Assembly: GCA_017546175.1 (NCBI GenBank)
Contig: JAFYXM010000010.1
Span: 186,001-250,000 of the forward strand
DNA from: Elusimicrobiaceae bacterium
GTDB taxonomy: Bacteria; Elusimicrobiota; Elusimicrobia; Elusimicrobiales; Elusimicrobiaceae
Length of the DNA: 64,000 nucleotides
Direction: 5' to 3'
In this document: in pieces, positions 1 through 64,000 of the stretch
Position numbering within the stretch: the first letter of the stretch is position 1
How the letters are laid out: every line of letters begins with the position of its first letter
Program-made: the position numbers and the translations under genes
The notes under the pieces: model-generated
Seen by the model: the letters and a program-made list of their open reading frames with translations, nothing else
What the model was told of the DNA's origin: nothing
Databases searched by the model: none

Positions 1-1
1 C

Positions 2-2977
2 GGGGCGCAAAAGCTCAAGGGTAAAAAACGGGTGGAAATCAGTCAGGGGCAATTCCTCTTTTCCCGTCAATTAATAGACGGTGGAGTCAGCGTATATCAT
101 TTGCCGATTCCTGCAGACACCTTAGGCAATTTACGCTTACAGTGGTTTGGTGCCAGCGATTATAAAATTTACGCTAAAAATGTAACGATTCCCATACACC
201 CCAAGGAAAAAGAACTTTCTTTGGAAATAGCGGTCCCCGAGGTGGTAAAACCGGCAGAAAAAATCAACTGGCAAGCACGCGTAAAAGATGCGCTCGGGCG
301 CTTAGTGCCATCTCAAATTTCCACTACAATATACGATAAATCTTTAGATTATTATCAAAAAAACAACCTCTTAGATTTCACCAATTTATGGAAAGAAACA
401 TTAAGCGGAAGTGCTTATTTTGACGAAAGCGAGTTTTCCGTTTATGCGCGCACCTTAGACCAGGTGGAAAAAGAAGAAAGAGATTACCAACCGCAGCCTG
501 CGCTGCCTTCTATTAATTTGAGTTGGCGTCCTATGCGCTACGGCATGATGAAAAGCCGCTCCCTCAATGCTCTAACCGCGCCCAAAGCCGTAGCCGGTGC
601 CGCATTTGCCACCGCAGATATGGCCATAGCCGAAGAAGGAGCCATACAGCAAACCGCCCTCGCCGCAGGCGCAGTAAATAGCTCAGCAGAAAACACGCCC
701 GAAGCACCACGCAGTGATTTCTCGGAAACAGCCTACTTTAATGCGCGCCTGTCTGTACCCAACGGCACGGCGAAGCTGCAATTTACCATGCCGCAAAGCT
801 TGAGCGCGTGGAACATCTTGGCCTTGGCTTTTACCAAAAATGCCGATTTTGGCACTTTTACCGCCCAAACTGTTACCAGAAAAGACCTCATGGTCCGCCT
901 TGCGCTGCCGCGGTTTTATAGAGAGGGAGATACCGGCACCATTGTGGTCCAAGCCACCAATGTCACCGCCAAAAAACGCAGCGCCCAAATAACCTTATCC
1001 GTACTTTTAGACGGTCAAGACATTTCTAAAGAAATTACTTTAGAGAAATTGACCCGGTCTGTCACTATTGCCAGTGGAGGCACGGCAGACCTTGTTTGGC
1101 CCATCACTCTCCCCGAAAAAGTGGGTGTATTGGCCGTTTCCGCCAGTTTGCGTGCCGGGGAAGACAAAGACGCTGAATTGCGCCAAATTGCGCTTTTACC
1201 GGCGGCCGAACGTTTGTCCGAAAGCACCACGGCAGCCTTAGAAAACGGCAGTGCTGTATTAAGCTTAAAAAATCTGCTGACAGCCGATGATACGCGCCGC
1301 GTCTCTACCGTTAATTTACGCATAGACCCTGGTCTTCTTTTAAGTGTATTTAATGCCATGCCGCAGCTGTTACAGCCCTATCATCAGGACGTTATGAGCC
1401 TGACGGACCGATACGTACCGTTGGCAGTGGTACACGGGCTTTATCAAAAGTATCCCATTTTGCAACAAGCGGTAGCTAAACTACCCAAACGCAACACGGC
1501 TACCCCTGCTTGGGCCGACAATCAAGACCCGGCCCGTTTAATGCTGTTGGAAGAGACCCCTTGGCTGCGCCAAGCGCAAGGCGGCGCGGAAAGACAGAAA
1601 TTCCTGACAGATTTATTTAATGCCAAACTGGTGGCACAAACCCGCCAGCAAACGGAAAAAGAACTCTCCTCTTATCAAACTTCCGGCGGCGGATTTAGCT
1701 GGCTCAGCGGCGGAGATGCCAATGCCTATTTGACCTTAAACGTATTGGCAGGTTTTGCCCAAATTTTACGCTACGGCGGAGAAATACCGCAAGATAAAGC
1801 CCAAAAAGCCCTTGTCTATTTGGCCCCGAAAATTGAAGAATATTTATCGGAAAAAGAGCCCTCTTATTCAGCAGTGGCGCATGCTTTGTATGCGGCGTAC
1901 GTTTTCAGCACTTTCCCGAAAGAATGGAAAGAAGTTTCCTCTGCGCCCGTGAAAAAGTGGCTTGATTACGCAGATAAGCATGCCGCTTTTATGACGCCCT
2001 TGGGCCAAACCTACGCGGCGGTGGCCTATCATCATTTGGGCGAAGATACCAAGGCACAAAACTATATGGGCTTGGTACTTTCGCGCATGAAAACCGACCC
2101 CGTAACAGGAGCCTACTTTGCCCCTGAAGCACAAAGCTGGCTGTGGTACAATGACACGATTGCCACGCAAGCAGCTACCTTGAGTGCTTTATTGGAGCTG
2201 CGCCCCCAAGCCACCCAAGAGGCCGCCGCCATGGTAAAATGGCTCTTATTTAACCGCAAGGCGCAGACTTGGCAATCTACCACGCAGACGGCCGCAGTAG
2301 TCTATGCACTCCTAGAATATATGCAAATAAACGGACTGCTAGACGACCCTGCCGAATATACAATCATGTGGGGTAATGAGAAAAAAGAGCTGCAGTTTGA
2401 GCCTTTTGATTGGCAAAAGCCTTTTGTCTGGACACAACAAGCGGCGAATGTTGCTCCGCAATACTACACGGCCCAAGTGACCAAGCGCGGCGGACTGACG
2501 GGCTTTGCCACTTTAGACGCCGTATATACCACCAAGCAAGCACTCCCCTCCCCCGAAGGTGTTTTAAACGTAAGCCGTGAGTATCTGCTGAAATACACCG
2601 AAAACGGCGAAGAAAAGCTGCGTCCGATTGCAGCGGAAGAATTACTACCTGTCGGCGCGGAAATAGAAGTTCGCTTGACCCTGCAAACCACGTCTGCTTT
2701 TGACTTTGTGGTACTCACAGATCCCAAACCCGCCGGCTTTGAAAATACGGACCTTTTAAGCGGTTGGAGCTGGAACGCGCTGCCCATGTACCGCGAGTAT
2801 AGAGACGCTGCTACCCATTTCTTCTTAGACCGTGTACCGGCCGGTAAATATACCTTCTCTTACACCTTGCGCCCGACATTGGCAGGGGACTATCATGTAT
2901 TGCCTGCGCAGGTACAATCTATGTATGCGCCGGAGTTTTCCGCCCACACCGGAAGTATAAAAATAAAAGTAAAGTAA
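2..2977 (+). CDS. Alpha-2-macroglobulin family protein, C-terminal part (5' end outside window)
   Basis: The frame is open from base 2, so the true start lies upstream; a GTG at 32 is only an internal codon. About 990 residues remain of what is usually a 1,500-1,900 residue envelope protease trap. Visible parts are MG-type beta domains at the front, a low-complexity Ala-rich bait-like stretch (about residues 185-240, counted from base 32), the conserved A2M entry (FSETAYFNARL, then LQFTMPQSLSAWN), and an alpha-helical toroid from about 430 to 760. The thioester motif CxEQ is absent: the equivalent place reads PYHQDVMSLTDRYVPL (Y450 onward), and the whole visible chain has no cysteine. This matches the thioester-less class (YfaS-like). 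A bidirectional hairpin terminator follows directly. The family is secure; the substrate is unknown. Confidence 0.88.
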   Translation, partial: GAQKLKGKKRVEISQGQFLFSRQLIDGGVSVYHLPIPADTLGNLRLQWFGASDYKIYAKNVTIPIHPKEKELSLEIAVPEVVKPAEKINWQARVKDALGRLVPSQISTTIYDKSLDYYQKNNLLDFTNLWKETLSGSAYFDESEFSVYARTLDQVEKEERDYQPQPALPSINLSWRPMRYGMMKSRSLNALTAPKAVAGAAFATADMAIAEEGAIQQTALAAGAVNSSAENTPEAPRSDFSETAYFNARLSVPNGTAKLQFTMPQSLSAWNILALAFTKNADFGTFTAQTVTRKDLMVRLALPRFYREGDTGTIVVQATNVTAKKRSAQITLSVLLDGQDISKEITLEKLTRSVTIASGGTADLVWPITLPEKVGVLAVSASLRAGEDKDAELRQIALLPAAERLSESTTAALENGSAVLSLKNLLTADDTRRVSTVNLRIDPGLLLSVFNAMPQLLQPYHQDVMSLTDRYVPLAVVHGLYQKYPILQQAVAKLPKRNTATPAWADNQDPARLMLLEETPWLRQAQGGAERQKFLTDLFNAKLVAQTRQQTEKELSSYQTSGGGFSWLSGGDANAYLTLNVLAGFAQILRYGGEIPQDKAQKALVYLAPKIEEYLSEKEPSYSAVAHALYAAYVFSTFPKEWKEVSSAPVKKWLDYADKHAAFMTPLGQTYAAVAYHHLGEDTKAQNYMGLVLSRMKTDPVTGAYFAPEAQSWLWYNDTIATQAATLSALLELRPQATQEAAAMVKWLLFNRKAQTWQSTTQTAAVVYALLEYMQINGLLDDPAEYTIMWGNEKKELQFEPFDWQKPFVWTQQAANVAPQYYTAQVTKRGGLTGFATLDAVYTTKQALPSPEGVLNVSREYLLKYTENGEEKLRPIAAEELLPVGAEIEVRLTLQTTSAFDFVVLTDPKPAGFENTDLLSGWSWNALPMYREYRDAATHFFLDRVPAGKYTFSYTLRPTLAGDYHVLPAQVQSMYAPEFSAHTGSIKIKVK

Positions 2978-2990
2978 AACTTTTACATTA

Positions 2991-3020
2991 AAAAAGCCCC
3001 GCCAAACGGCGGGGCTTTTA
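2991..3020. terminator. Bidirectional intrinsic terminator
   Basis: An 8-bp GC-rich stem, GCCCCGCC/GGCGGGGC with an AAAC loop, is flanked by A-run and T-run. It serves the alpha-2-macroglobulin gene on the plus strand and the porin gene on the minus strand. Confidence 0.85.
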
Positions 3021-3035
3021 AGTGAGTTCTTAAAA

Positions 3036-4220
3036 TTAGAATTTCACTAAGATACCCAACTGACCTTTGGTATTGTCTCTACCTTCATCAGCTTTAGCTT
3101 CCGTACCAAATTTGGCATAGCCGATGCCGGCAAACAAGTCCACATATTCATTGTGAGCATAGTTGGCGGTCAAGTCAGCTTCCAAGGTGGCGGCATGGTG
3201 GCCATAGCGGTCTTGGAAAGCATAACCGTCCAAGGCAAAGGTCCATTTACCGGTATTGTAATCCACACCAATGTTGTACAAGCGAATTTCTTGCGCCAAT
3301 ACATCTTCAGAGTCACCTACGAGCAAGCCCGGCATATAGTTGCCAAAACCCAAGAATTCATTGCTATATACAAAAGCAGCACGCGGGGTGAAGGCTTCCA
3401 AGTTCAAAGCAGCGTCGGCTTTGACAAAATAGCCAGTGCCTTGATGTTCTTTAACCAAGCGTTCACCGCCAAAGTTGCGGGCATATTCGGCAGACAAGGT
3501 GAAGGCTTCGGGAGCGAAGGTTAATTTGGTACCGTAGAAACCGGCATTTTGATCTTCTACAATTACCTCTCCGGGGATTTCTTCATCGTAGTATTTCAAG
3601 TTTTGGAAGTTATAACCATATACTTGCCATTTGAAGTTGTCACCCAAGTTGAGTTTAAAGTCAGCACCGTATACTTCCCCTTCAAAACCATCGGTTAACG
3701 GAGTGTCGGTGCCCAACATTTTACCGGCAATCATGGTAAAAGATTTATAATCGTCGGCGTAGTTAAATTTTACAGCATCTAAGGCAGCCCACCAATCGTT
3801 GGTTTCAGCATTGTAATGATTGGGGCCGAAGTACATCACGGCGCTGTCTTCATCACCATAGAATTGGCGACCGATGGTCAGTTCAAAGCAGTCAAACAGA
3901 TTGGAAAGTACGATATTGGCTTCAGCCAAGTCCACATTATCCCAATAGTGTTGAACGTTGGAACCTTTTACGCCGTCGGTAGAAGAACCCCAATTATTGG
4001 TATAGCCAAATAATAAGTTGGCTCTTACATCTTCCACCAAATCAAAAGAAGCGCCGGCCAATACACGCAAACTGGTACCGGTGTTATATTCCAAACGATG
4101 GTCTCTGACATCAGAGCCGATCACTTGCACCTCACCTTTGAGGTCCACATTCTTCAGCACATCTGCGCTTACCGGATAGCCCATAGTGAGCACTAACAGT
4201 AAGCCAAGTAGTTTCTTCAT
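3036..4220 (-). CDS. Outer-membrane beta-barrel porin-like protein
   Basis: 394 residues. The ATG at 4220 is chosen because AAGGAGG lies just upstream and it opens a clean signal peptide (MKKLLGLLLVLTMGYPVSA); an earlier in-frame start at 4250 would precede that ribosome site. The mature part is rich in alternating aromatic and polar residues, Asn/Asp/Tyr-rich turns and no long hydrophobic helix, and ends in LVKF. A terminal Phe is the usual BAM recognition residue. These are the marks of a 14-18 strand porin with alginate-export-like or general-porin fold. The substrate cannot be told. It diverges from the pilin gene at 4433, and its own promoter is TTGCAA-18-TACAAT (4295-4266). Confidence 0.8.
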   Translation of the reverse strand: MKKLLGLLLVLTMGYPVSADVLKNVDLKGEVQVIGSDVRDHRLEYNTGTSLRVLAGASFDLVEDVRANLLFGYTNNWGSSTDGVKGSNVQHYWDNVDLAEANIVLSNLFDCFELTIGRQFYGDEDSAVMYFGPNHYNAETNDWWAALDAVKFNYADDYKSFTMIAGKMLGTDTPLTDGFEGEVYGADFKLNLGDNFKWQVYGYNFQNLKYYDEEIPGEVIVEDQNAGFYGTKLTFAPEAFTLSAEYARNFGGERLVKEHQGTGYFVKADAALNLEAFTPRAAFVYSNEFLGFGNYMPGLLVGDSEDVLAQEIRLYNIGVDYNTGKWTFALDGYAFQDRYGHHAATLEADLTANYAHNEYVDLFAGIGYAKFGTEAKADEGRDNTKGQLGILVKF

Positions 4221-4265
4221 GCAGTACTTCCTCCTTAGTTTGTATTTCAACTACCCTACCCCACT

Positions 4266-4295
4266 ATTGTAAACCAAACTATTTTTTTTTTGCAA
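4266..4295 (-). promoter_or_regulatory. Promoter of the porin gene
   Basis: Reading the minus strand: TTGCAA (4295-4290), 18-nt spacer, TACAAT (4271-4266). It gives a leader of about 40 nt before the ATG at 4220, including the AAGGAGG ribosome site. Confidence 0.55.
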
Positions 4296-4314
4296 GCCAT
4301 TTTTGAAAAAGGTG

Positions 4315-4343
4315 TTGACAAGCCCTCAAAATACTGATATCCT
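4315..4343 (+). promoter_or_regulatory. Promoter of the orphan pilin at 4433
   Basis: Perfect TTGACA (4315-4320), 17-nt spacer, TATCCT (4338-4343). The block from the -10 on, TATCCTGTTACCC plus AT-rich sequence, recurs upstream of the pilin at 23332 (see findings). The leader of about 80 nt carries ATACTT-T-AAGTAT, a small palindrome (4400-4412), just before the ribosome site. Confidence 0.65.
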
Positions 4344-4432
4344 GTTACCCATTTATTTTAGGAAAATCAAAAAATCTTGAAATACCGCCTCAAAAGCAAT
4401 ATACTTTAAGTATCCCAAACAACGGAGAGATT

Positions 4433-4903
4433 ATGAAAAAAGGTTTTACTTTAGTGGAATTGTTGGTAGTGGTGCTGATTATCGGCATTTTATCTTCGGT
4501 AGCTGTCCCCAGATACACACGCTCTGTGCGACGGGCAGAGTTGATTGAAGGCCTGACCAACGGAAAAACGATTTATGATGCTGCTATTCGCCATAAATCT
4601 GTCAACAGCGAATACCCTACCTTTGACCAAATAGATGTAGGTTTTATCGGTGCGGAAAACATTGACGGATATGTTTTTGACGACGTAAAATTTACCTATG
4701 TTATAGAACCTTCCGATCCGGCCCACTTAGCGGTCATCAATAAAGACCAAGGAAAAGACGGATACTTTTTGAAAATGTTGTTCCCTGTGGTCAGTGCTAC
4801 CGGAGTTTCGGCGCCGATTTATTGTTGTCCGGCAACCAGTTGGGTATGCAATAATGCCTCCAAGGTGCTAAGTCCCGATGGAGCTTGTACGGAAATCAAA
4901 TAA
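4433..4903 (+). CDS. Type IV prepilin-like protein (orphan)
   Basis: 156 residues with a class III (prepilin) signal: KKGFTLVELL, with Gly at -1, Phe at +1 and Glu at +5, followed by a ~20-residue hydrophobic helix. A PilD-type peptidase would cut after the Gly and N-methylate Phe. The globular part is short and ends with a Cys-rich segment (CCPATSWVC...C), suggesting a disulphide-bonded D-region. ATG is preceded by GGAGAG. It stands alone with its own promoter and terminator rather than in the pilus operon. Whether it is a major pilin, minor pilin or pseudopilin cannot be decided from sequence alone. Confidence 0.88.
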   Translation: MKKGFTLVELLVVVLIIGILSSVAVPRYTRSVRRAELIEGLTNGKTIYDAAIRHKSVNSEYPTFDQIDVGFIGAENIDGYVFDDVKFTYVIEPSDPAHLAVINKDQGKDGYFLKMLFPVVSATGVSAPIYCCPATSWVCNNASKVLSPDGACTEIK

Positions 4904-4913
4904 ACCCTCTGAC

Positions 4914-4942
4914 AAAAACCCCGCCGAATGCGGGGTTTTTTA
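4914..4942. terminator. Bidirectional terminator between pilin and helicase
   Basis: Stem ACCCCGC/GCGGGGT with a CGAAT loop, A-run on the left and T-run on the right. The last codon of the minus-strand helicase gene lies in its T-run, so the two convergent genes share it. Confidence 0.82.
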
Positions 4943-6370
4943 TTTTCTTTTTTTCTTAAAAAATTTATGCTTTCCGTGCTTTTTATTGGAAATGTGAGAA
5001 TGCTTTTTTTCAGGGGTCGGTTTGGCGGCAGCTTTCTTTCCTCCCACACGCACCACGTTAAAACCGCTCTTTTGCGCAATATTTTCCGTTTGATTTTGTA
5101 CAGGAGGCGTTTGCTTTTTGGCAGGCTTGGGCATCGGCAAGTTTTTTTTCTCCGGCTCTTTGGCGCGAATGGGCAAGGGCTGCACGGCCGGCTTTGATTC
5201 TGCTGACACAGACTCTTTTTTCTTGCGACGCGCCTGCTCCGGCAGGAATTTGGGCGCAGGTAAAGTATGGCTGGTTTTGGTCAGCTCGGTCACTTTGCCC
5301 AAGCGGCACACGCGGCAAATTTCCGTCCATTTTTCTGCGTCTTCGGTTACAAAAGAAAGCGCTGTTCCCACACTGCCGGCACGGCCCGTACGGCCTATAC
5401 GGTGAATATAATCTTCGGCACATTGGGGTAAATCATAATTAATCACGCAGGAAATATCTGCCACGTCTATTCCGCGCGCAGCTACATCGGTAGCCACCAG
5501 TACAGGCAGCATACCGTCACGAAATTGCTCCATTACCTGACGGCGGCGATTTTGGCGTAAATCTCCGTGCAAAGCCCCTACTTTACAGCCGTATTGTTTG
5601 AGCTGTTTGGCCAAGCGGTCGGCACCGTGTTTGCTTTTTACAAACACCAACACAGCACCTTTGCGCGTTTTAAGCTCATGCACCAGTTGGGGCAATTTCT
5701 CGCGCGTACTTAGACGCACAATTTGTTGCAGTACCAAATCTACAGGACGCGTAACCGAGCCGATTTGCACGCGTACGGGGTCTTTTAAAAATCCTTGAGA
5801 CAAAGTCTCAATTTCTTTAGGCAACGTAGCCGAAAAAAGCAAGGTTTGGTGCTCGTTAGGGATAGCTGCGCCTATTTTTTTTACGTCAGGCATAAACCCC
5901 ATATCCAACATACGGTCTGCCTCATCCAATACAAAAAAACCGATATTTTTCAGGCTCAGGCTTTTGCGCCCGATATGGTCTATAATGCGCCCCGGGGTAC
6001 CGATAATCACACGCGGATGACGGCGCAAATCGGCATATTGCTTATGGATATTATCCCCACCGATAATCAGCGCACCGGGCATTTGTTTTTTATCTTCCAA
6101 TAAAGACTGCAGCGCTTCTTGCGTTTGCTGAGCCAGCTCCCGCGTGGGTGATAAAATCAGCGCCGCTTTATCTGTTTGCTCAGTCAAATGCACCAGTAGC
6201 GGAAGTAAAAAAGCAAAGGTTTTCCCCGTGCCTGTTTGGGCTGTGGCCAGTACATCGCGACCTTTTAAAGCAGGAGGAAGAGCCGATTGCTGCACCTGAG
6301 TTGGCTCGGTAATACAAATTCTCTCTAATGCCGTTTGAAGCCACGGGGGCAGCTGCTTAAACGCACTCAT
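4940..6370 (-). CDS. DEAD-box ATP-dependent RNA helicase (RhlE/CsdA-like)
   Basis: 476 residues. Unwinds RNA duplexes, typically in ribosome assembly or cold-stress RNA turnover. Motifs in order: Q motif (EPTQVQQSALP), motif I ATAQTGTGKT, Ia PTRELAQQ, GG, TPGR, motif II DEAD (VLDEADRMLDMGF), SAT, then the second RecA domain with VFVKSK, VATDVAARGID and HRIGRTGR. From about residue 365 the tail becomes low-complexity and very basic (Lys/Pro/Gln-rich, ending KFFKKKRK), a typical RNA-binding extension. Its ATG overlaps the TGA of the upstream ABC-F gene (ATGA), so the two are likely translationally coupled. The exact subfamily is not certain. Confidence 0.93.
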   Translation of the reverse strand: MSAFKQLPPWLQTALERICITEPTQVQQSALPPALKGRDVLATAQTGTGKTFAFLLPLLVHLTEQTDKAALILSPTRELAQQTQEALQSLLEDKKQMPGALIIGGDNIHKQYADLRRHPRVIIGTPGRIIDHIGRKSLSLKNIGFFVLDEADRMLDMGFMPDVKKIGAAIPNEHQTLLFSATLPKEIETLSQGFLKDPVRVQIGSVTRPVDLVLQQIVRLSTREKLPQLVHELKTRKGAVLVFVKSKHGADRLAKQLKQYGCKVGALHGDLRQNRRRQVMEQFRDGMLPVLVATDVAARGIDVADISCVINYDLPQCAEDYIHRIGRTGRAGSVGTALSFVTEDAEKWTEICRVCRLGKVTELTKTSHTLPAPKFLPEQARRKKKESVSAESKPAVQPLPIRAKEPEKKNLPMPKPAKKQTPPVQNQTENIAQKSGFNVVRVGGKKAAAKPTPEKKHSHISNKKHGKHKFFKKKRK

Positions 6371-8226
6371 GCGCCCTCCTTGCCGGCCATAATATCTTCA
6401 CATTGTTCATTAAGCGTCAGCCAGCGCTCTTCCAAATCAGCAATCTGATCTCCCAAGAGGGCCAGCTCAATACTGTTATCTGCGTCATAGCGCACCAAAA
6501 GCGCATTTTCTAACTCGTGTTTTCGGTGGTTTAATTTTTCCAGTTTTTTATCCAGATCACGGATTTCCTTTTTCAAAGGAGCCAGCTCAGCCCGACGTTG
6601 GGCCGCATTGCGGCGGCGGACACCGGCGGCAGTTTCTTTATCACTGGCATTGCCGTCTTTATCATTGTGTTTGAGCAAACTGGCTTTATAATCTTCCAAG
6701 TCTCCGCGGTAAATCTGGCACGTGCCGCCTTTGACCAACCACAATGTGTCACAGGCCATTTCAATCACGTGTAAATCGTGCGTAATTAACACCACTGCCC
6801 CTTCATAGGCGTTTAATGCTTCCAGAAGTGCCTGACGGGAAAGAATGTCCAAATGGTTGGTCGGCTCGTCTAAAATGAGCAAATTGGGCGCGTCTTTGGT
6901 AATCAGGGCCAAGAGCAGACGAGATTTTTCCCCGCCTGAAAGCTTGCCGATTAACGTATCTGATTTACTTTTATTTAGACCGAAAGCTCCCAGTTGGGCG
7001 CGAATTTGGGTTTCGCTGGCATTGGGCATCAAGGCAGAAAGCTGCTCATACGGGGTCTTTTCTACATCTAATTCTTCCGTCTGATGCTGAGAAAAATAGG
7101 CAATCTTAATTTTCTTGGCTATCGTCATACGCCCACTCATCAGCAGTAATCGGTGCGATAAAATTTTGGCCAAGGTAGATTTACCGTTTCCGTTCGCCCC
7201 CAACAATGCAATACGGTCATCAGGCTCAATGCGCAAAGTTAAATTTTCTAAAACGGGTTTGTCATCATATCCGGCTACGCCGTCTTCTATAGTAATCAAG
7301 GCTTGTGTCAAAGGTGCCGGAGACGGAAATTGAAAATGCACTTCAGGGTCTTTGACTACGGCGGGAGGTTCGCACATTTTTTCAATCATTTTAATACGGC
7401 TTTGGGCTTGTTTAGCTTTGGTGGCTTTATAGCGAAAGCGATCTACAAAAGACTGCAAATGCGCCACCACACGCTCATGCTTGGCTGCCGCCAGACGAGC
7501 CCCTTCCTGCTCGGCCTCGCGCGTACGCTCATAACTATCGTAATTGCCGTTATACATGCGCAGCTGACCGTCGGCCTCCACGTGTACGATTTTATCGCAC
7601 AGGCGGTTTAAAATATGGCGGTCATGGCTGATGAGCAGGACGGTTTTATCCGTCTTAGCCAAGTAATTTTCCAGCCAAGTGGCGGTTTCTAAATCAAGGT
7701 GGTTGGTCGGCTCGTCCAACAGCAAACAATTACTGGGTGCATACAGTGTGGCAGCCAAATTGGCGCGCACCTGCCAACCGCCTGAAAATTCTTTTAAAGG
7801 TCGCTCAAAATCACTGTTTTCAAATCCTAAACCGCTCAAAATGGCACTGGCGCGAGCTTTGGCCGAGTGTGCCCCCAAAAAGTCCAAGCGGTCATAAATT
7901 TCCGCCAGTTTTTCACCGGATAAATCTTTGGTCAATTCCCGCTCCAAACGGGTAATTTCGCTATGGGCTTGCAGTACAAATTCCAGTAGTTTTTTAGAAG
8001 GGTCTTTGATTTCCTGCGCTACGGAAGCAATTTGGGTGCCGCGGGAAATTTCTATCTTTCCGCCGTCGGGGAATAAGTCCCCCGTGATGAGTTTAAAGAG
8101 CGTAGATTTGCCACACCCGTTCAAGCCCACCACCCCTACCTTTAAACCATCGGGCAGGAGCAAGTTGGCATTTTCAAACAAAGTACGCAAACCAAAATGA
8201 AAAGATAAATCTTTAATCTCAATCAT
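6367..8226 (-). CDS. ABC-F family ribosome-associated ATPase (YheS/Uup type)
   Basis: 619 residues from the ATG at 8226, chosen because family members begin right at the first beta strand (MIEIKDLSFHFG). There are two ABC cassettes and no membrane segments. Cassette 1 has Walker A GLNGCGKST, signature FSGGW and Walker B LLLDEPTNHLDLET. Cassette 2 has GANGNGKST, LSGGEKSR and LLILDEPTNHLDI. They are joined by a charged P-site-tRNA-interaction-type linker (about residues 225-300, with the typical KHERVV and RYKATKAKQAQSR). A C-terminal charged coiled coil (about 535-610) resembles those of YheS and Uup. ABC-F proteins bind the ribosomal E site and relieve stalling or give antibiotic protection. 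It shares an operon with the DEAD-box helicase; the ribosome site, a GGGGGG run, is unusually far (about 17 nt) from the ATG. Confidence 0.92.
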   Translation of the reverse strand: MIEIKDLSFHFGLRTLFENANLLLPDGLKVGVVGLNGCGKSTLFKLITGDLFPDGGKIEISRGTQIASVAQEIKDPSKKLLEFVLQAHSEITRLERELTKDLSGEKLAEIYDRLDFLGAHSAKARASAILSGLGFENSDFERPLKEFSGGWQVRANLAATLYAPSNCLLLDEPTNHLDLETATWLENYLAKTDKTVLLISHDRHILNRLCDKIVHVEADGQLRMYNGNYDSYERTREAEQEGARLAAAKHERVVAHLQSFVDRFRYKATKAKQAQSRIKMIEKMCEPPAVVKDPEVHFQFPSPAPLTQALITIEDGVAGYDDKPVLENLTLRIEPDDRIALLGANGNGKSTLAKILSHRLLLMSGRMTIAKKIKIAYFSQHQTEELDVEKTPYEQLSALMPNASETQIRAQLGAFGLNKSKSDTLIGKLSGGEKSRLLLALITKDAPNLLILDEPTNHLDILSRQALLEALNAYEGAVVLITHDLHVIEMACDTLWLVKGGTCQIYRGDLEDYKASLLKHNDKDGNASDKETAAGVRRRNAAQRRAELAPLKKEIRDLDKKLEKLNHRKHELENALLVRYDADNSIELALLGDQIADLEERWLTLNEQCEDIMAGKEGA

Positions 8227-8317
8227 ATATATATTATATGAAATTCCCCCCTTTCTCCGCCGTAGCGGTTGGGTTTTTCGGCGGGGCTTGGGCGAAAGCG
8301 AAGGCAAAGATAAATTT

Positions 8318-8331
8318 GATAAAATAAGTAC
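8318..8331 (+). promoter_or_regulatory. Extended -10 immediately upstream of ATG (possible leaderless start)
   Basis: TG-A-TAAAAT (8317-8325) is followed by AAGTAC and the ATG at 8332. An alternative promoter, TTGGGC-17-TAAATT (8288-8316), would still leave a leader under 10 nt with no ribosome site. Confidence 0.5.
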
Positions 8332-9480
8332 ATGGAACAGCCTTTTATCTCCCTAGATTTTGGCAGCGGACAAATTTCGGCCGTGCTGAGTGTGTATGAC
8401 GAACAAACGCTTTCGTGCCGCGTTCGCCATGCTTTGCGTGAGCCGTGCCCGTCCGTCAACGGTTGCTATATCTTGGACTTTGATAAAACGGTACGCTGTT
8501 TAAATAAAATCTTTAGCCAATTACAGGAATATGTAGATTTTACCCCTACCATTTCCGTGGGGCTTAGAGGTGATTTTTTAAGTTTTCGTCGCTCGGGCGG
8601 TTTTAAACCCATTGAAAGCAAAGACCAAATCATCACTGCCAAAGATTTGCATGAGGTGTTGGATAATTCCGTCCCAATCAATCTAAGCGAAACGCTGGAA
8701 GTGGTGGACCTGTTGGCCCAATCTTACACCATAGATGGTAATACAGGTGTACAAAACCCCGTTGGCCTACAGGGCAACTGCTTAGAAGCGGAAACCTTTT
8801 TATCCTTGGGTCTTAAAACACATTTAAACAATTTAAACCGCGTGTTGGCAGCCGCCGGTTGTGAAGATTTTGAAGCCGTCCCCACCATATTGGCTCTAGC
8901 TCACCAAGTGCTTAAACCCGAAGAAAAAAAAGCCTCTTTGCTGCTCTTAGACATCGGTGCGCAAAACAGCTCTGCCTTGCTCTACCACAAAGGCGTGATA
9001 GAGGCCGCGTGGGAAATACCGCAAGGGGCCGATATTGTGGCACAAGAAGTAGCCGAAGTATTGCAAAACGACCTTAGCGAAGCTAAAGCCCTGTTGAAAG
9101 ATTATACCTACGGGGATGATGAAGTAATGGACGATTTACTGGATGAGGCAGGGGCCAAACTTTTGCAAACCTTACGCAAGAGCTTAATTTTGGAGCCGCG
9201 CTACGTAAAATATGCTCCGTCTTTAGTGGTATTAACGGGTGGAGGCAGCGGCCTGCATGTGAAAAATGCCGCTCAAAAAGCCTTGGGTGTGCGCCGCGCC
9301 AAGCTGGCCGGCTTGGACCATTTAATTGCCGACGGGGAAGAAATGCTCGCTGCGCAATACACTTCTGCTTTGGCCTTGGCTCTGCACTCACAACAGCACG
9401 GCGGACGCAAACTGTCTTCGCCCAAAGAAAAAGCAAGCGGCCTGTTAGACCGCATGCTTTCTAAATTGGGACTCAATTAA
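8332..9480 (+). CDS. ftsA: FtsA-like actin-fold ATPase
   Basis: 382 residues (family usually about 400-430). FtsA tethers FtsZ to the inner membrane and recruits the divisome. Visible are phosphate-1 (SLDFGSGQISAVL), the FtsA-specific 1C/SHS2 segment (AQSYTIDGNTGVQNPVGLQG), phosphate-2 (LLLLDIGAQNSSALLY), the adenosine motif (VVLTGGGSGLH), and a C-terminal amphipathic helix (LLDRMLSKLGL) like the membrane-targeting sequence. The 1C segment favours FtsA over PilM or MreB. No ftsZ, ftsQ or mur genes lie nearby, so it is either an orphan division gene or a divergent paralogue. No Shine-Dalgarno is present; an extended -10 (TGaTAAAAT) ends 6 nt before the ATG. Confidence 0.75.
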   Translation: MEQPFISLDFGSGQISAVLSVYDEQTLSCRVRHALREPCPSVNGCYILDFDKTVRCLNKIFSQLQEYVDFTPTISVGLRGDFLSFRRSGGFKPIESKDQIITAKDLHEVLDNSVPINLSETLEVVDLLAQSYTIDGNTGVQNPVGLQGNCLEAETFLSLGLKTHLNNLNRVLAAAGCEDFEAVPTILALAHQVLKPEEKKASLLLLDIGAQNSSALLYHKGVIEAAWEIPQGADIVAQEVAEVLQNDLSEAKALLKDYTYGDDEVMDDLLDEAGAKLLQTLRKSLILEPRYVKYAPSLVVLTGGGSGLHVKNAAQKALGVRRAKLAGLDHLIADGEEMLAAQYTSALALALHSQQHGGRKLSSPKEKASGLLDRMLSKLGLN

Positions 9481-9597
9481 AGATTAAGAATAGCCGTGAG
9501 CCCCGACGTTAAAGCCTATATCTGTGCCTAGAGGCCCCAATATCCCAATTTCTCATATCGGGTTTCGTACGCTAATCGTTTCAGCTGAAAAAGCTGC
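9481..9597. other. Intergenic spacer between convergent ftsA-like and etfA genes
   Basis: 117 bp. I see no reading frame, no strong hairpin with a T-run and no repeat. A short CAGCTGAAAAAGCTG inverted repeat (about 9582-9596) near the etfA stop is the only structure. Confidence 0.4.
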
Positions 9598-10587
9598 TTA
9601 TTTATCCAAAGCCTCCAGCATGGCGGGAATCACTTCATACAAATCTCCCTCCACCGCATAATGTGCCATTTTCATGATAGGAGCGTCGGGGTCTTTGTTA
9701 ATAGCCACCAACACATCCGCTCCGCTACAGCCGGCCATGTGTTGAATCTGCCCCGAAATACCGCAGGCAATATAGAGTTTAGGCTTTACCGTTCTGCCCG
9801 TCAGACCGATTTGGCGGCGATACTCAATCCACCCATTATCCACCGGCGCGCGAGAAGCAGCCACCGCACCGCCTAAACGGGCGGCTAATTTACCCAGCAG
9901 CTCAAAGCCTTCGGCCTTGCCCACACCGCGTCCGCCGGCTACAATAACGTCCGTTTCTGACAAATCTAACCCTTCACCTTCACTTTTAATAAACTTTAAA
10001 AACTTAGCCAAAGACGTATATTTTTGACCGTCAAAAGCAAACTCTACCACTTCGCCGTTTTTCCCCTCGGTTTTAGGCGCTCTGGGGTAGGACATAGGGC
10101 GCAAAGAGCACATCTCGGGGCGAGTACGCGCACAAGTAATAGTAGCCATCAAATTGCCGCCAAAAGTAGGGCGAGTGGCGTGTAATTGTCCGTCTTCTTT
10201 ATTAATTACCACTTCCGTAGCATCAGCCGTCAAACCCGTTGCGGCAAAAATAGCGGTTTTGGCAGACAAAGAGCGGCCTAAATTGGTGGCGGGAAGTAAA
10301 AATTTATTAGGCTTATAAGCCTGTATCATACCGTTTAAAGTCTTGGCATAGATATCGTCTATATAGTTCTCCAGTTCGGGCGCGTCGCACACGTACACGA
10401 CCTCAGCTCCGTGGTCAAACAAATCTTGGGCCAATTTTTTCACCTCTTTTCCCAACAGCACGGCACACAATTTTTCGCCCAAATCTTCGGCTAAACTTTT
10501 TCCTGCCGTCAAAAGCTCATAAGCGGTCGGGCTTATTTTACCTTGGGAAACTTCTGCCAAAATCCATACATTTTTCCATTCGTTCAT
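9598..10587 (-). CDS. etfA: Electron transfer flavoprotein alpha subunit
   Basis: 329 residues, full length. EtfA carries the FAD that moves electrons between an acyl-CoA dehydrogenase and the next carrier. The C-terminal FAD domain is easily read: GGRGVGKAEGFELL, then the SRAPVDNGW segment, GLTGRTVKPKLYIACGISG, QHMAGCSGADVLVAINKDPDAPI, and the final Asp-rich helix. The N-terminal part has the alpha/beta ETF fold. It is the last gene of the operon, 12 nt after etfB. The conserved 'GISGQIQHMAG' loop is intact, so the subunit should be functional. Confidence 0.96.
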   Translation of the reverse strand: MNEWKNVWILAEVSQGKISPTAYELLTAGKSLAEDLGEKLCAVLLGKEVKKLAQDLFDHGAEVVYVCDAPELENYIDDIYAKTLNGMIQAYKPNKFLLPATNLGRSLSAKTAIFAATGLTADATEVVINKEDGQLHATRPTFGGNLMATITCARTRPEMCSLRPMSYPRAPKTEGKNGEVVEFAFDGQKYTSLAKFLKFIKSEGEGLDLSETDVIVAGGRGVGKAEGFELLGKLAARLGGAVAASRAPVDNGWIEYRRQIGLTGRTVKPKLYIACGISGQIQHMAGCSGADVLVAINKDPDAPIMKMAHYAVEGDLYEVIPAMLEALDK

Positions 10588-10599
10588 AAATAAACCCTC

Positions 10600-11397
10600 T
10601 TAAATATATTTGTTTTCCTTAAGCATTTCCACCAATTTGGCGGCTTTTTCTCTGGCATTGGCACCCTCTACCACTACGGCATTGGTACTGCGCGTAGGAG
10701 AGAAAGATTTGACCACGCGGGTCGGGCAGTTTTTAATACCCAGCTTGTTTTTGTCCGCGGCGATATCCTCAGCCGTCCATTTTACCACTTCGGCGCGTTT
10801 GGCGGCCATGCGGCCTTTGATACTGCGCACGCGGGGATTGCTGATTTCTTTGACCACGCTGATTACGCACGGAAAAGGCAATTCAATTACATCAGTACCG
10901 GCCTCGGTCAAGCGTTCCACCGTCAAGCTGTTTTCACTTACCGCAAGCACTTTTTTGACAAAGGCGGCATTAGGCCAGTTCAGCCAAGCGGAAATTTGCG
11001 GCCCGATGTGGCCTGTGTCGCTGTCGTTAGTTTGCTTGCCGCAAATAATGACGTCTATTTTCTCTAACTCATCAATTTTTCCAGCCCCTTTAGCCAAGGC
11101 ATAACTGGTGGACCATGTGTCCGAACCGGCAAAAGCCACGTCAGAAAGTTGATACACTTTATCGGCACCGCGGGCAATACTCTCACGCAATACGTTTTCT
11201 GCTGCGGGAGGGCCCATGGTAATCACAGACACACTGCCGCCCATTTGCTCTTTAAGCACCACCGCTTCTTCCAAGGCATACTCATCAAACGGGTTCATGG
11301 CGCTTTCGGCACCGGAACGAATTAAACAGCCCGTCACGGGATCAATTTTTACATTATCAGATTTCGGGGTTTGTTTTACGCAGGCTAAAATGTGCAT
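10600..11397 (-). CDS. etfB: Electron transfer flavoprotein beta subunit
   Basis: 265 residues. The start at 11397 (MHILACVKQTPKS) is chosen for AAGGAGAG just upstream and for the family N-terminus. Typical elements: the VKQTPKS opening, NPFDEYALEEAVVLKE, and the nucleotide-site region of the beta subunit (CGKQTNDSDTGHIGPQISAWLNWP). It pairs with EtfA and receives electrons from the dehydrogenase encoded directly upstream; its ATG starts 1 nt after that gene's stop. Bcd-linked EtfAB pairs of anaerobes can bifurcate electrons from NADH to ferredoxin. That role is plausible here but is not shown by sequence alone. Confidence 0.96.
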   Translation of the reverse strand: MHILACVKQTPKSDNVKIDPVTGCLIRSGAESAMNPFDEYALEEAVVLKEQMGGSVSVITMGPPAAENVLRESIARGADKVYQLSDVAFAGSDTWSTSYALAKGAGKIDELEKIDVIICGKQTNDSDTGHIGPQISAWLNWPNAAFVKKVLAVSENSLTVERLTEAGTDVIELPFPCVISVVKEISNPRVRSIKGRMAAKRAEVVKWTAEDIAADKNKLGIKNCPTRVVKSFSPTRSTNAVVVEGANAREKAAKLVEMLKENKYI

Positions 11398-11398
11398 A

Positions 11399-12628
11399 TT
11401 ACTCTCCTTTGGCGGCATATTCTTTGATCAAAGCCGCAATGATTTCATTTTTCTGAATGTGCACCGTACCTTCATAAATTTGGGTAATCTTGGCATCGCG
11501 CATATATTTTTCAAGCGGAAAATCGCGCATATAGGCCACACCGCCGCACAGGGTCACACATTCGTCAGCCACTTCCATGGCCGTGTTGGCGCAGAAAAGC
11601 TTGGCCATGGCACTGTATTTGGTCCAGCGTACCCCTTTTAATTTTTTCAATTCATCATGCACGGTAGTACCGTTTTCCAAAGCGGCTTTTACCGCCGGTA
11701 AAAATTCTTCGTCCATGCGGTGCGTCAAGTTGTACACCATAGCACGGCCTGCCTCGGTTTTAGCAGCCAGCTCAGCCACTTTGTGAGCCAAAGCTTGAAA
11801 GGTAATAATCGGCTGACCGAATTGTTTGCGGGTGCGCAAATAAGGCACGGTTTCGTCCAATGCCCCTTGGGCAATACCCACCGCTTGCGCCGCTACCCCC
11901 GGACGGGAATAGTCCAAGGTTTCCTGCACATACAAAAGGCCGCGGCCCTCAGAGCCCAACAGGTTTTCTTTCGGAACGCGCACATTTTCAAAAATCAGCT
12001 CATAGGTGGGATTGGTGCGAATACCCATTTTTTCTTCTTTTTTACCGAAGCTAAAACCGGGGGTTCCTTTTTCAATGACCAAAAGAGAAATACCGCGCGC
12101 TCCGCGGGAAGGGTTGGTATTGACGGCTACGGTATAAAAATCGGCTTCTTTGCCGGTAGAAATAAAATGTTTGGTACCGTTGACGATATAATAATCGCCG
12201 TCCTTAATGGCGGTAGTTTTTAAAGCACTGGCATCGGAGCCGGCCTCCGGCTCGGTCAGCGCAAAAGCCCACAATTTTTTACCGCTGGCAAGGTCATAAC
12301 ACCAGCGTTCTCTTTGTTCTGCCGTGGCAGCTAAAAACATCGGAATGGCCCCCAAAGCCGTTGTGCCGGGGGTCAGAGCAAGGCCTGCACACACGCGTGA
12401 AAATTCTTCAAAGGCCATGGCAAGGCAAGTAATTCCCCCGCCTAAACCGCCGTATTTTTCCGGCAGCCACACGCCAAACATACCGCTTTTGCGGAACTCT
12501 TCTAAAATCTCAGGGGAAAACTCTTCCTTGGCGTCCATTTCGGCCCGAACGGGTTTTAGTTTTTTCTGGGCAAATTCACGCGTGGCGTTTAAGGTTTCCT
12601 GCTCCATTTCATTGATGGCGTAGTCCAT
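11399..12628 (-). CDS. Acyl-CoA dehydrogenase (butyryl-CoA dehydrogenase-like)
   Basis: 409 residues, slightly longer than the usual ~380. The FAD enzyme interconverts an acyl-CoA and its 2,3-enoyl-CoA. Signatures: N-terminal helical domain with the KYGGLGGG loop, ALTEPEAGSDASALKTTA (FAD/substrate loop), and the C-terminal base region ITQIYEGTVHIQKNEI, where the Glu of YEGT is the usual catalytic base in short-chain enzymes. A ~30-residue insertion (about 310-345, TVHDELKKLKGVRWTK) is not typical. It lies in an operon with etfB and etfA, its natural redox partners. No thiolase, hydroxyacyl-CoA dehydrogenase or crotonase is in the window, so the substrate cannot be fixed. Confidence 0.92.
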   Translation of the reverse strand: MDYAINEMEQETLNATREFAQKKLKPVRAEMDAKEEFSPEILEEFRKSGMFGVWLPEKYGGLGGGITCLAMAFEEFSRVCAGLALTPGTTALGAIPMFLAATAEQRERWCYDLASGKKLWAFALTEPEAGSDASALKTTAIKDGDYYIVNGTKHFISTGKEADFYTVAVNTNPSRGARGISLLVIEKGTPGFSFGKKEEKMGIRTNPTYELIFENVRVPKENLLGSEGRGLLYVQETLDYSRPGVAAQAVGIAQGALDETVPYLRTRKQFGQPIITFQALAHKVAELAAKTEAGRAMVYNLTHRMDEEFLPAVKAALENGTTVHDELKKLKGVRWTKYSAMAKLFCANTAMEVADECVTLCGGVAYMRDFPLEKYMRDAKITQIYEGTVHIQKNEIIAALIKEYAAKGE

Positions 12629-13866
12629 TATTTATGCTCCCCCTTGGGTTGGAATTTACGACGGGAATTAAATTTTTTCCGGCGGAAAAACTTTTTGTGT
12701 GTCTTTTGTTTTTTCGATGCTAAAGAGCGGTAAAGCTGCTCTTGACGGCGAATCATGACAGGCACGGTAAATTCGCCAAAATCTCTGCGATCAATATTTT
12801 GTTTAAAGCGCTCGCGCAAGCCATTGTTACGAAGCAAAGTGCGGATTTTTTCTGCCAAGGCAGAAATATCGTTCACTTTGACTAAAAAACCGGTACGATT
12901 GTCGGTTATCACTTCACTGATGCCGTCCACGTCATAACATACGGACGGTACTTTGTGCGCTTGGGCTTCCAATAAAGACATCGGCACCCCTTCACGCAAA
13001 GACGTGCTGGCGTAGACGTCGCTAATAGCCAAAAGTTCATCGGTATCACCGCGCCAACCGGGGAAAATAATTTGCTTTTCCACCCCCAAGTGTTTAGCCA
13101 AATTGGTAGCGGCAGTTTTTAATTCTCCGTCTCCGGTATAAATAAAATACACATTTTTCATTTTGCCCAACACTTTGTAAGCGGCCAGTACAAAATGAAG
13201 CGGATTTTTAAGCGGTTTGAAGTTGGCAATGGCTAAAACCACACGCGCGGTGGCGGGAATTTTTAAGGAAGTTTTTTTAGCGTTCGGATTGAAATTGGAG
13301 GGTAGTTTACGCTCAAACTCAATACCGGCGCGGATAATCTCGCTCTTGACCCCTTTGCCGATGCCCAGTTGAGCAGCTTCGGCGGCATTTTTCTTGGAAA
13401 CAAATACCAAAGCATCGGTCATAGAAGAGCAAAATTTTTCCGTTTTGACAAAGAAATTAAAATGTTTTTTACCGTGTTCTTTGGCAAATCCTAAACCATG
13501 AAAAGTATGCACTACCTTGGCTTTACGGTAAAAAATGCGCGCCGCGATTCGGCCCAAAATACCGGCCTTGGGGGCATTGGTATGCACGATATGCGGGCGA
13601 AGTTTGCGCATCAAAAGGCCCATTTGAATAACGGCCAAAGCATCGTGCAAGCAATAGCGCGGGCGCACATCATGACGCAAAGCAGGAATAAAATGCAGGT
13701 TTTTAAACTCTCTTTTTACCTTTCCGTCTAAACGTCCGCCTTTTCCGGCTGCCAAATGAGCTTCAAACTCACGCTTATCCAAGCGCTTAATCGTAGTAAG
13801 CACGCTGTTTTGCGCACCGCCCTGATCAAGTGCGGTGATAAAATACAGAATTCTTGTTTTTTCCAT
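12628..13866 (-). CDS. GT4 family glycosyltransferase
   Basis: 412 residues with two Rossmann-like domains (GT-B fold). The N-terminal acceptor domain starts with ILYFITALDQGGAQNSV, typical of GT4 enzymes acting on lipid- or polymer-linked glycans; HTNAPKAGILGR and VVHTFHGLGF follow. The C-terminal donor domain has FPGWRGDTDELLAISDVYASTSLREGVPMSLLEAQA, in which EGVPMSLLE is the EX7E nucleotide-sugar motif. The last ~40 residues are strongly basic (KKQKTHKKFFRRKKF), suggesting contact with the inner membrane. Both ends overlap neighbours by one base (TAATG), so it is translated as part of the SpoIID-like/Acd/Etf operon. Donor and acceptor are unknown. Confidence 0.88.
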   Translation of the reverse strand: MEKTRILYFITALDQGGAQNSVLTTIKRLDKREFEAHLAAGKGGRLDGKVKREFKNLHFIPALRHDVRPRYCLHDALAVIQMGLLMRKLRPHIVHTNAPKAGILGRIAARIFYRKAKVVHTFHGLGFAKEHGKKHFNFFVKTEKFCSSMTDALVFVSKKNAAEAAQLGIGKGVKSEIIRAGIEFERKLPSNFNPNAKKTSLKIPATARVVLAIANFKPLKNPLHFVLAAYKVLGKMKNVYFIYTGDGELKTAATNLAKHLGVEKQIIFPGWRGDTDELLAISDVYASTSLREGVPMSLLEAQAHKVPSVCYDVDGISEVITDNRTGFLVKVNDISALAEKIRTLLRNNGLRERFKQNIDRRDFGEFTVPVMIRRQEQLYRSLASKKQKTHKKFFRRKKFNSRRKFQPKGEHK

Positions 13867-16100
13867 TAGTGTACTTCTCCAGTATGGGTATCTAATATAC
13901 GGGCATTCGGGAAGTAATATTTAATAATACCTTGATAATCGCTGCCTCCGCGCGCCAATCCGTCTGCACCGTTCACGCACAGACCGACACCGGTGCCGCT
14001 GTCATAGCCGCGCACCAAAACACGCACCACGTTTTTACCTTTATACATAGGTACAAAGTCAAAAAAGGTGGAACGCATGGTTGCTGCACTAAGGATATAA
14101 CTGACTTCTTGTGCAGTTTGTGCTTCATAAGAGCCTTTACTGCCCGTAAAGCGCATGGCCAGCACGCGCCCATTGGGAGAAAGCTTCGTTGGCGTCATGG
14201 CACGCAACGTGCCGAATTTCCCGCGCGCATTCAAGCGCGCCTGTATATCTTTTGCGTCGTACAAATACATCCATTTCACATCCGCCCATTGGGTTTGGTC
14301 ATGAGGACGAGCATATAAGTCCGCCGGAGGGCTGGAAAGAATATATTTGGACAAATTGGACGGGGAATAGGTGTAGTTGGGGCGGTTTTCCGTATTGGCA
14401 ATTTGGTCATAGCTCACCGTACCGCAAGCACCGTAATAACCCAAATCTGTACCGGAAAGCTCTAACCCGCGGGAAGCTTTGGTCGCTTCCAACATGGCTA
14501 ACACCGTCAGATTGATCCCCTTAAATTTAAAGTAAACATCATTATCGGTAATATGATAAATTTGCTCTTTATTTTTTTCAGCCGCTTCTTTGAGCGCAGC
14601 ACGAAACACCACCGATAATGCCGCCAAAGCCTGCGGATATTGCACCGCCTGCGCCTGCGTAGCCAATAAAGCAGGAATTAAATCTTCGGCATAAACCTCA
14701 TTAATCAGCAACATTCCGTTTTCTTGCGGAATAACGGTCAAAGCCCCTTTAAGCTCTTTATCACTAAAATCGGCAGCAAATAAATCTGTTGCGGCGGCAT
14801 CTTTTACCACCAAAGTTTTAACGTCTTTTTCCGTAGCTATCGTGAACGGACGACGGGAAGAAAACTCCACATGTCCGTGTTTATCTTTTAAATCTACGGC
14901 TTTGGTCTCTGTATTAAACTCCAATGTGCGCGTAACATAGGAAGGAGATTTAAGCACTTCCCCCAATCGCTCACTTTTTACCGTCATAATACCGGAAGGA
15001 ATAATATTGATTTTCTGCAAATGAACAGGCCGCTGCCAACGGTCGGCATACAAAGCCATTTTAATAAGCTCTGATTTTACCGACGGTAAATCTTGCACAA
15101 TCGGGCGGTCCAAGCGTAAGAAAAACAAATAATCTGACAAATTACCCGTTAAATCTTCGGCAAATTTTTTCACTTGTTTTTTGGCCTCTTTATCTGCAGG
15201 ATCTAAACTGTACAAAGTGGAATAAGCCTGAAAAGCGGGCAATTTATTTTGCTTGTTTTTAGCCGATAAGGCGGCTAAGAGCTGCATGGCAGGATAGTTA
15301 TGCGCGTCGTGACTGAGAGACTGCTGCAAAAATACGGGTGCTTGGTAACGGGAAGATTTTTTATCCGCAGCCAAACGGCCCATCATATACGCAGCAAACG
15401 AAATCATATAAGGATCAGAGGTATAAATGTACTGCAAATCAGCCGCCGTTTTTTTGTGGTCTCCTTCAAAATAATAAGCCAAAGCCGTCCCCAGTTTGGC
15501 AGAAGAAGTGTACTCGAAATCTGCTGTCAAAAACAACATATCGGCAAAAGATTTACGCGCTTTTTTATACTTGCCTGCCGCAAACAAAGTCCATCCGCGG
15601 GTCAGCTCAATAAACGGATCCTCCGGTGCTAATCGGGCCGCCTGATCAATGTAAGACAAAGATTGCTTTACCTGGCCGCGTTGTAACGATAAAACAGACA
15701 ACTCCAAATTTGCCAAAGCCGCTACAGATTTATCGGTAGATTTTTCGTAGGATTTATAATAAAAGAAACATTCGTCAGGGTCGGCCGTCAAACATTTCTG
15801 CGCCACGGCGGCCAGCTCAGCCGGTTGGGCATAATTTTGTACAGACGTGTGCAAAATTCTATCATTAAGCTGAAAATCCATACGAGTTACCAAAGAACTT
15901 TTGGTCACCGTACCGGATACAAACCCCTCTCCCTCTTTGACGGCTTGCATACTTTCGGCCACGCCTTCACTTGTGGTAAAGCTGGCATGACCAACCGCCG
16001 GCACAGACTTGACCGCCACAGAAGCGGACCCGTTTTCTGCACGCAAAAAACAAGGGGTAAGCAAAAACAAAACTGACAAAATATAGGCACATTTTCTCAT
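13866..16100 (-). CDS. Exported TPR protein with degenerate SpoIID/LytB domain
   Basis: 744 residues from the ATG at 16100, chosen because it opens a signal peptide (YILSVLFLLTPCFLRA). Residues ~100-330 form TPR-like helical repeats. From ~375 on there is a SpoIID-type domain. SpoIID is a lytic transglycosylase that cuts denuded glycan strands; LytB is an amidase enhancer. The catalytic Glu expected in the GVVPxEM region is not conserved: the aligned stretch reads EVYAEDLIPALLATQ (about 467-481), with Leu in that place. The usual GHGVGMSQ motif reads GTGVGLCVNGADGLARGG (about 703-720), with the His lost. It is probably catalytically dead and may be a peptidoglycan-binding scaffold. First gene of the operon, with a candidate leaderless start. 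Confidence 0.78.
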   Translation of the reverse strand: MRKCAYILSVLFLLTPCFLRAENGSASVAVKSVPAVGHASFTTSEGVAESMQAVKEGEGFVSGTVTKSSLVTRMDFQLNDRILHTSVQNYAQPAELAAVAQKCLTADPDECFFYYKSYEKSTDKSVAALANLELSVLSLQRGQVKQSLSYIDQAARLAPEDPFIELTRGWTLFAAGKYKKARKSFADMLFLTADFEYTSSAKLGTALAYYFEGDHKKTAADLQYIYTSDPYMISFAAYMMGRLAADKKSSRYQAPVFLQQSLSHDAHNYPAMQLLAALSAKNKQNKLPAFQAYSTLYSLDPADKEAKKQVKKFAEDLTGNLSDYLFFLRLDRPIVQDLPSVKSELIKMALYADRWQRPVHLQKINIIPSGIMTVKSERLGEVLKSPSYVTRTLEFNTETKAVDLKDKHGHVEFSSRRPFTIATEKDVKTLVVKDAAATDLFAADFSDKELKGALTVIPQENGMLLINEVYAEDLIPALLATQAQAVQYPQALAALSVVFRAALKEAAEKNKEQIYHITDNDVYFKFKGINLTVLAMLEATKASRGLELSGTDLGYYGACGTVSYDQIANTENRPNYTYSPSNLSKYILSSPPADLYARPHDQTQWADVKWMYLYDAKDIQARLNARGKFGTLRAMTPTKLSPNGRVLAMRFTGSKGSYEAQTAQEVSYILSAATMRSTFFDFVPMYKGKNVVRVLVRGYDSGTGVGLCVNGADGLARGGSDYQGIIKYYFPNARILDTHTGEVH

Positions 16101-16115
16101 ATACAAATTATACCA
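16101..16115 (-). promoter_or_regulatory. Extended -10 six nucleotides before the SpoIID-like ATG
   Basis: Minus strand: TG-G-TATAAT (to 16107), then TTGTAT, then ATG at 16100. There is no Shine-Dalgarno and no convincing -35. The geometry is the same as at 8332, 18343 and 23213. Confidence 0.6.
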
Positions 16116-16259
16116 AATTAGCACCTGCTCTTTAGAGCGAAAAGCGATCCTTTTTTTCACACCTGTATTATTTGCTTTTCATGCAAACCCAAAAAAGCTA
16201 CAATATATCCATCTTTTTAAATACTTCCTCGTATGAGCAAGTAAAAAGGAGAGAACATA

Positions 16260-16913
16260 ATGAAAAAACTGATTCTGTTAGCAAGTGCCGTGTGTTTATT
16301 GTGTGCTGCTTGTACCACTCCGGGTAAACGTACTGCTTGGGGTGCCGGCGGCGGTGCCGCTGTAGGCGCTTTGGCCGGAGCCATCATCGCCAACAATACC
16401 GGCGGACAAAGCCATCAAGGTGCCATCTACGGTGCTTTGGCCGGTGCTGCAGCCGGTGGTTTATTGGGTAATTATTATGACGCCCAAGCCAAAGAATTGG
16501 CCGCCATTGCCGATGTTACCAAAGTAAAAGATGCCAACGGAAAAACCATTCGCTTGGTTATCACCTTGAAAAATGAAATCTTGTTTGAAAGCAGCAACGC
16601 CGCTTTGTCTGCTGCTTCCGTAACGACTTTAAACGATTTGTTGCGCGTACTTAAAAAATACCCCAAAAACAATATCGTGGTAGCCGGTCATACCGATTCT
16701 ACGGGTTCTGACGAACTCAACAATACGTTGTCTGTGCAACGTGCCAAATCTGTGTATGACTATTTGTTGGCTAACAACTTGCAAACCAAAAGTATTCAAT
16801 ACGTAGGTTACGGTGAAACCAGCCCTGTGGCAGACAACTCCACCGCTGCCGGCCGTGCCAAAAACCGCCGTGTAGAACTGTTGATCACCGCTAACGAAAA
16901 AGACTTACAATAA
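16260..16913 (+). CDS. OmpA-family lipoprotein with glycine-zipper
   Basis: 217 residues. Signal peptide II with lipobox LLCAAC (Cys18), so a lipid-anchored protein. Residues ~25-80 are a glycine-zipper (GAGGGAAVGALAGAII, GALAGAAAGGLLG) like those of YiaD/OmpA-type proteins that span or pack against the membrane. Residues ~105-215 form an OmpA-C peptidoglycan-binding domain (FESSNAALSAAS, VVAGHTDSTGSDELNNTLS, RVELLI) with the Asp and Arg that hold diaminopimelate in place. It tethers the outer membrane to peptidoglycan. The ribosome site is AAGGAGAG. A monocistronic unit with its own terminator. Confidence 0.93.
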   Translation: MKKLILLASAVCLLCAACTTPGKRTAWGAGGGAAVGALAGAIIANNTGGQSHQGAIYGALAGAAAGGLLGNYYDAQAKELAAIADVTKVKDANGKTIRLVITLKNEILFESSNAALSAASVTTLNDLLRVLKKYPKNNIVVAGHTDSTGSDELNNTLSVQRAKSVYDYLLANNLQTKSIQYVGYGETSPVADNSTAAGRAKNRRVELLITANEKDLQ

Positions 16914-16925
16914 GTTTTAAAAAAC

Positions 16926-16953
16926 AAAACCCCCGCCGAAGCGGGGGTTTTTT
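16926..16953 (+). terminator. Intrinsic terminator of the OmpA lipoprotein gene
   Basis: Stem AACCCCCGC/GCGGGGGTT with a CGAA loop, followed by a six-T run. An A-run on the other side lets it serve the convergent gene ending at 16967 too. Confidence 0.85.
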
Positions 16954-16966
16954 ATTGGCTAAAGTC

Positions 16967-18145
16967 TTAGGCCATAATGCCGCCATATTTTTTGCTTTGG
17001 TATTTCCATTTTACGCAACGGCCAAAATCTCCGTACATAAATTCTCCGTATTGTTGCATTTCGCGTTGGCACTCGCCTACAATATCATGATTTCTGATAA
17101 AAGATTCCATCTCTTCCACTTGGCGCAAAGTTTTAATCACGTCCTCTCTTTCATACGGATAAAACAATCTTCCCGGGTTGCCCGCCACCGTGACTCCGCT
17201 GGCAGATTCGTACTCGCTGCCCCAAGGTAAAGATAAATTAAGCAACTCCAGCAATACCAATTCATCACAATATTTATCTTTGGAAGTTTTTAAATAATGG
17301 TTTAAGTAGCGCAAGGCATATAATAAAATCAAATGTTCCTGTCGGGCTGCTTCATTATGCCAACCTAAACGGTTTAATTCTTTAGGCTCTACTTCACTTC
17401 CGTCATAATCAAGCAAAACCGCTTCCACTTGTTCGGGACTGTTTAATTGTTCCCATGCCAAAAGCATCGCTTCCCCTTGGCTAAAAGCCAGCTTCATATC
17501 CGACAAATATCGCAAATTAGCCAAGCGCGGCATCAAGTGTTCATAAGCACTTACCAGCGGAGTCATTACCAACGTAAAAATGGTTAAATCTAATACGAAA
17601 TGTTGCAACCATACACGTCCGTATCCGTTCCAAGGACCGCCCAAAAGAAAACGCGAAAGCCAGTGCCCGCCTTTGCTGCTTAAAGATGACAAACCGCCTA
17701 ATCGTCCATAATTGGCACGTACATTCCACTTGGTATATCTGCCTGTCACGGACTGAGAAACCTTACCGGCCACGCTCATAAATGCTACCGTAGCCAATAT
17801 ATTCAATCCAAAATCTAAAGCCTGATTAAACTTTTCACCGCCGGGGCGCCACTGATTTCTCTTTAAAGTACTGACCAAGGTTTCGCTTTCGTTTTTAAGC
17901 AAGGCGCGTACTTGAATAGCAGCTAAGCTCACTTCAGGCGGTGTTCTGCGTTTAGACATTACGTCTTCATAAGCTTGATAATATCCACCCGATTCTTGGA
18001 TAAAAGGCCGCACCTGTTGCAAGGTCTGCACCATTTTACCCACTTCTTCTGTCACACCGTCCGCCGCATTAGACACGGCGGCTACAGCCGGAGATAAAGA
18101 AGAAAAAATCAAACAAAAACTTAAAAATAAAGAAAAAAACTTCAT
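16967..18145 (-). CDS. Exported protein of unknown function
   Basis: 392 residues, no family recognised. A signal peptide (KFFSLFLSFCLIFSSLSPAVA) is followed by a helical, hydrophilic region. Two hydrophobic segments lie around 112-130 (FGLNILATVAFMSVAG) and 178-200 (HFVLDLTIFTLVMTPLVSAY), so the protein may be membrane-anchored with the bulk in the periplasm. The C-terminal half is rich in Leu, Tyr and Glu with four scattered Cys. Ribosome site AAGGATAG. It is alone on its strand, between two plus-strand genes. Confidence 0.65.
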   Translation of the reverse strand: MKFFSLFLSFCLIFSSLSPAVAAVSNAADGVTEEVGKMVQTLQQVRPFIQESGGYYQAYEDVMSKRRTPPEVSLAAIQVRALLKNESETLVSTLKRNQWRPGGEKFNQALDFGLNILATVAFMSVAGKVSQSVTGRYTKWNVRANYGRLGGLSSLSSKGGHWLSRFLLGGPWNGYGRVWLQHFVLDLTIFTLVMTPLVSAYEHLMPRLANLRYLSDMKLAFSQGEAMLLAWEQLNSPEQVEAVLLDYDGSEVEPKELNRLGWHNEAARQEHLILLYALRYLNHYLKTSKDKYCDELVLLELLNLSLPWGSEYESASGVTVAGNPGRLFYPYEREDVIKTLRQVEEMESFIRNHDIVGECQREMQQYGEFMYGDFGRCVKWKYQSKKYGGIMA

Positions 18146-18342
18146 AATCTATCCTTTTTAACAAACTGTCAAATTCAGTTTAGTATTTTCCCTTTTATAT
18201 ATGCATGAGACTTAGGGCCTAAAGAAACTGTTTTTTAGACCTAATTTTCTATAGGTCCAAGGATCCTTTACATACGTTTTAAAATAATCTGTTGTGGGAG
18301 AATGCTTGTGCATAAGAGATATAAATTTGCTATAAAATAATC
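18146..18342. other. Divergent regulatory spacer
   Basis: 197 bp between divergent genes. It holds a small inverted repeat GACCTA-attttcta-TAGGTC (about 18238-18257) and an imperfect TTAGGGCCTAA palindrome near 18208. At its right end is an extended -10, TG-c-TATAAA, 6 nt before the ATG at 18343. Confidence 0.4.
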
Positions 18343-19194
18343 ATGCTAACTACTCAAAAACGTCAGATCAAAGCTTTAATTGAACTCTTGGCCAAAGAAA
18401 GCGGACAACAAGCCGTATTCTTACGTCAAGAGCTTTCTCGCATCATGAAACAAGAGGCGCAAGCTTTACATGAGGTTATTGAGCAAGATTTTCATTCTTC
18501 CGTACCGGCGGCATTGGTACATAATATGGAAGAGGTCTGTTGGGAAGATTTAACCCAAGAGATAGAGGCTTTTTCCAGTAAAATAAATCCTTCTTTAGAA
18601 GAGGCTCTTTCTATCGTGACTCGCTTTGTCAATCCCGCTGTCAAGGCCGAAGAAGTAACGCAAGATTTGGATAAATTAACCCGCGCCTTACGTCCTTTAT
18701 CCATACAATCTGCCAACACTGCCGAACTGCTAAAATCTATGACCCATTTTTTCTTATCCATAGAAAACTTTATGGTTGTGCCCAGCGCGCGTGATATTAA
18801 AGAGGTTTCCTTCGGCAGATTTTTACAAAAAAAGATCGGATCTTCTTTATGTTTGGCTTGTCTGTATGTGCTATGCGCCGAACGCTTTGGTCTGGAAACC
18901 GGTGTGGTAGATTTGGCGGGGAAACTGTTGGTTTGCATGCGCTTAAATGACACCGGCGAACTTTTATTTGCTGATCCGATGGCTAACGGACGGATTTTGA
19001 CGGCAGAAGACTGCCGAAATTACATTGATTCTCGCAACTTAGAATGGAACGAAGCTTTCCTCTCCCCGCTATCCTCACGCACTTTGTTGCGCCGTTTTTT
19101 GGGGAATATGATTTTTATCTTAAACAAACTCAAAGATGAGCGGCGACTAACGTATCTTCGCCGCTATATGGACATTTTAAAAATTAGTTTTTAA
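18343..19194 (+). CDS. SirB1-type transglutaminase-like protein
   Basis: 283 residues, soluble. The N-terminal third is helical (KRQIKALIELLAKES). The central block (about 85-230) resembles the SirB1/YchA Transglut_core2 family: a helical part with FFLSIENF, then KKIGSSLCLACLYVLCAERFGL and VDLAGKLLVCMRLNDTGELLFADPMANG, matching the family's RxGxxxSLxxxYxxVAxRLGL and PgHFLvR patterns. The molecular function of SirB1 is not established. Start lacks a Shine-Dalgarno; an extended -10 ends 6 nt upstream. Followed 10 nt later by nfeD and a stomatin gene, probably one transcript. Confidence 0.65.
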   Translation: MLTTQKRQIKALIELLAKESGQQAVFLRQELSRIMKQEAQALHEVIEQDFHSSVPAALVHNMEEVCWEDLTQEIEAFSSKINPSLEEALSIVTRFVNPAVKAEEVTQDLDKLTRALRPLSIQSANTAELLKSMTHFFLSIENFMVVPSARDIKEVSFGRFLQKKIGSSLCLACLYVLCAERFGLETGVVDLAGKLLVCMRLNDTGELLFADPMANGRILTAEDCRNYIDSRNLEWNEAFLSPLSSRTLLRRFLGNMIFILNKLKDERRLTYLRRYMDILKISF

Positions 19195-19204
19195 GGAGGT
19201 TTAA

Positions 19205-19645
19205 GTGGCATATTACTTTTACCTAAGCTTAGGTGTCTTATGCATTGTGGGCGAAATGTTCACGATGGATTTTTCCCTCGCTTGTTTTGGAGTCGGCCTT
19301 TTTGGGGCGGCTTTGGTCTCGTTTTTGGGGTTGGGACTCGGGTGGCAAGTGGCCGTTTTTATTGCGGTTTCTTTGGCCTTGTTTATAGGCATGCGCCCCT
19401 TGGCTTTAAAACACCTTTACCACAACAGCAAGCATGTTAAGACCAATGTGGATGCGTTAATCGGTCGTACGGCGGTTGTAACTGCCGAGCCGGACGCAGA
19501 AGGTATCGGCCGCGTACAAATAGACGGAGACTCTTGGAGAGCTTTCTTTCAGTATCCTGCAGCCCAAGCGGCCCAAGTGCGCGTGGAAAAATTAGACGGG
19601 AACACTCTTTTTGTAGTACCTATTCAACAGGAGGAAAATAAATAG
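19205..19645 (+). CDS. nfeD: NfeD-like membrane protein, short form
   Basis: 146 residues. The GTG start is fixed by AAGGAGG seven bases upstream. Three or so hydrophobic segments occupy residues 1-70 (YYFYLSLGVLCIVGEMFTMDF, GVGLFGAALVSFLGLGL, VAVFIAVSLALFIGM), followed by an OB-fold domain (DALIGRTAVVTAEPDAEGIGRVQIDGDSWRA), the hallmark of NfeD. The short form lacks the ClpP-like protease domain. NfeD proteins pair with stomatin/SPFH proteins in membrane microdomains, and the next gene, 1 nt after the stop, is exactly that partner. Confidence 0.9.
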   Translation: MAYYFYLSLGVLCIVGEMFTMDFSLACFGVGLFGAALVSFLGLGLGWQVAVFIAVSLALFIGMRPLALKHLYHNSKHVKTNVDALIGRTAVVTAEPDAEGIGRVQIDGDSWRAFFQYPAAQAAQVRVEKLDGNTLFVVPIQQEENK

Positions 19646-19646
19646 T

Positions 19647-20648
19647 ATGGACTTGTACACAACCTTTCTGGGCGTTATCGTATTTTTTGCGATTGTACTG
19701 ATTGCAAAAGGTATTCGCATTGTAGATCAAGCGCAAGTGGTCATTATTGAACGCTTCGGTAAATTTCACGGGGTTTTGTATCCGGGTATCAACTGGATTA
19801 TCCCCGTCATGGACAAACCGCACATTATGGAATGGCGCAACAGCCGCGAATATATAGACGGTACGGGCCGTACCCGCGTAATCCCTCATATGGAAGCGCG
19901 CACCGTAATTGATATGCGTGAAACGGTGTATGATTTTCCCCGCCAAAGCGTTATCACCAAAGATAATGCCACCATTGAAATCAGTGCTGTTTTGTATTTC
20001 CAAATCACAGACCCCGTTAAAGCTGCTTATGAAGTGGAATCTTTACCGACGGCTATTGAAAAATTAACGCAAACTACCTTGCGTAACATTTTCGGTGAAT
20101 TAGATTTGGACCAAACTTACACCGCGCGCGAAAAAATCAACAGCAAACTCTTGGTTACCTTAGATAATGCCGCCAATAAATGGGGTGTGAAAGTCAACCG
20201 CGTGGAATTGCAAGACATTATCCCCCCCACTGCTATCCGTGAAGCCATGGAAAAACAAATGAAAGCCGAGCGCGACCGCCGTGCTACGGTAACGGAAGCT
20301 GAAGGGTTGAAGACCTCTCAAATTTTAAAGGCCGAAGCTATCCGCGAAGCCGAAATTAAAAAAGCCGAAGGTATGAAACAGGCCGCTATTTTGGAAGCGG
20401 AAGGTATCGCTGAAGCGAAAATTAAAGTAGCCAATGCCGAAGCCGAAGCCGTAAAAATCTTAGCCGCCGGCGTGGGAGACAAAGCTAATCCCGCCAACTA
20501 TCAAGTATCTCTTAAATACATTGAGGCTTTATCTAAAATGACAGAAGGAAAAGACAACAAGGTCATTTATATGCCTTATGAGGCCAGCAATGTATTAGGA
20601 GCCGTGGCCGCTATCAAAGACTTAACCGGCGGAGCTCCGCAGAAATAA
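19647..20648 (+). CDS. SPFH/Band 7 stomatin-like protein (paraslipin/QmcA type)
   Basis: 333 residues. One N-terminal membrane segment (FLGVIVFFAIVLIAKGI), then the SPFH domain (VDQAQVVIIERFGKF, ARTVIDMRETVYDFPRQSVITKDN, QTTLRNIFGELDLDQT), a long Ala/Glu/Lys coiled coil (about 215-285, repeats of AEAIREAEIKKAEG), and a C-terminal segment (LKYIEALSKM). Such proteins oligomerise into large membrane rings and scaffold proteases or other membrane proteins. The partner is the NfeD protein just upstream, a classic two-gene unit. Confidence 0.94.
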   Translation: MDLYTTFLGVIVFFAIVLIAKGIRIVDQAQVVIIERFGKFHGVLYPGINWIIPVMDKPHIMEWRNSREYIDGTGRTRVIPHMEARTVIDMRETVYDFPRQSVITKDNATIEISAVLYFQITDPVKAAYEVESLPTAIEKLTQTTLRNIFGELDLDQTYTAREKINSKLLVTLDNAANKWGVKVNRVELQDIIPPTAIREAMEKQMKAERDRRATVTEAEGLKTSQILKAEAIREAEIKKAEGMKQAAILEAEGIAEAKIKVANAEAEAVKILAAGVGDKANPANYQVSLKYIEALSKMTEGKDNKVIYMPYEASNVLGAVAAIKDLTGGAPQK

Positions 20649-20660
20649 GTTTTTCAAATC

Positions 20661-20690
20661 AAAAGCCCCGTTTAAACGGGGCTTTTTTTT
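20661..20690 (+). terminator. Terminator of the sirB1-like/nfeD/stomatin transcript
   Basis: Stem AAGCCCCGTTT/AAACGGGGCTT followed by eight T. Confidence 0.88.
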
Positions 20691-20772
20691 GGATAAAATC
20701 ACCGAGAAAAAGAAAAAAGTGCAAAAGTCTTTTGTTTTTTGTAAAATATAAAGGTAGTGAAAACCTTTTTTC

Positions 20773-20845
20773 GCCAAGATAGCTCAGCTGGTAGAGCAAC
20801 CGCTTCGTAAGCGGTAGGTCGGGGGTTCGATCCCCCCTCTTGGCT
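20773..20845 (+). tRNA. tRNA-Thr (anticodon CGT)
   Basis: 73 nt with full cloverleaf: acceptor GCCAAGA/TCTTGGC, D-arm GCTC/GAGC, anticodon stem ACCGC/GCGGT with loop TTCGTAA (CGT, reads ACG), T-arm GGGGG-TTCGATC-CCCCC, discriminator T. The CCA end is not encoded. A terminator (20854-20876) follows; upstream TAAAAT (20742-20747) is a likely -10. Confidence 0.96.
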
Positions 20846-20853
20846 TTCTCTTC

Positions 20854-20876
20854 AGGTCCCGAAAGGGGCCTTTTTT
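20854..20876 (+). terminator. Terminator after tRNA-Thr
   Basis: AGGTCCC-GAAA-GGGGCCT stem with a stable GAAA tetraloop, one G-T pair, followed by a T-run. Confidence 0.75.
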
Positions 20877-20892
20877 ATTGTAAATAAAATTT

Positions 20893-20916
20893 AAGCTCCG
20901 CTGATGGGCAGAGCTT
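20893..20916 (-). terminator. Terminator of the Wzy_C/TPR gene
   Basis: AAGCTC/GAGCTT stem with a 12-nt partly paired loop. On the minus strand it is followed by an AAATTTTATTT tail. Confidence 0.5.
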
Positions 20917-20927
20917 TGTATCTTACA

Positions 20928-23213
20928 TTATTTTTTAGACGGGAAATAATTAAACGGCGGCTGCCATAAACGCATCTGTAATTGATCCAATTTACCTGAG
21001 CGTTTATGTGTTTGCAAAAATTCCTCTTCCGTTACTCCTTCTGGTCCGCGGCGATAGGCATCTATCCATGCTTGGGCTTGGGCGGGGTTTTGCTCCATCA
21101 GCGCAATGCTTGTTAAATACACATAAGTCGCTTCATTCACAGGGTCTAAAAGCAAAGAATGCCTAAAGCTTTTCTTGGCAAGCTCCATATTTTCCACCGC
21201 TTTTTGACGGTAGTCATTACGCTCAAAATCTAATTCAGCCGTTTGAGAAAGTTGGCTAAAATACACCGCATAACTGTAATAAAATTCCCCTAATGCTTGG
21301 TGAAGCATGGCATGATTGGGCGCGTGCTTTTCTACATATTTTAAATCTTTCAATGCGCGAGCATAATCTGTTGATGCCTCTTTTTTATCTCCTTTTATGG
21401 GAGAAAAAGTTTTATTTAAATCCATGGTTTGGCGCAAAATATAAGCTCTGTATTGGCGATAGCCGGGTACAAAAGGATTGGCTCTAATGGCTTTTTGATA
21501 AAAATCTAATGCTCCGTCTGTCAGTCCTCTGGCCGAAAAGGCGGCCGCTATCCCATAATAGTGATCTGACAAGAAAAAGCCAAACACATACCGAATGGGC
21601 AATAAACTCAACAACAAAATAACAGGCACACGCACCCAACGCGCCGCAAAAGCCGATTTTATATATACCCAGCCCAAAGTGCATACCGTGCCGAGCAGCA
21701 CACTCCACGCACAACCTTTTACTACCCAGTCCCCTATTCCCTTAGCAGACACATTATATGAGGTTTGCCCGAACATATAAACAATATATCCACCCACATA
21801 CAAAACGCCAACCACCAGCAAGCCTCTTCCAAGCGCCAGCCAACTTTTCTGAGCGGGGGCGGGCAAATTTTCTTTCCCTTTTTCTTCGGGCATCACCAAA
21901 CGCACAATCAACGCAGAAAATATAGCGAAGAAAAGGCCCGTAGAGACAAAACGGATACTGATATCAAAAAAACTATGCGTTAAAATGCCGAAAAATGCCG
22001 TTGTATATCCCAAGAGCCACCACATTTGGGGTGTAAATTCTTTTCTATTTTCACGGGCAGATTGTGCCATGGTTTTAATACCGAGCACTCCGCTATAAAG
22101 CACAAAAAACAAAAGTCCCAAAAATAGGGTCAAACCCACCGTGCCTGCCGTGGCCCACTGCTCCAAATATTCGTTTTCTGCGTGTTGAGTTTCATTATTG
22201 TGAGCTTTTTCAATATAAAAAATCTGCGGTTTTCGGTAAGCAGGATAAATGGTTTTAAAGCTGCCCACACCGGTACCCATGACGGGGCTGTCTTGCACCA
22301 TGGCAAATGTAGAAGCCCATGTATAGGCGCGAAAACTGACCGATTGAAAACGCTTGGCGGCATACACACCCGTCAAAATCACCGCTCCCAACAAAAGTAC
22401 CGCCGCGGCGATATTAATTTTGCGCAAGTGTTTTTTGATACCTCTTACCGCATAGCTGTAAAGCGCGGCAAAAAATGCCGCTGAGGCAGCAAAACCGATC
22501 CATGCACCTTTGCTTTCAGAAAAGAATAAATCTACCGCCGATATCGCCAAGAGAACCAACAATCGTTTTTGTTTGGTTCGTAAATACTCTGCCGTAACAA
22601 TACAAGAAGAAAAAACCACAAAATCGGCAAAGAAGTTTGGGTTGGCATGGGTAGAGAAAATACGCGTGCCGAAAAACCCTCTCCACGGCATAATGTCTAT
22701 CCCCACAAACCAACGGTCCAAGATTTGCACCGCCCCATACAGGCAAGAAATCCATGCCGCCAGCACAATGCATTTGCTCAGCACTTTGGCGGAATCTCGG
22801 TTAAAGCGGTCCAAAACCATTAAAGATAAAGAAAAATACAGTAAATAGCGGAAAAATTCGTCAAAACCGACTAATTTATACGGACTAAACAAATAGCCCA
22901 AAAAGTTCCACCCAAAGTATAAAAGAAAAGGCAACAACCATGGCAAATTTTGCCGTGTAACGGGCCAACGCTTCTGCACGCTCAGCAGGCTGATCCAAAG
23001 CGCACTTAAAGCCAAGCCCCCCGTCTGTAACAAAGTAATTTTGACAAAGGCTGTATCATACGTACCCGTATAAAACGAAATGGATACCAACAAGCACAAA
23101 AGCCCCAATCCCCAAGAAAGAGCCTTGTCTATTAAAGAAACAAAACCACAAGATTTTGTTTCTTTAAAAACAGCAGATTTTTTTAAGCTTTTGGCAGTAG
23201 ATTTACCTGACAT
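20928..23213 (-). CDS. O-antigen ligase/polymerase-like (Wzy_C) membrane protein with C-terminal TPRs
   Basis: 761 residues, about 12 membrane segments between residues 25 and 530 and a periplasmic helical TPR tail (about 545-730). The Wzy_C region is recognisable: HANPNFFADFVVF, the VMGTGVGSFKTIYPAYR loop, and NNETQHAENEYLEQWATAGTVGL with the conserved His. This superfamily includes WaaL O-antigen ligases, Wzy polymerases and the PglL/PilO oligosaccharyltransferases that glycosylate pilins. TPR fusions are common among bacteria that lack classical O-antigen loci. It diverges from an orphan pilin at 23332, and a paralogue of the same architecture flanks the pilus operon at 54028. Start has no Shine-Dalgarno. 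Confidence 0.82.
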   Translation of the reverse strand: MSGKSTAKSLKKSAVFKETKSCGFVSLIDKALSWGLGLLCLLVSISFYTGTYDTAFVKITLLQTGGLALSALWISLLSVQKRWPVTRQNLPWLLPFLLYFGWNFLGYLFSPYKLVGFDEFFRYLLYFSLSLMVLDRFNRDSAKVLSKCIVLAAWISCLYGAVQILDRWFVGIDIMPWRGFFGTRIFSTHANPNFFADFVVFSSCIVTAEYLRTKQKRLLVLLAISAVDLFFSESKGAWIGFAASAAFFAALYSYAVRGIKKHLRKINIAAAVLLLGAVILTGVYAAKRFQSVSFRAYTWASTFAMVQDSPVMGTGVGSFKTIYPAYRKPQIFYIEKAHNNETQHAENEYLEQWATAGTVGLTLFLGLLFFVLYSGVLGIKTMAQSARENRKEFTPQMWWLLGYTTAFFGILTHSFFDISIRFVSTGLFFAIFSALIVRLVMPEEKGKENLPAPAQKSWLALGRGLLVVGVLYVGGYIVYMFGQTSYNVSAKGIGDWVVKGCAWSVLLGTVCTLGWVYIKSAFAARWVRVPVILLLSLLPIRYVFGFFLSDHYYGIAAAFSARGLTDGALDFYQKAIRANPFVPGYRQYRAYILRQTMDLNKTFSPIKGDKKEASTDYARALKDLKYVEKHAPNHAMLHQALGEFYYSYAVYFSQLSQTAELDFERNDYRQKAVENMELAKKSFRHSLLLDPVNEATYVYLTSIALMEQNPAQAQAWIDAYRRGPEGVTEEEFLQTHKRSGKLDQLQMRLWQPPFNYFPSKK

Positions 23214-23228
23214 ACATACATGGTAGCA
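23214..23228 (-). promoter_or_regulatory. Candidate -10 six nucleotides before the Wzy_C gene ATG
   Basis: Minus strand: TG-C-TACCAT (to 23220), GTATGT, ATG. The hexamer is a weaker -10 than at the other three such genes. Confidence 0.35.
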
Positions 23229-23255
23229 ATTTTGCGCGACATTGAAAAAATTTAC

Positions 23256-23302
23256 TTGTTTTTTAAAACCTATTTGCTATACTATATTTAAGGTACTATC
23301 CT
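23256..23302 (+). promoter_or_regulatory. Pilin promoter region with shared TATCCTG-TACC block
   Basis: Two overlapping promoters are readable: TTGTTT-16-TATACT (23256-23283, extended TGC) and TTGCTA-17-TATCCT (23274-23302). The second has the same layout and -10 as the pilin promoter at 4315. AGGTAC-tatcctg-GTACCT (23291-23309) is an inverted repeat around it. Confidence 0.55.
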
Positions 23303-23331
23303 GGTACCTATTTTATTTGAGGAGAAATATT

Positions 23332-23829
23332 ATGAAGAAAGGTTTTACCTTGATTGAGTTGCTGGTAGTGGTACTCATTATCGGCATTTTGTCTTCTGTG
23401 GCCTTGCCGCAATACACCACGGCCGTAGAAAAAGCCCGCTCTACCGAAGCGGTTACCTTGTCTGGCAATATTCGCCATGCCGCGGAACGTTTCCGCTTGC
23501 AATCTAATACTTGGCCGACATCTTTTGACGACCTTGATATTGAAATTCCGGACAATAATTCCTCTACTACCGGTGCCCAAACCAAAAACTTTAGCATCAC
23601 GATGAGCAAAATTAACTCTAATGCAGATTTCTTGGTTACGGCTGCCCGCTCCGGCGGTACGGCTTACAGCATTTACACGGCTGTAGATGGGGAAGGCAAT
23701 GCCATTCGCTGCTGCGGAACATCCGCTCCGTCCTCTGCGGCTGCTTGTAACTCTACCACGCTTACCGGTGATGTGTTGAAAATCTGTAATGCTATTACCA
23801 GCGGTCACTATAAAGACGGTAAGTGGTAA
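23332..23829 (+). CDS. Type IV prepilin-like protein (orphan)
   Basis: 165 residues from the ATG at 23332 (GAGGAG upstream); the in-frame extension to 23242 lacks a start signal and would bury the prepilin leader. Leader MKKG followed by FTLIELL (Glu +5) and the helix VVVLIIGILSSVALPQY. The soluble part has a pilin-type alpha-helix with ARSTEAVTLSGNIRHAAERF, then a beta region and a Cys-rich end (CCG...AACN...ICN). Small size and leader favour PilE/PulG-type major or minor pilin. It has its own promoter and terminator. Confidence 0.9.
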   Translation: MKKGFTLIELLVVVLIIGILSSVALPQYTTAVEKARSTEAVTLSGNIRHAAERFRLQSNTWPTSFDDLDIEIPDNNSSTTGAQTKNFSITMSKINSNADFLVTAARSGGTAYSIYTAVDGEGNAIRCCGTSAPSSAAACNSTTLTGDVLKICNAITSGHYKDGKW

Positions 23830-23843
23830 GCAAATTATTTTAT

Positions 23844-23873
23844 AAAAAGCCGCCCTTTCGGGGCGGCTTTTTT
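23844..23873. terminator. Bidirectional terminator at pilin/phage cluster junction
   Basis: Stem AAAGCCGCCC/GGGGCGGCTTT with a TTTC loop and six T. The A-run on the other side makes it the only visible terminator for the minus-strand phage cluster as well. Confidence 0.85.
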
Positions 23874-23881
23874 ATGCTCTT

Positions 23882-24079
23882 TCATGGGCGGCATATTTCC
23901 CGAAAGCTAAGCAAAGCGCGTAAATTCTGTGTGTTTAGCTTTGCAATTGCCTCGTCTTGATAATCAAAGCGCACTTGGCAGACGGGGGCATTATTTTTTA
24001 TTTCCGCCGTGCAAGCGCTCAAGGCACTCATCGCGGCTAAGCCCGCTAAACTCTGCCAAAACCAAAACCGCTTTTTCAT
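23882..24079 (-). CDS. Small lipoprotein, outer-spanin-like (Rz1-type)
   Basis: 65 residues. Signal II with lipobox LSAC, leaving a ~43-residue lipoprotein. It starts inside the preceding gene in another reading frame (89 bp overlap), the arrangement of Rz/Rz1 spanin pairs that fuse inner and outer membranes at phage lysis. It is not proline-rich like many Rz1 proteins. GGAGCAGG upstream of ATG. Last gene of the phage cluster. Confidence 0.55.
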   Translation of the reverse strand: MKKRFWFWQSLAGLAAMSALSACTAEIKNNAPVCQVRFDYQDEAIAKLNTQNLRALLSFREICRP

Positions 24080-24194
24080 TTTCCTGCTCCCGTTTCATAA
24101 AATACTCTTTTTCTGCTGACGTCTTTCCGAACCGAAAACCAAAAAGGCCAATAGCTGCTGCCAAGCCTATCCCTATCAATATGCCGTACATCAT
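23991..24194 (-). CDS. Small membrane protein, inner-spanin-like
   Basis: 67 residues. One N-terminal membrane helix (YGILIGIGLAAAIGLFGF) followed by a charged helical tail (SAEKEYFMKREQENEKA). This is the shape of an Rz-type inner spanin, but much shorter than the usual ~150 residues. Its ATG overlaps the upstream stop (ATGATG) and its end overlaps the lipoprotein gene out of frame. Function is inferred from position only. Confidence 0.5.
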   Translation of the reverse strand: MMYGILIGIGLAAAIGLFGFRFGKTSAEKEYFMKREQENEKAVLVLAEFSGLSRDECLERLHGGNKK

Positions 24195-24370
24195 TTGCTA
24201 AAGGACCCGTCAGGGTTACACAAAGACAAGGCTGAAAGTACTTTGATGATTTTGCTCAAAGCATTGTCATCTTTTTGTGTAGGGGTCAGCTTCACCACCG
24301 CTGTAGCCAAGGCTACCGCTGCTCCAATTACCGCTAAAAGATCTTTCCCATTGTTTTGTATCCACTCCAT
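24191..24370 (-). CDS. Small phage membrane protein (holin-like candidate)
   Basis: 59 residues: MEWIQNNGKDLLAV, then one Ala-rich membrane helix (IGAAVALATAVVKL), then a polar helix ending in NPDGSFSK. AGGAGGAG stands directly upstream. A single short hydrophobic helix plus position between tail fibre and spanin-like genes suits a holin or accessory, but I do not recognise the family with certainty. Confidence 0.6.
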   Translation of the reverse strand: MEWIQNNGKDLLAVIGAAVALATAVVKLTPTQKDDNALSKIIKVLSALSLCNPDGSFSK

Positions 24371-24379
24371 AATCTCCTC

Positions 24380-24604
24380 CTAACTATTATTTCTAAATTG
24401 CATCAAAATAGATTTGATGGTTTTCACATCATCAATTACAATATCCATCTTTACGTCTTGGCGGCTGAGCTGCTGTTCATGCTGTTCCACCCGTGCTTCC
24501 AGTTTATCCACGCGCGGTGGCAAGCCGTACACGGTAAAAAACCAAAACAGTATCGCCATGGCTACACTTACTAAATATACCCAGCCTTGCAGTTTTTCTC
24601 TCAT
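24380..24604 (-). CDS. Small phage protein with N-terminal membrane helix and coiled coil
   Basis: 74 residues. Residues 8-28 are a hydrophobic helix (VYLVSVAMAILFWFFTVYGL); 30-70 form a heptad-like coiled coil (RVDKLEARVEQHEQQLSRQD). It resembles XhlA-type holin-associated proteins in layout, in mirrored order. Its ATG overlaps the stop of the upstream gene. A role in lysis is likely from position but not proven. Confidence 0.55.
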   Translation of the reverse strand: MREKLQGWVYLVSVAMAILFWFFTVYGLPPRVDKLEARVEQHEQQLSRQDVKMDIVIDDVKTIKSILMQFRNNS

Positions 24605-24900
24605 ATTCCCCCCTTACGCAATACTGCAGCCAAGGTTTCTATTTCGCGTGCCTTGACTTTGGTATATTCTGAGTACAAAGACCCTTCGGCTAAAATGCCT
24701 TCGCGTTGCCAACGGGTCATGGCGTAGTCTTGCTCAAGTTTAGCTACCTTTTCTTCCAAGGTGAGCTCTGCAGGAGCAGTATTGACCACAATGACATACC
24801 GCTCTGCTTGTTTTTCAATGTGTGCGTCATTTTTGTTACACCAAATGGCCGCCTGCGTATAGTTTTCTTTGGTTAAAATTTCTCCGATTTTAAACATCAT
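24601..24900 (-). CDS. Phage protein of unknown function next to tail fibre
   Basis: 99 residues, soluble, no recognised family. Begins FKIGEILTKENYTQAAIWCN and continues as a charged helical region (EEKVAKLEQDYAMTRWQREGIL). Proteins of this size directly downstream of a tail fibre are often fibre-assembly or host-specificity accessories. Both ends overlap neighbours by four bases, so it is firmly part of the cluster. Confidence 0.5.
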   Translation of the reverse strand: MMFKIGEILTKENYTQAAIWCNKNDAHIEKQAERYVIVVNTAPAELTLEEKVAKLEQDYAMTRWQREGILAEGSLYSEYTKVKAREIETLAAVLRKGGI

Positions 24901-26087
24901 TCAGCTCCTTGTCCGCAAACATAATAAACGGTATCTATATTCCCTGCGCCGCCATTGATATAAATTTGAGTAGTAGAGATGGCTCCGGCTCTGGGAGAAC
25001 CTTCTTGTACCGTCGGGCCAGATGTGCCTCTTTGCACACACAACACCATGTACTGGGTATTTTGCATAGGAAGCAATAAAGAAACTTTGCTGGAAGTGGT
25101 ATTTCTTCCGCCTTGTTCTACCCAACCGCTTTTATAAATGCGGTACCAGTTTCCGTTTTCATCTGAAAATTGATCCACCACAAAGTCCAAATTTTCCCTT
25201 GCATTCCCCAAATCACAATCGGCTTTATTGTTCAAATTTTCCTGCATAGACAGCAGTTCTTGAACGCTTGCTGCTGCAGATTCTTGACTGGCTTTGGCTG
25301 ATTGGGCACTTTGGGCTGCAGAGGTTTGCGCCGTTTGCAAATCTTGTGCCGTCCTCTCAATAGTAACTTCCGCTTTTTCTACTTGCTCTGCAGCATCTAA
25401 CGTTTCACGGGCGGCATTCTGTATTTCTGTATGCATTTGCAAAATGTATGTTTGCATCTGAGATACCTCTTGCCTTGCTTGCTGGGCAGCCGCACAAGCT
25501 GTTGAGGAGGTATCTGCATAGTGTTGTAAATTATTGACCGCTTGGGTGACCTGCTGGCTAGCTTGCACGGCCGTTTGAGCCGCCGAGCTGGCAACAGACA
25601 TGCTTTGCTGAGCCACACTATTGGCTTGCTCTACGTCTTGTTTGGCATGCTCCAAAGCCAGCAAATAGCTGCCTGCATCTGCTTGATTTTGGTTGCTTCC
25701 CAACGGAAATTTGACTGCCAACTCCAGCTCTGCCGCCAATTCTTGCGCAATCATCATCGCTTTATCATATCCCTGTTCCAAAATATGTGGGTCAAAAGTT
25801 TGCTGTGCTAAAAGCTTGGTTTCTTGCGCCAACGGAGTTTTACGCTGAAGTAATAAACGTTGTTGAGCCGGTAATGGTAATACATCTATATCAGACTGAG
25901 GATAAATGAAAATTTTATTTTCCTCATCAATTTCAAAATTACTCAAAAGCGCTGTTTTTACATCCTTTTCATCTATTAGAAAAGCCGAAATATTTTCTTT
26001 ATTTAAAAAAGGAAAAGGAATATCCCATTGAGTAGTAGAGCCGTTTCCCTGATAAATCACATAAGGTTGTGTATTTCTTACCGTCAT
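24897..26087 (-). CDS. Podovirus tail fibre protein (T7 gp17-type N-terminus)
   Basis: 396 residues. The N-terminus (YQGNGSTTQWDIPFPFLNKENISAFLID) is the virion-anchoring domain shared by T7-like fibres. Residues ~100-290 are an Ala/Gln/Glu-rich trimeric coiled coil (QQARQEVSQM, AQSAQSAKASQESA). The C-terminal ~90 residues form a compact beta tip (YRIYKSGWVEQGG, then NTQYMVLCVQRG and NGGAGNIDTVYYVCGQG), which would bind the host receptor. The fibre is short. There is no chaperone or intramolecular protease domain. Confidence 0.8.
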   Translation of the reverse strand: MTVRNTQPYVIYQGNGSTTQWDIPFPFLNKENISAFLIDEKDVKTALLSNFEIDEENKIFIYPQSDIDVLPLPAQQRLLLQRKTPLAQETKLLAQQTFDPHILEQGYDKAMMIAQELAAELELAVKFPLGSNQNQADAGSYLLALEHAKQDVEQANSVAQQSMSVASSAAQTAVQASQQVTQAVNNLQHYADTSSTACAAAQQARQEVSQMQTYILQMHTEIQNAARETLDAAEQVEKAEVTIERTAQDLQTAQTSAAQSAQSAKASQESAAASVQELLSMQENLNNKADCDLGNARENLDFVVDQFSDENGNWYRIYKSGWVEQGGRNTTSSKVSLLLPMQNTQYMVLCVQRGTSGPTVQEGSPRAGAISTTQIYINGGAGNIDTVYYVCGQGAE

Positions 26088-27490
26088 TTTTTACTGTCCT
26101 CCAATCTCAAAATTTTCTTTGCATAAATGGCAGCATTCAGTTGATCTTGCAAATCGGGACCTACCGTATAAACCATGTATTTTAGTGCCTGTTTTTGATT
26201 TTTCCCTTGCTTTTGAGATTTGCCCAAATCTTCTACGGCTTCCAACAAAAGCTCTTCTGCGGGGTCTTGTGTGGCGACCTGTTTTTGGCAAAATTTATAA
26301 GAAAGCTGCAGATATTCTTTTGCATTTATTTTTTCATCTTTAAAAGAGTTTTCAATTTCTTGGCGTTTTATATCTCCCAGCACGATTTTTTCGTACAGCT
26401 GATTAAATACGGACGGATTAGCTCTCCCAGAAACATCATATCTTGCCAAGCAAGCTTTTTGTAGCAAATCAAAATGAGCGGGAGTCAAATCTTCTTGATA
26501 GGACCCCGTCAAAACAGCCGAGCTTTCCTGCAAGAGTAAATCTTTATATATCTGCGCCTCACGGGAAAAACGCCGACGGGCCTGACGGGCCATTTCACTG
26601 CAAAGCACTTGAGTAAAAACTTCTTTTTCCTGCGACGGAATATCTAAATTTTTTACAAACTTTTCCGCTTTTTCTTTAGAAAAACTGCCGTCTTCATTTT
26701 GCAGTTGACAGGTTATTTCCTTCGGCAATTTTTGCATTTGCTTTTCTGCTTTTTTGTGGCTGATTTGACGGCGCAAGATATGCGCCTTCTCCTCTGGCAA
26801 TTCAGACAAAAAATGATGATACGTTTTCTCTGCTTCTTCTACTTCTGCAGCGGCTAGAGCCGAAGCAATATTTTTAGTTACTGCTTTTTGACGCAAATCT
26901 GCCCGATAGGCACTCCATTCTTCTCCTGAAATACCGAAATCAGCCATTTCTTTTTCAGCTGACAACAAATTGCTCTGCATATATTCTTCTAAGGCCGCCG
27001 CACCAAGAGTAGCAGAGGCCGTTTTCAGAAAAACCTGCTCGCCCTGTGATAAACGTTCCTGCCGGGCATATTTTTGTTTTTCTTGCTCCAGTTGCCCCGC
27101 ACAATGGCGAAGCACCACGTAATCTTGTCGCAGCAAGGCATCTTTTTCAAATGATTCGGCATTAGCGGCTACATATTGGTCCAACTCTTCTACGACAGAA
27201 GTATCTTTGTTTTCAGAAGAAAGCAGATTTTTCTGAAAAAAATTGAGCAGTTCTGCGCGGTTCTTTGAAGAAAAATTAGCTGCTGTTTCTTGGATATTTG
27301 ACAAGGCTTCCTTCCCTAAACGCTGCGCCTCTTCAAAAACTTTTACTCCCGCCTTCATATATTCCCCTGTTGCGGCCCAATCAAACCAATGCTGCTTACC
27401 GCTGGACTCTTTTAAAGGACGGGCCAACCTAACTGCTCGTGCATAGTTTACCTGATAGGGGATATTTCTTTTATAAACCGGTATCTTCAT
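26084..27490 (-). CDS. Phage internal virion/ejection protein candidate
   Basis: 468 residues from ATG 27490 (GAGGAAT upstream, 10 nt after the previous stop). Begins KIPVYKRNIPYQVNYARAVRLARP, then nearly all alpha-helical, Gln/Lys/Glu-rich. The C-terminal part (SVFNQLYEKIVLGDIKRQEIE, then INAKEYLQLSYKF) resembles the repeat pattern of gp15-type ejection proteins. No transglycosylase motif is visible. In T7 this slot encodes gp15/gp16, which form the DNA-ejection conduit. Assignment rests mostly on position and composition. Confidence 0.55.
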   Translation of the reverse strand: MKIPVYKRNIPYQVNYARAVRLARPLKESSGKQHWFDWAATGEYMKAGVKVFEEAQRLGKEALSNIQETAANFSSKNRAELLNFFQKNLLSSENKDTSVVEELDQYVAANAESFEKDALLRQDYVVLRHCAGQLEQEKQKYARQERLSQGEQVFLKTASATLGAAALEEYMQSNLLSAEKEMADFGISGEEWSAYRADLRQKAVTKNIASALAAAEVEEAEKTYHHFLSELPEEKAHILRRQISHKKAEKQMQKLPKEITCQLQNEDGSFSKEKAEKFVKNLDIPSQEKEVFTQVLCSEMARQARRRFSREAQIYKDLLLQESSAVLTGSYQEDLTPAHFDLLQKACLARYDVSGRANPSVFNQLYEKIVLGDIKRQEIENSFKDEKINAKEYLQLSYKFCQKQVATQDPAEELLLEAVEDLGKSQKQGKNQKQALKYMVYTVGPDLQDQLNAAIYAKKILRLEDSKK

Positions 27491-27500
27491 ATATTCCTCT

Positions 27501-27995
27501 TTATTTTCCAATCAAACTGCCCATTTTGGCCCATAAGTTCCAACGAGAGCGTTTGGCTGCCGTACGGTATTGCTGAGCTTCGGTGCGGTATTGCCATGCT
27601 TCTAAAGCAGCCTGTGTGTTGGTTTGTTCTAACGAACGAGCCATATTCTGTGCCAATGTTTCCTGATCCAGTAAAGCATTTAGACGGCTATTTTTTAGAA
27701 TCTTTTGTACCGTGGCAGATTGTAACCCCAGCCCGTTGGCAGCCAAAGATGTTTTTTGTGCACCTAGCAAACTGGAATAATTACGTGAAAGCTCACTATT
27801 TTGATATCCGGCATCTTCAAAAATATATTCGCTGTTTTTCTTGGCATTTTCCTCCGTCTGCTTGGCTTGATCTTCAGCTACTTTTGCCAAAGAACGGTAG
27901 TAGTCTTTTTCTTGGTCCGCACCCCCCAACAAAGAAGCGGCCGTAGATAAAACACTTCCCCCCTTAAATAAAACATTTCCTAAAGCTCCTCCCAT
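27501..27995 (-). CDS. Phage internal virion protein candidate (gp14-like slot)
   Basis: 164 residues. Gly/Ala-rich hydrophobic N-terminus (GGALGNVLFKGGSVLSTAASLL), then a helical Gln/Asn/Ala-rich body (EENAKKNSEYI, SLAANGLGLQSATVQKIL). Ejection proteins of this size with a membrane-active N-terminus follow gp13 in T7-like genomes. TAAGGAGG precedes the ATG. Family not certain. Confidence 0.55.
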   Translation of the reverse strand: MGGALGNVLFKGGSVLSTAASLLGGADQEKDYYRSLAKVAEDQAKQTEENAKKNSEYIFEDAGYQNSELSRNYSSLLGAQKTSLAANGLGLQSATVQKILKNSRLNALLDQETLAQNMARSLEQTNTQAALEAWQYRTEAQQYRTAAKRSRWNLWAKMGSLIGK

Positions 27996-28008
27996 TTTTT
28001 CCTCCTTA

Positions 28009-28533
28009 CTATTTTTTCAGATCTTTATTTGACCCGCCGAATTGATATAACTCAAAAGAAGTTTCCTTTCCTGCTAAATTAATTTTTTGGCTTAGTTTAC
28101 TCCCCCCCAAACGAACGATATAATGCCGTGCTTGCAAATATCTCTCATCACACAAAACATACAAATATGGATAAACAGATAAAAAATATCCCAGTACACT
28201 CTTGGATACTTTCCAAAACAGCTTGGGAATTTTTTTTACTTTCTTGCTGGTCCATGACCACAAACATCCGCGCCCTCCCAATAGACTCTCCGCTTCCACT
28301 CCGGCTACGGCACATACTTTGCCCTGATGCAAAAAAGCCAAAGAAACAGCCGATTTTTGGTAACATAGACTTAACACCTCTCTAACAGGCAAACGGTATG
28401 CCGCCCACATTTCCGCGCAATCTTGCGCTTGTAAAGACGGTGCAAGATCTGACAAATGTTCTTTACAAAGGGGTACCAAACTAATATCATTAGAAGAGGT
28501 AGTTTTTTGTAGAAAGGAGGGTAGTATGTCCAT
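28009..28533 (-). CDS. T7 gp13-like internal/assembly protein
   Basis: 174 residues from the ATG at 28533; the longer frame to 28647 has no start signal. It reads like the acetyltransferase-fold gp13 family: LVPLCKEHLSDLAPSLQAQDCAEMW, then a basic loop (WTSKKVKKIPKLFWK) and YLYVLCDERYLQARHYIVRLGG, the GNAT-like A-motif end. The place after tail tubular B and before gp14-like fits T7 order. There is no good Shine-Dalgarno; the region upstream is now occupied by the oppositely oriented gene at 28526, whose first codons overlap this start by 8 bp. Confidence 0.55.
   Translation of the reverse strand: MDILPSFLQKTTSSNDISLVPLCKEHLSDLAPSLQAQDCAEMWAAYRLPVREVLSLCYQKSAVSLAFLHQGKVCAVAGVEAESLLGGRGCLWSWTSKKVKKIPKLFWKVSKSVLGYFLSVYPYLYVLCDERYLQARHYIVRLGGSKLSQKINLAGKETSFELYQFGGSNKDLKK
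28462..28490 (+). promoter_or_regulatory. Promoter of the inserted plus-strand gene (moron)
   Basis: TTTACA (28462-28467), 17-nt spacer, TATCAT (28485-28490), lying inside the coding region of the opposite-strand gp13-like gene. An AAAGGAGGG ribosome site follows before the ATG at 28526. Confidence 0.6.
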
Positions 28534-29251
28534 ATTAGCTGTTTTTTTAATTCTTCTAGGATTGCTTTGCTTTGGAATCTTTTTTCTTATTTTTAAACTT
28601 ATTTGGATTTTGTTTAAAAAGAAACGCAATTTCTGGCCCTTGGTCATTTCGGGCGTGTTGAGTGGTATTGTCGTCTTAGCGGCAGGTATTTTTTCCTATG
28701 CAATGTACAGACAATTCGTTAAACCGTTTGACCCCATTGTCCAAACGGTCAAAACACAGACCACTTTGATTGACGGACACCGCCTCTATACTAACCCGCT
28801 GGGCTTTGCCGTTACCTTGCATGACGGCACGACATTAAGCAATTGGCTCACGGTAGATGATTGGAGTTTTTTAATAGGGGTGGACACCAATATGTTTGTG
28901 AACAAAAAAGACCCTAATCAACCTTTCTCTTTATATTTACTGGGGCATGAAGTAGATGACGAACCGTCCAACGCACACTATTTGATGAGCGAAATCTCAC
29001 AGGGTCTTGCTCAAAGCAATTCTTCCAAGGGACGTATTGAAATTGAGCAGGTAGTCCCTGTCAATGTAGGCACAGATGCTGAGGGAGAACTGATGAAATT
29101 GACCGCTTATCCCTATGATCAATCTACTCCCATCACCTTCTCTTTGGTCATTGCCACCAAGGGACATGACACTTATTTCTTGGCAGGGTTGGGCAATGCC
29201 GGCAACGATAAAATACTAGATACTGTCAGCAGTTTTGTCATTACCAAATAA
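28526..29251 (+). CDS. Double-pass membrane protein carried as a moron in the phage cluster
   Basis: 241 residues, family not recognised. Two membrane helices at residues 3-30 and 38-61, joined by a short basic loop (FKKKRN), are followed by a ~175-residue exported domain (LYTNPLGFAVTLHDG, LGHEVDDEPSNAHYLMSEISQG, ending DTVSSFVITK). It runs against all surrounding phage genes and has its own promoter, strong ribosome site (AAAGGAGGG) and terminator. That is the definition of a moron: a gene expressed independently of the lytic operon. Superinfection exclusion, receptor change or a host-fitness function are possible; none is shown. Confidence 0.75.
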   Translation: MSILAVFLILLGLLCFGIFFLIFKLIWILFKKKRNFWPLVISGVLSGIVVLAAGIFSYAMYRQFVKPFDPIVQTVKTQTTLIDGHRLYTNPLGFAVTLHDGTTLSNWLTVDDWSFLIGVDTNMFVNKKDPNQPFSLYLLGHEVDDEPSNAHYLMSEISQGLAQSNSSKGRIEIEQVVPVNVGTDAEGELMKLTAYPYDQSTPITFSLVIATKGHDTYFLAGLGNAGNDKILDTVSSFVITK

Positions 29252-29268
29252 CAAAGATGAAGATTTCT

Positions 29269-29299
29269 TAAACGCCCGATGAACAATCGGGCGTTTTTT
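29269..29299 (+). terminator. Terminator of the moron gene
   Basis: 10-bp stem AACGCCCGAT/ATCGGGCGTT with a short GAACA loop and seven T on the plus strand. On the minus strand only three T follow, so the phage transcript should read through. Confidence 0.8.
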
Positions 29300-31902
29300 T
29301 AACAAATTTGTGTAATTACTGCCAGCAGCGTAACCGGCAAAGGATCTTTCTGCACAAATTCTACCGTCGGGAAAACAGAATGTGAGGAAGAAATCACTTT
29401 GCAAAAATCTCGTGTTTGCAGGGGTGGAGCTTTTGCGTACACCTCTGCCGCCGGTGCATATAACTCCTCCGGTTTTCCCCCTTCAGCAGCGGCAGCTCCG
29501 CCGCGGCTATCTAACATTTTAAGCGTTATTTTTACCAAACGCCGGCGGCGATCTTGCATACTTCCTTCCGAGGTTTCAAAAGACACCGGCAAGGTACACA
29601 ACCCAGCTTGATAAGCCAGCCCCACATGTGCAGTACAAACAGCCTGCGGAAAAAGGACTTTTCCATCTTGAACCGATAAGTCCGTTAACGGATTTCCATC
29701 TGCCAAAGCAGATACCTTTCGCCCTTCCAAATGATCCAGACCACCCATTTCCGTAAAAGATTGGGTACTTTTTTTAGATACACTACAATCTAAAAAAATC
29801 TGATCTTCCACCTCTTTACTGGTCATGCGAGGCAACAACCGTTCAACAAAATATTTCCCATCGCGCCGTATCAAAAACCACATTTCGTCATATCCTTTGG
29901 AGGGAATACTGCAGGCACTGATAAATTGCCCTTGTGTTTCATGACGGGTCCAAGCAAACATATCTTCTTCAGACAAATAGGTCAAACACAACAAAGAGCC
30001 ATCTTTTAACACGCACCAAATCAAATTATCGGGTTCTTGCTGATAGACCAATGTTTTTATTTCTTTATTAAAAAACAGATGCTTCGCCCGAAGCGTCAAA
30101 TCTCTGCCAATATAGGAAGCACTGCTGTAATCATAAAAAAATTCCCGCACCACTCCGCCGCGTGCCTGTACATACAAGGTGCGACTGCCTACAACAATGG
30201 GAACGACCGAACTGGCACCGCGTTCCCCTTCTTGGGCAATTTCTATGTTATAAGGAGTCAAGGCACCGTTACAGCTTAAGCTCCATTCACTTCCGGCCGT
30301 AAAAATCAATAATTTGGGACCGACGGCTATAGAATTAATGGCATTTAACTTTTTACTGGAAAGATTGATACTAATAGCGTCGGAAGCTTCCAAATTGCGC
30401 AAATAACCAAAATTTTCATATTCCCCCGTTTTTGAAAACCAAATAGATTGCGGTTCTTTTTTAGTACCGGCAAAACCTAAACGGTCTTGATAGAAAAAAA
30501 TACAACTGGGGTAGCCGGCTTCTTCGTGAAAGGCGCCCTCGGCCCAATCGTAAGTCCACTCCTGCATACTGCCCGCCTGACGCTGCAACGATACTAACAT
30601 CTGACGAGGATTGACATAGCCTTCCAATTTTACAATTCCTTCCTGTACAAAGGCATCTGCCTGCAAAATATACCCCATTTCACCGGTAATCCCCAAGCAA
30701 CGCAAACGTAAAAAACGCATTTTGGCCGATATTTCCAAATTGCCAAGCGTATTGATATTCTCTTCATTTTGGGCTTTGCTAAAATGTTTTACTTTATTCC
30801 ACGTTTTTTGGTCGTCTGAGTATTCTAAAACTACTTCTCCATACCAGCTTCCCGTCGTACGCAAACGCCAATCGCCACTGGTTTTGATAATGCCGGACAC
30901 CCCTTCATAAGACAAAGTTCCCGTTTCATAAGAGCTTTCCATACGGTGATTTAAAGCAAACAGCCCCCCCACTTGAGCAGGACGAAACAAATCAAAATCT
31001 GCTTGCAAATAAAGCTTTTCTTCCCCGACACTAACTACTTCTCCGGCATTATACCCGCCGCTAAGCGTTTGGGTAACCACCAATTTTGGCTCTGACAAGA
31101 GCGACTCCCGGTATTCTATAACCAATTGAGAGCCATTATAATCTCCTCCCGTTTCCTGTGGTGATTCAATACGCAGCACCCCGCCCTGATTGTAGGCCAC
31201 ACATCCGGTAGAAGAAAATCTTTTGTTAAAGGAAAGCACCACATCCGCTACATCAAACCCATAATCAAGCGGGTCATAAAAACCTTGCCCACACCAATAA
31301 ACATGTACAATGCAGTTGGGATCATTAATCGGCAAAAAAGATAAAGTGGCTTTTACCCCGTCAGAAATCACAGTATCGCTTTGCAAAGATAAACGTACTT
31401 TCTTTTGCTCATCTGTGTTTGATAGCATAAAAGGACCGTCTTTGAGCTGCATGTCCTCCAGTACAAAAAATCCCTCTTCGGTACGCGTTAACTTTTGAGG
31501 ATAAAAATCTGTATGTACCAAAAAAAGAGTTTGGTCGTATTGGACATAATTAATCTTATCCAAATCTTTGGAGAGGTAAGGAGAAGCAATCTCATAAATT
31601 TGCCCTTCTTTCATAAGGGTCCCGGCCGAAGCATGCACGCGAATGTATTGCTCCCCCAGTTCCAACACATAAGACTCCTCTTCCGACAACACAAAGGGAA
31701 TTAAACGGCAGTTTTTATCTGCGTATTTGGCGGTATTGACATAGGCCGTTCCGGCACGGTTAGAGGCGCCGCCCTGCGGATGCACAAAAAAATTGCACGC
31801 TTTTTTAAGCCAAGAGCCATAAGTTTGCACATCTACGCGCGAGTATAAATGCGGGCTAACCTCTCCGCCTGAAAAATTGGGCTGTGTTGCATGATAGACC
31901 AT
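29299..31902 (-). CDS. Tail tubular protein B / nozzle protein (T7 gp12-like)
   Basis: 867 residues from the ATG at 31902 (GGGAGGAA upstream). The opening YHATQPNFSGGEVSPHLYSRVD and the NFFVHPQGGASNRAGTAYV segment are the signature of podovirus nozzle proteins. The rest is beta-rich (propeller-like), with PRQMLVSLQRQ, SCIFFYQDRLGFAGTKKEPQ, and WSLSCNGALTPYNIEIAQE. It forms the distal tail tube below the tail tubular A ring and may contact the receptor. The stop lies within the terminator of the oppositely oriented moron. Confidence 0.87.
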   Translation of the reverse strand: MVYHATQPNFSGGEVSPHLYSRVDVQTYGSWLKKACNFFVHPQGGASNRAGTAYVNTAKYADKNCRLIPFVLSEEESYVLELGEQYIRVHASAGTLMKEGQIYEIASPYLSKDLDKINYVQYDQTLFLVHTDFYPQKLTRTEEGFFVLEDMQLKDGPFMLSNTDEQKKVRLSLQSDTVISDGVKATLSFLPINDPNCIVHVYWCGQGFYDPLDYGFDVADVVLSFNKRFSSTGCVAYNQGGVLRIESPQETGGDYNGSQLVIEYRESLLSEPKLVVTQTLSGGYNAGEVVSVGEEKLYLQADFDLFRPAQVGGLFALNHRMESSYETGTLSYEGVSGIIKTSGDWRLRTTGSWYGEVVLEYSDDQKTWNKVKHFSKAQNEENINTLGNLEISAKMRFLRLRCLGITGEMGYILQADAFVQEGIVKLEGYVNPRQMLVSLQRQAGSMQEWTYDWAEGAFHEEAGYPSCIFFYQDRLGFAGTKKEPQSIWFSKTGEYENFGYLRNLEASDAISINLSSKKLNAINSIAVGPKLLIFTAGSEWSLSCNGALTPYNIEIAQEGERGASSVVPIVVGSRTLYVQARGGVVREFFYDYSSASYIGRDLTLRAKHLFFNKEIKTLVYQQEPDNLIWCVLKDGSLLCLTYLSEEDMFAWTRHETQGQFISACSIPSKGYDEMWFLIRRDGKYFVERLLPRMTSKEVEDQIFLDCSVSKKSTQSFTEMGGLDHLEGRKVSALADGNPLTDLSVQDGKVLFPQAVCTAHVGLAYQAGLCTLPVSFETSEGSMQDRRRRLVKITLKMLDSRGGAAAAEGGKPEELYAPAAEVYAKAPPLQTRDFCKVISSSHSVFPTVEFVQKDPLPVTLLAVITQIC

Positions 31903-31903
31903 A

Positions 31904-32491
31904 TTAGCGTTCCTCCCAGAAAGCACTTGAGCCGTGATGCAGCTCAAAATTTTCCGTCATATTACAGCGGCGTGCCTCATCTAAGACTAAGGTGTATTTT
32001 TGCAAAATACGCTGTGTCAGTGCCACGTCTCCGGTTAACGTAACGGCTAAATCAGCCGCCAGTGCTAAAGAGAAAGCTTTAACAAAGGCCGGATCAAAGC
32101 CGCCCTCATCTGTTACATCACGGGTATATTCCGCACGCGCTTGGTCAATTCCACAGTAAATAACTTTAGCATGAATATCGTTTTGGTAAAGCTCTTTAAA
32201 TTCACAGGCCTGATGATGATTTCCTGCCCCAAAAACACGCCTGAGAAACAAACAATCTTGCGGATAGGCATACATATAAGGCCAATCAGAAGCTTTATTT
32301 TGCTGTAATAAAGCCAAAGTGCTCACACTGGCGGCAAAGGCCCAATTATGGGTTCTTAATACTTCTCTTTTTACCGGTTCATAAAATAAATCGCACCTAC
32401 GGGCTCTTTCATTATCTTGTTTTATAGAGGAAATAGGTTCTTGACCTAAATGAGCTAAAGCCATATTACATATATCTATTTTTGATATCAT
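31904..32491 (-). CDS. Tail tubular protein A (T7 gp11-like)
   Basis: 195 residues, helical. MISKIDICNMALAHLGQEPISSI is the standard opening of the gp11/adaptor family, followed by CDLFYEPVKREVLRTHNWAFA and VTLTGDVALTQRIL. It makes the ring that joins the portal to the tail nozzle. GAGGT precedes the ATG. Its stop is 1 nt from the tail tubular B start. Confidence 0.9.
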   Translation of the reverse strand: MISKIDICNMALAHLGQEPISSIKQDNERARRCDLFYEPVKREVLRTHNWAFAASVSTLALLQQNKASDWPYMYAYPQDCLFLRRVFGAGNHHQACEFKELYQNDIHAKVIYCGIDQARAEYTRDVTDEGGFDPAFVKAFSLALAADLAVTLTGDVALTQRILQKYTLVLDEARRCNMTENFELHHGSSAFWEER

Positions 32492-32510
32492 TTTTTACCT
32501 CAATTTTAAT

Positions 32511-32709
32511 TTATATTAAATTTTAATGTTTTTTTAATTTAGATGTAATATTAAAAATTAATACTATTTTTAAAAATACTTATATTTTAATTGTTTTTTG
32601 TTTTATACAAATTTGCTTATCAAATATAAAATTTATATACCAAAAGTAAGCCATTTTCAGATGTTATTTTAAAAATATTTATATTTTAATGTTTTTTTAA
32701 TTTTAAATT
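32511..32709. repeat. Imperfect AT-rich direct repeats
   Basis: Two long copies about 100 bp apart (32563-32600, 32664-32700) agree at most positions, each near an AGATGT(T/A)AT element (32541 and 32660). A third partial copy sits at 32511-32541. Confidence 0.5.
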
Positions 32710-32949
32710 ATTTTTATTATTTCAAAAAAATTTTAGAAAAAGGTTTATATATACTTTCTCCTGATATCTAAATTTTTTTAAAAAACAAATAAAAAAATAG
32801 ATGTTTTGCATTATAATTACACGTTTTTTAAGCCAAAATCGCCTATTTTACCCTTATTTTCCATTTTTCACATAACCCCCACAATCTCTTATACCCCAAA
32901 AGCCAAAACAAAGAGGATTTATGATTATAATTCCAAGAAAACAAGAATG

Positions 32950-32982
32950 GGGGCGCGGGAGACACCCAAAAAACCGCGCCCC
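32950..32982 (-). terminator. GC-rich hairpin downstream of capsid genes
   Basis: Perfect 9-bp stem GGGGCGCGG/CCGCGCCCC with a 15-nt loop. On the minus strand it is followed by the T-rich CATTCTTGTTTTC rather than a clean T-run, so it may be a weak terminator or an RNA processing/stability element. Confidence 0.5.
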
Positions 32983-32993
32983 TCGGGCTACGA

Positions 32994-33371
32994 TTACATA
33001 TCCGTAATACCTGTGACAAACAAAGACAGTTTCCCTGCCGTTGCCGTACCCGTTACGCTATAGTAACCGCGAATATATCTTTTAGCTCCCAAAGGCAAAA
33101 CCATTTTAAGCAAGGTTTTACCGCCTTTTAAATCTTCCGTTTCAAAAGAAGCTTCTGCCAAATCTTTCCAAACGCCAAAATCAGATTGATCCGAAGTTTG
33201 TAAAGAAATCTTCAAACCGTTAAGTCCGGCAAAATCTTCCACCGTTTGGGCCACCACCATGGCATGAGCGCAGCTATCGCCTGCGGCGGCTTGATCAATG
33301 ATATTTTCAGAAGCACAGGAAGAAGTAAGAGCCTGCTTATCCGAAAGCACTAAAGTAGCATCAATTAACAT
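32994..33371 (-). CDS. Bbp16-like capsid cement protein
   Basis: 125 residues. LIDATLVLSDKQALT, then ASENIIDQAAAGD, VEDFAGLNGLKISLQTSDQS, and LPLGAKRYIRGYYSVTGTATAGKLS match the Bbp16 family of Bordetella phage BPP-1, a beta-tulip decoration protein that stabilises the capsid. AAGGAG precedes the ATG. Lies directly after the major capsid gene, as in BPP-1. Confidence 0.82.
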   Translation of the reverse strand: MLIDATLVLSDKQALTSSCASENIIDQAAAGDSCAHAMVVAQTVEDFAGLNGLKISLQTSDQSDFGVWKDLAEASFETEDLKGGKTLLKMVLPLGAKRYIRGYYSVTGTATAGKLSLFVTGITDM

Positions 33372-33434
33372 ATTTTCTCCTTAATACAAGGGCAAAGCCC
33401 ATGCACCGCAAATGCAAACTGCGGTGCAAAAAAA

Positions 33435-34412
33435 CTAGAGAACTACATTTTCCGTATCTGTGATAGCATCACAAATATGTACCGGAATTTCGTTAAACGT
33501 CATTAACGGACGGCTGGTAATCTGATCCGGTGTATATTGTACATTGTGCTTATTGCTGGTCAATTTACGCAAAGCCGCTTTGACGGTGCGGTTCATATAC
33601 CAGAACGGTCTGCCCAAATTTAAACTTTGGATGCGTTCTTCAAGTTCGCACATTTTATCAATAAGATCTTCGGACACATTGGTAACGTCAATATTACAGA
33701 TACGGCCCGCATAACGCCAATCTTGCACCGCTAACCCCAATTTCCATTCAAAATACTCTTTATAAGCAGGATATTCATTACCTTCGGCATCGGTATGATT
33801 GACAAGACCGTGGTCCACCCGCTCAATACCTGCCTTGGAACCATGCGGGAAGAAGGTAAAAATCTTATCGCTATCCCACACTACCAAGTAAATGGAGGAG
33901 TTTTGCCCATCGGTTTCACCGCCTGCATCAATGACGTTACGGGCACTTTCTGCCTCCGTCAAGGTATTGTAACGGGCCGCTAAACCGGTAAAACGCTCCG
34001 GAGTTTGACCGGCATTTCCATAGATCAAATTGCTGGCCATGGTGTTGGACATACCGGCAATAATAGCCTTGCTTTGTCCGGTACGCACAGCCTGCAGGTT
34101 GCCCCCTTTTTCGGCTACCAATTTATCTACTACGGAGTAGGAGGATAAAGTGCCATAGCCCTCCACCACCACTTTGGTGGTCGCTTTGGCAGGCTCAATA
34201 CCTTGATAGGCTCTGCGCCAAGTCCCTTCCGGAATGCCGGTACGCACGGCATATTCATGTCCGGAATCTAAGTTACTTTCTACAACCAACGCATCACCGA
34301 TGATATCATTAGATTTGCTTAATACCTCTGCAATAGCCAGCTCTTGCCCGGACTCATCAAATTGTTTGGCATAGTCTAAGAGGTTGTAATATTTATCTGC
34401 AATAATAGCCAT
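33435..34412 (-). CDS. Major capsid protein (HK97-fold, BPP-1 type)
   Basis: 325 residues. Family segments: NDIIGDALVVESNLDSGHEYAVRTG, WRRAYQGIEPAKATTKVVVEG, then FTFFPHGSKAGIERVDHG, DWRYAGRICNIDVTN, and the C-terminal ITSRPLMTFNEIPVHICDAI. They are typical of major capsid proteins of BPP-1-like and related podoviruses, with an N-arm, E-loop and P-domain layout. No N-terminal delta-domain longer than ~30 residues, so a separate scaffold (next gene upstream) is expected. Complete and undisrupted. Confidence 0.88.
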   Translation of the reverse strand: MAIIADKYYNLLDYAKQFDESGQELAIAEVLSKSNDIIGDALVVESNLDSGHEYAVRTGIPEGTWRRAYQGIEPAKATTKVVVEGYGTLSSYSVVDKLVAEKGGNLQAVRTGQSKAIIAGMSNTMASNLIYGNAGQTPERFTGLAARYNTLTEAESARNVIDAGGETDGQNSSIYLVVWDSDKIFTFFPHGSKAGIERVDHGLVNHTDAEGNEYPAYKEYFEWKLGLAVQDWRYAGRICNIDVTNVSEDLIDKMCELEERIQSLNLGRPFWYMNRTVKAALRKLTSNKHNVQYTPDQITSRPLMTFNEIPVHICDAITDTENVVL

Positions 34413-34460
34413 AAATGAAATTTTCCTTTTAAGTTGGTCCTTACGGACAGAGAAAACCGT

Positions 34461-35033
34461 TTAATCGGCTTTCCCGTATAAAGCTTCTGCGAAAGTTTTA
34501 TCGGTCGTGCTGCGCGCCGCACCGCCGATAGAACGGTCTTCGCTGATGCTTTTGCTGATTTCATAAAAAGTCTTAATGATAACGGGGTGGCTTCCCAAGC
34601 CGGTGACATCTAAAAGCTCTCGCAGCTCTTCTCCGCCAAAACGCTGTGCAGCAGACAAAGCAGAGGTCAAATGCTTTTGATAGCAAGGCCCCAGCATTTC
34701 TTTGGTCTGCGCCGTCCATTTATCCAAGATTTGACCGCGTACTTCTTCGGATATTTTCCGTCCTTCCGTCAAAGTTTGCGCTTGCCAATCTAATAGTCTT
34801 TGCACCGTTTCGGCAGGAAGTTGCAGCTGGTTTGCCAATGTCTTAAAAGATTGCCAATTTTCTTCACACTCTTTTAATTCGCTCGGTAACTCTAGCTCTT
34901 CGTATCCGTCAGACTTTTCTACAGAAGACAGCTGATCGGGGGCGGATACATTTTCCGCTTCGCTCAGCCGGCCGGTTGCTTCGTCGGCCTGAAATTCATA
35001 GGTTTGGGGTTTAGTGTTTACTGTCTCAGACAT
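34461..35033 (-). CDS. Capsid scaffolding protein
   Basis: 190 residues from the ATG at 35033 (GAGGAGC upstream). Acidic, disordered first third, then helices (LANQLQLPAETVQRLLDWQ, ILDKWTAQTKEMLG) and the region LGSHPVIIKTFYEISKSISED, which is the common end of podovirus scaffold proteins. Position between portal and capsid genes fits. Overlaps the end of the Bbp19-like gene by 8 bp. No protease motif is seen. Confidence 0.75.
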   Translation of the reverse strand: MSETVNTKPQTYEFQADEATGRLSEAENVSAPDQLSSVEKSDGYEELELPSELKECEENWQSFKTLANQLQLPAETVQRLLDWQAQTLTEGRKISEEVRGQILDKWTAQTKEMLGPCYQKHLTSALSAAQRFGGEELRELLDVTGLGSHPVIIKTFYEISKSISEDRSIGGAARSTTDKTFAEALYGKAD

Positions 35034-35337
35034 AATTTTGCTCCTCGTTTTCTTCATCAATTTCATGTTGCAAAGAATTTACTTCCGACATATACTCCGC
35101 TCTCATCTGTGCCAGTATCAAAGCAGAGACTTGCAAAATTTGGCTTTGTAAAAAAAGAGCCATGCTTTTTTGCCCACAATGAAACGCCGTTGCATACGGA
35201 TCCGACGGCACAAAACCATGATTTTCCAATTGTCCCGCCTGCAATAACCGCCACAACACTCGCCGCCCTTGCGGCAATTTCAGCACGGCAGCCAAGTCAG
35301 ATAAGTTTCTCTTTTCAATAGATTTTTTCTTCATCAT
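35026..35337 (-). CDS. Bbp19-like phage protein
   Basis: 103 residues. DLAAVLKLPQGRRVLWRLLQAG and the following PYATAFHCGQKSMALFLQSQI match the small Bbp19 family (DLxxVLxxPxGRRxLWRLL...GxR), found next to capsid genes of BPP-1-like phages. Function not established. Acidic tail EIDEENEEQ. Confidence 0.72.
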   Translation of the reverse strand: MMKKKSIEKRNLSDLAAVLKLPQGRRVLWRLLQAGQLENHGFVPSDPYATAFHCGQKSMALFLQSQILQVSALILAQMRAEYMSEVNSLQHEIDEENEEQNYV

Positions 35338-35355
35338 TTCATTCCTGCTTTTGAC

Positions 35356-35420
35356 GGGGAAGGAAATGACTGAGCATTTCCTTCCCCACTGCGTAGGGGG
35401 GCTCGTTAATTTTAGGCCTC
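35356..35420. other. Tandem intercistronic hairpins between portal and Bbp19-like genes
   Basis: A perfect 13-bp inverted repeat, GGGGAAGGAAATG/CATTTCCTTCCCC with a 6-nt loop (35356-35387), is followed by a GGGGGGCT/GGCCTCCCC stem with wobble pairs (35396-35424). Neither has a T-run. They resemble RNase III processing or mRNA-stability hairpins of T7-like transcripts. Confidence 0.6.
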
Positions 35421-35447
35421 CCCGCGCCGCAGCATTATTTTTAGATT

Positions 35448-37013
35448 TTATTTTTGCTCACTAAGAGATAACTGCGCCATATTGACAGCTTGTCGCCGGG
35501 CTCTGATACGTTGTGTATCTTCTTCATCGCGCAAAAGTACCGGCGGCACTCCCAAAAGGTCCAAACCTTCTTCTACGGCAGCATCAAAATCAATTTTATC
35601 CAGCACTTCCGGATTTCCTTGCGCCAAACGTGAGATAAAATTAATTCCTTGTTCAATCCCATTCATGCCGCTTGCTTTTTGGGCCTGTGCAATCATAGAC
35701 ACGTATTGCACTTTTATATCCTCCCCCTCCACAATCGGCGGCGGCAGCGGAATCACTCCCCGACGGAACATAATATTAAACGTACGCTCAATGAGCGGGT
35801 CTAAAAGTTCATTTTTAAGCCGTTCCAATACCGGCCCCAAAACCAACATTTTTTCTTGATGTCTTTCTGCCACTTCCGTAGCGGTCATGTGAGAAAAATT
35901 CTGCGCACTGAGCATCAGGAAAACATCAGCAAAAAATTGCCCTTTAATGGTTTGTTTCACACGCTCTATGCTGCTTTCCAAAGCAGCCAAATCAATAGAC
36001 ACTTGATAGGCGGGTTTAATGGCGGCATCGGTGGTACCGTTGTAGCGGGTCAACCCTCCCGGAAGCAAATTCACTTCTCCTTGCACATTGGCAGAAACCA
36101 TCATGGGAGGATTGGTGTTTTTATCCAAAGCCACCAACTTGGCTTTTTGCATCTTTTGCAGCATTTTCACATCTCCCAAGGTTTTCCACCCCGGTCCACG
36201 GCCGTAAATATCAGAAGAATTTTTCACTTCCCAACGCGCAGCTATAACCGGAAACTCTTGATATCCGCCACGTTTGAGCAAATGTCCCTGAGGGGTAAAA
36301 TAAGCCGAAACATACGGCATATGTGCAAAATCTATTTTGCTCTCATCGGCCTGCGGGTTGGGCATAATTACGTGCATCACTTTAAACCAATCTGTTTTCT
36401 GTGTTTCGCTACGTCCGACCACGGAAAGCGGCAAATTTTCTTTACCAAATGCCTCAACCATTTGTTCTGCCGTCATAAAAAACTCACGTCCGAATGAATT
36501 TATATTGCCGCGGCTATCGGTGCCCAACACATATTCCCCCGCGGTAAAACTGCGGCAAGAAATTACTTTATCAGCATCTTCCTCCAGCAAAAAAGCCGCT
36601 GTACCAAAGACAGAAATTTCTTGATAAAAACTATGTAATGTGTTGTAAATGTTGGAGCGGCTAAAAACTTCTTCCATTCTGCGTTTTACTTCATATAGCC
36701 AGCGGCGTACACCGTTTTGCTTCATAATCTCTTCATCAGAAAGATTCAGCTCAAACCAACTGCGGCTAGGACTGGTAAGACCCGACATCATCCCCGCTGC
36801 CAACACCTCTACAGCCAACATAGGATCAGAGTCTATCAAAGCGCGGTGATCTATTTTTCGTCCGCTATTGGCAGAGTCTCCCTCAAAAAAACCGCGCGTA
36901 GGAGCGATAAATTTGGATAATTCTTTCCATGTGCCTTGCCATGTTTGACTTTGTGCTTTCATGACGTCATACTGCTTACGGAAAAGTTCCGTTTCTTGTG
37001 TTTTGTAACTCAT
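35448..37013 (-). CDS. Portal protein (podovirus head-tail connector)
   Basis: 521 residues, normal length. Head-tail connector family marks: WKELSKFIAPTRGFFEGD, VEVLAAGMMSGLTSPSRSWFEL, LYEVKRRMEEVFSRSNIYNTLHSFYQEISVFGTAA, FPVIAARWEVKNSSDIYGRGPG, and the C-terminal ERTFNIMFRRGVIPLPPP. It forms the dodecameric ring through which DNA enters. AAGGTG precedes the ATG. Promoter at 37360-37332 is 310 nt upstream, with the small plus-strand gene 37100-37279 lying antisense in the leader. Confidence 0.93.
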   Translation of the reverse strand: MSYKTQETELFRKQYDVMKAQSQTWQGTWKELSKFIAPTRGFFEGDSANSGRKIDHRALIDSDPMLAVEVLAAGMMSGLTSPSRSWFELNLSDEEIMKQNGVRRWLYEVKRRMEEVFSRSNIYNTLHSFYQEISVFGTAAFLLEEDADKVISCRSFTAGEYVLGTDSRGNINSFGREFFMTAEQMVEAFGKENLPLSVVGRSETQKTDWFKVMHVIMPNPQADESKIDFAHMPYVSAYFTPQGHLLKRGGYQEFPVIAARWEVKNSSDIYGRGPGWKTLGDVKMLQKMQKAKLVALDKNTNPPMMVSANVQGEVNLLPGGLTRYNGTTDAAIKPAYQVSIDLAALESSIERVKQTIKGQFFADVFLMLSAQNFSHMTATEVAERHQEKMLVLGPVLERLKNELLDPLIERTFNIMFRRGVIPLPPPIVEGEDIKVQYVSMIAQAQKASGMNGIEQGINFISRLAQGNPEVLDKIDFDAAVEEGLDLLGVPPVLLRDEEDTQRIRARRQAVNMAQLSLSEQK

Positions 37014-37099
37014 AAATCACCTTGACTAAAAAATATATACTGCCTGCAAGTAAAACAAAAATTTATTAGGATATAGAAAACAGCAAACAGGAGAATATT

Positions 37100-37279
37100 A
37101 TGTGGGGTTTACTAGGTATTTTGATTTTCGTACTGCTTTTATCTTTTCCGGGGTTTTACATCATTACGCGAAAAGTGTTTGCGCGTGGAAGCAAACGTAG
37201 TGCCGTTTGGCTTTCCGCAGCCGTTACCGCCCTATTGTTGATAGGACTACTGCTTATGATGTTTGGAGCAATTTTGTAA
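37100..37279 (+). CDS. 59-residue double-pass membrane protein, second plus-strand gene in phage cluster
   Basis: MWGLLGILIFVLLLSFPGF begins the first helix; a basic loop (TRKVFARGSKRS) and a second helix (LSAAVTALLLIGLLLMMFG) follow, ending AIL. An ACAGGAG ribosome site stands 7 nt before the ATG. It is oriented against the phage genes and sits between portal and terL. The helix-basic loop-helix plan is the same as the N-terminus of the moron at 28526. An ACCCG-AA-CGGGT palindrome follows the stop. No family recognised. Confidence 0.65.
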   Translation: MWGLLGILIFVLLLSFPGFYIITRKVFARGSKRSAVWLSAAVTALLLIGLLLMMFGAIL

Positions 37280-37331
37280 GTAATATTTTACCCGAACGGG
37301 TGTAGATTTACTAGAGAAACCTGATAAAACA

Positions 37332-37360
37332 AATATAGCATATTTTGTTAGTTTTGTCAA
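37332..37360 (-). promoter_or_regulatory. Promoter for the portal-capsid transcript
   Basis: Minus strand: TTGACA (37360-37355), 17-nt spacer, TATATT (37337-37332). An imperfect inverted repeat AACAAA-tatagcata-TTTTGTT (37329-37351) overlaps the -10 and spacer and could be an operator. Confidence 0.7.
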
Positions 37361-37436
37361 GTTTCTTGTTAGTATTTTTATATTTCTCGTCTAAGATTTT
37401 TTGAATTCTTATTTCTTTTTTGCGTAAAAGTTAGCT

Positions 37437-38762
37437 TTATAACACATTATATTCCGTTTTGGCAAAAGAAGATGTGCCGTTCTTTTTCATTACGGGCATA
37501 GCAAAAGTGAGTGCTAAGGCATCGGCCAAGTCGGGGCTTTTTCCGCTGCGTGCTTTTAAGTCCTCTTTGCTTTCCAGCTTCATTCTGCCGGCCGGGTCAA
37601 AACTGTAGCGAATTCCGCATAAATCTGCCCGTAAAGCAGGGTTTGAAGGCAAGGCTCCCCCGTCGCACAGCCATTGGGCCATCTCCCCCCACATTTCCGC
37701 CCGTTTATTGACATATTGACCCGTTTTAAGAGGAGCAGAGCCAAAATTTACTTCAAAAACTTCAAAACCCAACTGACGCAATCTATCTATAACCCCACCC
37801 CCACAACCGCCATCTATAAATACGGCATCCGGGTGAAAATTTTCCATCGCCAAAGCCACATGCGCCGCCAAGGTCATTTGATCCGTTTTACAAAAGACTT
37901 CCGGCTCAAAACCTTGAAGTCCCTGTCGTTTAAAAATTACGCTGCGATCCGTTCCAAAACGCGCCGGATCTACCCCCATTATTTTAGGTGCATAGCGAAC
38001 CTCGGCCGGGCTGTATTTGCGTTCTTGCGATTTTAACACATCACAAATACTGATCAACACATCCTCCGCATCGGCCGTAAAATCACACAAATATTCCTGA
38101 CGAAATAAATTCTCCGGTGTATGCTCTTTAATTTCTGCCAACTCTTGCACTGAAATAACGCCCGTTTGATCTGCAGGGAACACCCCACACCACCATTGAT
38201 GTGGGCGCGAAATCATGGCTTTTTGCGCCTGTTGATACAATTGATAAAACTGATTCTGCCCTTTCGGAGTACCTGTAAACAAAGTCCATCCTTGGCGAGA
38301 AAGTAACATCGGTCTTACAATTTCATCAAATACGTCGGGCTTAATTTGAGCATATTCGTCCAAAACCACCCCGTCGGCATAAGTACCGCGCAAGGCATCC
38401 GGATTATCAGCTCCCAACAGCCAAACTTTAGCTCCGTTAGGCAGAATGACACTTAACTCCGTTTCAGACAATTTAACACCGGGCAAAGGAGCTGTGTATC
38501 TACGCATATAATCCCATGCAATCAGCTTGGTTTGCTTTAAAAAAGGAGAGATATAAAAATAACGAGGGGACGGCTGCTGATTTATCAAAGCACTTTTCAG
38601 CAGATGATTGATAGCACATACCGTTTTACCCATTTGCCGATGCGTAACCAATACATTAAAACGATGTTTCTCCAGCTGCTTATGGATTTCCGTCTGAGGA
38701 TAGCGCGGTTTATACGGGATAACCACCGTTTTGTTATTTTCCGTTTTTTGTTTCGTCCCCAT
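37437..38762 (-). CDS. terL: Terminase large subunit
   Basis: 441 residues. ATPase domain: VTHRQMGKTVCAI (Walker A variant), ADGVVLDEYAQ (Walker B with catalytic Glu), LFTGTPKGQNQF (coupling motif). Nuclease domain: IMGVDPARFGTDRSVIF (first Asp), VFIDGGCGGGVIDRL (second), SPDLADALALTFA (third). All catalytic residues for ATP-driven packaging and DNA cleavage are present. Starts directly after the terS stop, with GGAGGAAT as ribosome site. Intact, which argues against simple decay of the element. Confidence 0.95.
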   Translation of the reverse strand: MGTKQKTENNKTVVIPYKPRYPQTEIHKQLEKHRFNVLVTHRQMGKTVCAINHLLKSALINQQPSPRYFYISPFLKQTKLIAWDYMRRYTAPLPGVKLSETELSVILPNGAKVWLLGADNPDALRGTYADGVVLDEYAQIKPDVFDEIVRPMLLSRQGWTLFTGTPKGQNQFYQLYQQAQKAMISRPHQWWCGVFPADQTGVISVQELAEIKEHTPENLFRQEYLCDFTADAEDVLISICDVLKSQERKYSPAEVRYAPKIMGVDPARFGTDRSVIFKRQGLQGFEPEVFCKTDQMTLAAHVALAMENFHPDAVFIDGGCGGGVIDRLRQLGFEVFEVNFGSAPLKTGQYVNKRAEMWGEMAQWLCDGGALPSNPALRADLCGIRYSFDPAGRMKLESKEDLKARSGKSPDLADALALTFAMPVMKKNGTSSFAKTEYNVL

Positions 38763-39212
38763 TTATTCCTCCCAATGCACCACCAGTGTGCTTGGCTGTT
38801 TTTTCCCTTCTTCTTTTCCGTCATGCCAACCCAATAAATTTTTAGCCGTAAATACGGCAAAAGAAGAGGAATAATTTCCGCGCAAGCTGTTTTGAATCAA
38901 GATATTTCCTTGCAAATCTCGGGCTTTTTGCACCGCTTGCGCAAACTCCGGATATTGCCGCTCCCAGTCGGTCAAAACCTCTTGCGTAACTCCTAATTTT
39001 CGTGCAAAAGCCGCAAAAGTAGGCAGCTCTGCTGCGGTTTCTATCAGCGCTACGGAGCCGTCTTTTTTCATTACTTCCGTAACGGTAAAAGCAGATATAT
39101 CAAAAAAAGCCAAAAGCTCCTGAACATACCGGCTTTGATAACTAAAAGAATTATTTTTAGAATTTCTTTTTTTTCTTGGAGAAGATACAGTTTGTTTGGT
39201 AAGAGAAGTCAT
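38763..39212 (-). CDS. terS: Terminase small subunit
   Basis: 149 residues from the ATG at 39212; a longer frame to 39299 would begin with TTG and a hydrophobic tail unlike the family. Basic N-terminus (SPRKKRNSKNN), HTH-like helices (LPTFAAFARKLGVTQEVLTDWERQYPEFAQ), then an oligomerisation helix and FTAKNLLGWHDGKEE, the usual small-terminase ending. No clear Shine-Dalgarno, so the start is less certain. First gene after the operator-promoter at 39304-39361. Confidence 0.85.
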   Translation of the reverse strand: MTSLTKQTVSSPRKKRNSKNNSFSYQSRYVQELLAFFDISAFTVTEVMKKDGSVALIETAAELPTFAAFARKLGVTQEVLTDWERQYPEFAQAVQKARDLQGNILIQNSLRGNYSSSFAVFTAKNLLGWHDGKEEGKKQPSTLVVHWEE

Positions 39213-39303
39213 ATTAAAAGCAGAAATAACAAGCAAGAAATACCCGATGAGTGCGGGCAAAAGAGGAGATAAAATAAATTTGGGGAAAAATAAGGACAAA
39301 AAA

Positions 39304-39361
39304 ATACAAACTTTAATCGTTTGTATATAATTATTATATCAAATTTTTTTAAATTTGTCAA
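39304..39361 (-). promoter_or_regulatory. Consensus promoter with operator-like palindrome heading the phage cluster
   Basis: Minus strand: TTGACA (39361-39356), 17-nt spacer, TATAAT (39338-39333), a perfect sigma-70 consensus. Around the start point lies a perfect 8-bp inverted repeat, ATACAAAC-tttaatc-GTTTGTAT (39304-39326). A repressor bound there would block initiation. Confidence 0.8.
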
Positions 39362-39382
39362 ATAAATATAAAAATAACACAA

Positions 39383-39416
39383 AAAGCCGCATAAGATACT
39401 TATCTTATACGGCTTT
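39383..39416 (-). terminator. Terminator of the pilus operon
   Basis: Long stem AAAGCCG-ATAAGATA with one C-A mismatch and a 2-nt tip, followed on the minus strand by TTTTTGTG. It closes the transcript ending with the HExxH peptidase. Confidence 0.82.
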
Positions 39417-39439
39417 AAACAAACATGTTAAAAGTTGGT

Positions 39440-40972
39440 TTATCGTACAGTCTTAGCCCATTTCCAAAAAGCATCTTCAAAGGCGGCCGTGCTGTTGTAG
39501 CGATAGGCTTTAGCCAGTGCTTTTTCAATGGAATAAGGCTGATACACCGGTTTTCCTTTTGCGTCCTTTTTCACAAATCCGGTGGCAGGATCTCTTACTT
39601 GTTCGCCTTGTGAAAGGAGTTTGGTAAACTGCTCAAATTGCATACGGTTAGACGGAGTGGCTCCCCCGACAGGATTTAACAAAAAGCGCACCATAGCATA
39701 AGCCTGAAAATACCAATCTTGCGTCTTTCCGCGCGATTCCAACGCCGCTAAAGAACCTTCCTGCATAAATTGCCCAAACGGCATCAGCACCAAGGGTTTC
39801 CCGCGGCGAGGGGCCTGCTGAAGGGTTTTGGCACGGCTGGAACCAAACTCTTCGGTAGGGCTAGATTTGCTTCTTTGAATATTTAACGTCTTTAAATCAT
39901 TGCCCCACGGACCGCCTTTCACTCCGTTATAAGCCTGATCTTCCATATAAACAGCCAACCCTTCATCAAGCCACGCAGGAGTGACCAAACGGTTGGTTTT
40001 ATGTTTATCAAAATATTTTTGGGTAAAGATGTGCACCAACTCATGTGTGAAGACTTCTTTTAGCTCTTGTTGTTTACCGGGTTCGTCATACACCACGATT
40101 TCTCCGCGAGTAGGATAGGCCAAAGCCCGTGTCCATGCCTTAGCACTGGGCTCATATTTCAAATAACTTCCGTGGTCCTGATATACAAACACCCGCACTT
40201 TCTCACTCATCATCCACGGGATATTACGGCGCAAAGTGGCATAGGCTGATTCAAAAGTCATAGACATATTGGAAGAGCCGATACCGCCATCTCTTTTTTG
40301 CATATAAATTTCAAAGTGGGTACTCTTCGTTTTCACCCATTCCACACCGGGGCGAAAATCGTTAGGATTAAAAGGTTTATTTTTAACAGGCACGGAGGCG
40401 TGGGCCGTCTTAGATGCCGGCTGTGGGATAAATCGCCCCTGTGTGCTTTCTTTTTTAGTCTGCTGCAACATGCGCGCGGCATAATCAAGCTCTGCTTGAG
40501 CGGCCTCTTCCTGCGCGGTTGGAGCCTTTTTTTCTATAGTGGCGACGGTGGTTTTGGGGGTAGCGCTTCTTTCCCCCTCTGCCAAAGCATTATTACTTTC
40601 CAATTCTTTCTCTATAGCTGTTTTGGAAGGCTTATTTTTGACTTCTTTATTTTTAGAAACAGCACTCTCGGCAGGAACAGAAACTTCAGACTTTTTATTA
40701 TCTGATGGCTTGACGGATGATGTTGCAGAGACGGAAGATTCCGTTTTGGCAGGTGTTTGAGCCGGTTTCTGTTTTTTAGATTGTTCTACACCTGCAGAAG
40801 ATGCCGGTGCGGCAATATCAGAAGCACCCAAAGATTTTCTAAGCAAATCTATGTTTGAAGCAGGGGCCTCTACTGCATTTTCAGACAAAGTTTCCTGTAA
40901 ATAAGAAAAACTTTGAGCCGAAACAAAACCAGCTAAACAAACACAACCCATCACACAAAAAATCTTTCGCAT
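39440..40972 (-). CDS. Exported gluzincin metallopeptidase (MA family, HExxH)
   Basis: 510 residues. Signal peptide (FCVMGCVCLAGFVSA), then ~180 residues of Ala/Ser/Lys/Pro-rich linker, then a C-terminal peptidase domain. The zinc site is intact: THELVHIFTQ (HELVH) and TPAWLDEGLAVYMED, whose EG supplies the third ligand, as in Peptidase_MA_2/DUF1570 proteins. WFQAYAMVRFLLN-type helices follow. Last gene of the pilus operon, 17 nt after the PilX-like gene. Pilin or exoprotein processing is possible; the substrate is unknown. Confidence 0.83.
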   Translation of the reverse strand: MRKIFCVMGCVCLAGFVSAQSFSYLQETLSENAVEAPASNIDLLRKSLGASDIAAPASSAGVEQSKKQKPAQTPAKTESSVSATSSVKPSDNKKSEVSVPAESAVSKNKEVKNKPSKTAIEKELESNNALAEGERSATPKTTVATIEKKAPTAQEEAAQAELDYAARMLQQTKKESTQGRFIPQPASKTAHASVPVKNKPFNPNDFRPGVEWVKTKSTHFEIYMQKRDGGIGSSNMSMTFESAYATLRRNIPWMMSEKVRVFVYQDHGSYLKYEPSAKAWTRALAYPTRGEIVVYDEPGKQQELKEVFTHELVHIFTQKYFDKHKTNRLVTPAWLDEGLAVYMEDQAYNGVKGGPWGNDLKTLNIQRSKSSPTEEFGSSRAKTLQQAPRRGKPLVLMPFGQFMQEGSLAALESRGKTQDWYFQAYAMVRFLLNPVGGATPSNRMQFEQFTKLLSQGEQVRDPATGFVKKDAKGKPVYQPYSIEKALAKAYRYNSTAAFEDAFWKWAKTVR

Positions 40973-40989
40973 GACGAAGCCCCCTTTTT

Positions 40990-41403
40990 TTACAGAAAAT
41001 CACTGCCCGTTATCATTTCGTACTCTATTTCACGCAAGCTATCTTCGTTGGCGGTGTTGGACGTAAATTTGGCCTTTACTTGAAAATTTTCAAAATTACA
41101 AGTAAGTTCCTTTACCTGATCTTCTTCGGGACAGCCGTCTTCCGTGCCGTTTCCTTTACAATACATAATACCCATCTCCATATCCCGACGGAAAGCCTGT
41201 GGTGTTTTGGCCGTCCACAAATCATTCACCTGTGCCATACAAGATTGAATCAGCACTTGAGCAGACACCTGGCGGCGGGTCTTACGCGCAGAAGCCGTAC
41301 GAGACAAACTGGCCCGCAACAACATCGTGGTAATACCGGCCAAAATAACGGTAATGAGTAAAACTTGCATCAAGGCTGCTCCTCTTTTATTATTCTTAAT
41401 CAT
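40990..41403 (-). CDS. PilX/GspK-like minor pilin
   Basis: 137 residues from ATG 41403 (AGGGGGGAG upstream). Basic leader IKNNKRG, then AALMQVLLITVILAGITTMLL: the cleavage site is kept (Gly -1, Ala +1), but Gln replaces the +5 Glu, which is typical of PilX/GspK tip pilins. Two or three Cys in the short soluble part. Last of six pilin-like genes downstream of pilC. Confidence 0.72.
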   Translation of the reverse strand: MIKNNKRGAALMQVLLITVILAGITTMLLRASLSRTASARKTRRQVSAQVLIQSCMAQVNDLWTAKTPQAFRRDMEMGIMYCKGNGTEDGCPEEDQVKELTCNFENFQVKAKFTSNTANEDSLREIEYEMITGSDFL

Positions 41404-41413
41404 AGCTCCCCCC

Positions 41414-42091
41414 CTAATACCCGATAGGTACCATAAAAGTTTCTTCCACCGTTTCATTCACAATGGGTGTGGAATTTAATTCCGTAATAATATTTACCCG
41501 CAACATACTGTTCATACCCTCACGGCTATAATTACGTCTGCCGATCAACGGCACTTTGTAACCGGAAGCTGAGGTAGAAGGAATGTATTTCACATGGGTC
41601 AAAATCACTTCTGCTTCGTCAATCACATCATCACATTCCGGAGTATCATCTACGGAATGCTCATAGCGATAAATTTTCCCACCACGAATGGCATCTTCCG
41701 GCATGATGTTGGTGGTATCGGTACCATTTTCAAAACAATACGAAACAGACACCGGAGCACCGTCTTTATCGGAAATAGCCACATTATCCTTCGTAGCATT
41801 TTTGGTTAAGCGCAACAATAATTTACTTTTCCCCGCTTCTACCGTAAAAGAAGCTGTATCGCCGGAAACATCACAAAGAGCACAGTCATCTACTCTGCTG
41901 GCCGTCATGATATCGGTGCGCAAAGTACGCATAAAACGCGACAAATTATTGCGTAGCATAATACGGCTGCGGCCCACGCCGGACTCTCTCGCCGCGGCAC
42001 GAGTCAAAGACGCCAGCGATATGGCAATAAGTCCCACAATCATTACCGCCAGCAAAATTTCCGTCAACGTAAAACCTTTGTTATTTTTCAT
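41414..42091 (-). CDS. PilW/GspJ-like minor pilin
   Basis: 225 residues, the largest pilin of the operon. Leader MKNNKGFTLTEILLAVMIVGLIAISLASL with Glu +5; then a long soluble domain with CALC, and a C-terminal beta region. Size and place after the PilV-like gene match PilW, which with PilV and PilX forms the initiation complex at the pilus tip. Start overlaps the previous stop (ATGA). Confidence 0.78.
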   Translation of the reverse strand: MKNNKGFTLTEILLAVMIVGLIAISLASLTRAAARESGVGRSRIMLRNNLSRFMRTLRTDIMTASRVDDCALCDVSGDTASFTVEAGKSKLLLRLTKNATKDNVAISDKDGAPVSVSYCFENGTDTTNIMPEDAIRGGKIYRYEHSVDDTPECDDVIDEAEVILTHVKYIPSTSASGYKVPLIGRRNYSREGMNSMLRVNIITELNSTPIVNETVEETFMVPIGY

Positions 42092-42603
42092 AAACTGTAC
42101 CCATTACAAGAGATAGAAAAAGTCACTTTTATTTCATCAGCCGAAGAAGTATCCGCCTTATCATTGGCTCTCATATTTTGGCGAAATCCCGTATTGGTGG
42201 TTCTGGTCACCGTATAATAAAACTCAGAGTTGTTGGGGTCACACATCGGAGGAAGCAGGCAGTCAATATCGTGTCTTCCGTCATACAAAGGGACACCGAA
42301 ATAAACATAACCGTGTGTTTCATCTCCACACAAACCTCCCATAATATTTCCTGCGTATATTGAACCTATATCATCTCTCATCATCTCATCGGTTGCAGAT
42401 TTCGGATAAACATACACCTGCAACATCTGTTGCGCTTTTTCCACCGCAAGAGCCATTTCTTCACGGATATCCGGAGCAGAGCTTTTGCGAGAGGTACTCA
42501 ACAAAACCCCAAACGTTCCCGTAGCCACGATAGCCAGTAAAAGTAAAGCAATTAAGCCTTCCAGTAAGGAAACACCTTTTTTACTTTTTAAAATTTTTCT
42601 CAT
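42088..42603 (-). CDS. PilV/GspI-like minor pilin
   Basis: 171 residues. Leader KILKSKKG, then VSLLEGLIALLLLAIVATGTFGVL. The pattern with Val/Ser after Gly and Glu at +5 fits PilV/GspI. Soluble part has four Cys. In the order expected before a PilW homologue. Confidence 0.75.
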   Translation of the reverse strand: MRKILKSKKGVSLLEGLIALLLLAIVATGTFGVLLSTSRKSSAPDIREEMALAVEKAQQMLQVYVYPKSATDEMMRDDIGSIYAGNIMGGLCGDETHGYVYFGVPLYDGRHDIDCLLPPMCDPNNSEFYYTVTRTTNTGFRQNMRANDKADTSSADEIKVTFSISCNGYSL

Positions 42604-42606
42604 ATA

Positions 42607-43182
42607 TTACTCCAAATTCTCATAAATTTGACCGTCCCAACCAACAGCCATGTAATAACGGGTGGAGCCGTCTTCTAAAACAAAGTATTTATCACCGCCT
42701 AATTTTCTTTGTCCATCTTCTATATAGGCAAACATAGCCATCGTTCTATCATCGGCATCTTTTAATTGGCAAGTTTCCTTCGCATGAGAGCCGGCCGTCC
42801 AATGATCACAAAAATAAAAAGTGTACGGAGAAGAAGAAAAATCTTTCCAGTTGGCAAAACCACAGGAAAACAATTGTTCCGGTGAAGCATGACCCAGCGC
42901 CGTAGCAGGAATTCCGCTGGTAGAAATACTGCTGCAGGCTTGAGCAGAATAACCTTTGGCGGCTGTACCGATGAAAGAAGAATCTTCCTTTATATCCAGC
43001 CCTTTGGTATTCTGATAAAAAGATTTCCGTGCATCCAATAACTTCTTCAACCCTGCTTTGGCTTGAGAGTTACGAATGTCATAGCGAACGGACCGAATGG
43101 CCGGCACGGCAAAACTCACTACCAAGGCAATGATCAGCAGTACAAATAAAATTTCTATTAACGTAAAACCTTTTTTATTCAT
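42607..43182 (-). CDS. Minor pilin (PulG/GspH-like)
   Basis: 191 residues from the ATG at 43182 (AGGAGCAAG upstream). Leader MNKKG, helix FTLIEILFVLLIIALVVSFAVPAI, then RNSQAKAGLKKLLDARKSFYQN and a Cys-containing domain. The extension up to 43263 overlaps the previous gene and lacks a start signal. Confidence 0.82.
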   Translation of the reverse strand: MNKKGFTLIEILFVLLIIALVVSFAVPAIRSVRYDIRNSQAKAGLKKLLDARKSFYQNTKGLDIKEDSSFIGTAAKGYSAQACSSISTSGIPATALGHASPEQLFSCGFANWKDFSSSPYTFYFCDHWTAGSHAKETCQLKDADDRTMAMFAYIEDGQRKLGGDKYFVLEDGSTRYYMAVGWDGQIYENLE

Positions 43183-43192
43183 AGGCTTGCTC

Positions 43193-43735
43193 CTATAAGG
43201 GGATACAGGCTTCCGTTCCGTTTTCGGTGCGGCATTCCTCCGCGGCACCCGTTTCATATACACAATACGTGTTGGTTAAAAATTGGGCAGGCAGCTTGGC
43301 ATTTTCTCTTACGCGCGCACAAACCAACGGATAGGCACTATCTAATTGCTTTTTGCAAATTTCTTGACTGGGCTCGGTACCGCAGACCAAATATTCTATA
43401 TATTCATTGGTCCACGCACCCACTTCCATATATCCGCAATTAACCAAATCTTCCACATTAAAAATTTCAGGGAAAGCACCCGTTCCATAATTAAACGGAC
43501 AGGCCCCCATCACCTCCGGATTGCGCATTACATTCGCTTCCATCTTAATAGAAGGGTAATCCATTTTGACCCGTTGCAAACTGCTGGCCAACTGATTTGC
43601 CATGGCACGGCTTTGTGTCCAACGGCTTTCTGCTACGCTATTGCGGTATGCAGTCGTAGCAAATACGGCCAAAATACCTAAAATAGTAGCCGCTACCAAC
43701 AATTCCACCAATGTAAACCCTTTGTTATTTTTCAT
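43193..43735 (-). CDS. Minor pilin (PilE/PulG-like)
   Basis: 180 residues. Leader MKNNKG, helix FTLVELLVAATILGILAVFAT, followed by AYRNSVAESRWTQSRAMANQ and a Cys-rich domain with seven or so Cys (GACPFNYG, LVNCGYM, LVCGTEP, EICKKQL, ACIPL), unusual for the operon and suggestive of several disulphides. Confidence 0.82.
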   Translation of the reverse strand: MKNNKGFTLVELLVAATILGILAVFATTAYRNSVAESRWTQSRAMANQLASSLQRVKMDYPSIKMEANVMRNPEVMGACPFNYGTGAFPEIFNVEDLVNCGYMEVGAWTNEYIEYLVCGTEPSQEICKKQLDSAYPLVCARVRENAKLPAQFLTNTYCVYETGAAEECRTENGTEACIPL

Positions 43736-43746
43736 AGTTTTTCTAG

Positions 43747-44247
43747 TTAATTTTCAAGATTATGCAACATACCGTCTTCACGGCTGACCCAAGCACACTG
43801 ATAAGCTTGCGTCATATGATTAAGATTAACCATACAGGCAATGGCCCCTGCTTTGGTACATTTTGTGCCGCAATTGGCTGTTCCCTCCGTACTAAAGGAA
43901 AAAGAATAACCTTTATACTTTTGGCTTTGGAAATCTACTTTTCCCAAATACTGTTTACCCAACATCCAAGCAGCAGCTGTACTTGCCGTAGGGGCGGAAG
44001 AATAATCTGGCGTGTTGGAAGAAAACGCTGCAGAACTAATCTCTAAAGCCGGATATTCCTCCATCAGCATCTGCGTAGCCGTAGCCAACTCCACCAATAC
44101 TCCGGAAGCAGCCATATATTGCGTACGCGCCTGTGATTTTTTAAAAGAAGGCACCGCAAACATCGTCACCGTGACAGCTATCACCACCACAATCATTACT
44201 TCCAAGAGGGTAAACCCGTCGCAAAAAGCCTTCTTTTTAGAAACCAT
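43747..44247 (-). CDS. Pilin-like protein directly after pilC
   Basis: 166 residues from ATG 44247 (AAGGAGCGAAG upstream). Longer leader (MVSKKKAFCDG), then FTLLEVMIVVVIAVTVTMFAVPSF with Glu +5. The soluble part has two Cys pairs (CGTKC, and C...C later). The leader contains an unusual Cys four residues before the cut. First of the pilin block, possibly the major subunit of this system. Confidence 0.8.
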   Translation of the reverse strand: MVSKKKAFCDGFTLLEVMIVVVIAVTVTMFAVPSFKKSQARTQYMAASGVLVELATATQMLMEEYPALEISSAAFSSNTPDYSSAPTASTAAAWMLGKQYLGKVDFQSQKYKGYSFSFSTEGTANCGTKCTKAGAIACMVNLNHMTQAYQCAWVSREDGMLHNLEN

Positions 44248-44258
44248 ATCTTCGCTCC

Positions 44259-45485
44259 TTATTGGCCGCCGATTTGAGATAATTTGAAAATCGGCAAGAA
44301 AATAGATGCCACGATAATACCAATCAAAGCACCCACACCACAAATCAAAATAGGGTCAATGACAGCAGAGAAACGAGCAATAAACTGGTCCACGTTATCG
44401 GCATAGAATTTAGACAATGTACCGATAATATTGGGCAATTTACCAGATTCTTCACCCATGAGCATCATTTCCGTCATCAAGCCGGGAAATACGCCGGAAG
44501 CACGGAATGAATCTGAAATAGATTTACCGCCCGCCACTTGAGTTTTGGCTTGACGCAATGCATTTTGCAAAATAACATTGGTGTTAAAAGAATCTTCCAA
44601 TACCACAATAGCATTCAAAATAGTTACACCACTGCGCAAGAGAGTAGCCAAGGTGGTCAACATACGGGAATAGTAAATATTGCGCAGGAAATTACCAAAC
44701 AAAGGCACGGACAACAAGAAAGCGTGCCAACGTTTTTTCCCTTCCGGAGTTTTAATATAAAAACGAAAACCCAAGAATAAAGCAACCGAGGCTACAATCA
44801 GCAAAATACCGTGATTGATTAAAAAGCCGGAAACGCCCAGTACGATTACTGTAATCATAGGAAGTTCAATATTAAAATCTTTGAAGATTTGAGCGAAAGT
44901 CGGCACAATACCCAAAATAAAGTACACAAGTACGCCGACAGAGGCTATCGTCAAAATGGCCGGATAGGTGATAGCCGTAATAATTTTGCTCTTCATGCCT
45001 TCCTGTGTCTTGATGTATTGGGAAATCTGCCCCAAGGTATCAGCCAAGTTACCGCCTACTTCACCGGCTTGCACCAAAGATAACCAAATGTTGTCAAAGG
45101 TTTTCGGGTGACGGGCCAAGGCGGAGTGAAAAGAGTTACCCGCGGAAATATCTTTGGCTACTTGATTAAGCACCACTCCCAACTTCGGGTTAGAAGCATA
45201 TTCGCTTAAAAGCGATACGGCACGCACCAACGGCACACCGCCGGCAATCAACGTAGAAAGCTGCTCTGCAAAGAAGGCCAGTACGTGACCGGGCACTTTG
45301 CCGCCTACTTTTTTGGCACCGGCTGTTTTTCCAAACAAAGTACCGCCCGTGCCTTCCCGCACTTCCAGAATAATATACCCTTTATTCTGCAGTGCAAAAA
45401 TCACTCTTTCACGGCTTTCCGCATTGATATTTCCTTTCAGCGTTTTGCCGTTTCCATCTTTAACTACATAACTGTATTTTTGCAT
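44259..45485 (-). CDS. pilC: Type IV pilus inner-membrane platform protein
   Basis: 408 residues, normal length. N-terminal YSYVVKDGNGKTLKGNINAESR, then two T2SSF domains: FFAEQLSTLIAGGVPLVRAVSLL with the following PKLGVVLNQVAKDISAGNSF, and a second after YYSRMLTTLATLLRSGVTI; three membrane segments (about 170-190, 215-245, 375-400). It is the rotor that passes pilins into the fibre under PilB drive. Sits between pilB and pilins, as in most pilus loci. Confidence 0.94.
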   Translation of the reverse strand: MQKYSYVVKDGNGKTLKGNINAESRERVIFALQNKGYIILEVREGTGGTLFGKTAGAKKVGGKVPGHVLAFFAEQLSTLIAGGVPLVRAVSLLSEYASNPKLGVVLNQVAKDISAGNSFHSALARHPKTFDNIWLSLVQAGEVGGNLADTLGQISQYIKTQEGMKSKIITAITYPAILTIASVGVLVYFILGIVPTFAQIFKDFNIELPMITVIVLGVSGFLINHGILLIVASVALFLGFRFYIKTPEGKKRWHAFLLSVPLFGNFLRNIYYSRMLTTLATLLRSGVTILNAIVVLEDSFNTNVILQNALRQAKTQVAGGKSISDSFRASGVFPGLMTEMMLMGEESGKLPNIIGTLSKFYADNVDQFIARFSAVIDPILICGVGALIGIIVASIFLPIFKLSQIGGQ

Positions 45486-45497
45486 AAAACCCCTTTA

Positions 45498-47228
45498 TTA
45501 TTCGTCTGTAGTAATACTTAAAATTTCTTCAATGGTAGTCAAGCCTTTTACCACTTTTCTCCAGCCGTTTCCGCGCAAGTTCAAAGCTCCGCTTCTGTCA
45601 ATAGCGCGGCGCATTTCCACCAAGTCTTGCGTTTTATAAATAATGTTACGCACTTCTTCGTTAATGCGATACACCTCATAAATAGCACGGCGACCCATAA
45701 AACCGGTACCCACGCATTTGGGGCAGCCCACGGAACGATAGAACGTCCATGTGCTGGCTTCTTTCGGGTTAAAGTGACCTTCGGTAATAATTTTGGCAAT
45801 CATACCCGGATCAGGGCGATACGGTACTTTACAATACGGGCACAAAATACGTACCAAACGCTGCGCCGCCACCAAGGCCAAAGAGCTGGAAAGCAAGAAC
45901 GGCTCCATCCCCATGTCAATCAAACGAGGAATGGCACCCAAAGCTTCGTTGGTGTGCAGAGTAGATAACACCAAGTGACCTGTCAAAGCGGCTTTCAAAC
46001 ACGCTTCAGCCGTTTCGTTATCGCGCACCTCACCTACCAGAATAACGTCCGGATCTTGACGCAAGAACGAACGCAAGCCGGCAGCAAATGTCAAACCGAT
46101 TTGCGGCTTTACCTGTACTTGGCTGATACCGGCCAATTTATATTCCACCGGATCTTCCAACGTCATAAAGTTAAGCTCCGGTGTACGAATGGTGGTAAGT
46201 ACGGCGTTTAATGTCGTAGATTTACCAGAGCCGGTAGGACCGGTCAAGAAAATCAAACCGTGGGGTAAATTGGCCGCTTCCAAGAAGGCTTTCTTTTGTT
46301 CCGGCTCAAACCCTAATTTATCCACGTTCATTTCACCGGTACCGCGGTCCAAAATACGAAGTACCAACTTTTCACCATATACCGCCGGACACACAGATAC
46401 ACGGACCTCAATGGCACGGTTTTGATATTTAATACCAAAGCTACCGTCCTGCGGCAAACGTTTTTCGGCGATATCCAGTTTAGACAAAATTTTAATACGA
46501 GAAATAATAGCAGACAAAGAGTCTTTGTTGGGTGGTGTACGCTCATACAAAGAACCGTCAATACGGAAACGCAAGCTCACGCGTTCATCAAACATTTCCA
46601 AGTGAATATCAGACGTACGCTCTGCAATAGCTTGTTTTAAAATAGCATTTACTAATTTTACGTTTTGAGAAGAATTAGCCGACGTTTTATCCAAGTCCAA
46701 AGCACCGGATACCTGCACGTCTTCTTCAGAGGCTGTTTGACCGCCGGTTTTATCTTTTTCGGCTTCATTCACCACTTCTTCCAACAGGTTTTTATTCCCG
46801 TAAAAAACATCAATGACGGATAAAATTTGGCTCTTACTGGCAATAAAAGGCTGCACTTCACGTCCGACCATCATGCGGATATTATCCATCAAAAACAAGT
46901 TGGTCGGATCAAAAAAAGCAGCCGCCAGTTCGTCGTCCTCAATAAACAAAGGAACAACTAAATTTTCACGGGCAAATTTCTCCGGAATCAATTTTTGTAA
47001 ATCTTGATCTCTTTCCGGATTTAAAATACCGTTTTCTTTAGAAGCGTAAGGGAGAGAATGATGTTTTGCGCGGGCGGCCGTTACTTGTTCTTCCGTCGCA
47101 AAACCAAACGATACCAATGCATCGCCTACACTTACGTTGTTTTGGCGCGCATACAGTTCGGCCCTTTTCAGCTGTTCATCAGTCAGCGTGCCCTGCTCTA
47201 CTAAAATATCACCCAATTCTTTTGCCAT
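45498..47228 (-). CDS. pilB: Type IV pilus assembly ATPase
   Basis: 576 residues. N-terminal T2SSE_N domain (GDILVEQGTLTDEQLKRAEL), then the hexameric motor: Walker A GPTGSGKSTTL, Asp box (FMTLEDPVEYKL), Walker B DPDVILVGEVRD, His box LVLSTLHTNEA, and a zinc tetracysteine CPYC...CPKCVGTGFMGR. All marks of a PilB/GspE extension ATPase; the zinc ribbon excludes PilT. No PilT retraction ATPase is present in the window. Confidence 0.95.
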   Translation of the reverse strand: MAKELGDILVEQGTLTDEQLKRAELYARQNNVSVGDALVSFGFATEEQVTAARAKHHSLPYASKENGILNPERDQDLQKLIPEKFARENLVVPLFIEDDELAAAFFDPTNLFLMDNIRMMVGREVQPFIASKSQILSVIDVFYGNKNLLEEVVNEAEKDKTGGQTASEEDVQVSGALDLDKTSANSSQNVKLVNAILKQAIAERTSDIHLEMFDERVSLRFRIDGSLYERTPPNKDSLSAIISRIKILSKLDIAEKRLPQDGSFGIKYQNRAIEVRVSVCPAVYGEKLVLRILDRGTGEMNVDKLGFEPEQKKAFLEAANLPHGLIFLTGPTGSGKSTTLNAVLTTIRTPELNFMTLEDPVEYKLAGISQVQVKPQIGLTFAAGLRSFLRQDPDVILVGEVRDNETAEACLKAALTGHLVLSTLHTNEALGAIPRLIDMGMEPFLLSSSLALVAAQRLVRILCPYCKVPYRPDPGMIAKIITEGHFNPKEASTWTFYRSVGCPKCVGTGFMGRRAIYEVYRINEEVRNIIYKTQDLVEMRRAIDRSGALNLRGNGWRKVVKGLTTIEEILSITTDE

Positions 47229-47334
47229 TATTCTTTCCTTTACGCTCTTAAACTAAACCACTTATTTTAGCTTGCCCCCTTTTTTCATAAAGAGCAAAGG
47301 GGGCAAGACAGTTAAAAAAACTACTTTTTACTTC

Positions 47335-48918
47335 TTACTCCGCCAAGATGGTCGGGGTAATGAAAATCACCAAGTCCGTCGTGCTCTTAGATTTAGAGCG
47401 GCTGGTGAACAACCACCCCACTATGGGGATATCACCGAGCAAAGGTACTTTGCGGGTTTGATCCGTTTCGCGGGAAGTTAATAAACCGCCGATAACCACC
47501 GTTTGGCCGTTTTTCACACGAACAAGCGTAGAAGCAGCACGAGTGGTGGTATCTTTGCTGTTTTCAAAACCGGAGCTTACTACGTCAGAGTAAGACGGTT
47601 GAACATATAAAGTCACGTAGCCTTCGCGGTTTACCTGCGGCGTAACCTGCAAGGTCAAACCTACACGTTTTCTTTCCGCAGAGGAAGTGCTCATTTCCGT
47701 ACCGCCACTGCCGGACAAGCTTTGGGTAAAACCTACCGTAGCATCCGTAGAGGTGGTGATGGTGGCTGTTTTGTTGTTCAAGGTTACCACTTTGGGTTTA
47801 CCCAAGTATTTAGCTTCACCGCGGGTCAACAAACTTCTTAAAACGATTCTGAAAGCAGAGAAGTCCAACACACCGCCTTCGCTTTCGCCTTGACTGCTGC
47901 TCGTCGTCCTTGAACCATCTGCACCTTCAGTTGTGCTACTTGGACCGTTATTCAAATCCGCATTGCTAGGAAAGATCCAATCCCAACCACTGAGCTTGGT
48001 TTTACCATCAGTAGAATAACCACGCATATATTCAGAAAGAACTTCGCGTTTCGGACCGCTAAAAGATACAATGGTACCATCGCTTCCGCCGTATTCAAAG
48101 CCCAAGCTTAAACCGCTGGTTTTGCTGACTTCTACAATCTGGGCTTCAATCAAAATTTGGGGAGGTTTGATATCCAATTCAGCCAAGATGTTTTCAATCT
48201 GAGAGAAAACTTCCGCCACATCGGTAATGATGAGCTTATTGGTTCTGGGATCTACGGCAATGCGGCCCACAGGAGACAACATACTCTTTACGATACCGAT
48301 AATTTCAGCCGTACCGGAATAAGCATCGCCACCGCCGTTGGAGCCGGAACCGGACATACCGTCGGAGGAGCCACCGCCGAAAGAAGAACCGGAAACGCTG
48401 GATACGTCCTGAGACATAATATTGCTCATTTCGCTGGACGGAGAGCCAATGGATTGTAAAGAAATATAGCTCAACGTATAAATTTTAGTAATCGTATCCG
48501 GCGCATCATTGGAACGTTTGGTGACTACATAACTGTCACTTTTACCAATACGCTGGTACGTTAAACCATGCACGCGAAGCAAGGTATCTAAAGCTTCACG
48601 AACTGTTACTTTAGTCAAAGAAGCGGTTACCTTTTTATTGGCAAACTCTTCGCTCATGATAAAGTTAATCTGGGCTTGAGTCGTAATGCTGTTGAGGAAG
48701 GCCGATATGGGTACGTTAGAAACGCGAATGGACACTTTGCGGTCCAACGGAGATGCAACTTCCGTTTCTTTGTACAAATCCGGCTCCCCGGCTAACTTTA
48801 CGGTTTCTTCAGCCGAGATAGTGGTAGCCTCCGCCGCAGCATTTTGAGCTGCAACAGGAAGGGCACTGGTTCCGGCCGCTAAAAGCAAAGCCAGAAAAAC
48901 TCCTAACCGATTTTTCAT
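47335..48918 (-). CDS. pilQ: Type IV pilus/T2SS secretin
   Basis: 527 residues with signal peptide (RLGVFLALLLAAGTSALPVAA). STN/N0 domain (NVPISAFLNSITTQAQINFIMSEEF), an N1 domain interrupted by a ~45-residue Ser/Gly-rich loop (about 170-210), GRIAVDPRTNKLIITDV, and the secretin barrel (PPQILIEAQIVEVSKTSG, KPKVVTLNNKTATI, VTPQVNREGYVTLYVQPS, GQTVVIGGLLTSRE, PLLGDIPIVGWLF). A second Ser/Gly-rich loop (about 310-345) sits in the barrel. Smaller than PilQ of Proteobacteria because no AMIN domain is present. Confidence 0.94.
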   Translation of the reverse strand: MKNRLGVFLALLLAAGTSALPVAAQNAAAEATTISAEETVKLAGEPDLYKETEVASPLDRKVSIRVSNVPISAFLNSITTQAQINFIMSEEFANKKVTASLTKVTVREALDTLLRVHGLTYQRIGKSDSYVVTKRSNDAPDTITKIYTLSYISLQSIGSPSSEMSNIMSQDVSSVSGSSFGGGSSDGMSGSGSNGGGDAYSGTAEIIGIVKSMLSPVGRIAVDPRTNKLIITDVAEVFSQIENILAELDIKPPQILIEAQIVEVSKTSGLSLGFEYGGSDGTIVSFSGPKREVLSEYMRGYSTDGKTKLSGWDWIFPSNADLNNGPSSTTEGADGSRTTSSSQGESEGGVLDFSAFRIVLRSLLTRGEAKYLGKPKVVTLNNKTATITTSTDATVGFTQSLSGSGGTEMSTSSAERKRVGLTLQVTPQVNREGYVTLYVQPSYSDVVSSGFENSKDTTTRAASTLVRVKNGQTVVIGGLLTSRETDQTRKVPLLGDIPIVGWLFTSRSKSKSTTDLVIFITPTILAE

Positions 48919-48947
48919 CTATCCTCCTATAATATAAACGGCGAATG

Positions 48948-49787
48948 TTACTTCAATTGTACTTTCTTAGTAAATCTTTGGCCTTTGTACGTAAATACCA
49001 CAGACTCCGGCAATACCTGTACAATGCGCGCACCCAACACAGTGCTGCCGACAGTGTACACTTTATCACCGATAAACACTTCCTGTCCGATAATACCATT
49101 GATGCGGATTTTTCCGCGAATTTCACGAGAAGGATCGCGTAAGCGTTCCAACTCCAATTGACGTTGACGTTCAATTTCAGCCAAACGGCGGCGTTCTGCT
49201 TCAATTTTACGCTGACGCTCAGCTTCAATTGCACGCAATCTCTCTTCTTCACGGTGTTTCAACAACAAAGTATCATCAGCAGAAAGGGTTGGATCTCTAT
49301 CTGTCGGCGGAGTAAATAAGACCTTAATTTCTTTTTTCTGTGGCGCTTGCTCCACGCTCTTAGGCGTTTCACGGGCCGGCTCAAATTTTTCTTCCGTTCC
49401 CGCCGGAGCAGAAGCAATTTTTACAGGCTCTGCCACTACAGCCGTAGAAGCCTTCGTTTCTGCCACGGCCACCGGAGCCACTGCCTCTGCGGGAAGAGGT
49501 TTTACTTCTTCCGTATTCACTTTAGTTTCTTTCTTTGCCGCAGCGGGAGCACTCTTTTTAGCCGTTGCTTTCTTTGCAGCAGAAACCGCCTTTTTTTGGG
49601 GGGCCGCTTTTTTCTCAACCGGAGCAGCGGCCTCTTTTTCGGCAGCTACCAACGGAGATTTTTCTTCAAATAAAGTCTCCTCCGCCGGAAGCATCAAATC
49701 TGGCACTTCGGGCGCCACATCTATCGCAGCAAAAACCTGAGGTGTAAACGCTGCTAATAAGGTTAAAAATAATAGATTCTTTTTCAT
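48948..49787 (-). CDS. pilP: PilP-like periplasmic/lipid-free alignment protein with Ala/Lys linker and coiled coil
   Basis: 279 residues. Signal peptide (MKKNLLFLTLLAAFTPQVFA), ~110 residues of Ala/Lys/Pro/Glu-rich linker, a coiled coil of EERLRAIEAERQRKIEAERR type (about 175-215), and a C-terminal ~60-residue beta domain (IRGKIRINGIIGQEVFIGDKVYTVG, ending YKGQRFTKKVQLK) like the PilP/GspC homology region that docks on the secretin. No lipobox, unlike classic PilP. Lies between PilO and PilQ genes, as expected. Confidence 0.75.
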   Translation of the reverse strand: MKKNLLFLTLLAAFTPQVFAAIDVAPEVPDLMLPAEETLFEEKSPLVAAEKEAAAPVEKKAAPQKKAVSAAKKATAKKSAPAAAKKETKVNTEEVKPLPAEAVAPVAVAETKASTAVVAEPVKIASAPAGTEEKFEPARETPKSVEQAPQKKEIKVLFTPPTDRDPTLSADDTLLLKHREEERLRAIEAERQRKIEAERRRLAEIERQRQLELERLRDPSREIRGKIRINGIIGQEVFIGDKVYTVGSTVLGARIVQVLPESVVFTYKGQRFTKKVQLK

Positions 49788-50411
49788 TTATTTTCCCCCC
49801 TTAGCATCTTTAAACAGGGTTTTGGCAATTTTTTCTTTCGGGAAAATAGTATTAATTTTCATACTGACTTCGTTAGAACCCAAATTCTCCGTATCTTTCT
49901 TCAAAGAAAATTCGGAAACTTTCAAATATTCTTCCTTATTTTCAATATTTGCCAAAAGCTGCCCTAATTGGTTGTATGAAATTACCGCATTCATAGGAAT
50001 GCTTACCACCGTATAACCGGCATTAGTCGTATTTTCACTTTGTTCGGAACCCAATTTGGGGGTAATGCCTGATTCACGGGTAACCGCTACAATCTGACGC
50101 AACAACCAATCATTCTTCGCTTCCATATCCGGAAAGCGAGGCTCTAATTTTAAAAGCTTTTCTTTATTAGCCAAATATTCTTTTTCGCTTTTTTGCTGCG
50201 TTTGCACGGCATCTATTTGACCGTGGATTTTGCTATCTTTCTCTTGCAAAGCTTGATTACAATAGCGAAATCCCATAAAGACTATGATAATCACTACCGC
50301 TTGCTTGAGGAACAGCTTAAAGTTTCCCTCTTCAGCCACGGTCTTAATATCATTTAATCCTTTTTTAATGGACTCAAGGATTTTATTGGGTTTCTTCACA
50401 GATTTGTTCAT
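49788..50411 (-). CDS. pilO: PilO-like inner-membrane alignment protein
   Basis: 207 residues from the ATG at 50411 (AAGGAGG upstream). Cytoplasmic basic tail, one membrane helix (FLKQAVVIIIVFMGFRYCN), a coiled coil (SKIHGQIDAVQTQQKSEKEY), and a ferredoxin-like domain (AVTRESGITPKLG, then IPMNAVISYNQLGQLLANIEN). With PilN and PilP it links the inner-membrane motor to the secretin. Start overlaps the stop of the PilM-PilN gene. Confidence 0.82.
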   Translation of the reverse strand: MNKSVKKPNKILESIKKGLNDIKTVAEEGNFKLFLKQAVVIIIVFMGFRYCNQALQEKDSKIHGQIDAVQTQQKSEKEYLANKEKLLKLEPRFPDMEAKNDWLLRQIVAVTRESGITPKLGSEQSENTTNAGYTVVSIPMNAVISYNQLGQLLANIENKEEYLKVSEFSLKKDTENLGSNEVSMKINTIFPKEKIAKTLFKDAKGGK

Positions 50412-52024
50412 CTTGAGGTCCCTCCTTGTCCACAAGTAAACACAAAAGACGTTTCTGTTTTAGGTCTTTCCTCGTTTCTTCCGACAGACTGTCTATTACC
50501 GGCAGTGGTTGCGTTGCCCAAAGCCAAGTCTTTGTATTTAATATCGCCCGTTTGACCACATAAGCCTTTAATGGCGGGCTGTTCCAAAAGCTTGGTTCTA
50601 AAGACACGTCCTAAAGCCAAATCTCTGTCAGAATTTCCAGTTTTTACAGAACCTTCCAAAATTAATTGGCGGTTACTATTTCCTTTAGCCGGAAAATCTT
50701 CTTTATAAGAGAGACTGGTAATCCACACATTCTCCGGAATGGCGGCCACGATATCCACCAACAACGGCGTGGACGGAATATTTTTAAGCAATTGTTCCAA
50801 ATTGCCGTTCTGCGTTTTAATACGGCTTAAATTATTTTGAATTTGAGAAGCCGTTAAACCGTCAAAATCTGCAATCAGCTTTGAATTTTTACGTTTAGCA
50901 GCATTCAACTCTTGCTGGCTTGCTTGTACGCCCCACCATGCTTTTCCCAACAATAACAGGAATACAAGCACGACCACACCGGTAATCTTCCAAGCCATCA
51001 AGCCGGCATTAAACTCATACTCGCTCAAGCGATTGCGCTTAATGAAATCTAAATCCGGCGTCTTGGAATCATAAAACTTCATACTGGCACCGATAGCGGC
51101 AATTTCTCCGGCGGACTTGGTTTCAATACCATATACTTCCCGCAAGTCCCATTTACGCACCGGTTTTTTAGATTCCGCCTCCAATAAAGGAGTCCAATTT
51201 TCAGATTCAGCGCCCATGATGACCGCTTCTTCAAACGGATCTTTCTCCAACTGTTTGGCAATAAATTCCGTACAATTGGAAATTTCCAAACGGCGGCGCT
51301 CCACCGGTAAAGAACCCGCGATTTCCACTTCTCTCATGAGTACGGGAACATTGTGATTGGTAAACACAAAGTTTGCCCAATTATTCCCAAAGAAAGAATA
51401 AATTCTACCGCAGTCACCCACGGCCTCTTTATCACTTTCACAGAAAGCACGACTTAAGGAAAGAGGAGCCGTTTCAATCGCCACCGGATCCAAGCCAACC
51501 GATTTTAACCCTTTTTCCAAATGCTCCACAATCGTTTTCGGAGTCATGGTAAAAATAACACCTAAACGTTTCTGTTTGGTAGCGGCCGTTTCAAATTCGT
51601 ACACGTGATAGGCATACATCGTTTTTTCAAAAGGAAAATGAATGTATTTGCGAGCCTGCAAAGGAATCGCTTCTTTCCAATGCTTTCTCTCAATCATCGT
51701 CGGAATTACAAAATGGCGCAAAATAGAGAAAGACGGAGCCAAAGAAACAACCACCTTCCTTCCGTTCCATTTCTTTTTGGCAGCCACTTTTGTTAATGCT
51801 TCCAGCCAATTTTCAGATGCAAAGAAACCATCGTTGAGCTCTAGCGGCTTTAACTGGCTGCGATCTACAGAAGAAACGGGTACACGCAACAAAGACTCCA
51901 ACACAATCCCGCCGTCTTTTCGGCTGCTTTGCGCGATGTACATTTCATCTAGACCTATGTAAAGCCCCAATGCTTCCGGATGGGCTTTCATATTTTTGCC
52001 TATCAAAGATTCTGCAATACTCAT
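50408..52024 (-). CDS. pilMN: PilM-PilN fusion protein (GspL-like architecture)
   Basis: 538 residues. Residues 1-335 are an actin-like PilM domain (YIGLDEMYIAQSS, VVVSLAPSFSILRHFVIPTM, KEAIPLQARKYIHFPFEKTMYAYHV, and GEIAAIGASMKFYD at the end). A single membrane helix follows (about 344-366, WKITGVVVLVFLLLLGKAWW), then a PilN coiled coil and ferredoxin-like periplasmic domain (LLKNIPSTPLLVDIVAAIPENVWITSLSY). Normally pilM and pilN are separate genes; here there is no stop between them. GspL of type II secretion has the same plan. Confidence 0.85.
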   Translation of the reverse strand: MSIAESLIGKNMKAHPEALGLYIGLDEMYIAQSSRKDGGIVLESLLRVPVSSVDRSQLKPLELNDGFFASENWLEALTKVAAKKKWNGRKVVVSLAPSFSILRHFVIPTMIERKHWKEAIPLQARKYIHFPFEKTMYAYHVYEFETAATKQKRLGVIFTMTPKTIVEHLEKGLKSVGLDPVAIETAPLSLSRAFCESDKEAVGDCGRIYSFFGNNWANFVFTNHNVPVLMREVEIAGSLPVERRRLEISNCTEFIAKQLEKDPFEEAVIMGAESENWTPLLEAESKKPVRKWDLREVYGIETKSAGEIAAIGASMKFYDSKTPDLDFIKRNRLSEYEFNAGLMAWKITGVVVLVFLLLLGKAWWGVQASQQELNAAKRKNSKLIADFDGLTASQIQNNLSRIKTQNGNLEQLLKNIPSTPLLVDIVAAIPENVWITSLSYKEDFPAKGNSNRQLILEGSVKTGNSDRDLALGRVFRTKLLEQPAIKGLCGQTGDIKYKDLALGNATTAGNRQSVGRNEERPKTETSFVFTCGQGGTSR

Positions 52025-52051
52025 AATAAACCCTTATTATTTTTAAAACAA

Positions 52052-53830
52052 TTAATATTGTTCAAACGGCATATCGTACGGATTATTTACCCCTTGAGCA
52101 GGAGCCGCTGCCGGCTGAGCTGCAGCTGCATACGGATCTGTTACCCCATAGTCACCGGCGGGAACTGCATTTTGCTGAGCATAAGCATCGGCCGCTTGGG
52201 TAGCGGGAGCTTGCGCGGCAAAAGGATCTACAATTTCCGGCTCGGCAACGGTCGGTTCTTCCTCTTTCGGAGCACTTTTCATCGTGCGACCGGGACGAGT
52301 CCATAAGCGGGCGGTTTTATAATCCAAATTTTCTTTCGTAGCAGAAGCGACTTCTTTTTTCGTTTCAGCTTTCTTTTGAGTGGTGCAAGCCACTTCAACC
52401 TGACGGCGAACCGTGCGTTTTCCGCCTTGTACGTCCGTAGCAGTCAACACTAACGTATAGGTACCGCAGGCCAATTCAGGCCCGATTACACCTTTGCGTC
52501 CGTTCCACAATACTTGATGATACACAGGAGCATAACCTTCCAACTGACGTACCACATAGTAGGTATCATTACCGCTGTGTTGGATAATCTGGAACAACCA
52601 ATTATCAATCGGATCTACCGTTTCAATGACGGAGAAATCAATCACAAAAGCTTCTCCGGCGGCAGGATCAATTTTGTTGCTCACCGGCACTACAGCCATA
52701 CTCAACATCGGCAATTTATTAACGGAAGCAGCTTCCGGTACAGAGGCCGGCAAATCGGCTTCAAAATCAAAGACAATAGACAAACCGTCCAAATTGGCAA
52801 ATTTGGCAGGAGGCTCTTGGTCATACAAGCCCATATTGTAGCTTAATTTACCAGAGGACAAGCCTTTATGCACCAAGTAAGAGTTCAGCGCCATCGCCTG
52901 ACGGATACCGGCTAAAGTAATGTTGTCGGTGTAAGAGCCCGGAGGAAGAATGGTGTATCCGGCACCTTGGGTCAAAGCCATCAAAGTATAGACATCTTCT
53001 AACACAGGCAAAGCTTCCGTGCGGAATTTGTATCCGTTGAATAAAACTTCGCTGTCAATGTCAATAGCATCGGGCAAACCGTTGCGGAAATAAATTCTCA
53101 CACCTTGCGTTTTTTCCAAACGGGCAATCACGGCCGCTTTCATACTGTCAAGCTTCTGACTGGTATAAATTTGGCGAGCTCTCAACGCAGCCGGAGAGGT
53201 CAAATCTGTAAAAGTAGAAGAAGATGTTTGAGCCGCTTCGGCCAGTACGGCTTCTTGCTGAGCAACTGCGGCATCTTGCACTTCTTGCGCTTTTTGTTGA
53301 GCAAGCAATGCTTCTTCCTCGGCTTTAGCCTGCAAAGCAGCTTTCTGCGCGGCTAATTCTTCGTCTAACTGAGCTTGTAAAGCGCGGGCATCTGCCTCCG
53401 CTTGAGCTTTTTTAGCCGCCAAAACTTCCGCCTGTTCTTCTACATCAGAGGCCACTTCCGCAGCCACGGCTTCTACTTCATCTGCCACAGGGGCGGCTTG
53501 AGCCTCTAATTGTGCTTGCAATACGGCAGGATCCTGCCCCGGTTCTAAACGTTGAGCAACCCCTTCTTCAAAATTGACATCCACTTCCACCGGATCCTGA
53601 ATACCACCCATACGGCTGTGAATTAAGTTGATATATTGATTAGCTTCGTCTGCTTGCGTACGGGAACCGTTGACTAAAACTTCAATCAGGTATTCCATGG
53701 CTTCTTCGTCCTTATTTTGGGCGTAAAGCTCTTTGCCTTTTTCTAATTGTTTGGCAGCAGAAGCAGCAAACAAAGCAGGACCGCCGGCCAAAATAAAGGC
53801 CAGCAGGGTAACTAAAATTTTCACTTTCAT
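52052..53830 (-). CDS. Exported coiled-coil protein of the pilus operon, unknown function
   Basis: 592 residues (or 598 from an ATG at 53848). Signal peptide (VKILVTLLAFILAGGPALFA), a short TPR-like start (KELYAQNKDEEAMEYLIEVL), a long Ala/Gln/Glu coiled coil (about 100-205), a globular part with an OmpA-like hint (RLEKTQGVRIYFRNGLPD, ALPVLEDVYTLM), and an Ig/FlgD-like beta domain (VLWNGRKGV, CGTYTLVLTATD). The tail is Ala/Pro/Gln-rich with repeated NPYD/DPYAA. It may sit in the periplasm around the secretin, in place of a FimV-type protein. First gene of the operon. Confidence 0.65.
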   Translation of the reverse strand: MKVKILVTLLAFILAGGPALFAASAAKQLEKGKELYAQNKDEEAMEYLIEVLVNGSRTQADEANQYINLIHSRMGGIQDPVEVDVNFEEGVAQRLEPGQDPAVLQAQLEAQAAPVADEVEAVAAEVASDVEEQAEVLAAKKAQAEADARALQAQLDEELAAQKAALQAKAEEEALLAQQKAQEVQDAAVAQQEAVLAEAAQTSSSTFTDLTSPAALRARQIYTSQKLDSMKAAVIARLEKTQGVRIYFRNGLPDAIDIDSEVLFNGYKFRTEALPVLEDVYTLMALTQGAGYTILPPGSYTDNITLAGIRQAMALNSYLVHKGLSSGKLSYNMGLYDQEPPAKFANLDGLSIVFDFEADLPASVPEAASVNKLPMLSMAVVPVSNKIDPAAGEAFVIDFSVIETVDPIDNWLFQIIQHSGNDTYYVVRQLEGYAPVYHQVLWNGRKGVIGPELACGTYTLVLTATDVQGGKRTVRRQVEVACTTQKKAETKKEVASATKENLDYKTARLWTRPGRTMKSAPKEEEPTVAEPEIVDPFAAQAPATQAADAYAQQNAVPAGDYGVTDPYAAAAQPAAAPAQGVNNPYDMPFEQY

Positions 53831-53892
53831 TGCGTTTAATATTCTCATAGACTAGTTGGTTGCCCCTTTGTTAATTAAACAACACACACTTC

Positions 53893-53920
53893 ATTATATC
53901 AATTTACATTTCTTTGTAAA
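53893..53920 (-). promoter_or_regulatory. Promoter of the pilus operon
   Basis: Minus strand: TTTACA (53920-53915), 16-nt spacer, TATAAT (53898-53893). A near-palindrome TTGTTTAATTAACAA lies about 10 nt past the start point (about 53867-53881) and could be an operator. Confidence 0.65.
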
Positions 53921-54027
53921 GCACAACGCACGCGAAAAACGGGCGCGCGCACCCCGTAAAGATTATTAGAGCAAATAAATATACCTTCTGGCAAGCAGAT
54001 TTTGCTCTTTTTTGCGAAATAAAAAAA

Positions 54028-56634
54028 TTATTTTCCTTCTAAACGCTCTAACCGACGGGTAGCCGTTTGATTTTGAGGATAATAAAACAATACGTTTTGC
54101 AAGTATTTTTTAGCACTTTGCGTATCTTCGGCCTGTTGCAACAAAGAGGCCAAGGCCAAATTGGCCGATAAATCGTCCGGATATTTTTCCAATACTTGTT
54201 CCAAAAGTTCTTTAGATTTAATATCATTGCCCGTCAGCATAAAATAACGTGCCAACAAAATTGAACCGTTGGTATCTTGCGGATAAACCTCTATGTATTT
54301 CTCCAACTGTTCACGCAACTTTTTAAGTTTTGTTTTAGAAGATCCTTGAATATGATTGACTTGATCATAATAATCTTGCAATTGTTTGGCTTGTGCCAAT
54401 ACTTCCGGTTGCTCTTCTGTTTTATCGTAGAGTTTGGATAAGCTTCTTAACAAAGATTTATCCAACGTATCAATTGTCAGGGCTTTTTTATAAATAGTTT
54501 TGGCGTATTCTTTTTCGCCGCGTTTTAGGTAAATATCCCCTACATCGTGCCAAAGGCTGGTATCGTAAGGAAACAAATCTAAACCTCTTTCCAAAATAGT
54601 CATGGTATCTTGGTCCGCATAAATCACGTCTTCTCTCACCAGTTTGCCTAACGTTTCGTAAGCACTTAAATTAAAGGGGTCCAAGCGCAAGGTTTCGCGC
54701 AAGTATCGTACGGCTTTGGCATTGTCTTTAGCTCCCAAGGCAGCCACGGAAGCATGATAATATACTTGGTCATAATAAGCTGCTGCCGCCATAGATTTTT
54801 CAAACGTTTGCAAAGCCTTCTCATAATTTTCTTGAGAAAGCAGCAAATTACCCAATCTAAACCCCGCCTCCGTATTGGCCGGATACAAACGCTGCGCACC
54901 GGACAAATCTTTTTTAGCTTCTGTCCATTGTCCTGCCGCCATATTTTTTTGACCGCGGAAAGAATAGAATTGACTGGATAGCACAATGCTTTGCCAAGCC
55001 ACAATGGATATCGTTAAAGCCAAAATAGCCAAGGCTACCGTCTTGGTAACGGGGTTGGCAGACACTTCAATATTCGTTTCGGCGCGCCCCACACCGCTCA
55101 CTTCCGCTCCGACGATCCACCAAAATATAAACGCAGGTACTACGGTATGCAGAGAAATATTGAGCATGTTGTCGGCCAACATCGCCAAAATACCGCAAAA
55201 AAGCGCTTGCAAAAGTTGTTTTTTGTCCCCCTCTTTTTTTCGGGCAGCAAAATCACGCACTTCCAAGAAAAGTACCATAAACATAAAAAGAAAAAGCCCC
55301 ACCCCCACAATACCGCCTTGAGCCAATTGAAAGAAAATTTCATTATGAGGAGAATTAGTTACGGTTTTTAACTCGCGCAAATTAGGGTGCATCAGTAAGG
55401 TTTGCGGTTGAGTACGTGCAAACGCCGTCTGAAAATTGCCCAATCCGGCCCCCATGACAGGGCGGTTTAAAAAGATTTCTTTAGACACATCCCACATAAA
55501 CAATCGCTGATGCAAAGAAGTAAAAATTTTATCGCGGGAAATATCCAAGGTAATGCTGGCCGGCGTTACTTGGCTCACTTCTGCTACGCGCTTAACCAAT
55601 GCTTCGCGCGAAGTTTGCATAAAGACAGGTAAATACGTCACGGCAATGCCCAAAACTACCAACCAAAACACACGGCCTTTGCGTTGCCAAATCAAACTGC
55701 GCAACGTACCGAACATCCACATCATCACAAGCCCCACCGCTGCGGCTATCCAACAGGAGCGGCAAAGCCCGAATGATAAGTAAAACAGATATACCAATAC
55801 TAAAAAGCCATATACGCAAATATCTTTGCGGCTTTCGGTGCGCATATAATACACCAAAAGCGCCGGCAAAAGCATCACCACAAAAGAAGACAAAAAGTTC
55901 GGGTTTCCAAAGGTAGAAAAGGCACGGCTGGCAAACTGGTGCATGTCAAACGGCCACAAGATATCCAGTCCAAACCCTTGAAACACCCCATACATACATG
56001 CCAGCGCACAAGCCACAAAGCTGAGTACCAGCACATTTTCCTGCGTGAGTTTGCTCAGCACTCTTGTACCCAGCCAAATGCCCACCACCCACAGCACCAG
56101 GCCGTACCAATCAAACACACGGGCAAAAAAACCGTCTCCGGCGATATTGGTTTTCAGCTGAGGTAAAAGCAACCACAAGGCTCCCCACGCAATAAACAGC
56201 AAAATATAATTGGTCTTGCTTTCAATCACTCCGCTAAATACTACGTTTTTGCTGATTACATACGCCCCTAATGCCACAATGAGCAAAAGAGAGCCGAAGT
56301 CCAACAAATTATAAAAAAGTGTTTGGCGCAAGTATTGCGGGGCTGCAGACACGGCGGAAAGCCAACTTACGGCAGCAGCCAAGATGTAAATGACAAAAGC
56401 CAAATCAAAAAAGGTACGCGTAAAATTAATGTGTCCTGCCCGCAAAAACCGCACGGCAGACACCCCATACATAGCAGCTAACAATATATATAAGAGCACA
56501 CTTTGCACGGTAAAAGGGTTGGAGGTTAAATCGGTAAAGAAAAGCAGCGGCACCGCCAAAAAACAAGCAGACAGCAATGCACGCATAATTTTGATATAAG
56601 GTCCTTCGGCGACGGTTTTGGTAAGTTGGAACAT
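54028..56634 (-). CDS. O-antigen ligase/oligosaccharyltransferase-like (Wzy_C) protein with TPRs
   Basis: 868 residues from ATG 56634 (AGGGAG upstream). About 12 membrane segments through residue ~530, with NPNFLSSFVVMLLPALL, RPVMGAGLGNFQTAFARTQP and the catalytic-type loop NSPHNEIFFQLAQGGIVGVG (conserved His). From ~560 to the end are six to eight TPR-like repeats (GFRLGNLLLSQENYEKALQTFEKS, DVGDIYLKRGEKEYAKTIYKKAL, ANLALASLLQQAEDTQSAKKYL). Same plan as the gene at 20928. Placed next to the pilus operon, so a PglL-like pilin glycosylase is a reasonable alternative to lipopolysaccharide ligation. Confidence 0.83.
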   Translation of the reverse strand: MFQLTKTVAEGPYIKIMRALLSACFLAVPLLFFTDLTSNPFTVQSVLLYILLAAMYGVSAVRFLRAGHINFTRTFFDLAFVIYILAAAVSWLSAVSAAPQYLRQTLFYNLLDFGSLLLIVALGAYVISKNVVFSGVIESKTNYILLFIAWGALWLLLPQLKTNIAGDGFFARVFDWYGLVLWVVGIWLGTRVLSKLTQENVLVLSFVACALACMYGVFQGFGLDILWPFDMHQFASRAFSTFGNPNFLSSFVVMLLPALLVYYMRTESRKDICVYGFLVLVYLFYLSFGLCRSCWIAAAVGLVMMWMFGTLRSLIWQRKGRVFWLVVLGIAVTYLPVFMQTSREALVKRVAEVSQVTPASITLDISRDKIFTSLHQRLFMWDVSKEIFLNRPVMGAGLGNFQTAFARTQPQTLLMHPNLRELKTVTNSPHNEIFFQLAQGGIVGVGLFLFMFMVLFLEVRDFAARKKEGDKKQLLQALFCGILAMLADNMLNISLHTVVPAFIFWWIVGAEVSGVGRAETNIEVSANPVTKTVALAILALTISIVAWQSIVLSSQFYSFRGQKNMAAGQWTEAKKDLSGAQRLYPANTEAGFRLGNLLLSQENYEKALQTFEKSMAAAAYYDQVYYHASVAALGAKDNAKAVRYLRETLRLDPFNLSAYETLGKLVREDVIYADQDTMTILERGLDLFPYDTSLWHDVGDIYLKRGEKEYAKTIYKKALTIDTLDKSLLRSLSKLYDKTEEQPEVLAQAKQLQDYYDQVNHIQGSSKTKLKKLREQLEKYIEVYPQDTNGSILLARYFMLTGNDIKSKELLEQVLEKYPDDLSANLALASLLQQAEDTQSAKKYLQNVLFYYPQNQTATRRLERLEGK

Positions 56635-56746
56635 AAAAAATCTCCCTTTTTTAATCAAGGTTTTTTATATTGTAGTTTTTTTGAAGAAAAAGGCAAAATT
56701 TTTTTGCCTCCCCCGCAGAAGTGCAGGGGGTTAAAAAAAGGAAGTT

Positions 56747-57019
56747 TTATTTAATGCGGGTGTAAGGATCATCGCAAAGAGAACGGCAAATGCCAATAAA
56801 TCGCAAAATGCACCAAAGCACGATGGCGGCAAGAAGTATTTTTCCGGCCAAGGGATGAGCTTGGTAAAAACGCATAAATAAGCAGATTATTACCATTACT
56901 AAAATCACTAACACTATACCCAAAAATTTAAGCCCGGCCATGCTGGCGTTTCTGATAACAGGAACACCGCCGCGGCGCCAAGGCATCATAATAATCGGCA
57001 ATAATTCTATTCGTCTCAT
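56747..57019 (-). CDS. Small double-pass membrane protein of unknown function
   Basis: 90 residues from ATG 57019 (AAAGGACC upstream). A basic start (MRRIELLPIIMMPWRRGG), two membrane helices (about 28-48, FLGIVLVILVMVIICLFM; and 57-75, GKILLAAIVLWCILRFIG), and a short Cys-containing tail. No family recognised. A GC-rich hairpin with T-run (57095-57125, minus) lies upstream, so it should have its own promoter between 57020 and 57095, which I cannot point to. Confidence 0.55.
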   Translation of the reverse strand: MRRIELLPIIMMPWRRGGVPVIRNASMAGLKFLGIVLVILVMVIICLFMRFYQAHPLAGKILLAAIVLWCILRFIGICRSLCDDPYTRIK

Positions 57020-57094
57020 TTTTTGGTCCTTTTTATGATTCGGCAGGTGTTTTATTTTACTCTTTATCACAAAAATAAATCAAGTCTAAACATA

Positions 57095-57125
57095 AAAAAG
57101 AGGGACCCGCTCACGCGGACCCCCC
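57095..57125 (-). terminator. Second of two tandem terminators after tig
   Basis: Minus strand: GGGGTCCGC-GTGA-GCGGGTCCC with two G-U pairs, then TCTTTTTT. It points in the same direction as the tig terminator 100 bp upstream. Confidence 0.7.
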
Positions 57126-57225
57126 TGAGGTTAAACTAATTGCTCTTAAACCGTTTTCAAGCAAATAGTTTATTGCCTTTTCGGCAAATCTTTCGGTATT
57201 TTACGTCTAACTATCGGTAGAAAAT

Positions 57226-57253
57226 CTATCCCGCACCCAAAGATGCGGGATAG
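57226..57253 (-). terminator. Terminator of trigger factor gene
   Basis: Perfect 10-bp stem CTATCCCGCA/TGCGGGATAG with an 8-nt loop; ATTTTCT follows on the minus strand. Confidence 0.8.
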
Positions 57254-57273
57254 AAATCATAACATTTTACAGA

Positions 57274-58563
57274 TTATTTTACAACAGCTTGTTCTTTGAG
57301 GAAATCAAAGACTTTGCGTTCATTCAAAGTAGCCAAGATGTGCTCTTTGCGTTCTTCAAAGAAAGCACGAATTTTCTTTTCATCGGCCTTGCTTTGAGCA
57401 TTGGTGGTTAAGCTCTTGTCCAGCTCGGCTTGCCAATCGGCTTCCGTGGCTTGCAAGTTTTCTTTTTTAGCGATAGCGTGAATGATGTAGCCTACGCGCA
57501 AATCTTTTTCCACCGTGGGGCGGATGCGTTCTTCAAAGCTTTTGCGTTGTTCGGCAGAGAGTTGCTCCGGCTTCATTTGGGTCACGTTGCGTACGAAGTT
57601 ATTTAAAGAGCTGTCGGTATATTCTTGTACCAAAGTTTCAGGCAAAGCAAACTCGTTGGTTTTGACCAAGTGGGCTTCAATTTGGGCCACCAAGTCACGG
57701 GCGGAGTTTTCTTTAGCTTCGGCATTCATGCCTTCTTGTACGCGGGCTTTTAAAGCGTCTAAATTATCAAAGCCCATATCTTTGGCAAAAGCATCGTCCA
57801 AGGTCGGCATAATTTTGTTTTTGATGTCATCTACGATTACGTGGAAAGACAAAGTATCTTCGCCTTCTTTCACTTCATAATCTTTGGTGTCACCTTTTTT
57901 AAGACCTAAAATATTTTTGGCCAATTCCGGCATGGTTTGCGGGGCAGCCATGTCAATGAGTTCGCTGTCGGCGCTGAGTTTGTAGTCATCTTGACCGTTG
58001 CGTTTGCCTTTGTATTGTACGACGGCATACACTTTTTCGTCAATGACGGCACCTTCGGCGGCGCTTTCTAAACGGGCATTGCCTTCTAAAATGCGTTGCA
58101 ATTGAGCGGTTACTTCTTCTTCGGTAGCGGTTTCCGGTTTTTTGGTTACTTCAATGCCTTTGTAGTCTTTTACGTCAAATTCCGGAGCGACATCAACAGC
58201 AAGCTCAAAAGTAAAAGCTTGTCCGTCATTAAAGGTGGCAAAGTCTGCCTTGGTCAAAGACGGCAAGGTAACGGGGTTTAATTTGGTTTGTTCCAACGCG
58301 GCGGAAATGGCACTTTTAACAGCCAAGTCCAAGGCGCGTTCTTTAATATGTCCGGCAAAATTTTGTTTCACTAAATCAAGGGGTACTTTTCCGGCGCGGA
58401 AACCTTGCATTTGGGCGCGAGATTGTACTTGTACAGCGGCGTTTTGAAAAGCTTTGGTAATAAGTTCCGGCGTAGCTTCTACGCTTAAAGTTACACGGCA
58501 TCCTTCTTTAGATAATTGTTTGGCATTTACTTCGCCCGCCGCGGCGGTCTTAAAAATAGACAT
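57274..58563 (-). CDS. tig: Trigger factor, ribosome-associated chaperone and prolyl isomerase
   Basis: 429 residues, normal length. N-terminal ribosome-binding domain with the signature GFRAGKVP, a PPIase (FKBP-like) domain at about 150-240 (VIDEKVYAVVQYKGKRN, then ELAKNILGLKKGDTKDYEV), and the C-terminal chaperone arms (ALPETLVQEYTDSSLNNFV). Binds nascent chains at the tunnel exit. AAGGAGAG upstream of the ATG. Lies 31 nt after tRNA-Leu on the same strand, with no terminator between, so it may be cut out of a tRNA-containing transcript. Confidence 0.96.
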   Translation of the reverse strand: MSIFKTAAAGEVNAKQLSKEGCRVTLSVEATPELITKAFQNAAVQVQSRAQMQGFRAGKVPLDLVKQNFAGHIKERALDLAVKSAISAALEQTKLNPVTLPSLTKADFATFNDGQAFTFELAVDVAPEFDVKDYKGIEVTKKPETATEEEVTAQLQRILEGNARLESAAEGAVIDEKVYAVVQYKGKRNGQDDYKLSADSELIDMAAPQTMPELAKNILGLKKGDTKDYEVKEGEDTLSFHVIVDDIKNKIMPTLDDAFAKDMGFDNLDALKARVQEGMNAEAKENSARDLVAQIEAHLVKTNEFALPETLVQEYTDSSLNNFVRNVTQMKPEQLSAEQRKSFEERIRPTVEKDLRVGYIIHAIAKKENLQATEADWQAELDKSLTTNAQSKADEKKIRAFFEERKEHILATLNERKVFDFLKEQAVVK

Positions 58564-58593
58564 GATGTTCTGCTCTCCTTATATCAATAAAAG

Positions 58594-58675
58594 TGGACGG
58601 AGAGGGACTTGAACCCTCAAGGGTTTCCCCACACGCTCCTAAGGCGTGCGCGTATACCAATTCCGCCATCCGTCC
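58594..58675 (-). tRNA. tRNA-Leu (anticodon TAG)
   Basis: 82 nt. Acceptor GGACGGA/TCCGTCC, anticodon stem CACGC/GCGTG with loop CTTAGGA (TAG, reads CTA), long class II variable arm (TGGGGAAACCCTTG), T-arm AGGGTTCAAGTCCCT, discriminator A. CCA not encoded. Confidence 0.95.
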
Positions 58676-58695
58676 AAGTTTTGTTTTTTAGAAAA

Positions 58696-58768
58696 TGGGC
58701 CATGTGAGGCTCGAACTCACGACCTTACGCTTAAGAGGCGTCTGCTCTACCAGCTGAGCTAATGGCCC
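58696..58768 (-). tRNA. tRNA-Lys (anticodon CTT)
   Basis: 73 nt. Acceptor GGGCCAT/ATGGCCC, D-arm GCTC/GAGC, anticodon loop CTCTTAA (CTT, reads AAG), T-arm GTGAG-TTCGAGC-CTCAC, discriminator A. The first anticodon-stem pair is a G-A mismatch. CCA not encoded. Separated from tRNA-Leu by 20 nt. Confidence 0.94.
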
Positions 58769-58784
58769 TAAATCGGTTCACTAG

Positions 58785-58793
58785 ATTATAGCA
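58785..58793 (-). promoter_or_regulatory. Extended -10 promoter for tRNA-Lys/tRNA-Leu
   Basis: Minus strand TG-C-TATAAT, about 17 nt before the tRNA-Lys 5' end. The -35 is not obvious, as at other extended -10 sites here. Confidence 0.6.
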
Positions 58794-58964
58794 AAAAAAG
58801 AGCGGCAGCGGAGCATTTAGATTATGCTCAGGTACTGCCTATAGAAGTATTTTATCATATTTTTTATAAATCTGGCAAAACCTTGTTTTCGGAAATTTTT
58901 GCATTACAGACAATCTAAAATTAGTTATAATAAACTGTATCAATATTATACATTGAGGTATTGT

Positions 58965-60938
58965 ATGAAAAAATTGCTTTGCGCTTTACTTAGTACCTGC
59001 TTGCTTGTCGCTCCGTCGGCACAAGCTTTTGACTTGGGCGACTTTGACAACATTGACGCCATTATGGAAGACAATGCCCTCACCGATACGGCCAATCGTT
59101 ACGGCTCTATCCAATTGTCTTTCTTTCCGGAGCTTGCCACTCGCTTAGGGTTTGAGTCGGCCAATAATAAACTGGACCAACGCACACCGGAACGTGATGC
59201 ACAAGCTTTGCGCGCCTATAATGTGGTGGAAGAATCTTTTGCTGATGTTGACCGCAAAAGCCTTTCTGAAGCTAAAAAAACGGAATATGACATTTTGCAA
59301 GGGCGTTTGGCATACGACCATTGGAAATTAAACCGCAACCGTTCGGCACTTGATCCGCTGCTTTACGCAGAGGTATTTGATGCCATTCAAGATTTGCGCT
59401 TAAAACAACTCAATTATCAAGACTTGCAAGACCGCGATCTTACCGCCCGCGTTAATGAGTTGGTTTCCACCGCGGACCAAGCCCAAAGAAACCTCGTCAA
59501 TCCCCCCTCTTTCTTGGCCCAAATCGCTATGGAAAAAGCTTACTATGCTTATTTGTCTTTTGACGAAATTGCCCAATATATGCTTTCCCGCGCTCAAGAC
59601 GACGTAAGCCGCAGCCAAGTGCGCACCGATGCCCGCGCCGCCAAAAAAGCCATCAAAGATATGTTTGAGCTTTTTAAACGCTTGGCGCAGGAAAATCAGG
59701 AACAAGATTTTCGCTTGGGAGAAAGAAATTATAATTTCACGTTAAATAATCTGTACTTCATCCACGAAAAACCCCGCGCCTTGAAAAAAATGTTGGATAA
59801 AAACTTCCTGACCGCCCAGCAAAACTTGGCCAAAGCTTTAGAAGCATTTGCCTTGCCTACGGATATGGAAGAAGAAACCTTATTGGAAGATATCCACATC
59901 CCGGGGGAAGAAGTTTCTGCCGAAGAAGGAGTGACCGTCAGCAGCATTGAGGCCGAAAATCTTGAAGAAGCTACTTTGGAAGAAGAGGCCGCTGCTCCCG
60001 CTCCTGTAAAAAAGGAAAAGAAGAAAAATAAAGATAAAAATGAGCCTTTGGTCAAAGCTGCCGATTTTTATAATATCGCCGGCCGCTTGACTGAGGGAGT
60101 AAAAAATCAGAACTTCGTGTCTGCCTTAACCAAAGAATCTGCTAATCTTATCAAATTCTTTATTCAAGACGACACTTTGCCCGTATCCGGCATCAAATTT
60201 AAAATCAAACAAATGCCGACTTACTATGCCTATTTGCAGCCGTATCGCTTTATGCCTCCTTTTGGCTCTCAAGGCAATCCGGTGTATGATTTCTTCTTGC
60301 GTGTACCGTCTGGCAATGAAAGCACCAAACAAGAAATGCTCAACCGCGACTTCAACTTGCCTACGTTGAAACTTTTGATGGCAGGCCAATTGGTCCCCGG
60401 TTTGGCTTATCATGCCACTTACAGCACACCTAACTTGTCTGCTTTCCGCAAAATGTACCCCGTGCCGACCTTGCAAAACGGTTGGGAAGTATATGCCCAA
60501 CACATTGCCAGCGAGCGCGGATACATTATCACGGACGAAGAACTCTTGTTCTTGGCATGGGCCGACTATGTTCGCGCGGCGCAAGCCTTGGTGGACTATT
60601 CTTTACATACGGAAGAATTTAGCTACGGACAAGCTCTTTCTTGGTTAACCGAAAAACACGGCTTTGAAAAAGCCCAAGCCGAAGCCATGCTTAAACAAAT
60701 AGCCGCCGATCCTGCCAAATCCGTCAGCTACATCTATGGTTATGAAGCATTGAAGAACTTGCGTGCCAAATATCAAAAGAAACAAGGCAAAAAGTTCTCT
60801 TTGGGCGATTTTAACTCCAAAGTAATGGAAATGGGCTTTATCCCTGCAGACCGCTTGGAAACCGAGATGGAAATTGCTTTTAAAGCCGAAAAATCTAAAA
60901 TTACGCAAGCTTTAAGCACTCCATTTTACATGGATTAA
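58965..60938 (+). CDS. Exported DUF885-like protein lacking the metal-binding motif
   Basis: 657 residues from the ATG at 58965 (TTGAGGTA upstream; signal peptide KKLLCALLSTCLLVAPSAQA). The overall DUF885 fold is recognisable: FPELATRLGFESANNKL, AYYAYLSFDEIAQYML, and the C-terminal ALVDYSLHTEEFSYGQALSWL. DUF885 members carry HExxPGHH and EGWxxYxE. Here they read GQLVPGLAYH (474-483) and NGWEVYAQ (505-512), so the His and Glu ligands are lost. An acidic then Lys-rich low-complexity insert occupies about 310-365. Probably a pseudo-enzyme with a binding role. Confidence 0.75.
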   Translation: MKKLLCALLSTCLLVAPSAQAFDLGDFDNIDAIMEDNALTDTANRYGSIQLSFFPELATRLGFESANNKLDQRTPERDAQALRAYNVVEESFADVDRKSLSEAKKTEYDILQGRLAYDHWKLNRNRSALDPLLYAEVFDAIQDLRLKQLNYQDLQDRDLTARVNELVSTADQAQRNLVNPPSFLAQIAMEKAYYAYLSFDEIAQYMLSRAQDDVSRSQVRTDARAAKKAIKDMFELFKRLAQENQEQDFRLGERNYNFTLNNLYFIHEKPRALKKMLDKNFLTAQQNLAKALEAFALPTDMEEETLLEDIHIPGEEVSAEEGVTVSSIEAENLEEATLEEEAAAPAPVKKEKKKNKDKNEPLVKAADFYNIAGRLTEGVKNQNFVSALTKESANLIKFFIQDDTLPVSGIKFKIKQMPTYYAYLQPYRFMPPFGSQGNPVYDFFLRVPSGNESTKQEMLNRDFNLPTLKLLMAGQLVPGLAYHATYSTPNLSAFRKMYPVPTLQNGWEVYAQHIASERGYIITDEELLFLAWADYVRAAQALVDYSLHTEEFSYGQALSWLTEKHGFEKAQAEAMLKQIAADPAKSVSYIYGYEALKNLRAKYQKKQGKKFSLGDFNSKVMEMGFIPADRLETEMEIAFKAEKSKITQALSTPFYMD

Positions 60939-60950
60939 AAACCAAATTAA

Positions 60951-60977
60951 AAACCCCCGCCGAAAGCGGGGGTTTTT
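60951..60977 (+). terminator. Terminator of the DUF885-like gene
   Basis: Stem AACCCCCGC/GCGGGGGTT with a CGAAA loop, six T after it and an A-run before it. Confidence 0.85.
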
Positions 60978-61002
60978 TGATGTAAAAATCAAAATCTGAG
61001 AA

Positions 61003-61509
61003 TTAAAACATTCCTCTCATACTTTTACAAACTTTGGCCGCTATACCGCTGCTATCGTAAGCTGTAAGCGGATGACATTCTATCTTATCCGGATAGCTGG
61101 AATATCTATAATAAAATGTAATTTTTAGTTTCGCTTTTTGTAGACAGTTATTATATGTTCCATCGGAAGTAGGACAATAAGTTGCACTTAGATACCCAAG
61201 TGCTGCCTCTTGTTGTGAATGATTATCTATTCTCCACGCTGCGTTGCAAAAGCATGAATTTTCTTCTTTAGAGACAATCTCACATTCCCCGGGAATACCG
61301 ATATCCAAATTAGCTAATTTAAAAGAATACTCCCCATTTTCCAAATAATATCTTTCTTGAGATTCTTTGATAGCCTTTAATAGAGGGGTTTGGCTGAGCA
61401 AACGTGTTTTCATTACAGCCACCTGATATTGCGGCAGAGCCACAGCTGACAAGATACCGATAATCAACACTACCACCAACAGCTCAATGAGCGTAAAACC
61501 TTTCTTCAT
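61003..61509 (-). CDS. Type IV prepilin-like protein (orphan)
   Basis: 168 residues. Leader MKKG, then FTLIELLVVVLIIGILSAVALPQY, a pilin helix (VAVMKTRLLSQTPLLKAIKESQERYY) and a Cys-rich C-terminal domain (about seven Cys: CEIV, CFCNAAW, YCPTSDG, NCLQK, ECHPL, VCKSM). GGGAGG upstream. Its -35 lies inside the terminator of the gene upstream. Third single pilin with near-identical N-terminus in this window. Confidence 0.9.
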   Translation of the reverse strand: MKKGFTLIELLVVVLIIGILSAVALPQYQVAVMKTRLLSQTPLLKAIKESQERYYLENGEYSFKLANLDIGIPGECEIVSKEENSCFCNAAWRIDNHSQQEAALGYLSATYCPTSDGTYNNCLQKAKLKITFYYRYSSYPDKIECHPLTAYDSSGIAAKVCKSMRGMF

Positions 61510-61540
61510 TCTAACCTCCCTTTTATTTATGGTACAAAAA

Positions 61541-61568
61541 ATTGTACTAAAAAAAAAAAACGAGTCAA
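61541..61568 (-). promoter_or_regulatory. Promoter of the orphan pilin at 61509
   Basis: Minus strand: TTGACT (61568-61563), 16-nt spacer made mostly of T, TACAAT (61546-61541). The -35 is formed by the 3' arm of the upstream terminator stem, and the T-run is the promoter spacer. GTACAA-aaaa-TTGTAC (61533-61546) is an inverted repeat at the -10. Confidence 0.6.
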
Positions 61569-61587
61569 GACCTGACTCGTTTTTTTT
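61556..61587. terminator. Terminator of the MgtE_N/CBS gene
   Basis: Perfect 7-8 bp stem ACGAGTCA/TGACTCGT with a short loop, long A-run on one side and T-run on the other, so it can act in both directions. Confidence 0.85.
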
Positions 61588-61600
61588 AAACTAATTATTT

Positions 61601-62344
61601 CTAAAACCAACCGAAACGCTTTTTGGCAGGGGCAGGTGATGCCGTTATATTACCGTTTAACACGCCCAACAATATACCGTCTGGATCCGTTACGGGCACT
61701 GTGGGTTGACCCTGTTCCATGATGCTCTGTGCTTGGGCGGCCTCTTGCTGAGGGTGCAGAGCTTGCACCTCACTCATCACGGATCCGGCCGTAGAAACGG
61801 GCGCATAAAAGGCCAGTTCCGCCGTACGGATAAAACCTTTGAGCTTGCCGTTTTTATCGGTTACAAAACAAGCGGCAGGCAATTTTTTACGCGGCAAAGT
61901 TTTGAGTTTTTCCACCATATCGGATAGCTTATTTTCTGTACGAAAAGCCAAAAAATCAGTACTCATTAGCGCCCCGGCACTGCCCTCTTTCCAAGCAGTA
62001 GCTTTTTGGAGCATTTGCACAAAATGAGCCGGAAGCAAAGTCTTCATTTTTTCCCGTTGCGGCACAGAAAACGCGGCAAAAATCTCGGCCGCTTTTTGCA
62101 CGTCTAACCGTGCCAGCACATGTGCCCCTTGTCTGGCAGGCAAACGGCGCAAAATGGCGGCTGCTTTGCCTGCTTCCATCGGGTTTAAGCACAAAATCAC
62201 AAACTCCGCCTTTAACGGTTTTAACAGCATGACCGCTTCGTGCGTAGCCAACCCTGCCAAAGCTTTGGCAGCAGCAACAGGCGCAGCGGAAATAAACTTT
62301 TCCGTTACCCAAGAATTTAAGTTTGTGTTTGTCGCGTTTATCAT
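61601..62344 (-). CDS. Soluble MgtE_N/CBS-domain protein
   Basis: 247 residues from the ATG at 62344. An N-domain like the MgtE cytosolic superhelix (about 25-115: LKAEFVILCLNPMEAGKAAAILRRL, KAAEIFAAFSVPQREKMKTLL) is followed by a CBS pair (about 125-235: AGALMSTDFLAFRTENKLSDM, CFVTDKNGKLKGFIR, VPVTDPDGILLGVLNG). The transmembrane channel of MgtE is missing; the protein ends KKRFGWF. It could be a free Mg2+/nucleotide sensor. Weak ribosome site; TATAAT at 62384-62379 on the minus strand. Confidence 0.8.
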   Translation of the reverse strand: MINATNTNLNSWVTEKFISAAPVAAAKALAGLATHEAVMLLKPLKAEFVILCLNPMEAGKAAAILRRLPARQGAHVLARLDVQKAAEIFAAFSVPQREKMKTLLPAHFVQMLQKATAWKEGSAGALMSTDFLAFRTENKLSDMVEKLKTLPRKKLPAACFVTDKNGKLKGFIRTAELAFYAPVSTAGSVMSEVQALHPQQEAAQAQSIMEQGQPTVPVTDPDGILLGVLNGNITASPAPAKKRFGWF

Positions 62345-62378
62345 ATTCAAATTACAACTTTAAAAAAATCCTGTTTTT

Positions 62379-62386
62379 ATTATAAT
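62379..62386. promoter_or_regulatory. Overlapping divergent -10 elements
   Basis: ATTATAAT reads as TATAAT on both strands: 62384-62379 (minus, toward the MgtE_N/CBS gene) and 62381-62386 (plus, toward the AlbA_2 gene at 62437). Only one direction could be used at a time. Confidence 0.45.
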
Positions 62387-62436
62387 AAATATTAAAGGGG
62401 TTGCGCCGCAGACGAACGGCCCGACAAGGGGGACTT

Positions 62437-63603
62437 ATGTTTTTTGACAAACCTGTAAACGACTTAACCTTTGACGATGTGGTGGCTTTCTGCCAAAAGC
62501 AAATTCCGGAGGGAAAACAACTTGATTACAAATATCTCCTCCCTAAAAATAAAGAAAAATTTGCCAAAGTCATCGCCTCCTTTGCCAATGCCATGGGCGG
62601 CACGGTCATCATCGGCGTTAATGATGATAAGAACGACAAGCCCCGCGCTCCTTTCACCGGTATTGCCTACCATGAAAAAATGCGAAATACCATTGAAGAC
62701 ATTATCCAAACATACATTGACCCTATCGTTTTTGTAGACGTAAATATTTGTGTCAATAAAGCAGGGGACCGTATGTTCGTGGTGGTCAATATTCCGCAAA
62801 GCAATTTAACCCCCCACTTGGTCGGCAAACTCAAACGCACCTATATCCGCACGGGCCAAAGCAGCCGCCCCGAAGTAATTGCCCACCCCGAAAAATTGCC
62901 ATGGCTGTTAGATCATCGCAAAAAATCTGAAAATTTGCGCCATATTTTGTATGACAAGGCCGAAAGCCATTTTGAAAATTATTTAAAAACAAAAAACGTG
63001 AGCTCTCAGGGCCTTTCGGTGGCTACTCTTTCGCTCATGCCGCATTACCCTGAAGAACCGCTGACAGATTACCGACACATTCCAGATTTGATTTATGCGT
63101 GCAAAGATTGTTCCCCCGCCCAACAAACCATGACCCTGCAACCGGTGCAAGACGGCATGGCCGCTATAGACGGAGCACGCGGGGTGCACCGCGTAGTGGA
63201 GTTCAACTCTTACGGCTTACTCATGGACAAGTGGGCCGTGGCCGAAAATATCCAATTTAACGGTCATGACACTTTGGCGGTAAATTTTGAACACGTTGCC
63301 CAAAGAACAGCCGAGTTTTTTCAATGTGCGCTGATTTTCCTAAACAAACTTTCGTTTGGCGGCCCTTTGTATTTTAGATTTAAAATGAACAACACCCGCG
63401 GTTTGCGTGCCCACTTGGCAGATAAAACCGCTACCGTGCTGGAAGATTATATCCGCATGGATGAAGTGTATAATATTACCGAAATTTCTGCCCGCTTGCC
63501 TGAAATCTTACGCAATACCCTGCAAGCGGCCGCATGGTCTTTGGGACTACGTATTAGCGAAGACGAAATACAGAAACTCATCTTACGACTTATTAAAAAA
63601 TGA
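62437..63603 (+). CDS. AlbA_2 (Schlafen-type) nucleic-acid-binding domain protein
   Basis: 388 residues from the ATG at 62437 (AAGGGGG upstream). N-terminal AlbA_2 domain (about 10-130): EGKQLDYKYLLPKNKEKFAKVIASFANAMGG is the standard E(x)xxxDxK...iaAFaNaxGG signature, then TVIIGVNDDK and YIRTGQSSRP. The remaining 250 residues (RGVHRVVEFNSYGLLMDKWAVAE, PLYFRFKMNNTRGL) are of unknown fold. AlbA_2 proteins are often transcription regulators or RNA-cleaving/defence factors; which applies is open. Its TGA overlaps the ATG of the next pilin gene. Confidence 0.82.
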   Translation: MFFDKPVNDLTFDDVVAFCQKQIPEGKQLDYKYLLPKNKEKFAKVIASFANAMGGTVIIGVNDDKNDKPRAPFTGIAYHEKMRNTIEDIIQTYIDPIVFVDVNICVNKAGDRMFVVVNIPQSNLTPHLVGKLKRTYIRTGQSSRPEVIAHPEKLPWLLDHRKKSENLRHILYDKAESHFENYLKTKNVSSQGLSVATLSLMPHYPEEPLTDYRHIPDLIYACKDCSPAQQTMTLQPVQDGMAAIDGARGVHRVVEFNSYGLLMDKWAVAENIQFNGHDTLAVNFEHVAQRTAEFFQCALIFLNKLSFGGPLYFRFKMNNTRGLRAHLADKTATVLEDYIRMDEVYNITEISARLPEILRNTLQAAAWSLGLRISEDEIQKLILRLIKK

Positions 63604-64000
63604 GAAAAGCATTCACAATCATAGAAATGTTGGTAGTGGTGCTGATTATCGCCGTTTTAACGGCGGTCGCAGTGCCCTATTATCAAAATGCCGTGCAAAG
63701 CGCGCGCAACAGCGAGGCCATGATTTGGTGGGAACAGGTAAAGAGATTCGGCTCTTTTAAACGCTTAAACGAAGACCGAGCCCACCGCATGGAAAAAGAA
63801 GCCAACGAACGCTTAAAACATTTTACGCTGCAAATTGTTTGCCGCGAAAAAGAAGCCAACTCCTCTGAACCCTGCTGGGAAGCGCGGCTGAATTTGCAAG
63901 ATTCAACCCAAGCCATTCAATATTATCTCACTTCTCAGAAAAATTTTACAGAGCTGTTGTGCGTCCCCTTAAACAGCCGAGGAGAAAGATTCTGCCAAGC
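63600..64000 (+). CDS. Type IV prepilin-like protein (3' end outside window)
   Basis: At least 133 residues; open at the window edge. Leader MRKA, helix FTIIEMLVVVLIIAVLTAVAVPYY, then NAVQSARNSEAMIWWEQVKRF and a charged region with at least four Cys. Position -1 is Ala instead of Gly, a tolerated but rarer prepilin-peptidase site. Starts by ATGA overlap with the AlbA_2 gene, so it is co-translated rather than independently promoted. Confidence 0.85.
   Translation, partial: MRKAFTIIEMLVVVLIIAVLTAVAVPYYQNAVQSARNSEAMIWWEQVKRFGSFKRLNEDRAHRMEKEANERLKHFTLQIVCREKEANSSEPCWEARLNLQDSTQAIQYYLTSQKNFTELLCVPLNSRGERFCQ

Follow-up and report, generated by a model that had tools for sequence, protein, structure and literature searches.

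A podovirus-type gene cluster inherited with the genus Avelusimicrobium as the probable structural locus of a gene transfer agent

A gene cluster of about 15.5 kb in an Elusimicrobiaceae MAG of an Avelusimicrobium-type gut genus (1.34 Mb; genome G000) is probably, with a chance that we put at roughly three in four, the structural locus of a gene transfer agent (GTA), which would descend from a BPP-1/epsilon15-type temperate podovirus captured once in the Avelusimicrobium ancestor and transmitted vertically since. The cluster appears to have been inherited like ordinary genes for the whole lifetime of the genus, and the host most likely ships pieces of its own DNA to neighboring cells with it. 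The evidence is best read as a GTA lineage of podovirus descent that is new and would have been domesticated independently.

Gene content and boundaries of the cluster

The cluster occupies 23.9-39.4 kb of the window (the whole analyzed stretch of 64,000 nucleotides) and forms an intact packaging and particle module of a short-tailed phage. The minus strand encodes the terminase small subunit TerS (38763..39299; PF16677, phrog_3064), whose true start may be internal, and the large subunit TerL (37437..38762; PF03237, phrog_2), in which the ATPase-type motif THRQ.GKT is conserved. They are followed on the same strand by the portal, or head-to-tail connector (35448..37013; PF12236, E 6e-163), a Bbp19-like protein (35026..35337; PF25181), a scaffold/protease-like protein (34461..35066; phrog_458), the major capsid protein of the GP7 family (33435..34412; PF20911, E 1e-113), and a Bbp16-like head decoration (cement) protein (32994..33371; PF21190). 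The tail and ejection genes, again on the minus strand, encode the T7 gp11-like tail tube protein A (31904..32491; phrog_394, E 2e-50), the T7 gp12-like nozzle or tail tube protein B (29299..31947; PF25675, phrog_376, E 4e-185), two internal virion (ejection) proteins (28009..28533, phrog_308, whose listed reading frame reaches 28647 and whose conserved start is internal; and 27501..27995, phrog_418), a protein of 475 residues assigned a putative internal or ejection role from its position and conservation (26084..27511), and the tail fiber (24897..26087; phrog_1640 and others). The gene for the 475-residue protein is missing from one sub-clade. The terminase, portal, capsid, tail tube, and ejection genes all have family matches that mark their products as caudoviricete-derived; the Pfam and PHROG searches retrieved podovirus-type families, namely the head-to-tail connector, the nozzle, and tail tubular and internal virion proteins, instead of the siphovirus gene set of the RcGTA type.

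The boundaries and gene content given in the original prediction agree with these HMM matches from TerS to the tail fiber. Its description of the genes as tightly overlapping does not apply throughout, since gaps of 0.4-0.8 kb occur at three places (32492-32993, 37014-37436, and about 28534-29298). The first of them, which follows the Bbp16 gene, is an AT-rich non-coding stretch (GC 0.23) whose position is kept in the 12 genomes checked (0.4-1.0 kb, GC 0.22-0.35); an Rfam search of the region gave no match.

The predicted gene list also overlooked two genes on the opposite strand, both for proteins with two transmembrane segments. One, c9, encodes 59 residues in the gap between terL and portal (37100..37279, plus strand) and is present in nearly every relative, with dN/dS of 0.07-0.20. 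The other, c10 (28526..29251, plus strand), lies in the gap at about 28534-29298 and carries a PsbP/DcrB/EagR-like domain: its structural model (pLDDT 91) retrieved PsbP, SciW, and DcrB in a Foldseek search. It occurs in 56/66 genomes of the genus and in none of 24 sister-genus genomes, and its dN/dS is 0.09-0.25. Pfam searches with c9, c10, c17, and the 475-residue protein gave no convincing match.

Downstream of the tail fiber, the minus strand encodes a small protein conserved in several relatives (24601..24900), a small lysis-type protein, so classed by position, with a transmembrane segment and a coiled coil (24380..24604), a small hydrophobic protein of putative holin function with 55-76% identity in most relatives (24191..24370), and a small lipoprotein that is spanin-like by position and by its lipobox-like N-terminus (23882..24079). 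The endolysin slot of the relatives lies directly after the coiled-coil gene, and in most relatives examined it is occupied. The absence of an endolysin noted earlier is therefore true of this cluster and of G000, where no M15 or GH24 endolysin was found anywhere, and does not extend to the clusters of relatives.

Distribution and vertical inheritance

The comparison covered 66 genomes of the genus, and all genomes compared appear to be MAGs. About 64/66 species carry one intact copy of the cluster in conserved synteny. Portal and capsid genes were each found in 62 and TerL in 59 of the genomes, normally as one copy and almost always uninterrupted, while a capsid search in 24 genomes from five sister genera of the family gave no match. 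The capsid is 83-97% identical across the genus, and gene order is kept together with the wzy and pilin neighbors, which is the same-site conservation that had been proposed as a check. Most of the cluster was lost in G020 and G005, and the terminase in G009, showing that the cluster is dispensable; apparent losses in G008 and G026 were rejected, the cluster being cut there by contig ends.

The history of the cluster follows that of its hosts. Compared with a tree of 22 host markers, it gave a Mantel correlation of r=0.89 (0/9999 permutations), 20 of 27 splits in common, and one supported conflict at 0.9. Selection is purifying, as the GTA-like reading had anticipated: dN/dS of the cluster genes is 0-0.4, mostly below 0.2 (0.12-0.25 for terS). 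Endogenization is seen in chromosomal neighbors common across the genus and in genes at separate loci; in several species host genes separate terS and terL from the portal by kilobases. These same-site, selection, and congruence results support the original GTA-like reading.

They bear directly on the possibility that the cluster is a recent remnant of a defective prophage, or a phage still spreading between species. Speaking for it are the phage type of every gene, the occurrence of related prophages within the genus, and the lack of an integrase in the cluster. Near-universal single-copy presence, a tree congruent with that of the hosts, uninterrupted reading frames, and dN/dS values well under 1 speak against it, as do host-like GC content and codon usage and the lack of a flanking att repeat; genus-wide congruence largely refutes this explanation, and we regard it as very improbable. 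The signs named beforehand as contrary to a GTA were looked for: no direct repeats flanking the cluster were found in the window, and the distribution (62/66 in the genus, 0/24 in sister genera) is not sporadic. The predicted lack of integrase and replication genes was borne out, with no integrase match within the cluster or close beside it in the window and the three tyrosine recombinases of G000 all on other contigs. A tRNA-Thr gene (20773-20845) was considered as an attachment site and rejected, as conserved host wzy and pilin genes lie between and no repeat pairs the cluster ends.

Purifying selection and vertical conservation would look alike for the main rival, a domesticated killing particle (PBSX-like) that is made by cell lysis, may enclose host DNA, and delivers no useful DNA. 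The tail fiber is the most variable gene of the cluster and its most divergent structural gene (23-50% identity), as expected with shifting targets, and the fold of c10 is also found in immunity proteins such as Tsi3. Killing, however, needs no terminase, portal, scaffold, capsid, or ejection proteins, and all of these are kept under constraint, the capsid most. Phage-derived killing particles known to us are long-tailed, whereas the particle type of the cluster is short-tailed. On balance we consider a killing particle unlikely, though the most serious competitor of a GTA.

Relation to prophages and phages

In the portal and capsid trees the putative GTA clade is monophyletic with support of 0.94, and its sister group consists of integrase-bearing prophages in G063 and G048. 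These prophages (G063:C9 and G048:C2), together with the related IMG/VR contigs L022-L026, are the nearest kin of the capsid and portal, with 53-73% identity and the same head gene order. Unlike the cluster, the two prophages carry a tyrosine integrase, an HTH gene, and many early genes (and a lysozyme in G063), and their TerL is of a different type (26-29% identity). Prophages of this kind occur in 2/66 genomes and diverge far faster than the cluster: between the two hosts, the cluster capsids are 99.1% identical and the prophage capsids 59.0%. The IMG/VR search yielded sister phages only and no member of the clade itself. Monophyly was not recovered in the TerL tree with either of two taxon sets; the prophage TerLs of G016:C4 and G002:C2 join near the base of the cluster clade.

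The terminases related to that of the cluster in some prophages of the genus (43-60% identity) suggest that exchange may have happened, as expected if the cluster were a retained capsid module serving mainly other mobile elements, as a helper for satellites or integrase-bearing prophages. But most cluster-bearing genomes show no second portal-bearing element, and terminase, lysis-type genes, and promoter are all supplied by the cluster itself. We give such a helper role even less credence than a prophage remnant.

Among described phages, Bordetella phage BPP-1 and Salmonella phage epsilon15 have portals about 40% identical to that of the cluster and share its capsid GP7, Bbp16, and Bbp19 families. 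Both are complete temperate phages of 40-42 kb, whereas in G000 the particle module alone persists. With a capacity of about 40 kb, a head of the BPP-1 type could take in the 15.5 kb cluster by itself, which counts against a GTA, as do the TerL tree, the dispensability of the cluster, the lack of a recognizable endolysin in G000, and the apparent MAG origin of all genomes. The scattering of the genes in some species makes it likely that a single particle could not package them all, yet a 40-kb head would have room for the cluster.

Regulation and a possible mechanism

The predicted promoter heading the cluster (39333..39361, minus strand; TTGACA-17-TATAAT with an extended -10) matches the sigma-70-type consensus at 12/12 positions, the best match in the region. 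This part of the original prediction stood; a second predicted promoter, for the portal and downstream genes (37332..37360, minus strand; 11/12), had been overlooked and has an operator-like CTAAC element in its spacer. A terminator-like hairpin (39383..39416, minus strand; a 15-pair stem followed by a T-rich tail) would insulate the cluster from the upstream host operon. At the other end, the cluster does stop at the host pilin terminator, a strong symmetric hairpin that the cluster shares with the convergent pilin gene (23844..23872; a 13-pair stem with an A run before and a T run after).

The cluster itself contains no repressor gene, as had been stated, but an orthologous regulator is encoded elsewhere in the genome (G000:C4:6928-7557). 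This CI/LexA-type repressor gene is kept in 63/66 genomes of the genus; it adjoins terS in most lineages and is unlinked in G000. The pattern TTGACA-N(1-6)-CTAAC, whose half-site was first spotted by eye and counted afterwards, has 27 matches in 1.47 Mb, all at the promoter of the regulator itself or at the portal promoter of the cluster, and occurs once in the window. Several lineages lack the CTAAC element at the portal promoter, a further point against a GTA, and a dyad search for the operator of the regulator gave no clean palindrome. The S24 cleavage site of the repressor has been lost in most lineages, and induction is thus probably uncoupled from the SOS response.

A GTA cycle could proceed as follows. 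The HTH/S24-type repressor would keep the portal promoter off; upon relief of repression the cell would build heads, which the terminase would fill with host DNA. Lysis would fall to holin-type proteins, joined by an endolysin in most of the relatives examined, and the short-tailed particles would eject DNA into siblings having competence machinery. ComEC, encoded in 65/66 genomes, would be permissive for such delivery. As a tentative extension, rather less likely to be true than false, c9 and c10 may be recipient-side or self-exclusion genes of the podovirus-type GTA, made by non-producing cells and admitting or refusing GTA DNA at the inner membrane (c10 with its DcrB/PsbP-like periplasmic domain), while a formerly SOS-cleavable prophage repressor, its cleavage site lost, would rewire induction to host cues.

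Comparison with known gene transfer agents

To our knowledge, very few GTA lineages have been described, and FpGTA (2026) is the only other one reported as podovirus-like. If the proposed GTA is real, it would represent an independent domestication in Elusimicrobiota, genus-wide and in animal-gut bacteria with reduced genomes, mostly of 1.2-1.8 Mb. Since these hosts also harbor living prophages that are close kin of the cluster, the two would then form a rare matched pair for asking how a virus is altered once it turns into an organ of its host. The locus also offers a testable regulatory switch and a candidate gene for the recipient side.

The six features of GTAs are caudoviricete-derived particle proteins, packaging of mostly random host DNA, endogenized genes, often at several loci and not all packageable in one particle, vertical co-diversification, and delivery of DNA to other cells (PMC9662315). 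FpGTA of Faecalibacterium is similar to the cluster in its gut host, podovirus-like proteins, and genes at more than one locus. Its genes occupy 10.5 + 5.5 kb, it was shown experimentally to package 8.4-8.9 kb, and its terS-terL-portal-scaffold-capsid operon is kept in 12/12 Faecalibacterium genomes examined in that study (PMC12946183). The host belongs to another phylum, and FpGTA seems to be independent of the cluster. RcGTA and CcGTA (Rhodogtaviriformidae) likewise have a structural locus of about 15 kb without replication or integration genes that co-diversifies with the host; CcGTA is held off by the repressor RogA (PMC11150451), and RcGTA recipients use ComEC (PMC10883770). Both are siphovirus-like with small heads, whereas the cluster is podovirus-derived, as seen in its PF12236 portal, nozzle, and T7-type tail tubes. 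BhGTA (VSH-1) of Brachyspira (Brachygtaviriformidae), a 16.3 kb cluster with an endolysin (PMC9662315), also belongs to a gut bacterium and has co-diversified with a single genus, but its host phylum is another one and, judged from the BPP-1/epsilon15-group portal and capsid families of the cluster, its phage ancestor was probably different.

Gene content and distribution of the cluster

The window lies on contig C8 of the source genome, G000 (1.34 Mb, 10 contigs, 93% complete). Family searches in the window confirmed the original prediction of a complete podovirus packaging and structural cluster: the particle module occupies minus-strand positions 23882-39361, with TerS at one end (39.3 kb) and small lysis-type genes at the other (23.9 kb). 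Judged by the portal, its nearest relatives among isolated phages, at about 40% identity, are epsilon15, BPP-1, Caulobacter phages, and Cobetia phages. The GC content is 0.438 in the cluster versus 0.441 in flanking host genes, and codon usage agrees (r = 0.94). Between Bbp16 and tail tube A lies an AT-rich non-coding gap (32492-32993), also observed in 12 of the 12 related genomes checked (loci L036-L069; 0.4-1.0 kb, GC 0.22-0.35). The predicted absence of an endolysin held for G000, where searches for M15 and GH24 endolysins found neither, but not for most examined relatives, which encode an M15 peptidase (some lineages) or a GH24 lysozyme (others) in a slot between the small lysis genes.

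In the named collection, the relatives are MAGs of Elusimicrobiaceae from animal guts (roe deer, sheep, yak, reindeer, horse, and others), including Candidatus Avelusimicrobium. Within this gut genus, portal and capsid were each found in 62 of 66 genomes and TerL in 59. The capsid search returned nothing in the 24 genomes from other genera of the family and just four remote matches (29-34%) in the rest of the phylum. Two genomes are real losses: G005 retains TerL and an N-terminal portal stub close to a contig end, and G020 only the two opposite-strand genes, c9 and c10, adjacent to each other between pilin genes (L205:8329-9795). The placeable losses fall on scattered tips of the host tree. 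The absence in G008 and G026 is only apparent, as cluster genes are present and the contigs end within the cluster; TerL of G008 reads as two overlapping frames. In G009 (98% complete, cluster present), searches for terL and terS gave no match.

Vertical inheritance and related prophages

A tree built from eight cluster proteins agrees with one built from 22 proteins encoded in the ribosomal-protein region. Cluster and host distances correlate at 0.89, a value reached in none of 9999 permutations (largest 0.36), and the trees have 20 of 27 splits in common, with one conflict at support of at least 0.9 and five at 0.7. The proposed check for purifying selection gave pairwise dN/dS values well below 1 (0-0.4 overall; 0-0.04 for capsid, 0.04-0.10 for portal, up to 0.4 for scaffold). 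Because dN/dS is also low in phages, these values count only together with tree congruence and a fixed neighbourhood. Conservation at the same site was observed at the lysis end, which adjoins pilin and/or wzy genes genus-wide, but the terS end varies: in many lineages it adjoins a regulator, its small companion gene c17, and often a transporter, and in the clade of G000 a pilin-secretion operon instead. Type IV pilin-like genes are numerous and scattered over these genomes, and often flank the cluster (L205; window 39440-44343).

The cluster portal and capsid each form a clade (support 0.94); the closest sequences outside these clades come from IMG/VR contigs L022-L026 and from prophages in genomes G063 and G048. 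Each of these prophages encodes a tyrosine integrase (PF00589) and includes an HTH gene along with many early genes; the G063 prophage also has a lysozyme. This pair of genomes serves as a matched control, contrasting evolution at the host rate with evolution at the virus rate: identity between the two genomes is 99.1% for the cluster versus 59.0% for the prophage in capsid, 95.0% versus 44.3% in Bbp19, and 88.4% versus 68.7% in portal. For TerL, a cluster clade was not recovered; prophage TerLs of G016:C4 and G002:C2 join near the base, pointing to either an exchange of terminases or an unresolved root. Further prophages of the genus (L060, L061, L065) have TerLs related to that of the cluster (43-60%), suggesting terminase exchange between the candidate gene transfer agent (GTA) and phages.

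In several species terL lies up to about 12 kb from the portal, with an array of ChaN/Tiki-like paralogues (c12; one to five per array) or other genes in between, and the regulator is unlinked from the cluster in G000 and the examined members of its clade. Thus, essential parts can live apart, as expected of a host-owned system. The c12 arrays consist of divergent secreted paralogues with weak PF04187 matches (L183:1606-8361, L204:10836-17623, L211:11318-13631); they occupy the terL-portal position in many species, whereas the G000 clade lacks them there.

PMC9662315 lists six GTA features; three were observed here, and two others are properties of the particles themselves. The literature searched, with subscription journals and preprints outside its scope, contained no description of an Elusimicrobiota GTA. 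We therefore consider the cluster a strong GTA candidate.

Opposite-strand genes and competence

Two plus-strand genes accompany the cluster. The c9 protein (37100-37279, terL-portal gap; 59 aa, two TM segments) is conserved within the genus under purifying selection. The c10 protein (28526-29251; 241 aa, two TM segments plus a domain), also under purifying selection, occurs in 56 of the 66 genomes and 0 of the 24 outside; its structure model (pLDDT 91) matches PsbP, T6SS chaperones, DcrB, and Tsi3. E. coli DcrB controls phage DNA injection (Samsonov 2002, cited in PMC7773334). We hypothesize that c9 and c10 act in recipient entry, self-exclusion, or immunity; their retention in G020 in the absence of particle genes hints at a function that does not depend on particles being made. 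ComEC, required by RcGTA recipients (PMC10883770), was found in 65 of 66 genomes, the sole genome without a match being G020, which lost the cluster. Because this joint absence occurred just once, and in a MAG that is 93% complete, it is suggestive only.

Regulator and promoter motif

The original prediction of a cluster devoid of a regulator stands for G000, whose regulator is unlinked (G000:C4:6928-7557), but not for the genus: orthologues (about 210-235 aa, HTH domain) occur in 63 of 66 genomes and, in many lineages (among them the sister clade of the G000 clade), lie next to terS. At nearly all examined loci the regulator is accompanied by c17, a possible antirepressor or activator. The c17 product (e.g., L195:6136-6480; about 90-125 aa) is conserved, has no family match, and is encoded beside the regulator whether the latter is cluster-linked or unlinked. 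Regulators of the G012/G028/G003/G027/G018 group keep a GDSM serine motif, and S24 peptidase (PF00717) matches were obtained for both members scanned (E = 3e-13 and 1e-12). The G000 regulator has lost this motif, and S24 was not detected in it. The regulator profile matches LexA, and the structure model matches lambda CI and LexA, with a low full-length TM score because the linker is disordered.

The motif TTGACA-N1-6-CTAAC has 27 occurrences in 89 loci (1.47 Mb total). Automatic classing assigned 25 of them, 15 to the regulator divergent promoter and 10 to the portal promoter; by position, the other two lie at the G014 portal promoter and the G054 regulator promoter. G012 and G027 each have the motif at both promoters, and the G000 regulator promoter has one mismatch (CTAGA). 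The link between the regulator and the portal promoter is strong for the clade of G000; for other lineages we infer it, since the portal promoter lacks the motif in many of them. The protein family suggests that the regulator represses rather than activates. A comparable situation is provided by CcGTA, which is held off by its regulator RogA (PMC11150451).

Follow-up and report, generated by a model that had tools for sequence, protein, structure and literature searches.

SieA of phage P22 blocks DNA injection at the inner membrane, that of transducing particles included, and does so via the ejection proteins, while gp15 of HK97 is a moron-encoded exclusion protein acting at the same membrane (PMC10883804). 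DcrB is cited as a protein that controls phage DNA injection (in PMC7773334). GTAs are defined by six features: particle proteins derived from Caudoviricetes, a fully endogenised genome, mostly vertical inheritance with host co-diversification, random host DNA in the particles, a genome of their own that is not fully packageable, and DNA delivery to other cells (PMC9662315). The Faecalibacterium FpGTA is a podovirus-like GTA whose particles were isolated (PMC12946183).

Here we describe a gene embedded in a podovirus-derived cluster of an Elusimicrobiaceae bacterium which can be set beside each of these systems. Like SieA, its product is a predicted small inner-membrane protein that is encoded with a short-tailed phage genome and occurs in very divergent types; unlike SieA, for which three helices are predicted, it combines two predicted helices with a PsbP-fold domain and belongs to a vertically inherited cluster; the two are likened by description and not by sequence. 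By analogy, we infer that its action may be SieA-like. HK97 is a long-tailed mobile phage, in contrast to the apparently domesticated podovirus cluster considered here, and gp15 is likened by role, not by homology.

The window, that is the whole 64,000-nucleotide stretch of DNA analysed (a stretch of contig C8 in a 1.34-Mb host genome), carries on its minus strand a GTA-like structural cluster of the epsilon15/BcepC6B type (24897–39299, 14.4 kb). Its genes follow the order terS, terL, portal, p35, protease, GP7-type capsid, p32, TTA and TTB and, beyond the plus-strand gene under study, the gp13-like and phrog_418 genes for two internal virion proteins, helical orf26 and tail fibre. Virion-type genes are readily recognised (portal, E 5.7e-163; GP7 capsid, E 1.1e-113; terminase; tail proteins), and no integrase or replication gene was found among the cluster genes. 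The closest phage record, BcepC6B, has a capsid 39.8% identical and the same order from terS to gp13, but is a complete phage in which gp12 and gp13 overlap with nothing between them, and its long gp15–gp17 are absent or shortened in the cluster. A candidate promoter of the particle cluster, TTGACA-17-TATAAT, lies ahead of terS (39333–39361, minus strand). Of 27 loci, the majority retain it with 11–12 of 12 positions matching, and TGC or TGA usually precedes the -10 element; as this candidate is both strong and conserved, the operon must be repressed by some other means. Both flanks consist of host genes for O-antigen ligase, secretion and type IV pilin-like proteins. Type IV pilin-like genes are unusually numerous near the cluster site (23242–23829, plus strand; 41414–44343, minus strand; also at locus L089), possibly linking these genes to DNA uptake.

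To place the cluster, 61 Elusimicrobiaceae genomes of the genus (Candidatus Avelusimicrobium, UBA1436) were compared, metagenome assemblies that come mostly from gut and rumen, the genus placement resting on capsid relatives named in GTDB records. The capsid gene was present in 57 of the 61 genomes, as a single copy in 54, with 83–97% identity, and it was absent from all 40 order relatives from outside the genus. As for the four capsid-less genomes, G012 and G055 hold other cluster parts at contig ends, G006 is only 78% complete, and G060 seems to be the sole genome to have lost the cluster. In nearly all 61 genomes the cluster occupies a single site between host genes, with order and orientation kept and flanks partly the same across the genus. 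A tree of four concatenated cluster proteins has 16 of its 26 splits in common with a host tree from one marker, ileS (rpoB was not found in this assembly), compared to a maximum of 3 after shuffling, and the Mantel r is 0.89. Values of dN/dS of about 0.02–0.1 for capsid, portal, terL, TTA and TTB indicate purifying selection.

Three GTA features are thus recognisable in the cluster, namely Caudoviricete-derived particle proteins, full endogenisation and mostly vertical inheritance, the last as judged from one host marker. Because these are the three that can be read from genomes, we call it GTA-like rather than GTA. Taken together, the genomic comparisons indicate a domesticated, vertically inherited podovirus cluster and not an ordinary prophage. 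It resembles FpGTA in that a structural operon of GTA type, derived from a podovirus-like ancestor, is conserved throughout a gut genus; FpGTA differs in belonging to another phylum, in being split into two operons and in that the section consulted describes no antiparallel gene embedded in it, and the present cluster looks GTA-like from its genes alone (PMC12946183). In the literature searched, whose reach left out most subscription papers, no paper joining Elusimicrobiota and GTAs was found; the cluster adds to the likely GTA carriers a deep-branching phylum from which we found no GTA reported.

Related capsids, 34–67% identical, were observed on contigs from IMG/VR, Reyranella, Rhodospirillales and Planctomycetota (L157–L161, L163–L188), none of them with the membrane-protein gene. 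A second, more divergent capsid copy (35–71% identical) was present in 3 of the 57 capsid-bearing genomes, G007, G026 and G049. These copies lie at L098 (G007:C9) and L096 (G049:C2), both with linked structural genes, and at G026:C4:13671–14621. They probably represent separate prophages in the same hosts, which are possible targets of an exclusion protein.

The gene under study extends over 241 codons on the plus strand (28526–29251; ATG at 28526, stop at 29249–29251), as read directly from the sequence, and is single-copy in the host genome. Its promoter, TTTACA-17-TATCAT (-35 at 28462–28467, -10 at 28485–28490, plus strand), with a conserved AAACTA just 5' of the -10 element, is nested within the coding sequence of the gp13-like internal virion protein gene (28009–28533, minus strand; phrog_308, E 3.6e-18). 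The ribosome site AAAGGAGGG was read directly at 28513–28521 (plus strand), and an AAGGAG-like site is retained in nearly all homologues. Downstream, an intrinsic terminator (29271–29300, plus strand), composed of the hairpin AACGCCCGATGAACAATCGGGCGTT (29271–29295, -16.7 kcal/mol) and a T-run, abuts the stop codon of the gene for tail tubular B (TTB), a nozzle-like protein (29299–31947, minus strand; phrog_376, Phage_nozzle); a hairpin with T-run is found 3' of 33 of 41 homologues. The starts of the gene and of the gp13-like gene overlap by 8 bp (28526–28533), and no Shine-Dalgarno sequence is visible at the gp13-like start (28533, minus strand). The first-pass annotation had described exactly such a plus-strand gene, with promoter, ribosome site and terminator of its own, between the TTB and gp13-like genes and with this 8-bp overlap, and the sequence confirms it on each of these points.

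The extended motif TTTACA-N10-AAACTAN-TATCAT recurs, without exception ahead of this gene, at 25 homologues in 23 genomes (one has TATGAT) and bears out the proposed promoter. In the whole host genome it has one site, the next best having 3 mismatches and the reversed control 4 sites, and the genome-wide motif search revealed no regulon. Across 15 genomes, the gp13 codons beneath the promoter show almost no synonymous variation, as indicated by six invariant columns (codons 16–18 and 22–24: GAT 14/14, ATT 14/14, AGT 15/15, CTT 12/12, TGT 15/15, AAA 15/15) that include six-fold degenerate Ser and Leu, compared to 2–6 codons used in each of most other gp13 columns. Second tandem copies of the gene are also preceded by the motif, with no gp13 there. 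By this cross-genome comparison the promoter is judged real and under selection. In the other half of the genus, a different conserved element occurs, ATAAAAA-N-TATAATAA.

Using a profile built from 39 family members, we detected the gene in 51 of the 61 genus genomes, in none of 40 genomes outside the genus and in none of the fetched phage and prophage relatives. A direct search of viral contigs, phage records and GTDB contigs returned no homologue, in part because the peptide patterns used are overly specific for a family of such divergence. The gene lies opposite to TTB in 45/45 loci, a constancy for which one insertion event, and not selection, may be responsible, and its dN/dS of 0.09–0.19 indicates purifying selection. 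It is not an invariably present, essential part of the cluster, the possibility against which the first-pass annotation had set its proposal: it is missing from 9 of the 57 capsid-bearing genomes. These nine fall on a single side of the host tree, and the gene's presence and absence require about seven changes on a quick tree. In those gene-less clusters that were inspected, the TTB and gp13 genes abut or overlap, as in phage, which implies that the insertion did part gp13 from its upstream gene; this agrees, as do the related phages without the gene, with the proposed insertion of an independent transcription unit between the two. Two genomes (G005 and G045) hold the gene twice in tandem, with diversified copies. 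Overall, the comparison of genomes identifies the gene as an accessory yet long-retained part of the cluster.

An own promoter and terminator together with absence from phage relatives are textbook signs of a moron, the label originally given to the gene. The label holds insofar as a unit with its own promoter and terminator lies between genes that adjoin in relatives; it fails in that neither phage nor prophage carries this unit, and the idea of a moron of a mobile prophage is contradicted by vertical inheritance at one site across the genus. It is very unlikely that the gene arrived with a prophage that now makes up its surroundings, whether mobile or decayed of late, in view of the fixed site, the host-congruent tree, the lack of integrase and replication genes in the cluster and the intact reading frames, and no such gene accompanies the separate prophage-like capsid copies of this family in G007 and G049.

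In G060, the gene occupies the site of the cluster: its neighbours are the transporter and the pilin found on either side of the cluster in G054. The gap between these two is about 2.3 kb compared to 14.6 kb, and none of the cluster genes was found there. This copy is open over 243 codons and has no clear ribosome site. Retention in this one genome without the cluster suggests that the gene is separable from particle making. It would also suit an envelope protein unrelated to particle entry, serving the host surface or lipoprotein or pilus handling and parked in the cluster by chance, as would the many envelope tasks of PsbP-fold proteins and the pilin-like genes crowding both flanks. We nevertheless consider such a role unlikely, since the gene keeps one position and orientation in 45/45 loci, was seen outside the cluster in no genome but G060 and, in clade A, shows distances that track those of cluster genes beyond ileS.

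The encoded protein was modelled with AlphaFold2 using the family alignment (pLDDT 93). The model predicts transmembrane helices at residues 2–29 and 36–77, separated by a cationic loop (KKKR), followed by an ectodomain (about residues 83–241) with the PsbP/Mog1/DcrB fold. By the positive-inside rule, the cationic loop between the helices would place this domain outside the cytoplasm; the model thus supports the two membrane helices and exported domain of the first-pass annotation. Its further statement that the domain belongs to no known family stands at the level of sequence and fails at the level of fold. No family scored above its curated cut-off (for the PsbP/Mog1/DcrB superfamily the best was PsbP_2, E 0.05, in 1/39 members), a PDB sequence search gave no match, and PADLOC, PHROGs and NCBIfam scans gave weak scattered matches only. 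By structure, the ectodomain matches CyanoP (residues 83–240; Foldseek E 6.5e-7, VIA Z 15.1), DcrB (Z 11.3) and the periplasmic T6SS immunity proteins TplEi/Tli4 (Z 11) and Tsi3 (Z 8). Likeness to the DcrB/PsbP/Mog1 superfamily (CyanoP, Eag chaperones, Tsi3, TplEi) is thus one of fold in residues 83–241, with no significant sequence similarity, and the present protein differs in its extra two-helix anchor and in forming a genus-restricted family.

The protein might alternatively be holin-like, its two helices and periplasmic domain serving to release the particles. There is a weak holin resemblance in 11/39 family members (best E 0.00095; phrog_1129, E 0.028), and the scan of the cluster genes brought up no further lysis gene. 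The gene product itself scores 15 bits against Holin PF07332, below the cut-off of 28.4, its ectodomain is large and folded, and the gene is antisense to the particle operon and so ill placed for late expression. The nine gene-less clusters and the G060 copy without a cluster disfavour a virion part as well as a lysis part, and we regard a lysis function as most improbable.

Within the family, conservation is highest in the two helices and the loop between them and lowest in the final two thirds of the ectodomain. In G001, G020 and G043, TTB is 94–97% identical and the ectodomains only 72–73%. The pair G001/G043 allows the fibre to be compared as well, and here divergence is confined to this gene and the fibre tip, the tip being 58% identical. 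In the close pair G047/G051 the ectodomain is no more variable than TTB, and the hypervariability rests mainly on one tight clade. The fibre tip (fibre gene 24897–26087, minus strand; fibre 3' ends also at L066 and L071) forms a second diversity hotspot, the rest being about 95% identical. Over the whole genus, orf26 stood out in distance correlation with the gene (partial r 0.48), a signal that was gone within clades, so that orf26 was rejected as co-variation partner; no ejection-protein partner was singled out by the distance correlations.

We tentatively propose, with a probability of roughly 0.4, that this accessory cluster gene encodes an inner-membrane protein that blocks or filters DNA entry by particles or short-tailed phages. 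The gene's own promoter, of housekeeping type, would drive transcription antiparallel to the particle operon and yield an inner-membrane protein in which a cationic loop in the cytoplasm joins two helices and a PsbP/Mog1/DcrB-fold domain lies in the periplasm. In cells not making particles, this protein would sit in the inner membrane and block or filter incoming DNA delivery by binding periplasmic ejection or tail-tip parts of incoming particles or related short-tailed phages, with ectodomain alleles setting the specificity. Action on incoming particles appears the best reading because the ectodomain varies with the receptor-binding tip and because the gene is dispensable to the cluster, can outlive it and lies on the opposite strand; the effect on superinfection suggested by the first-pass annotation is plausible. 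Against such gating, nine cluster-bearing genomes do without the gene, its retention in G060 concerns one genome and a copy without a clear ribosome site, and the PsbP/DcrB fold serves many tasks (photosystem assembly, Eag chaperones, lipoproteins).

The protein could conversely be an entry factor of the recipient, made in non-producers and helping GTA DNA across the envelope, as DcrB helps that of some phages, with alleles that match kin fibre or ejection proteins and so restrict exchange. The anatomy, fold and distribution fit equally, the similarity to DcrB included, and RcGTA non-producers make a receptor (PMC9662315). The cluster has no counterparts of the long gp15–gp17 of BcepC6B, so delivery could need a host factor, and a gene without a cluster, as in G060, suits a pure recipient. 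Genomes with the cluster and without the gene (nine) speak against it, and the tandem diversified copies in G005 and G045 resemble an exclusion repertoire more than a docking factor. Exclusion and assisted entry predict opposite effects in recipients. As the tandem diversified copies and the absence from otherwise intact-looking clusters lean towards exclusion, we consider an entry factor possible but rather unlikely.

With regard to exclusion, the layout further suggests that an operon transcript reaching gp13 would run antisense across the whole gene, so particle production should shut off the gate protein. A GTA with a mutually exclusive producer/recipient switch, in which producers silence the gate by antisense and non-producers expose a hypervariable, allele-specific gate, is a doubtful extension of the exclusion proposal. 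If the proposal holds, this would be the first GTA-type cluster known to us that carries its own exclusion or gating protein. The gene, which is hypervariable as the fibre tip is and can be separated from the cluster, makes it testable how GTA producers and recipients are kept apart and what confines transfer to kin.

Some minor features of the cluster were also observed. Its region 3' of gp13 (24897–28533, minus strand) is much shorter than that of BcepC6B and holds only a 475-aa helical protein. The structure model of orf26 is all-helical (pLDDT 86) with no match in the PDB, and orf26 is a candidate ejection protein from its position only. In several genomes, portal and terL are separated by inserts that are variable and reach about 4.7 kb (e.g. 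L092:4655–9346).
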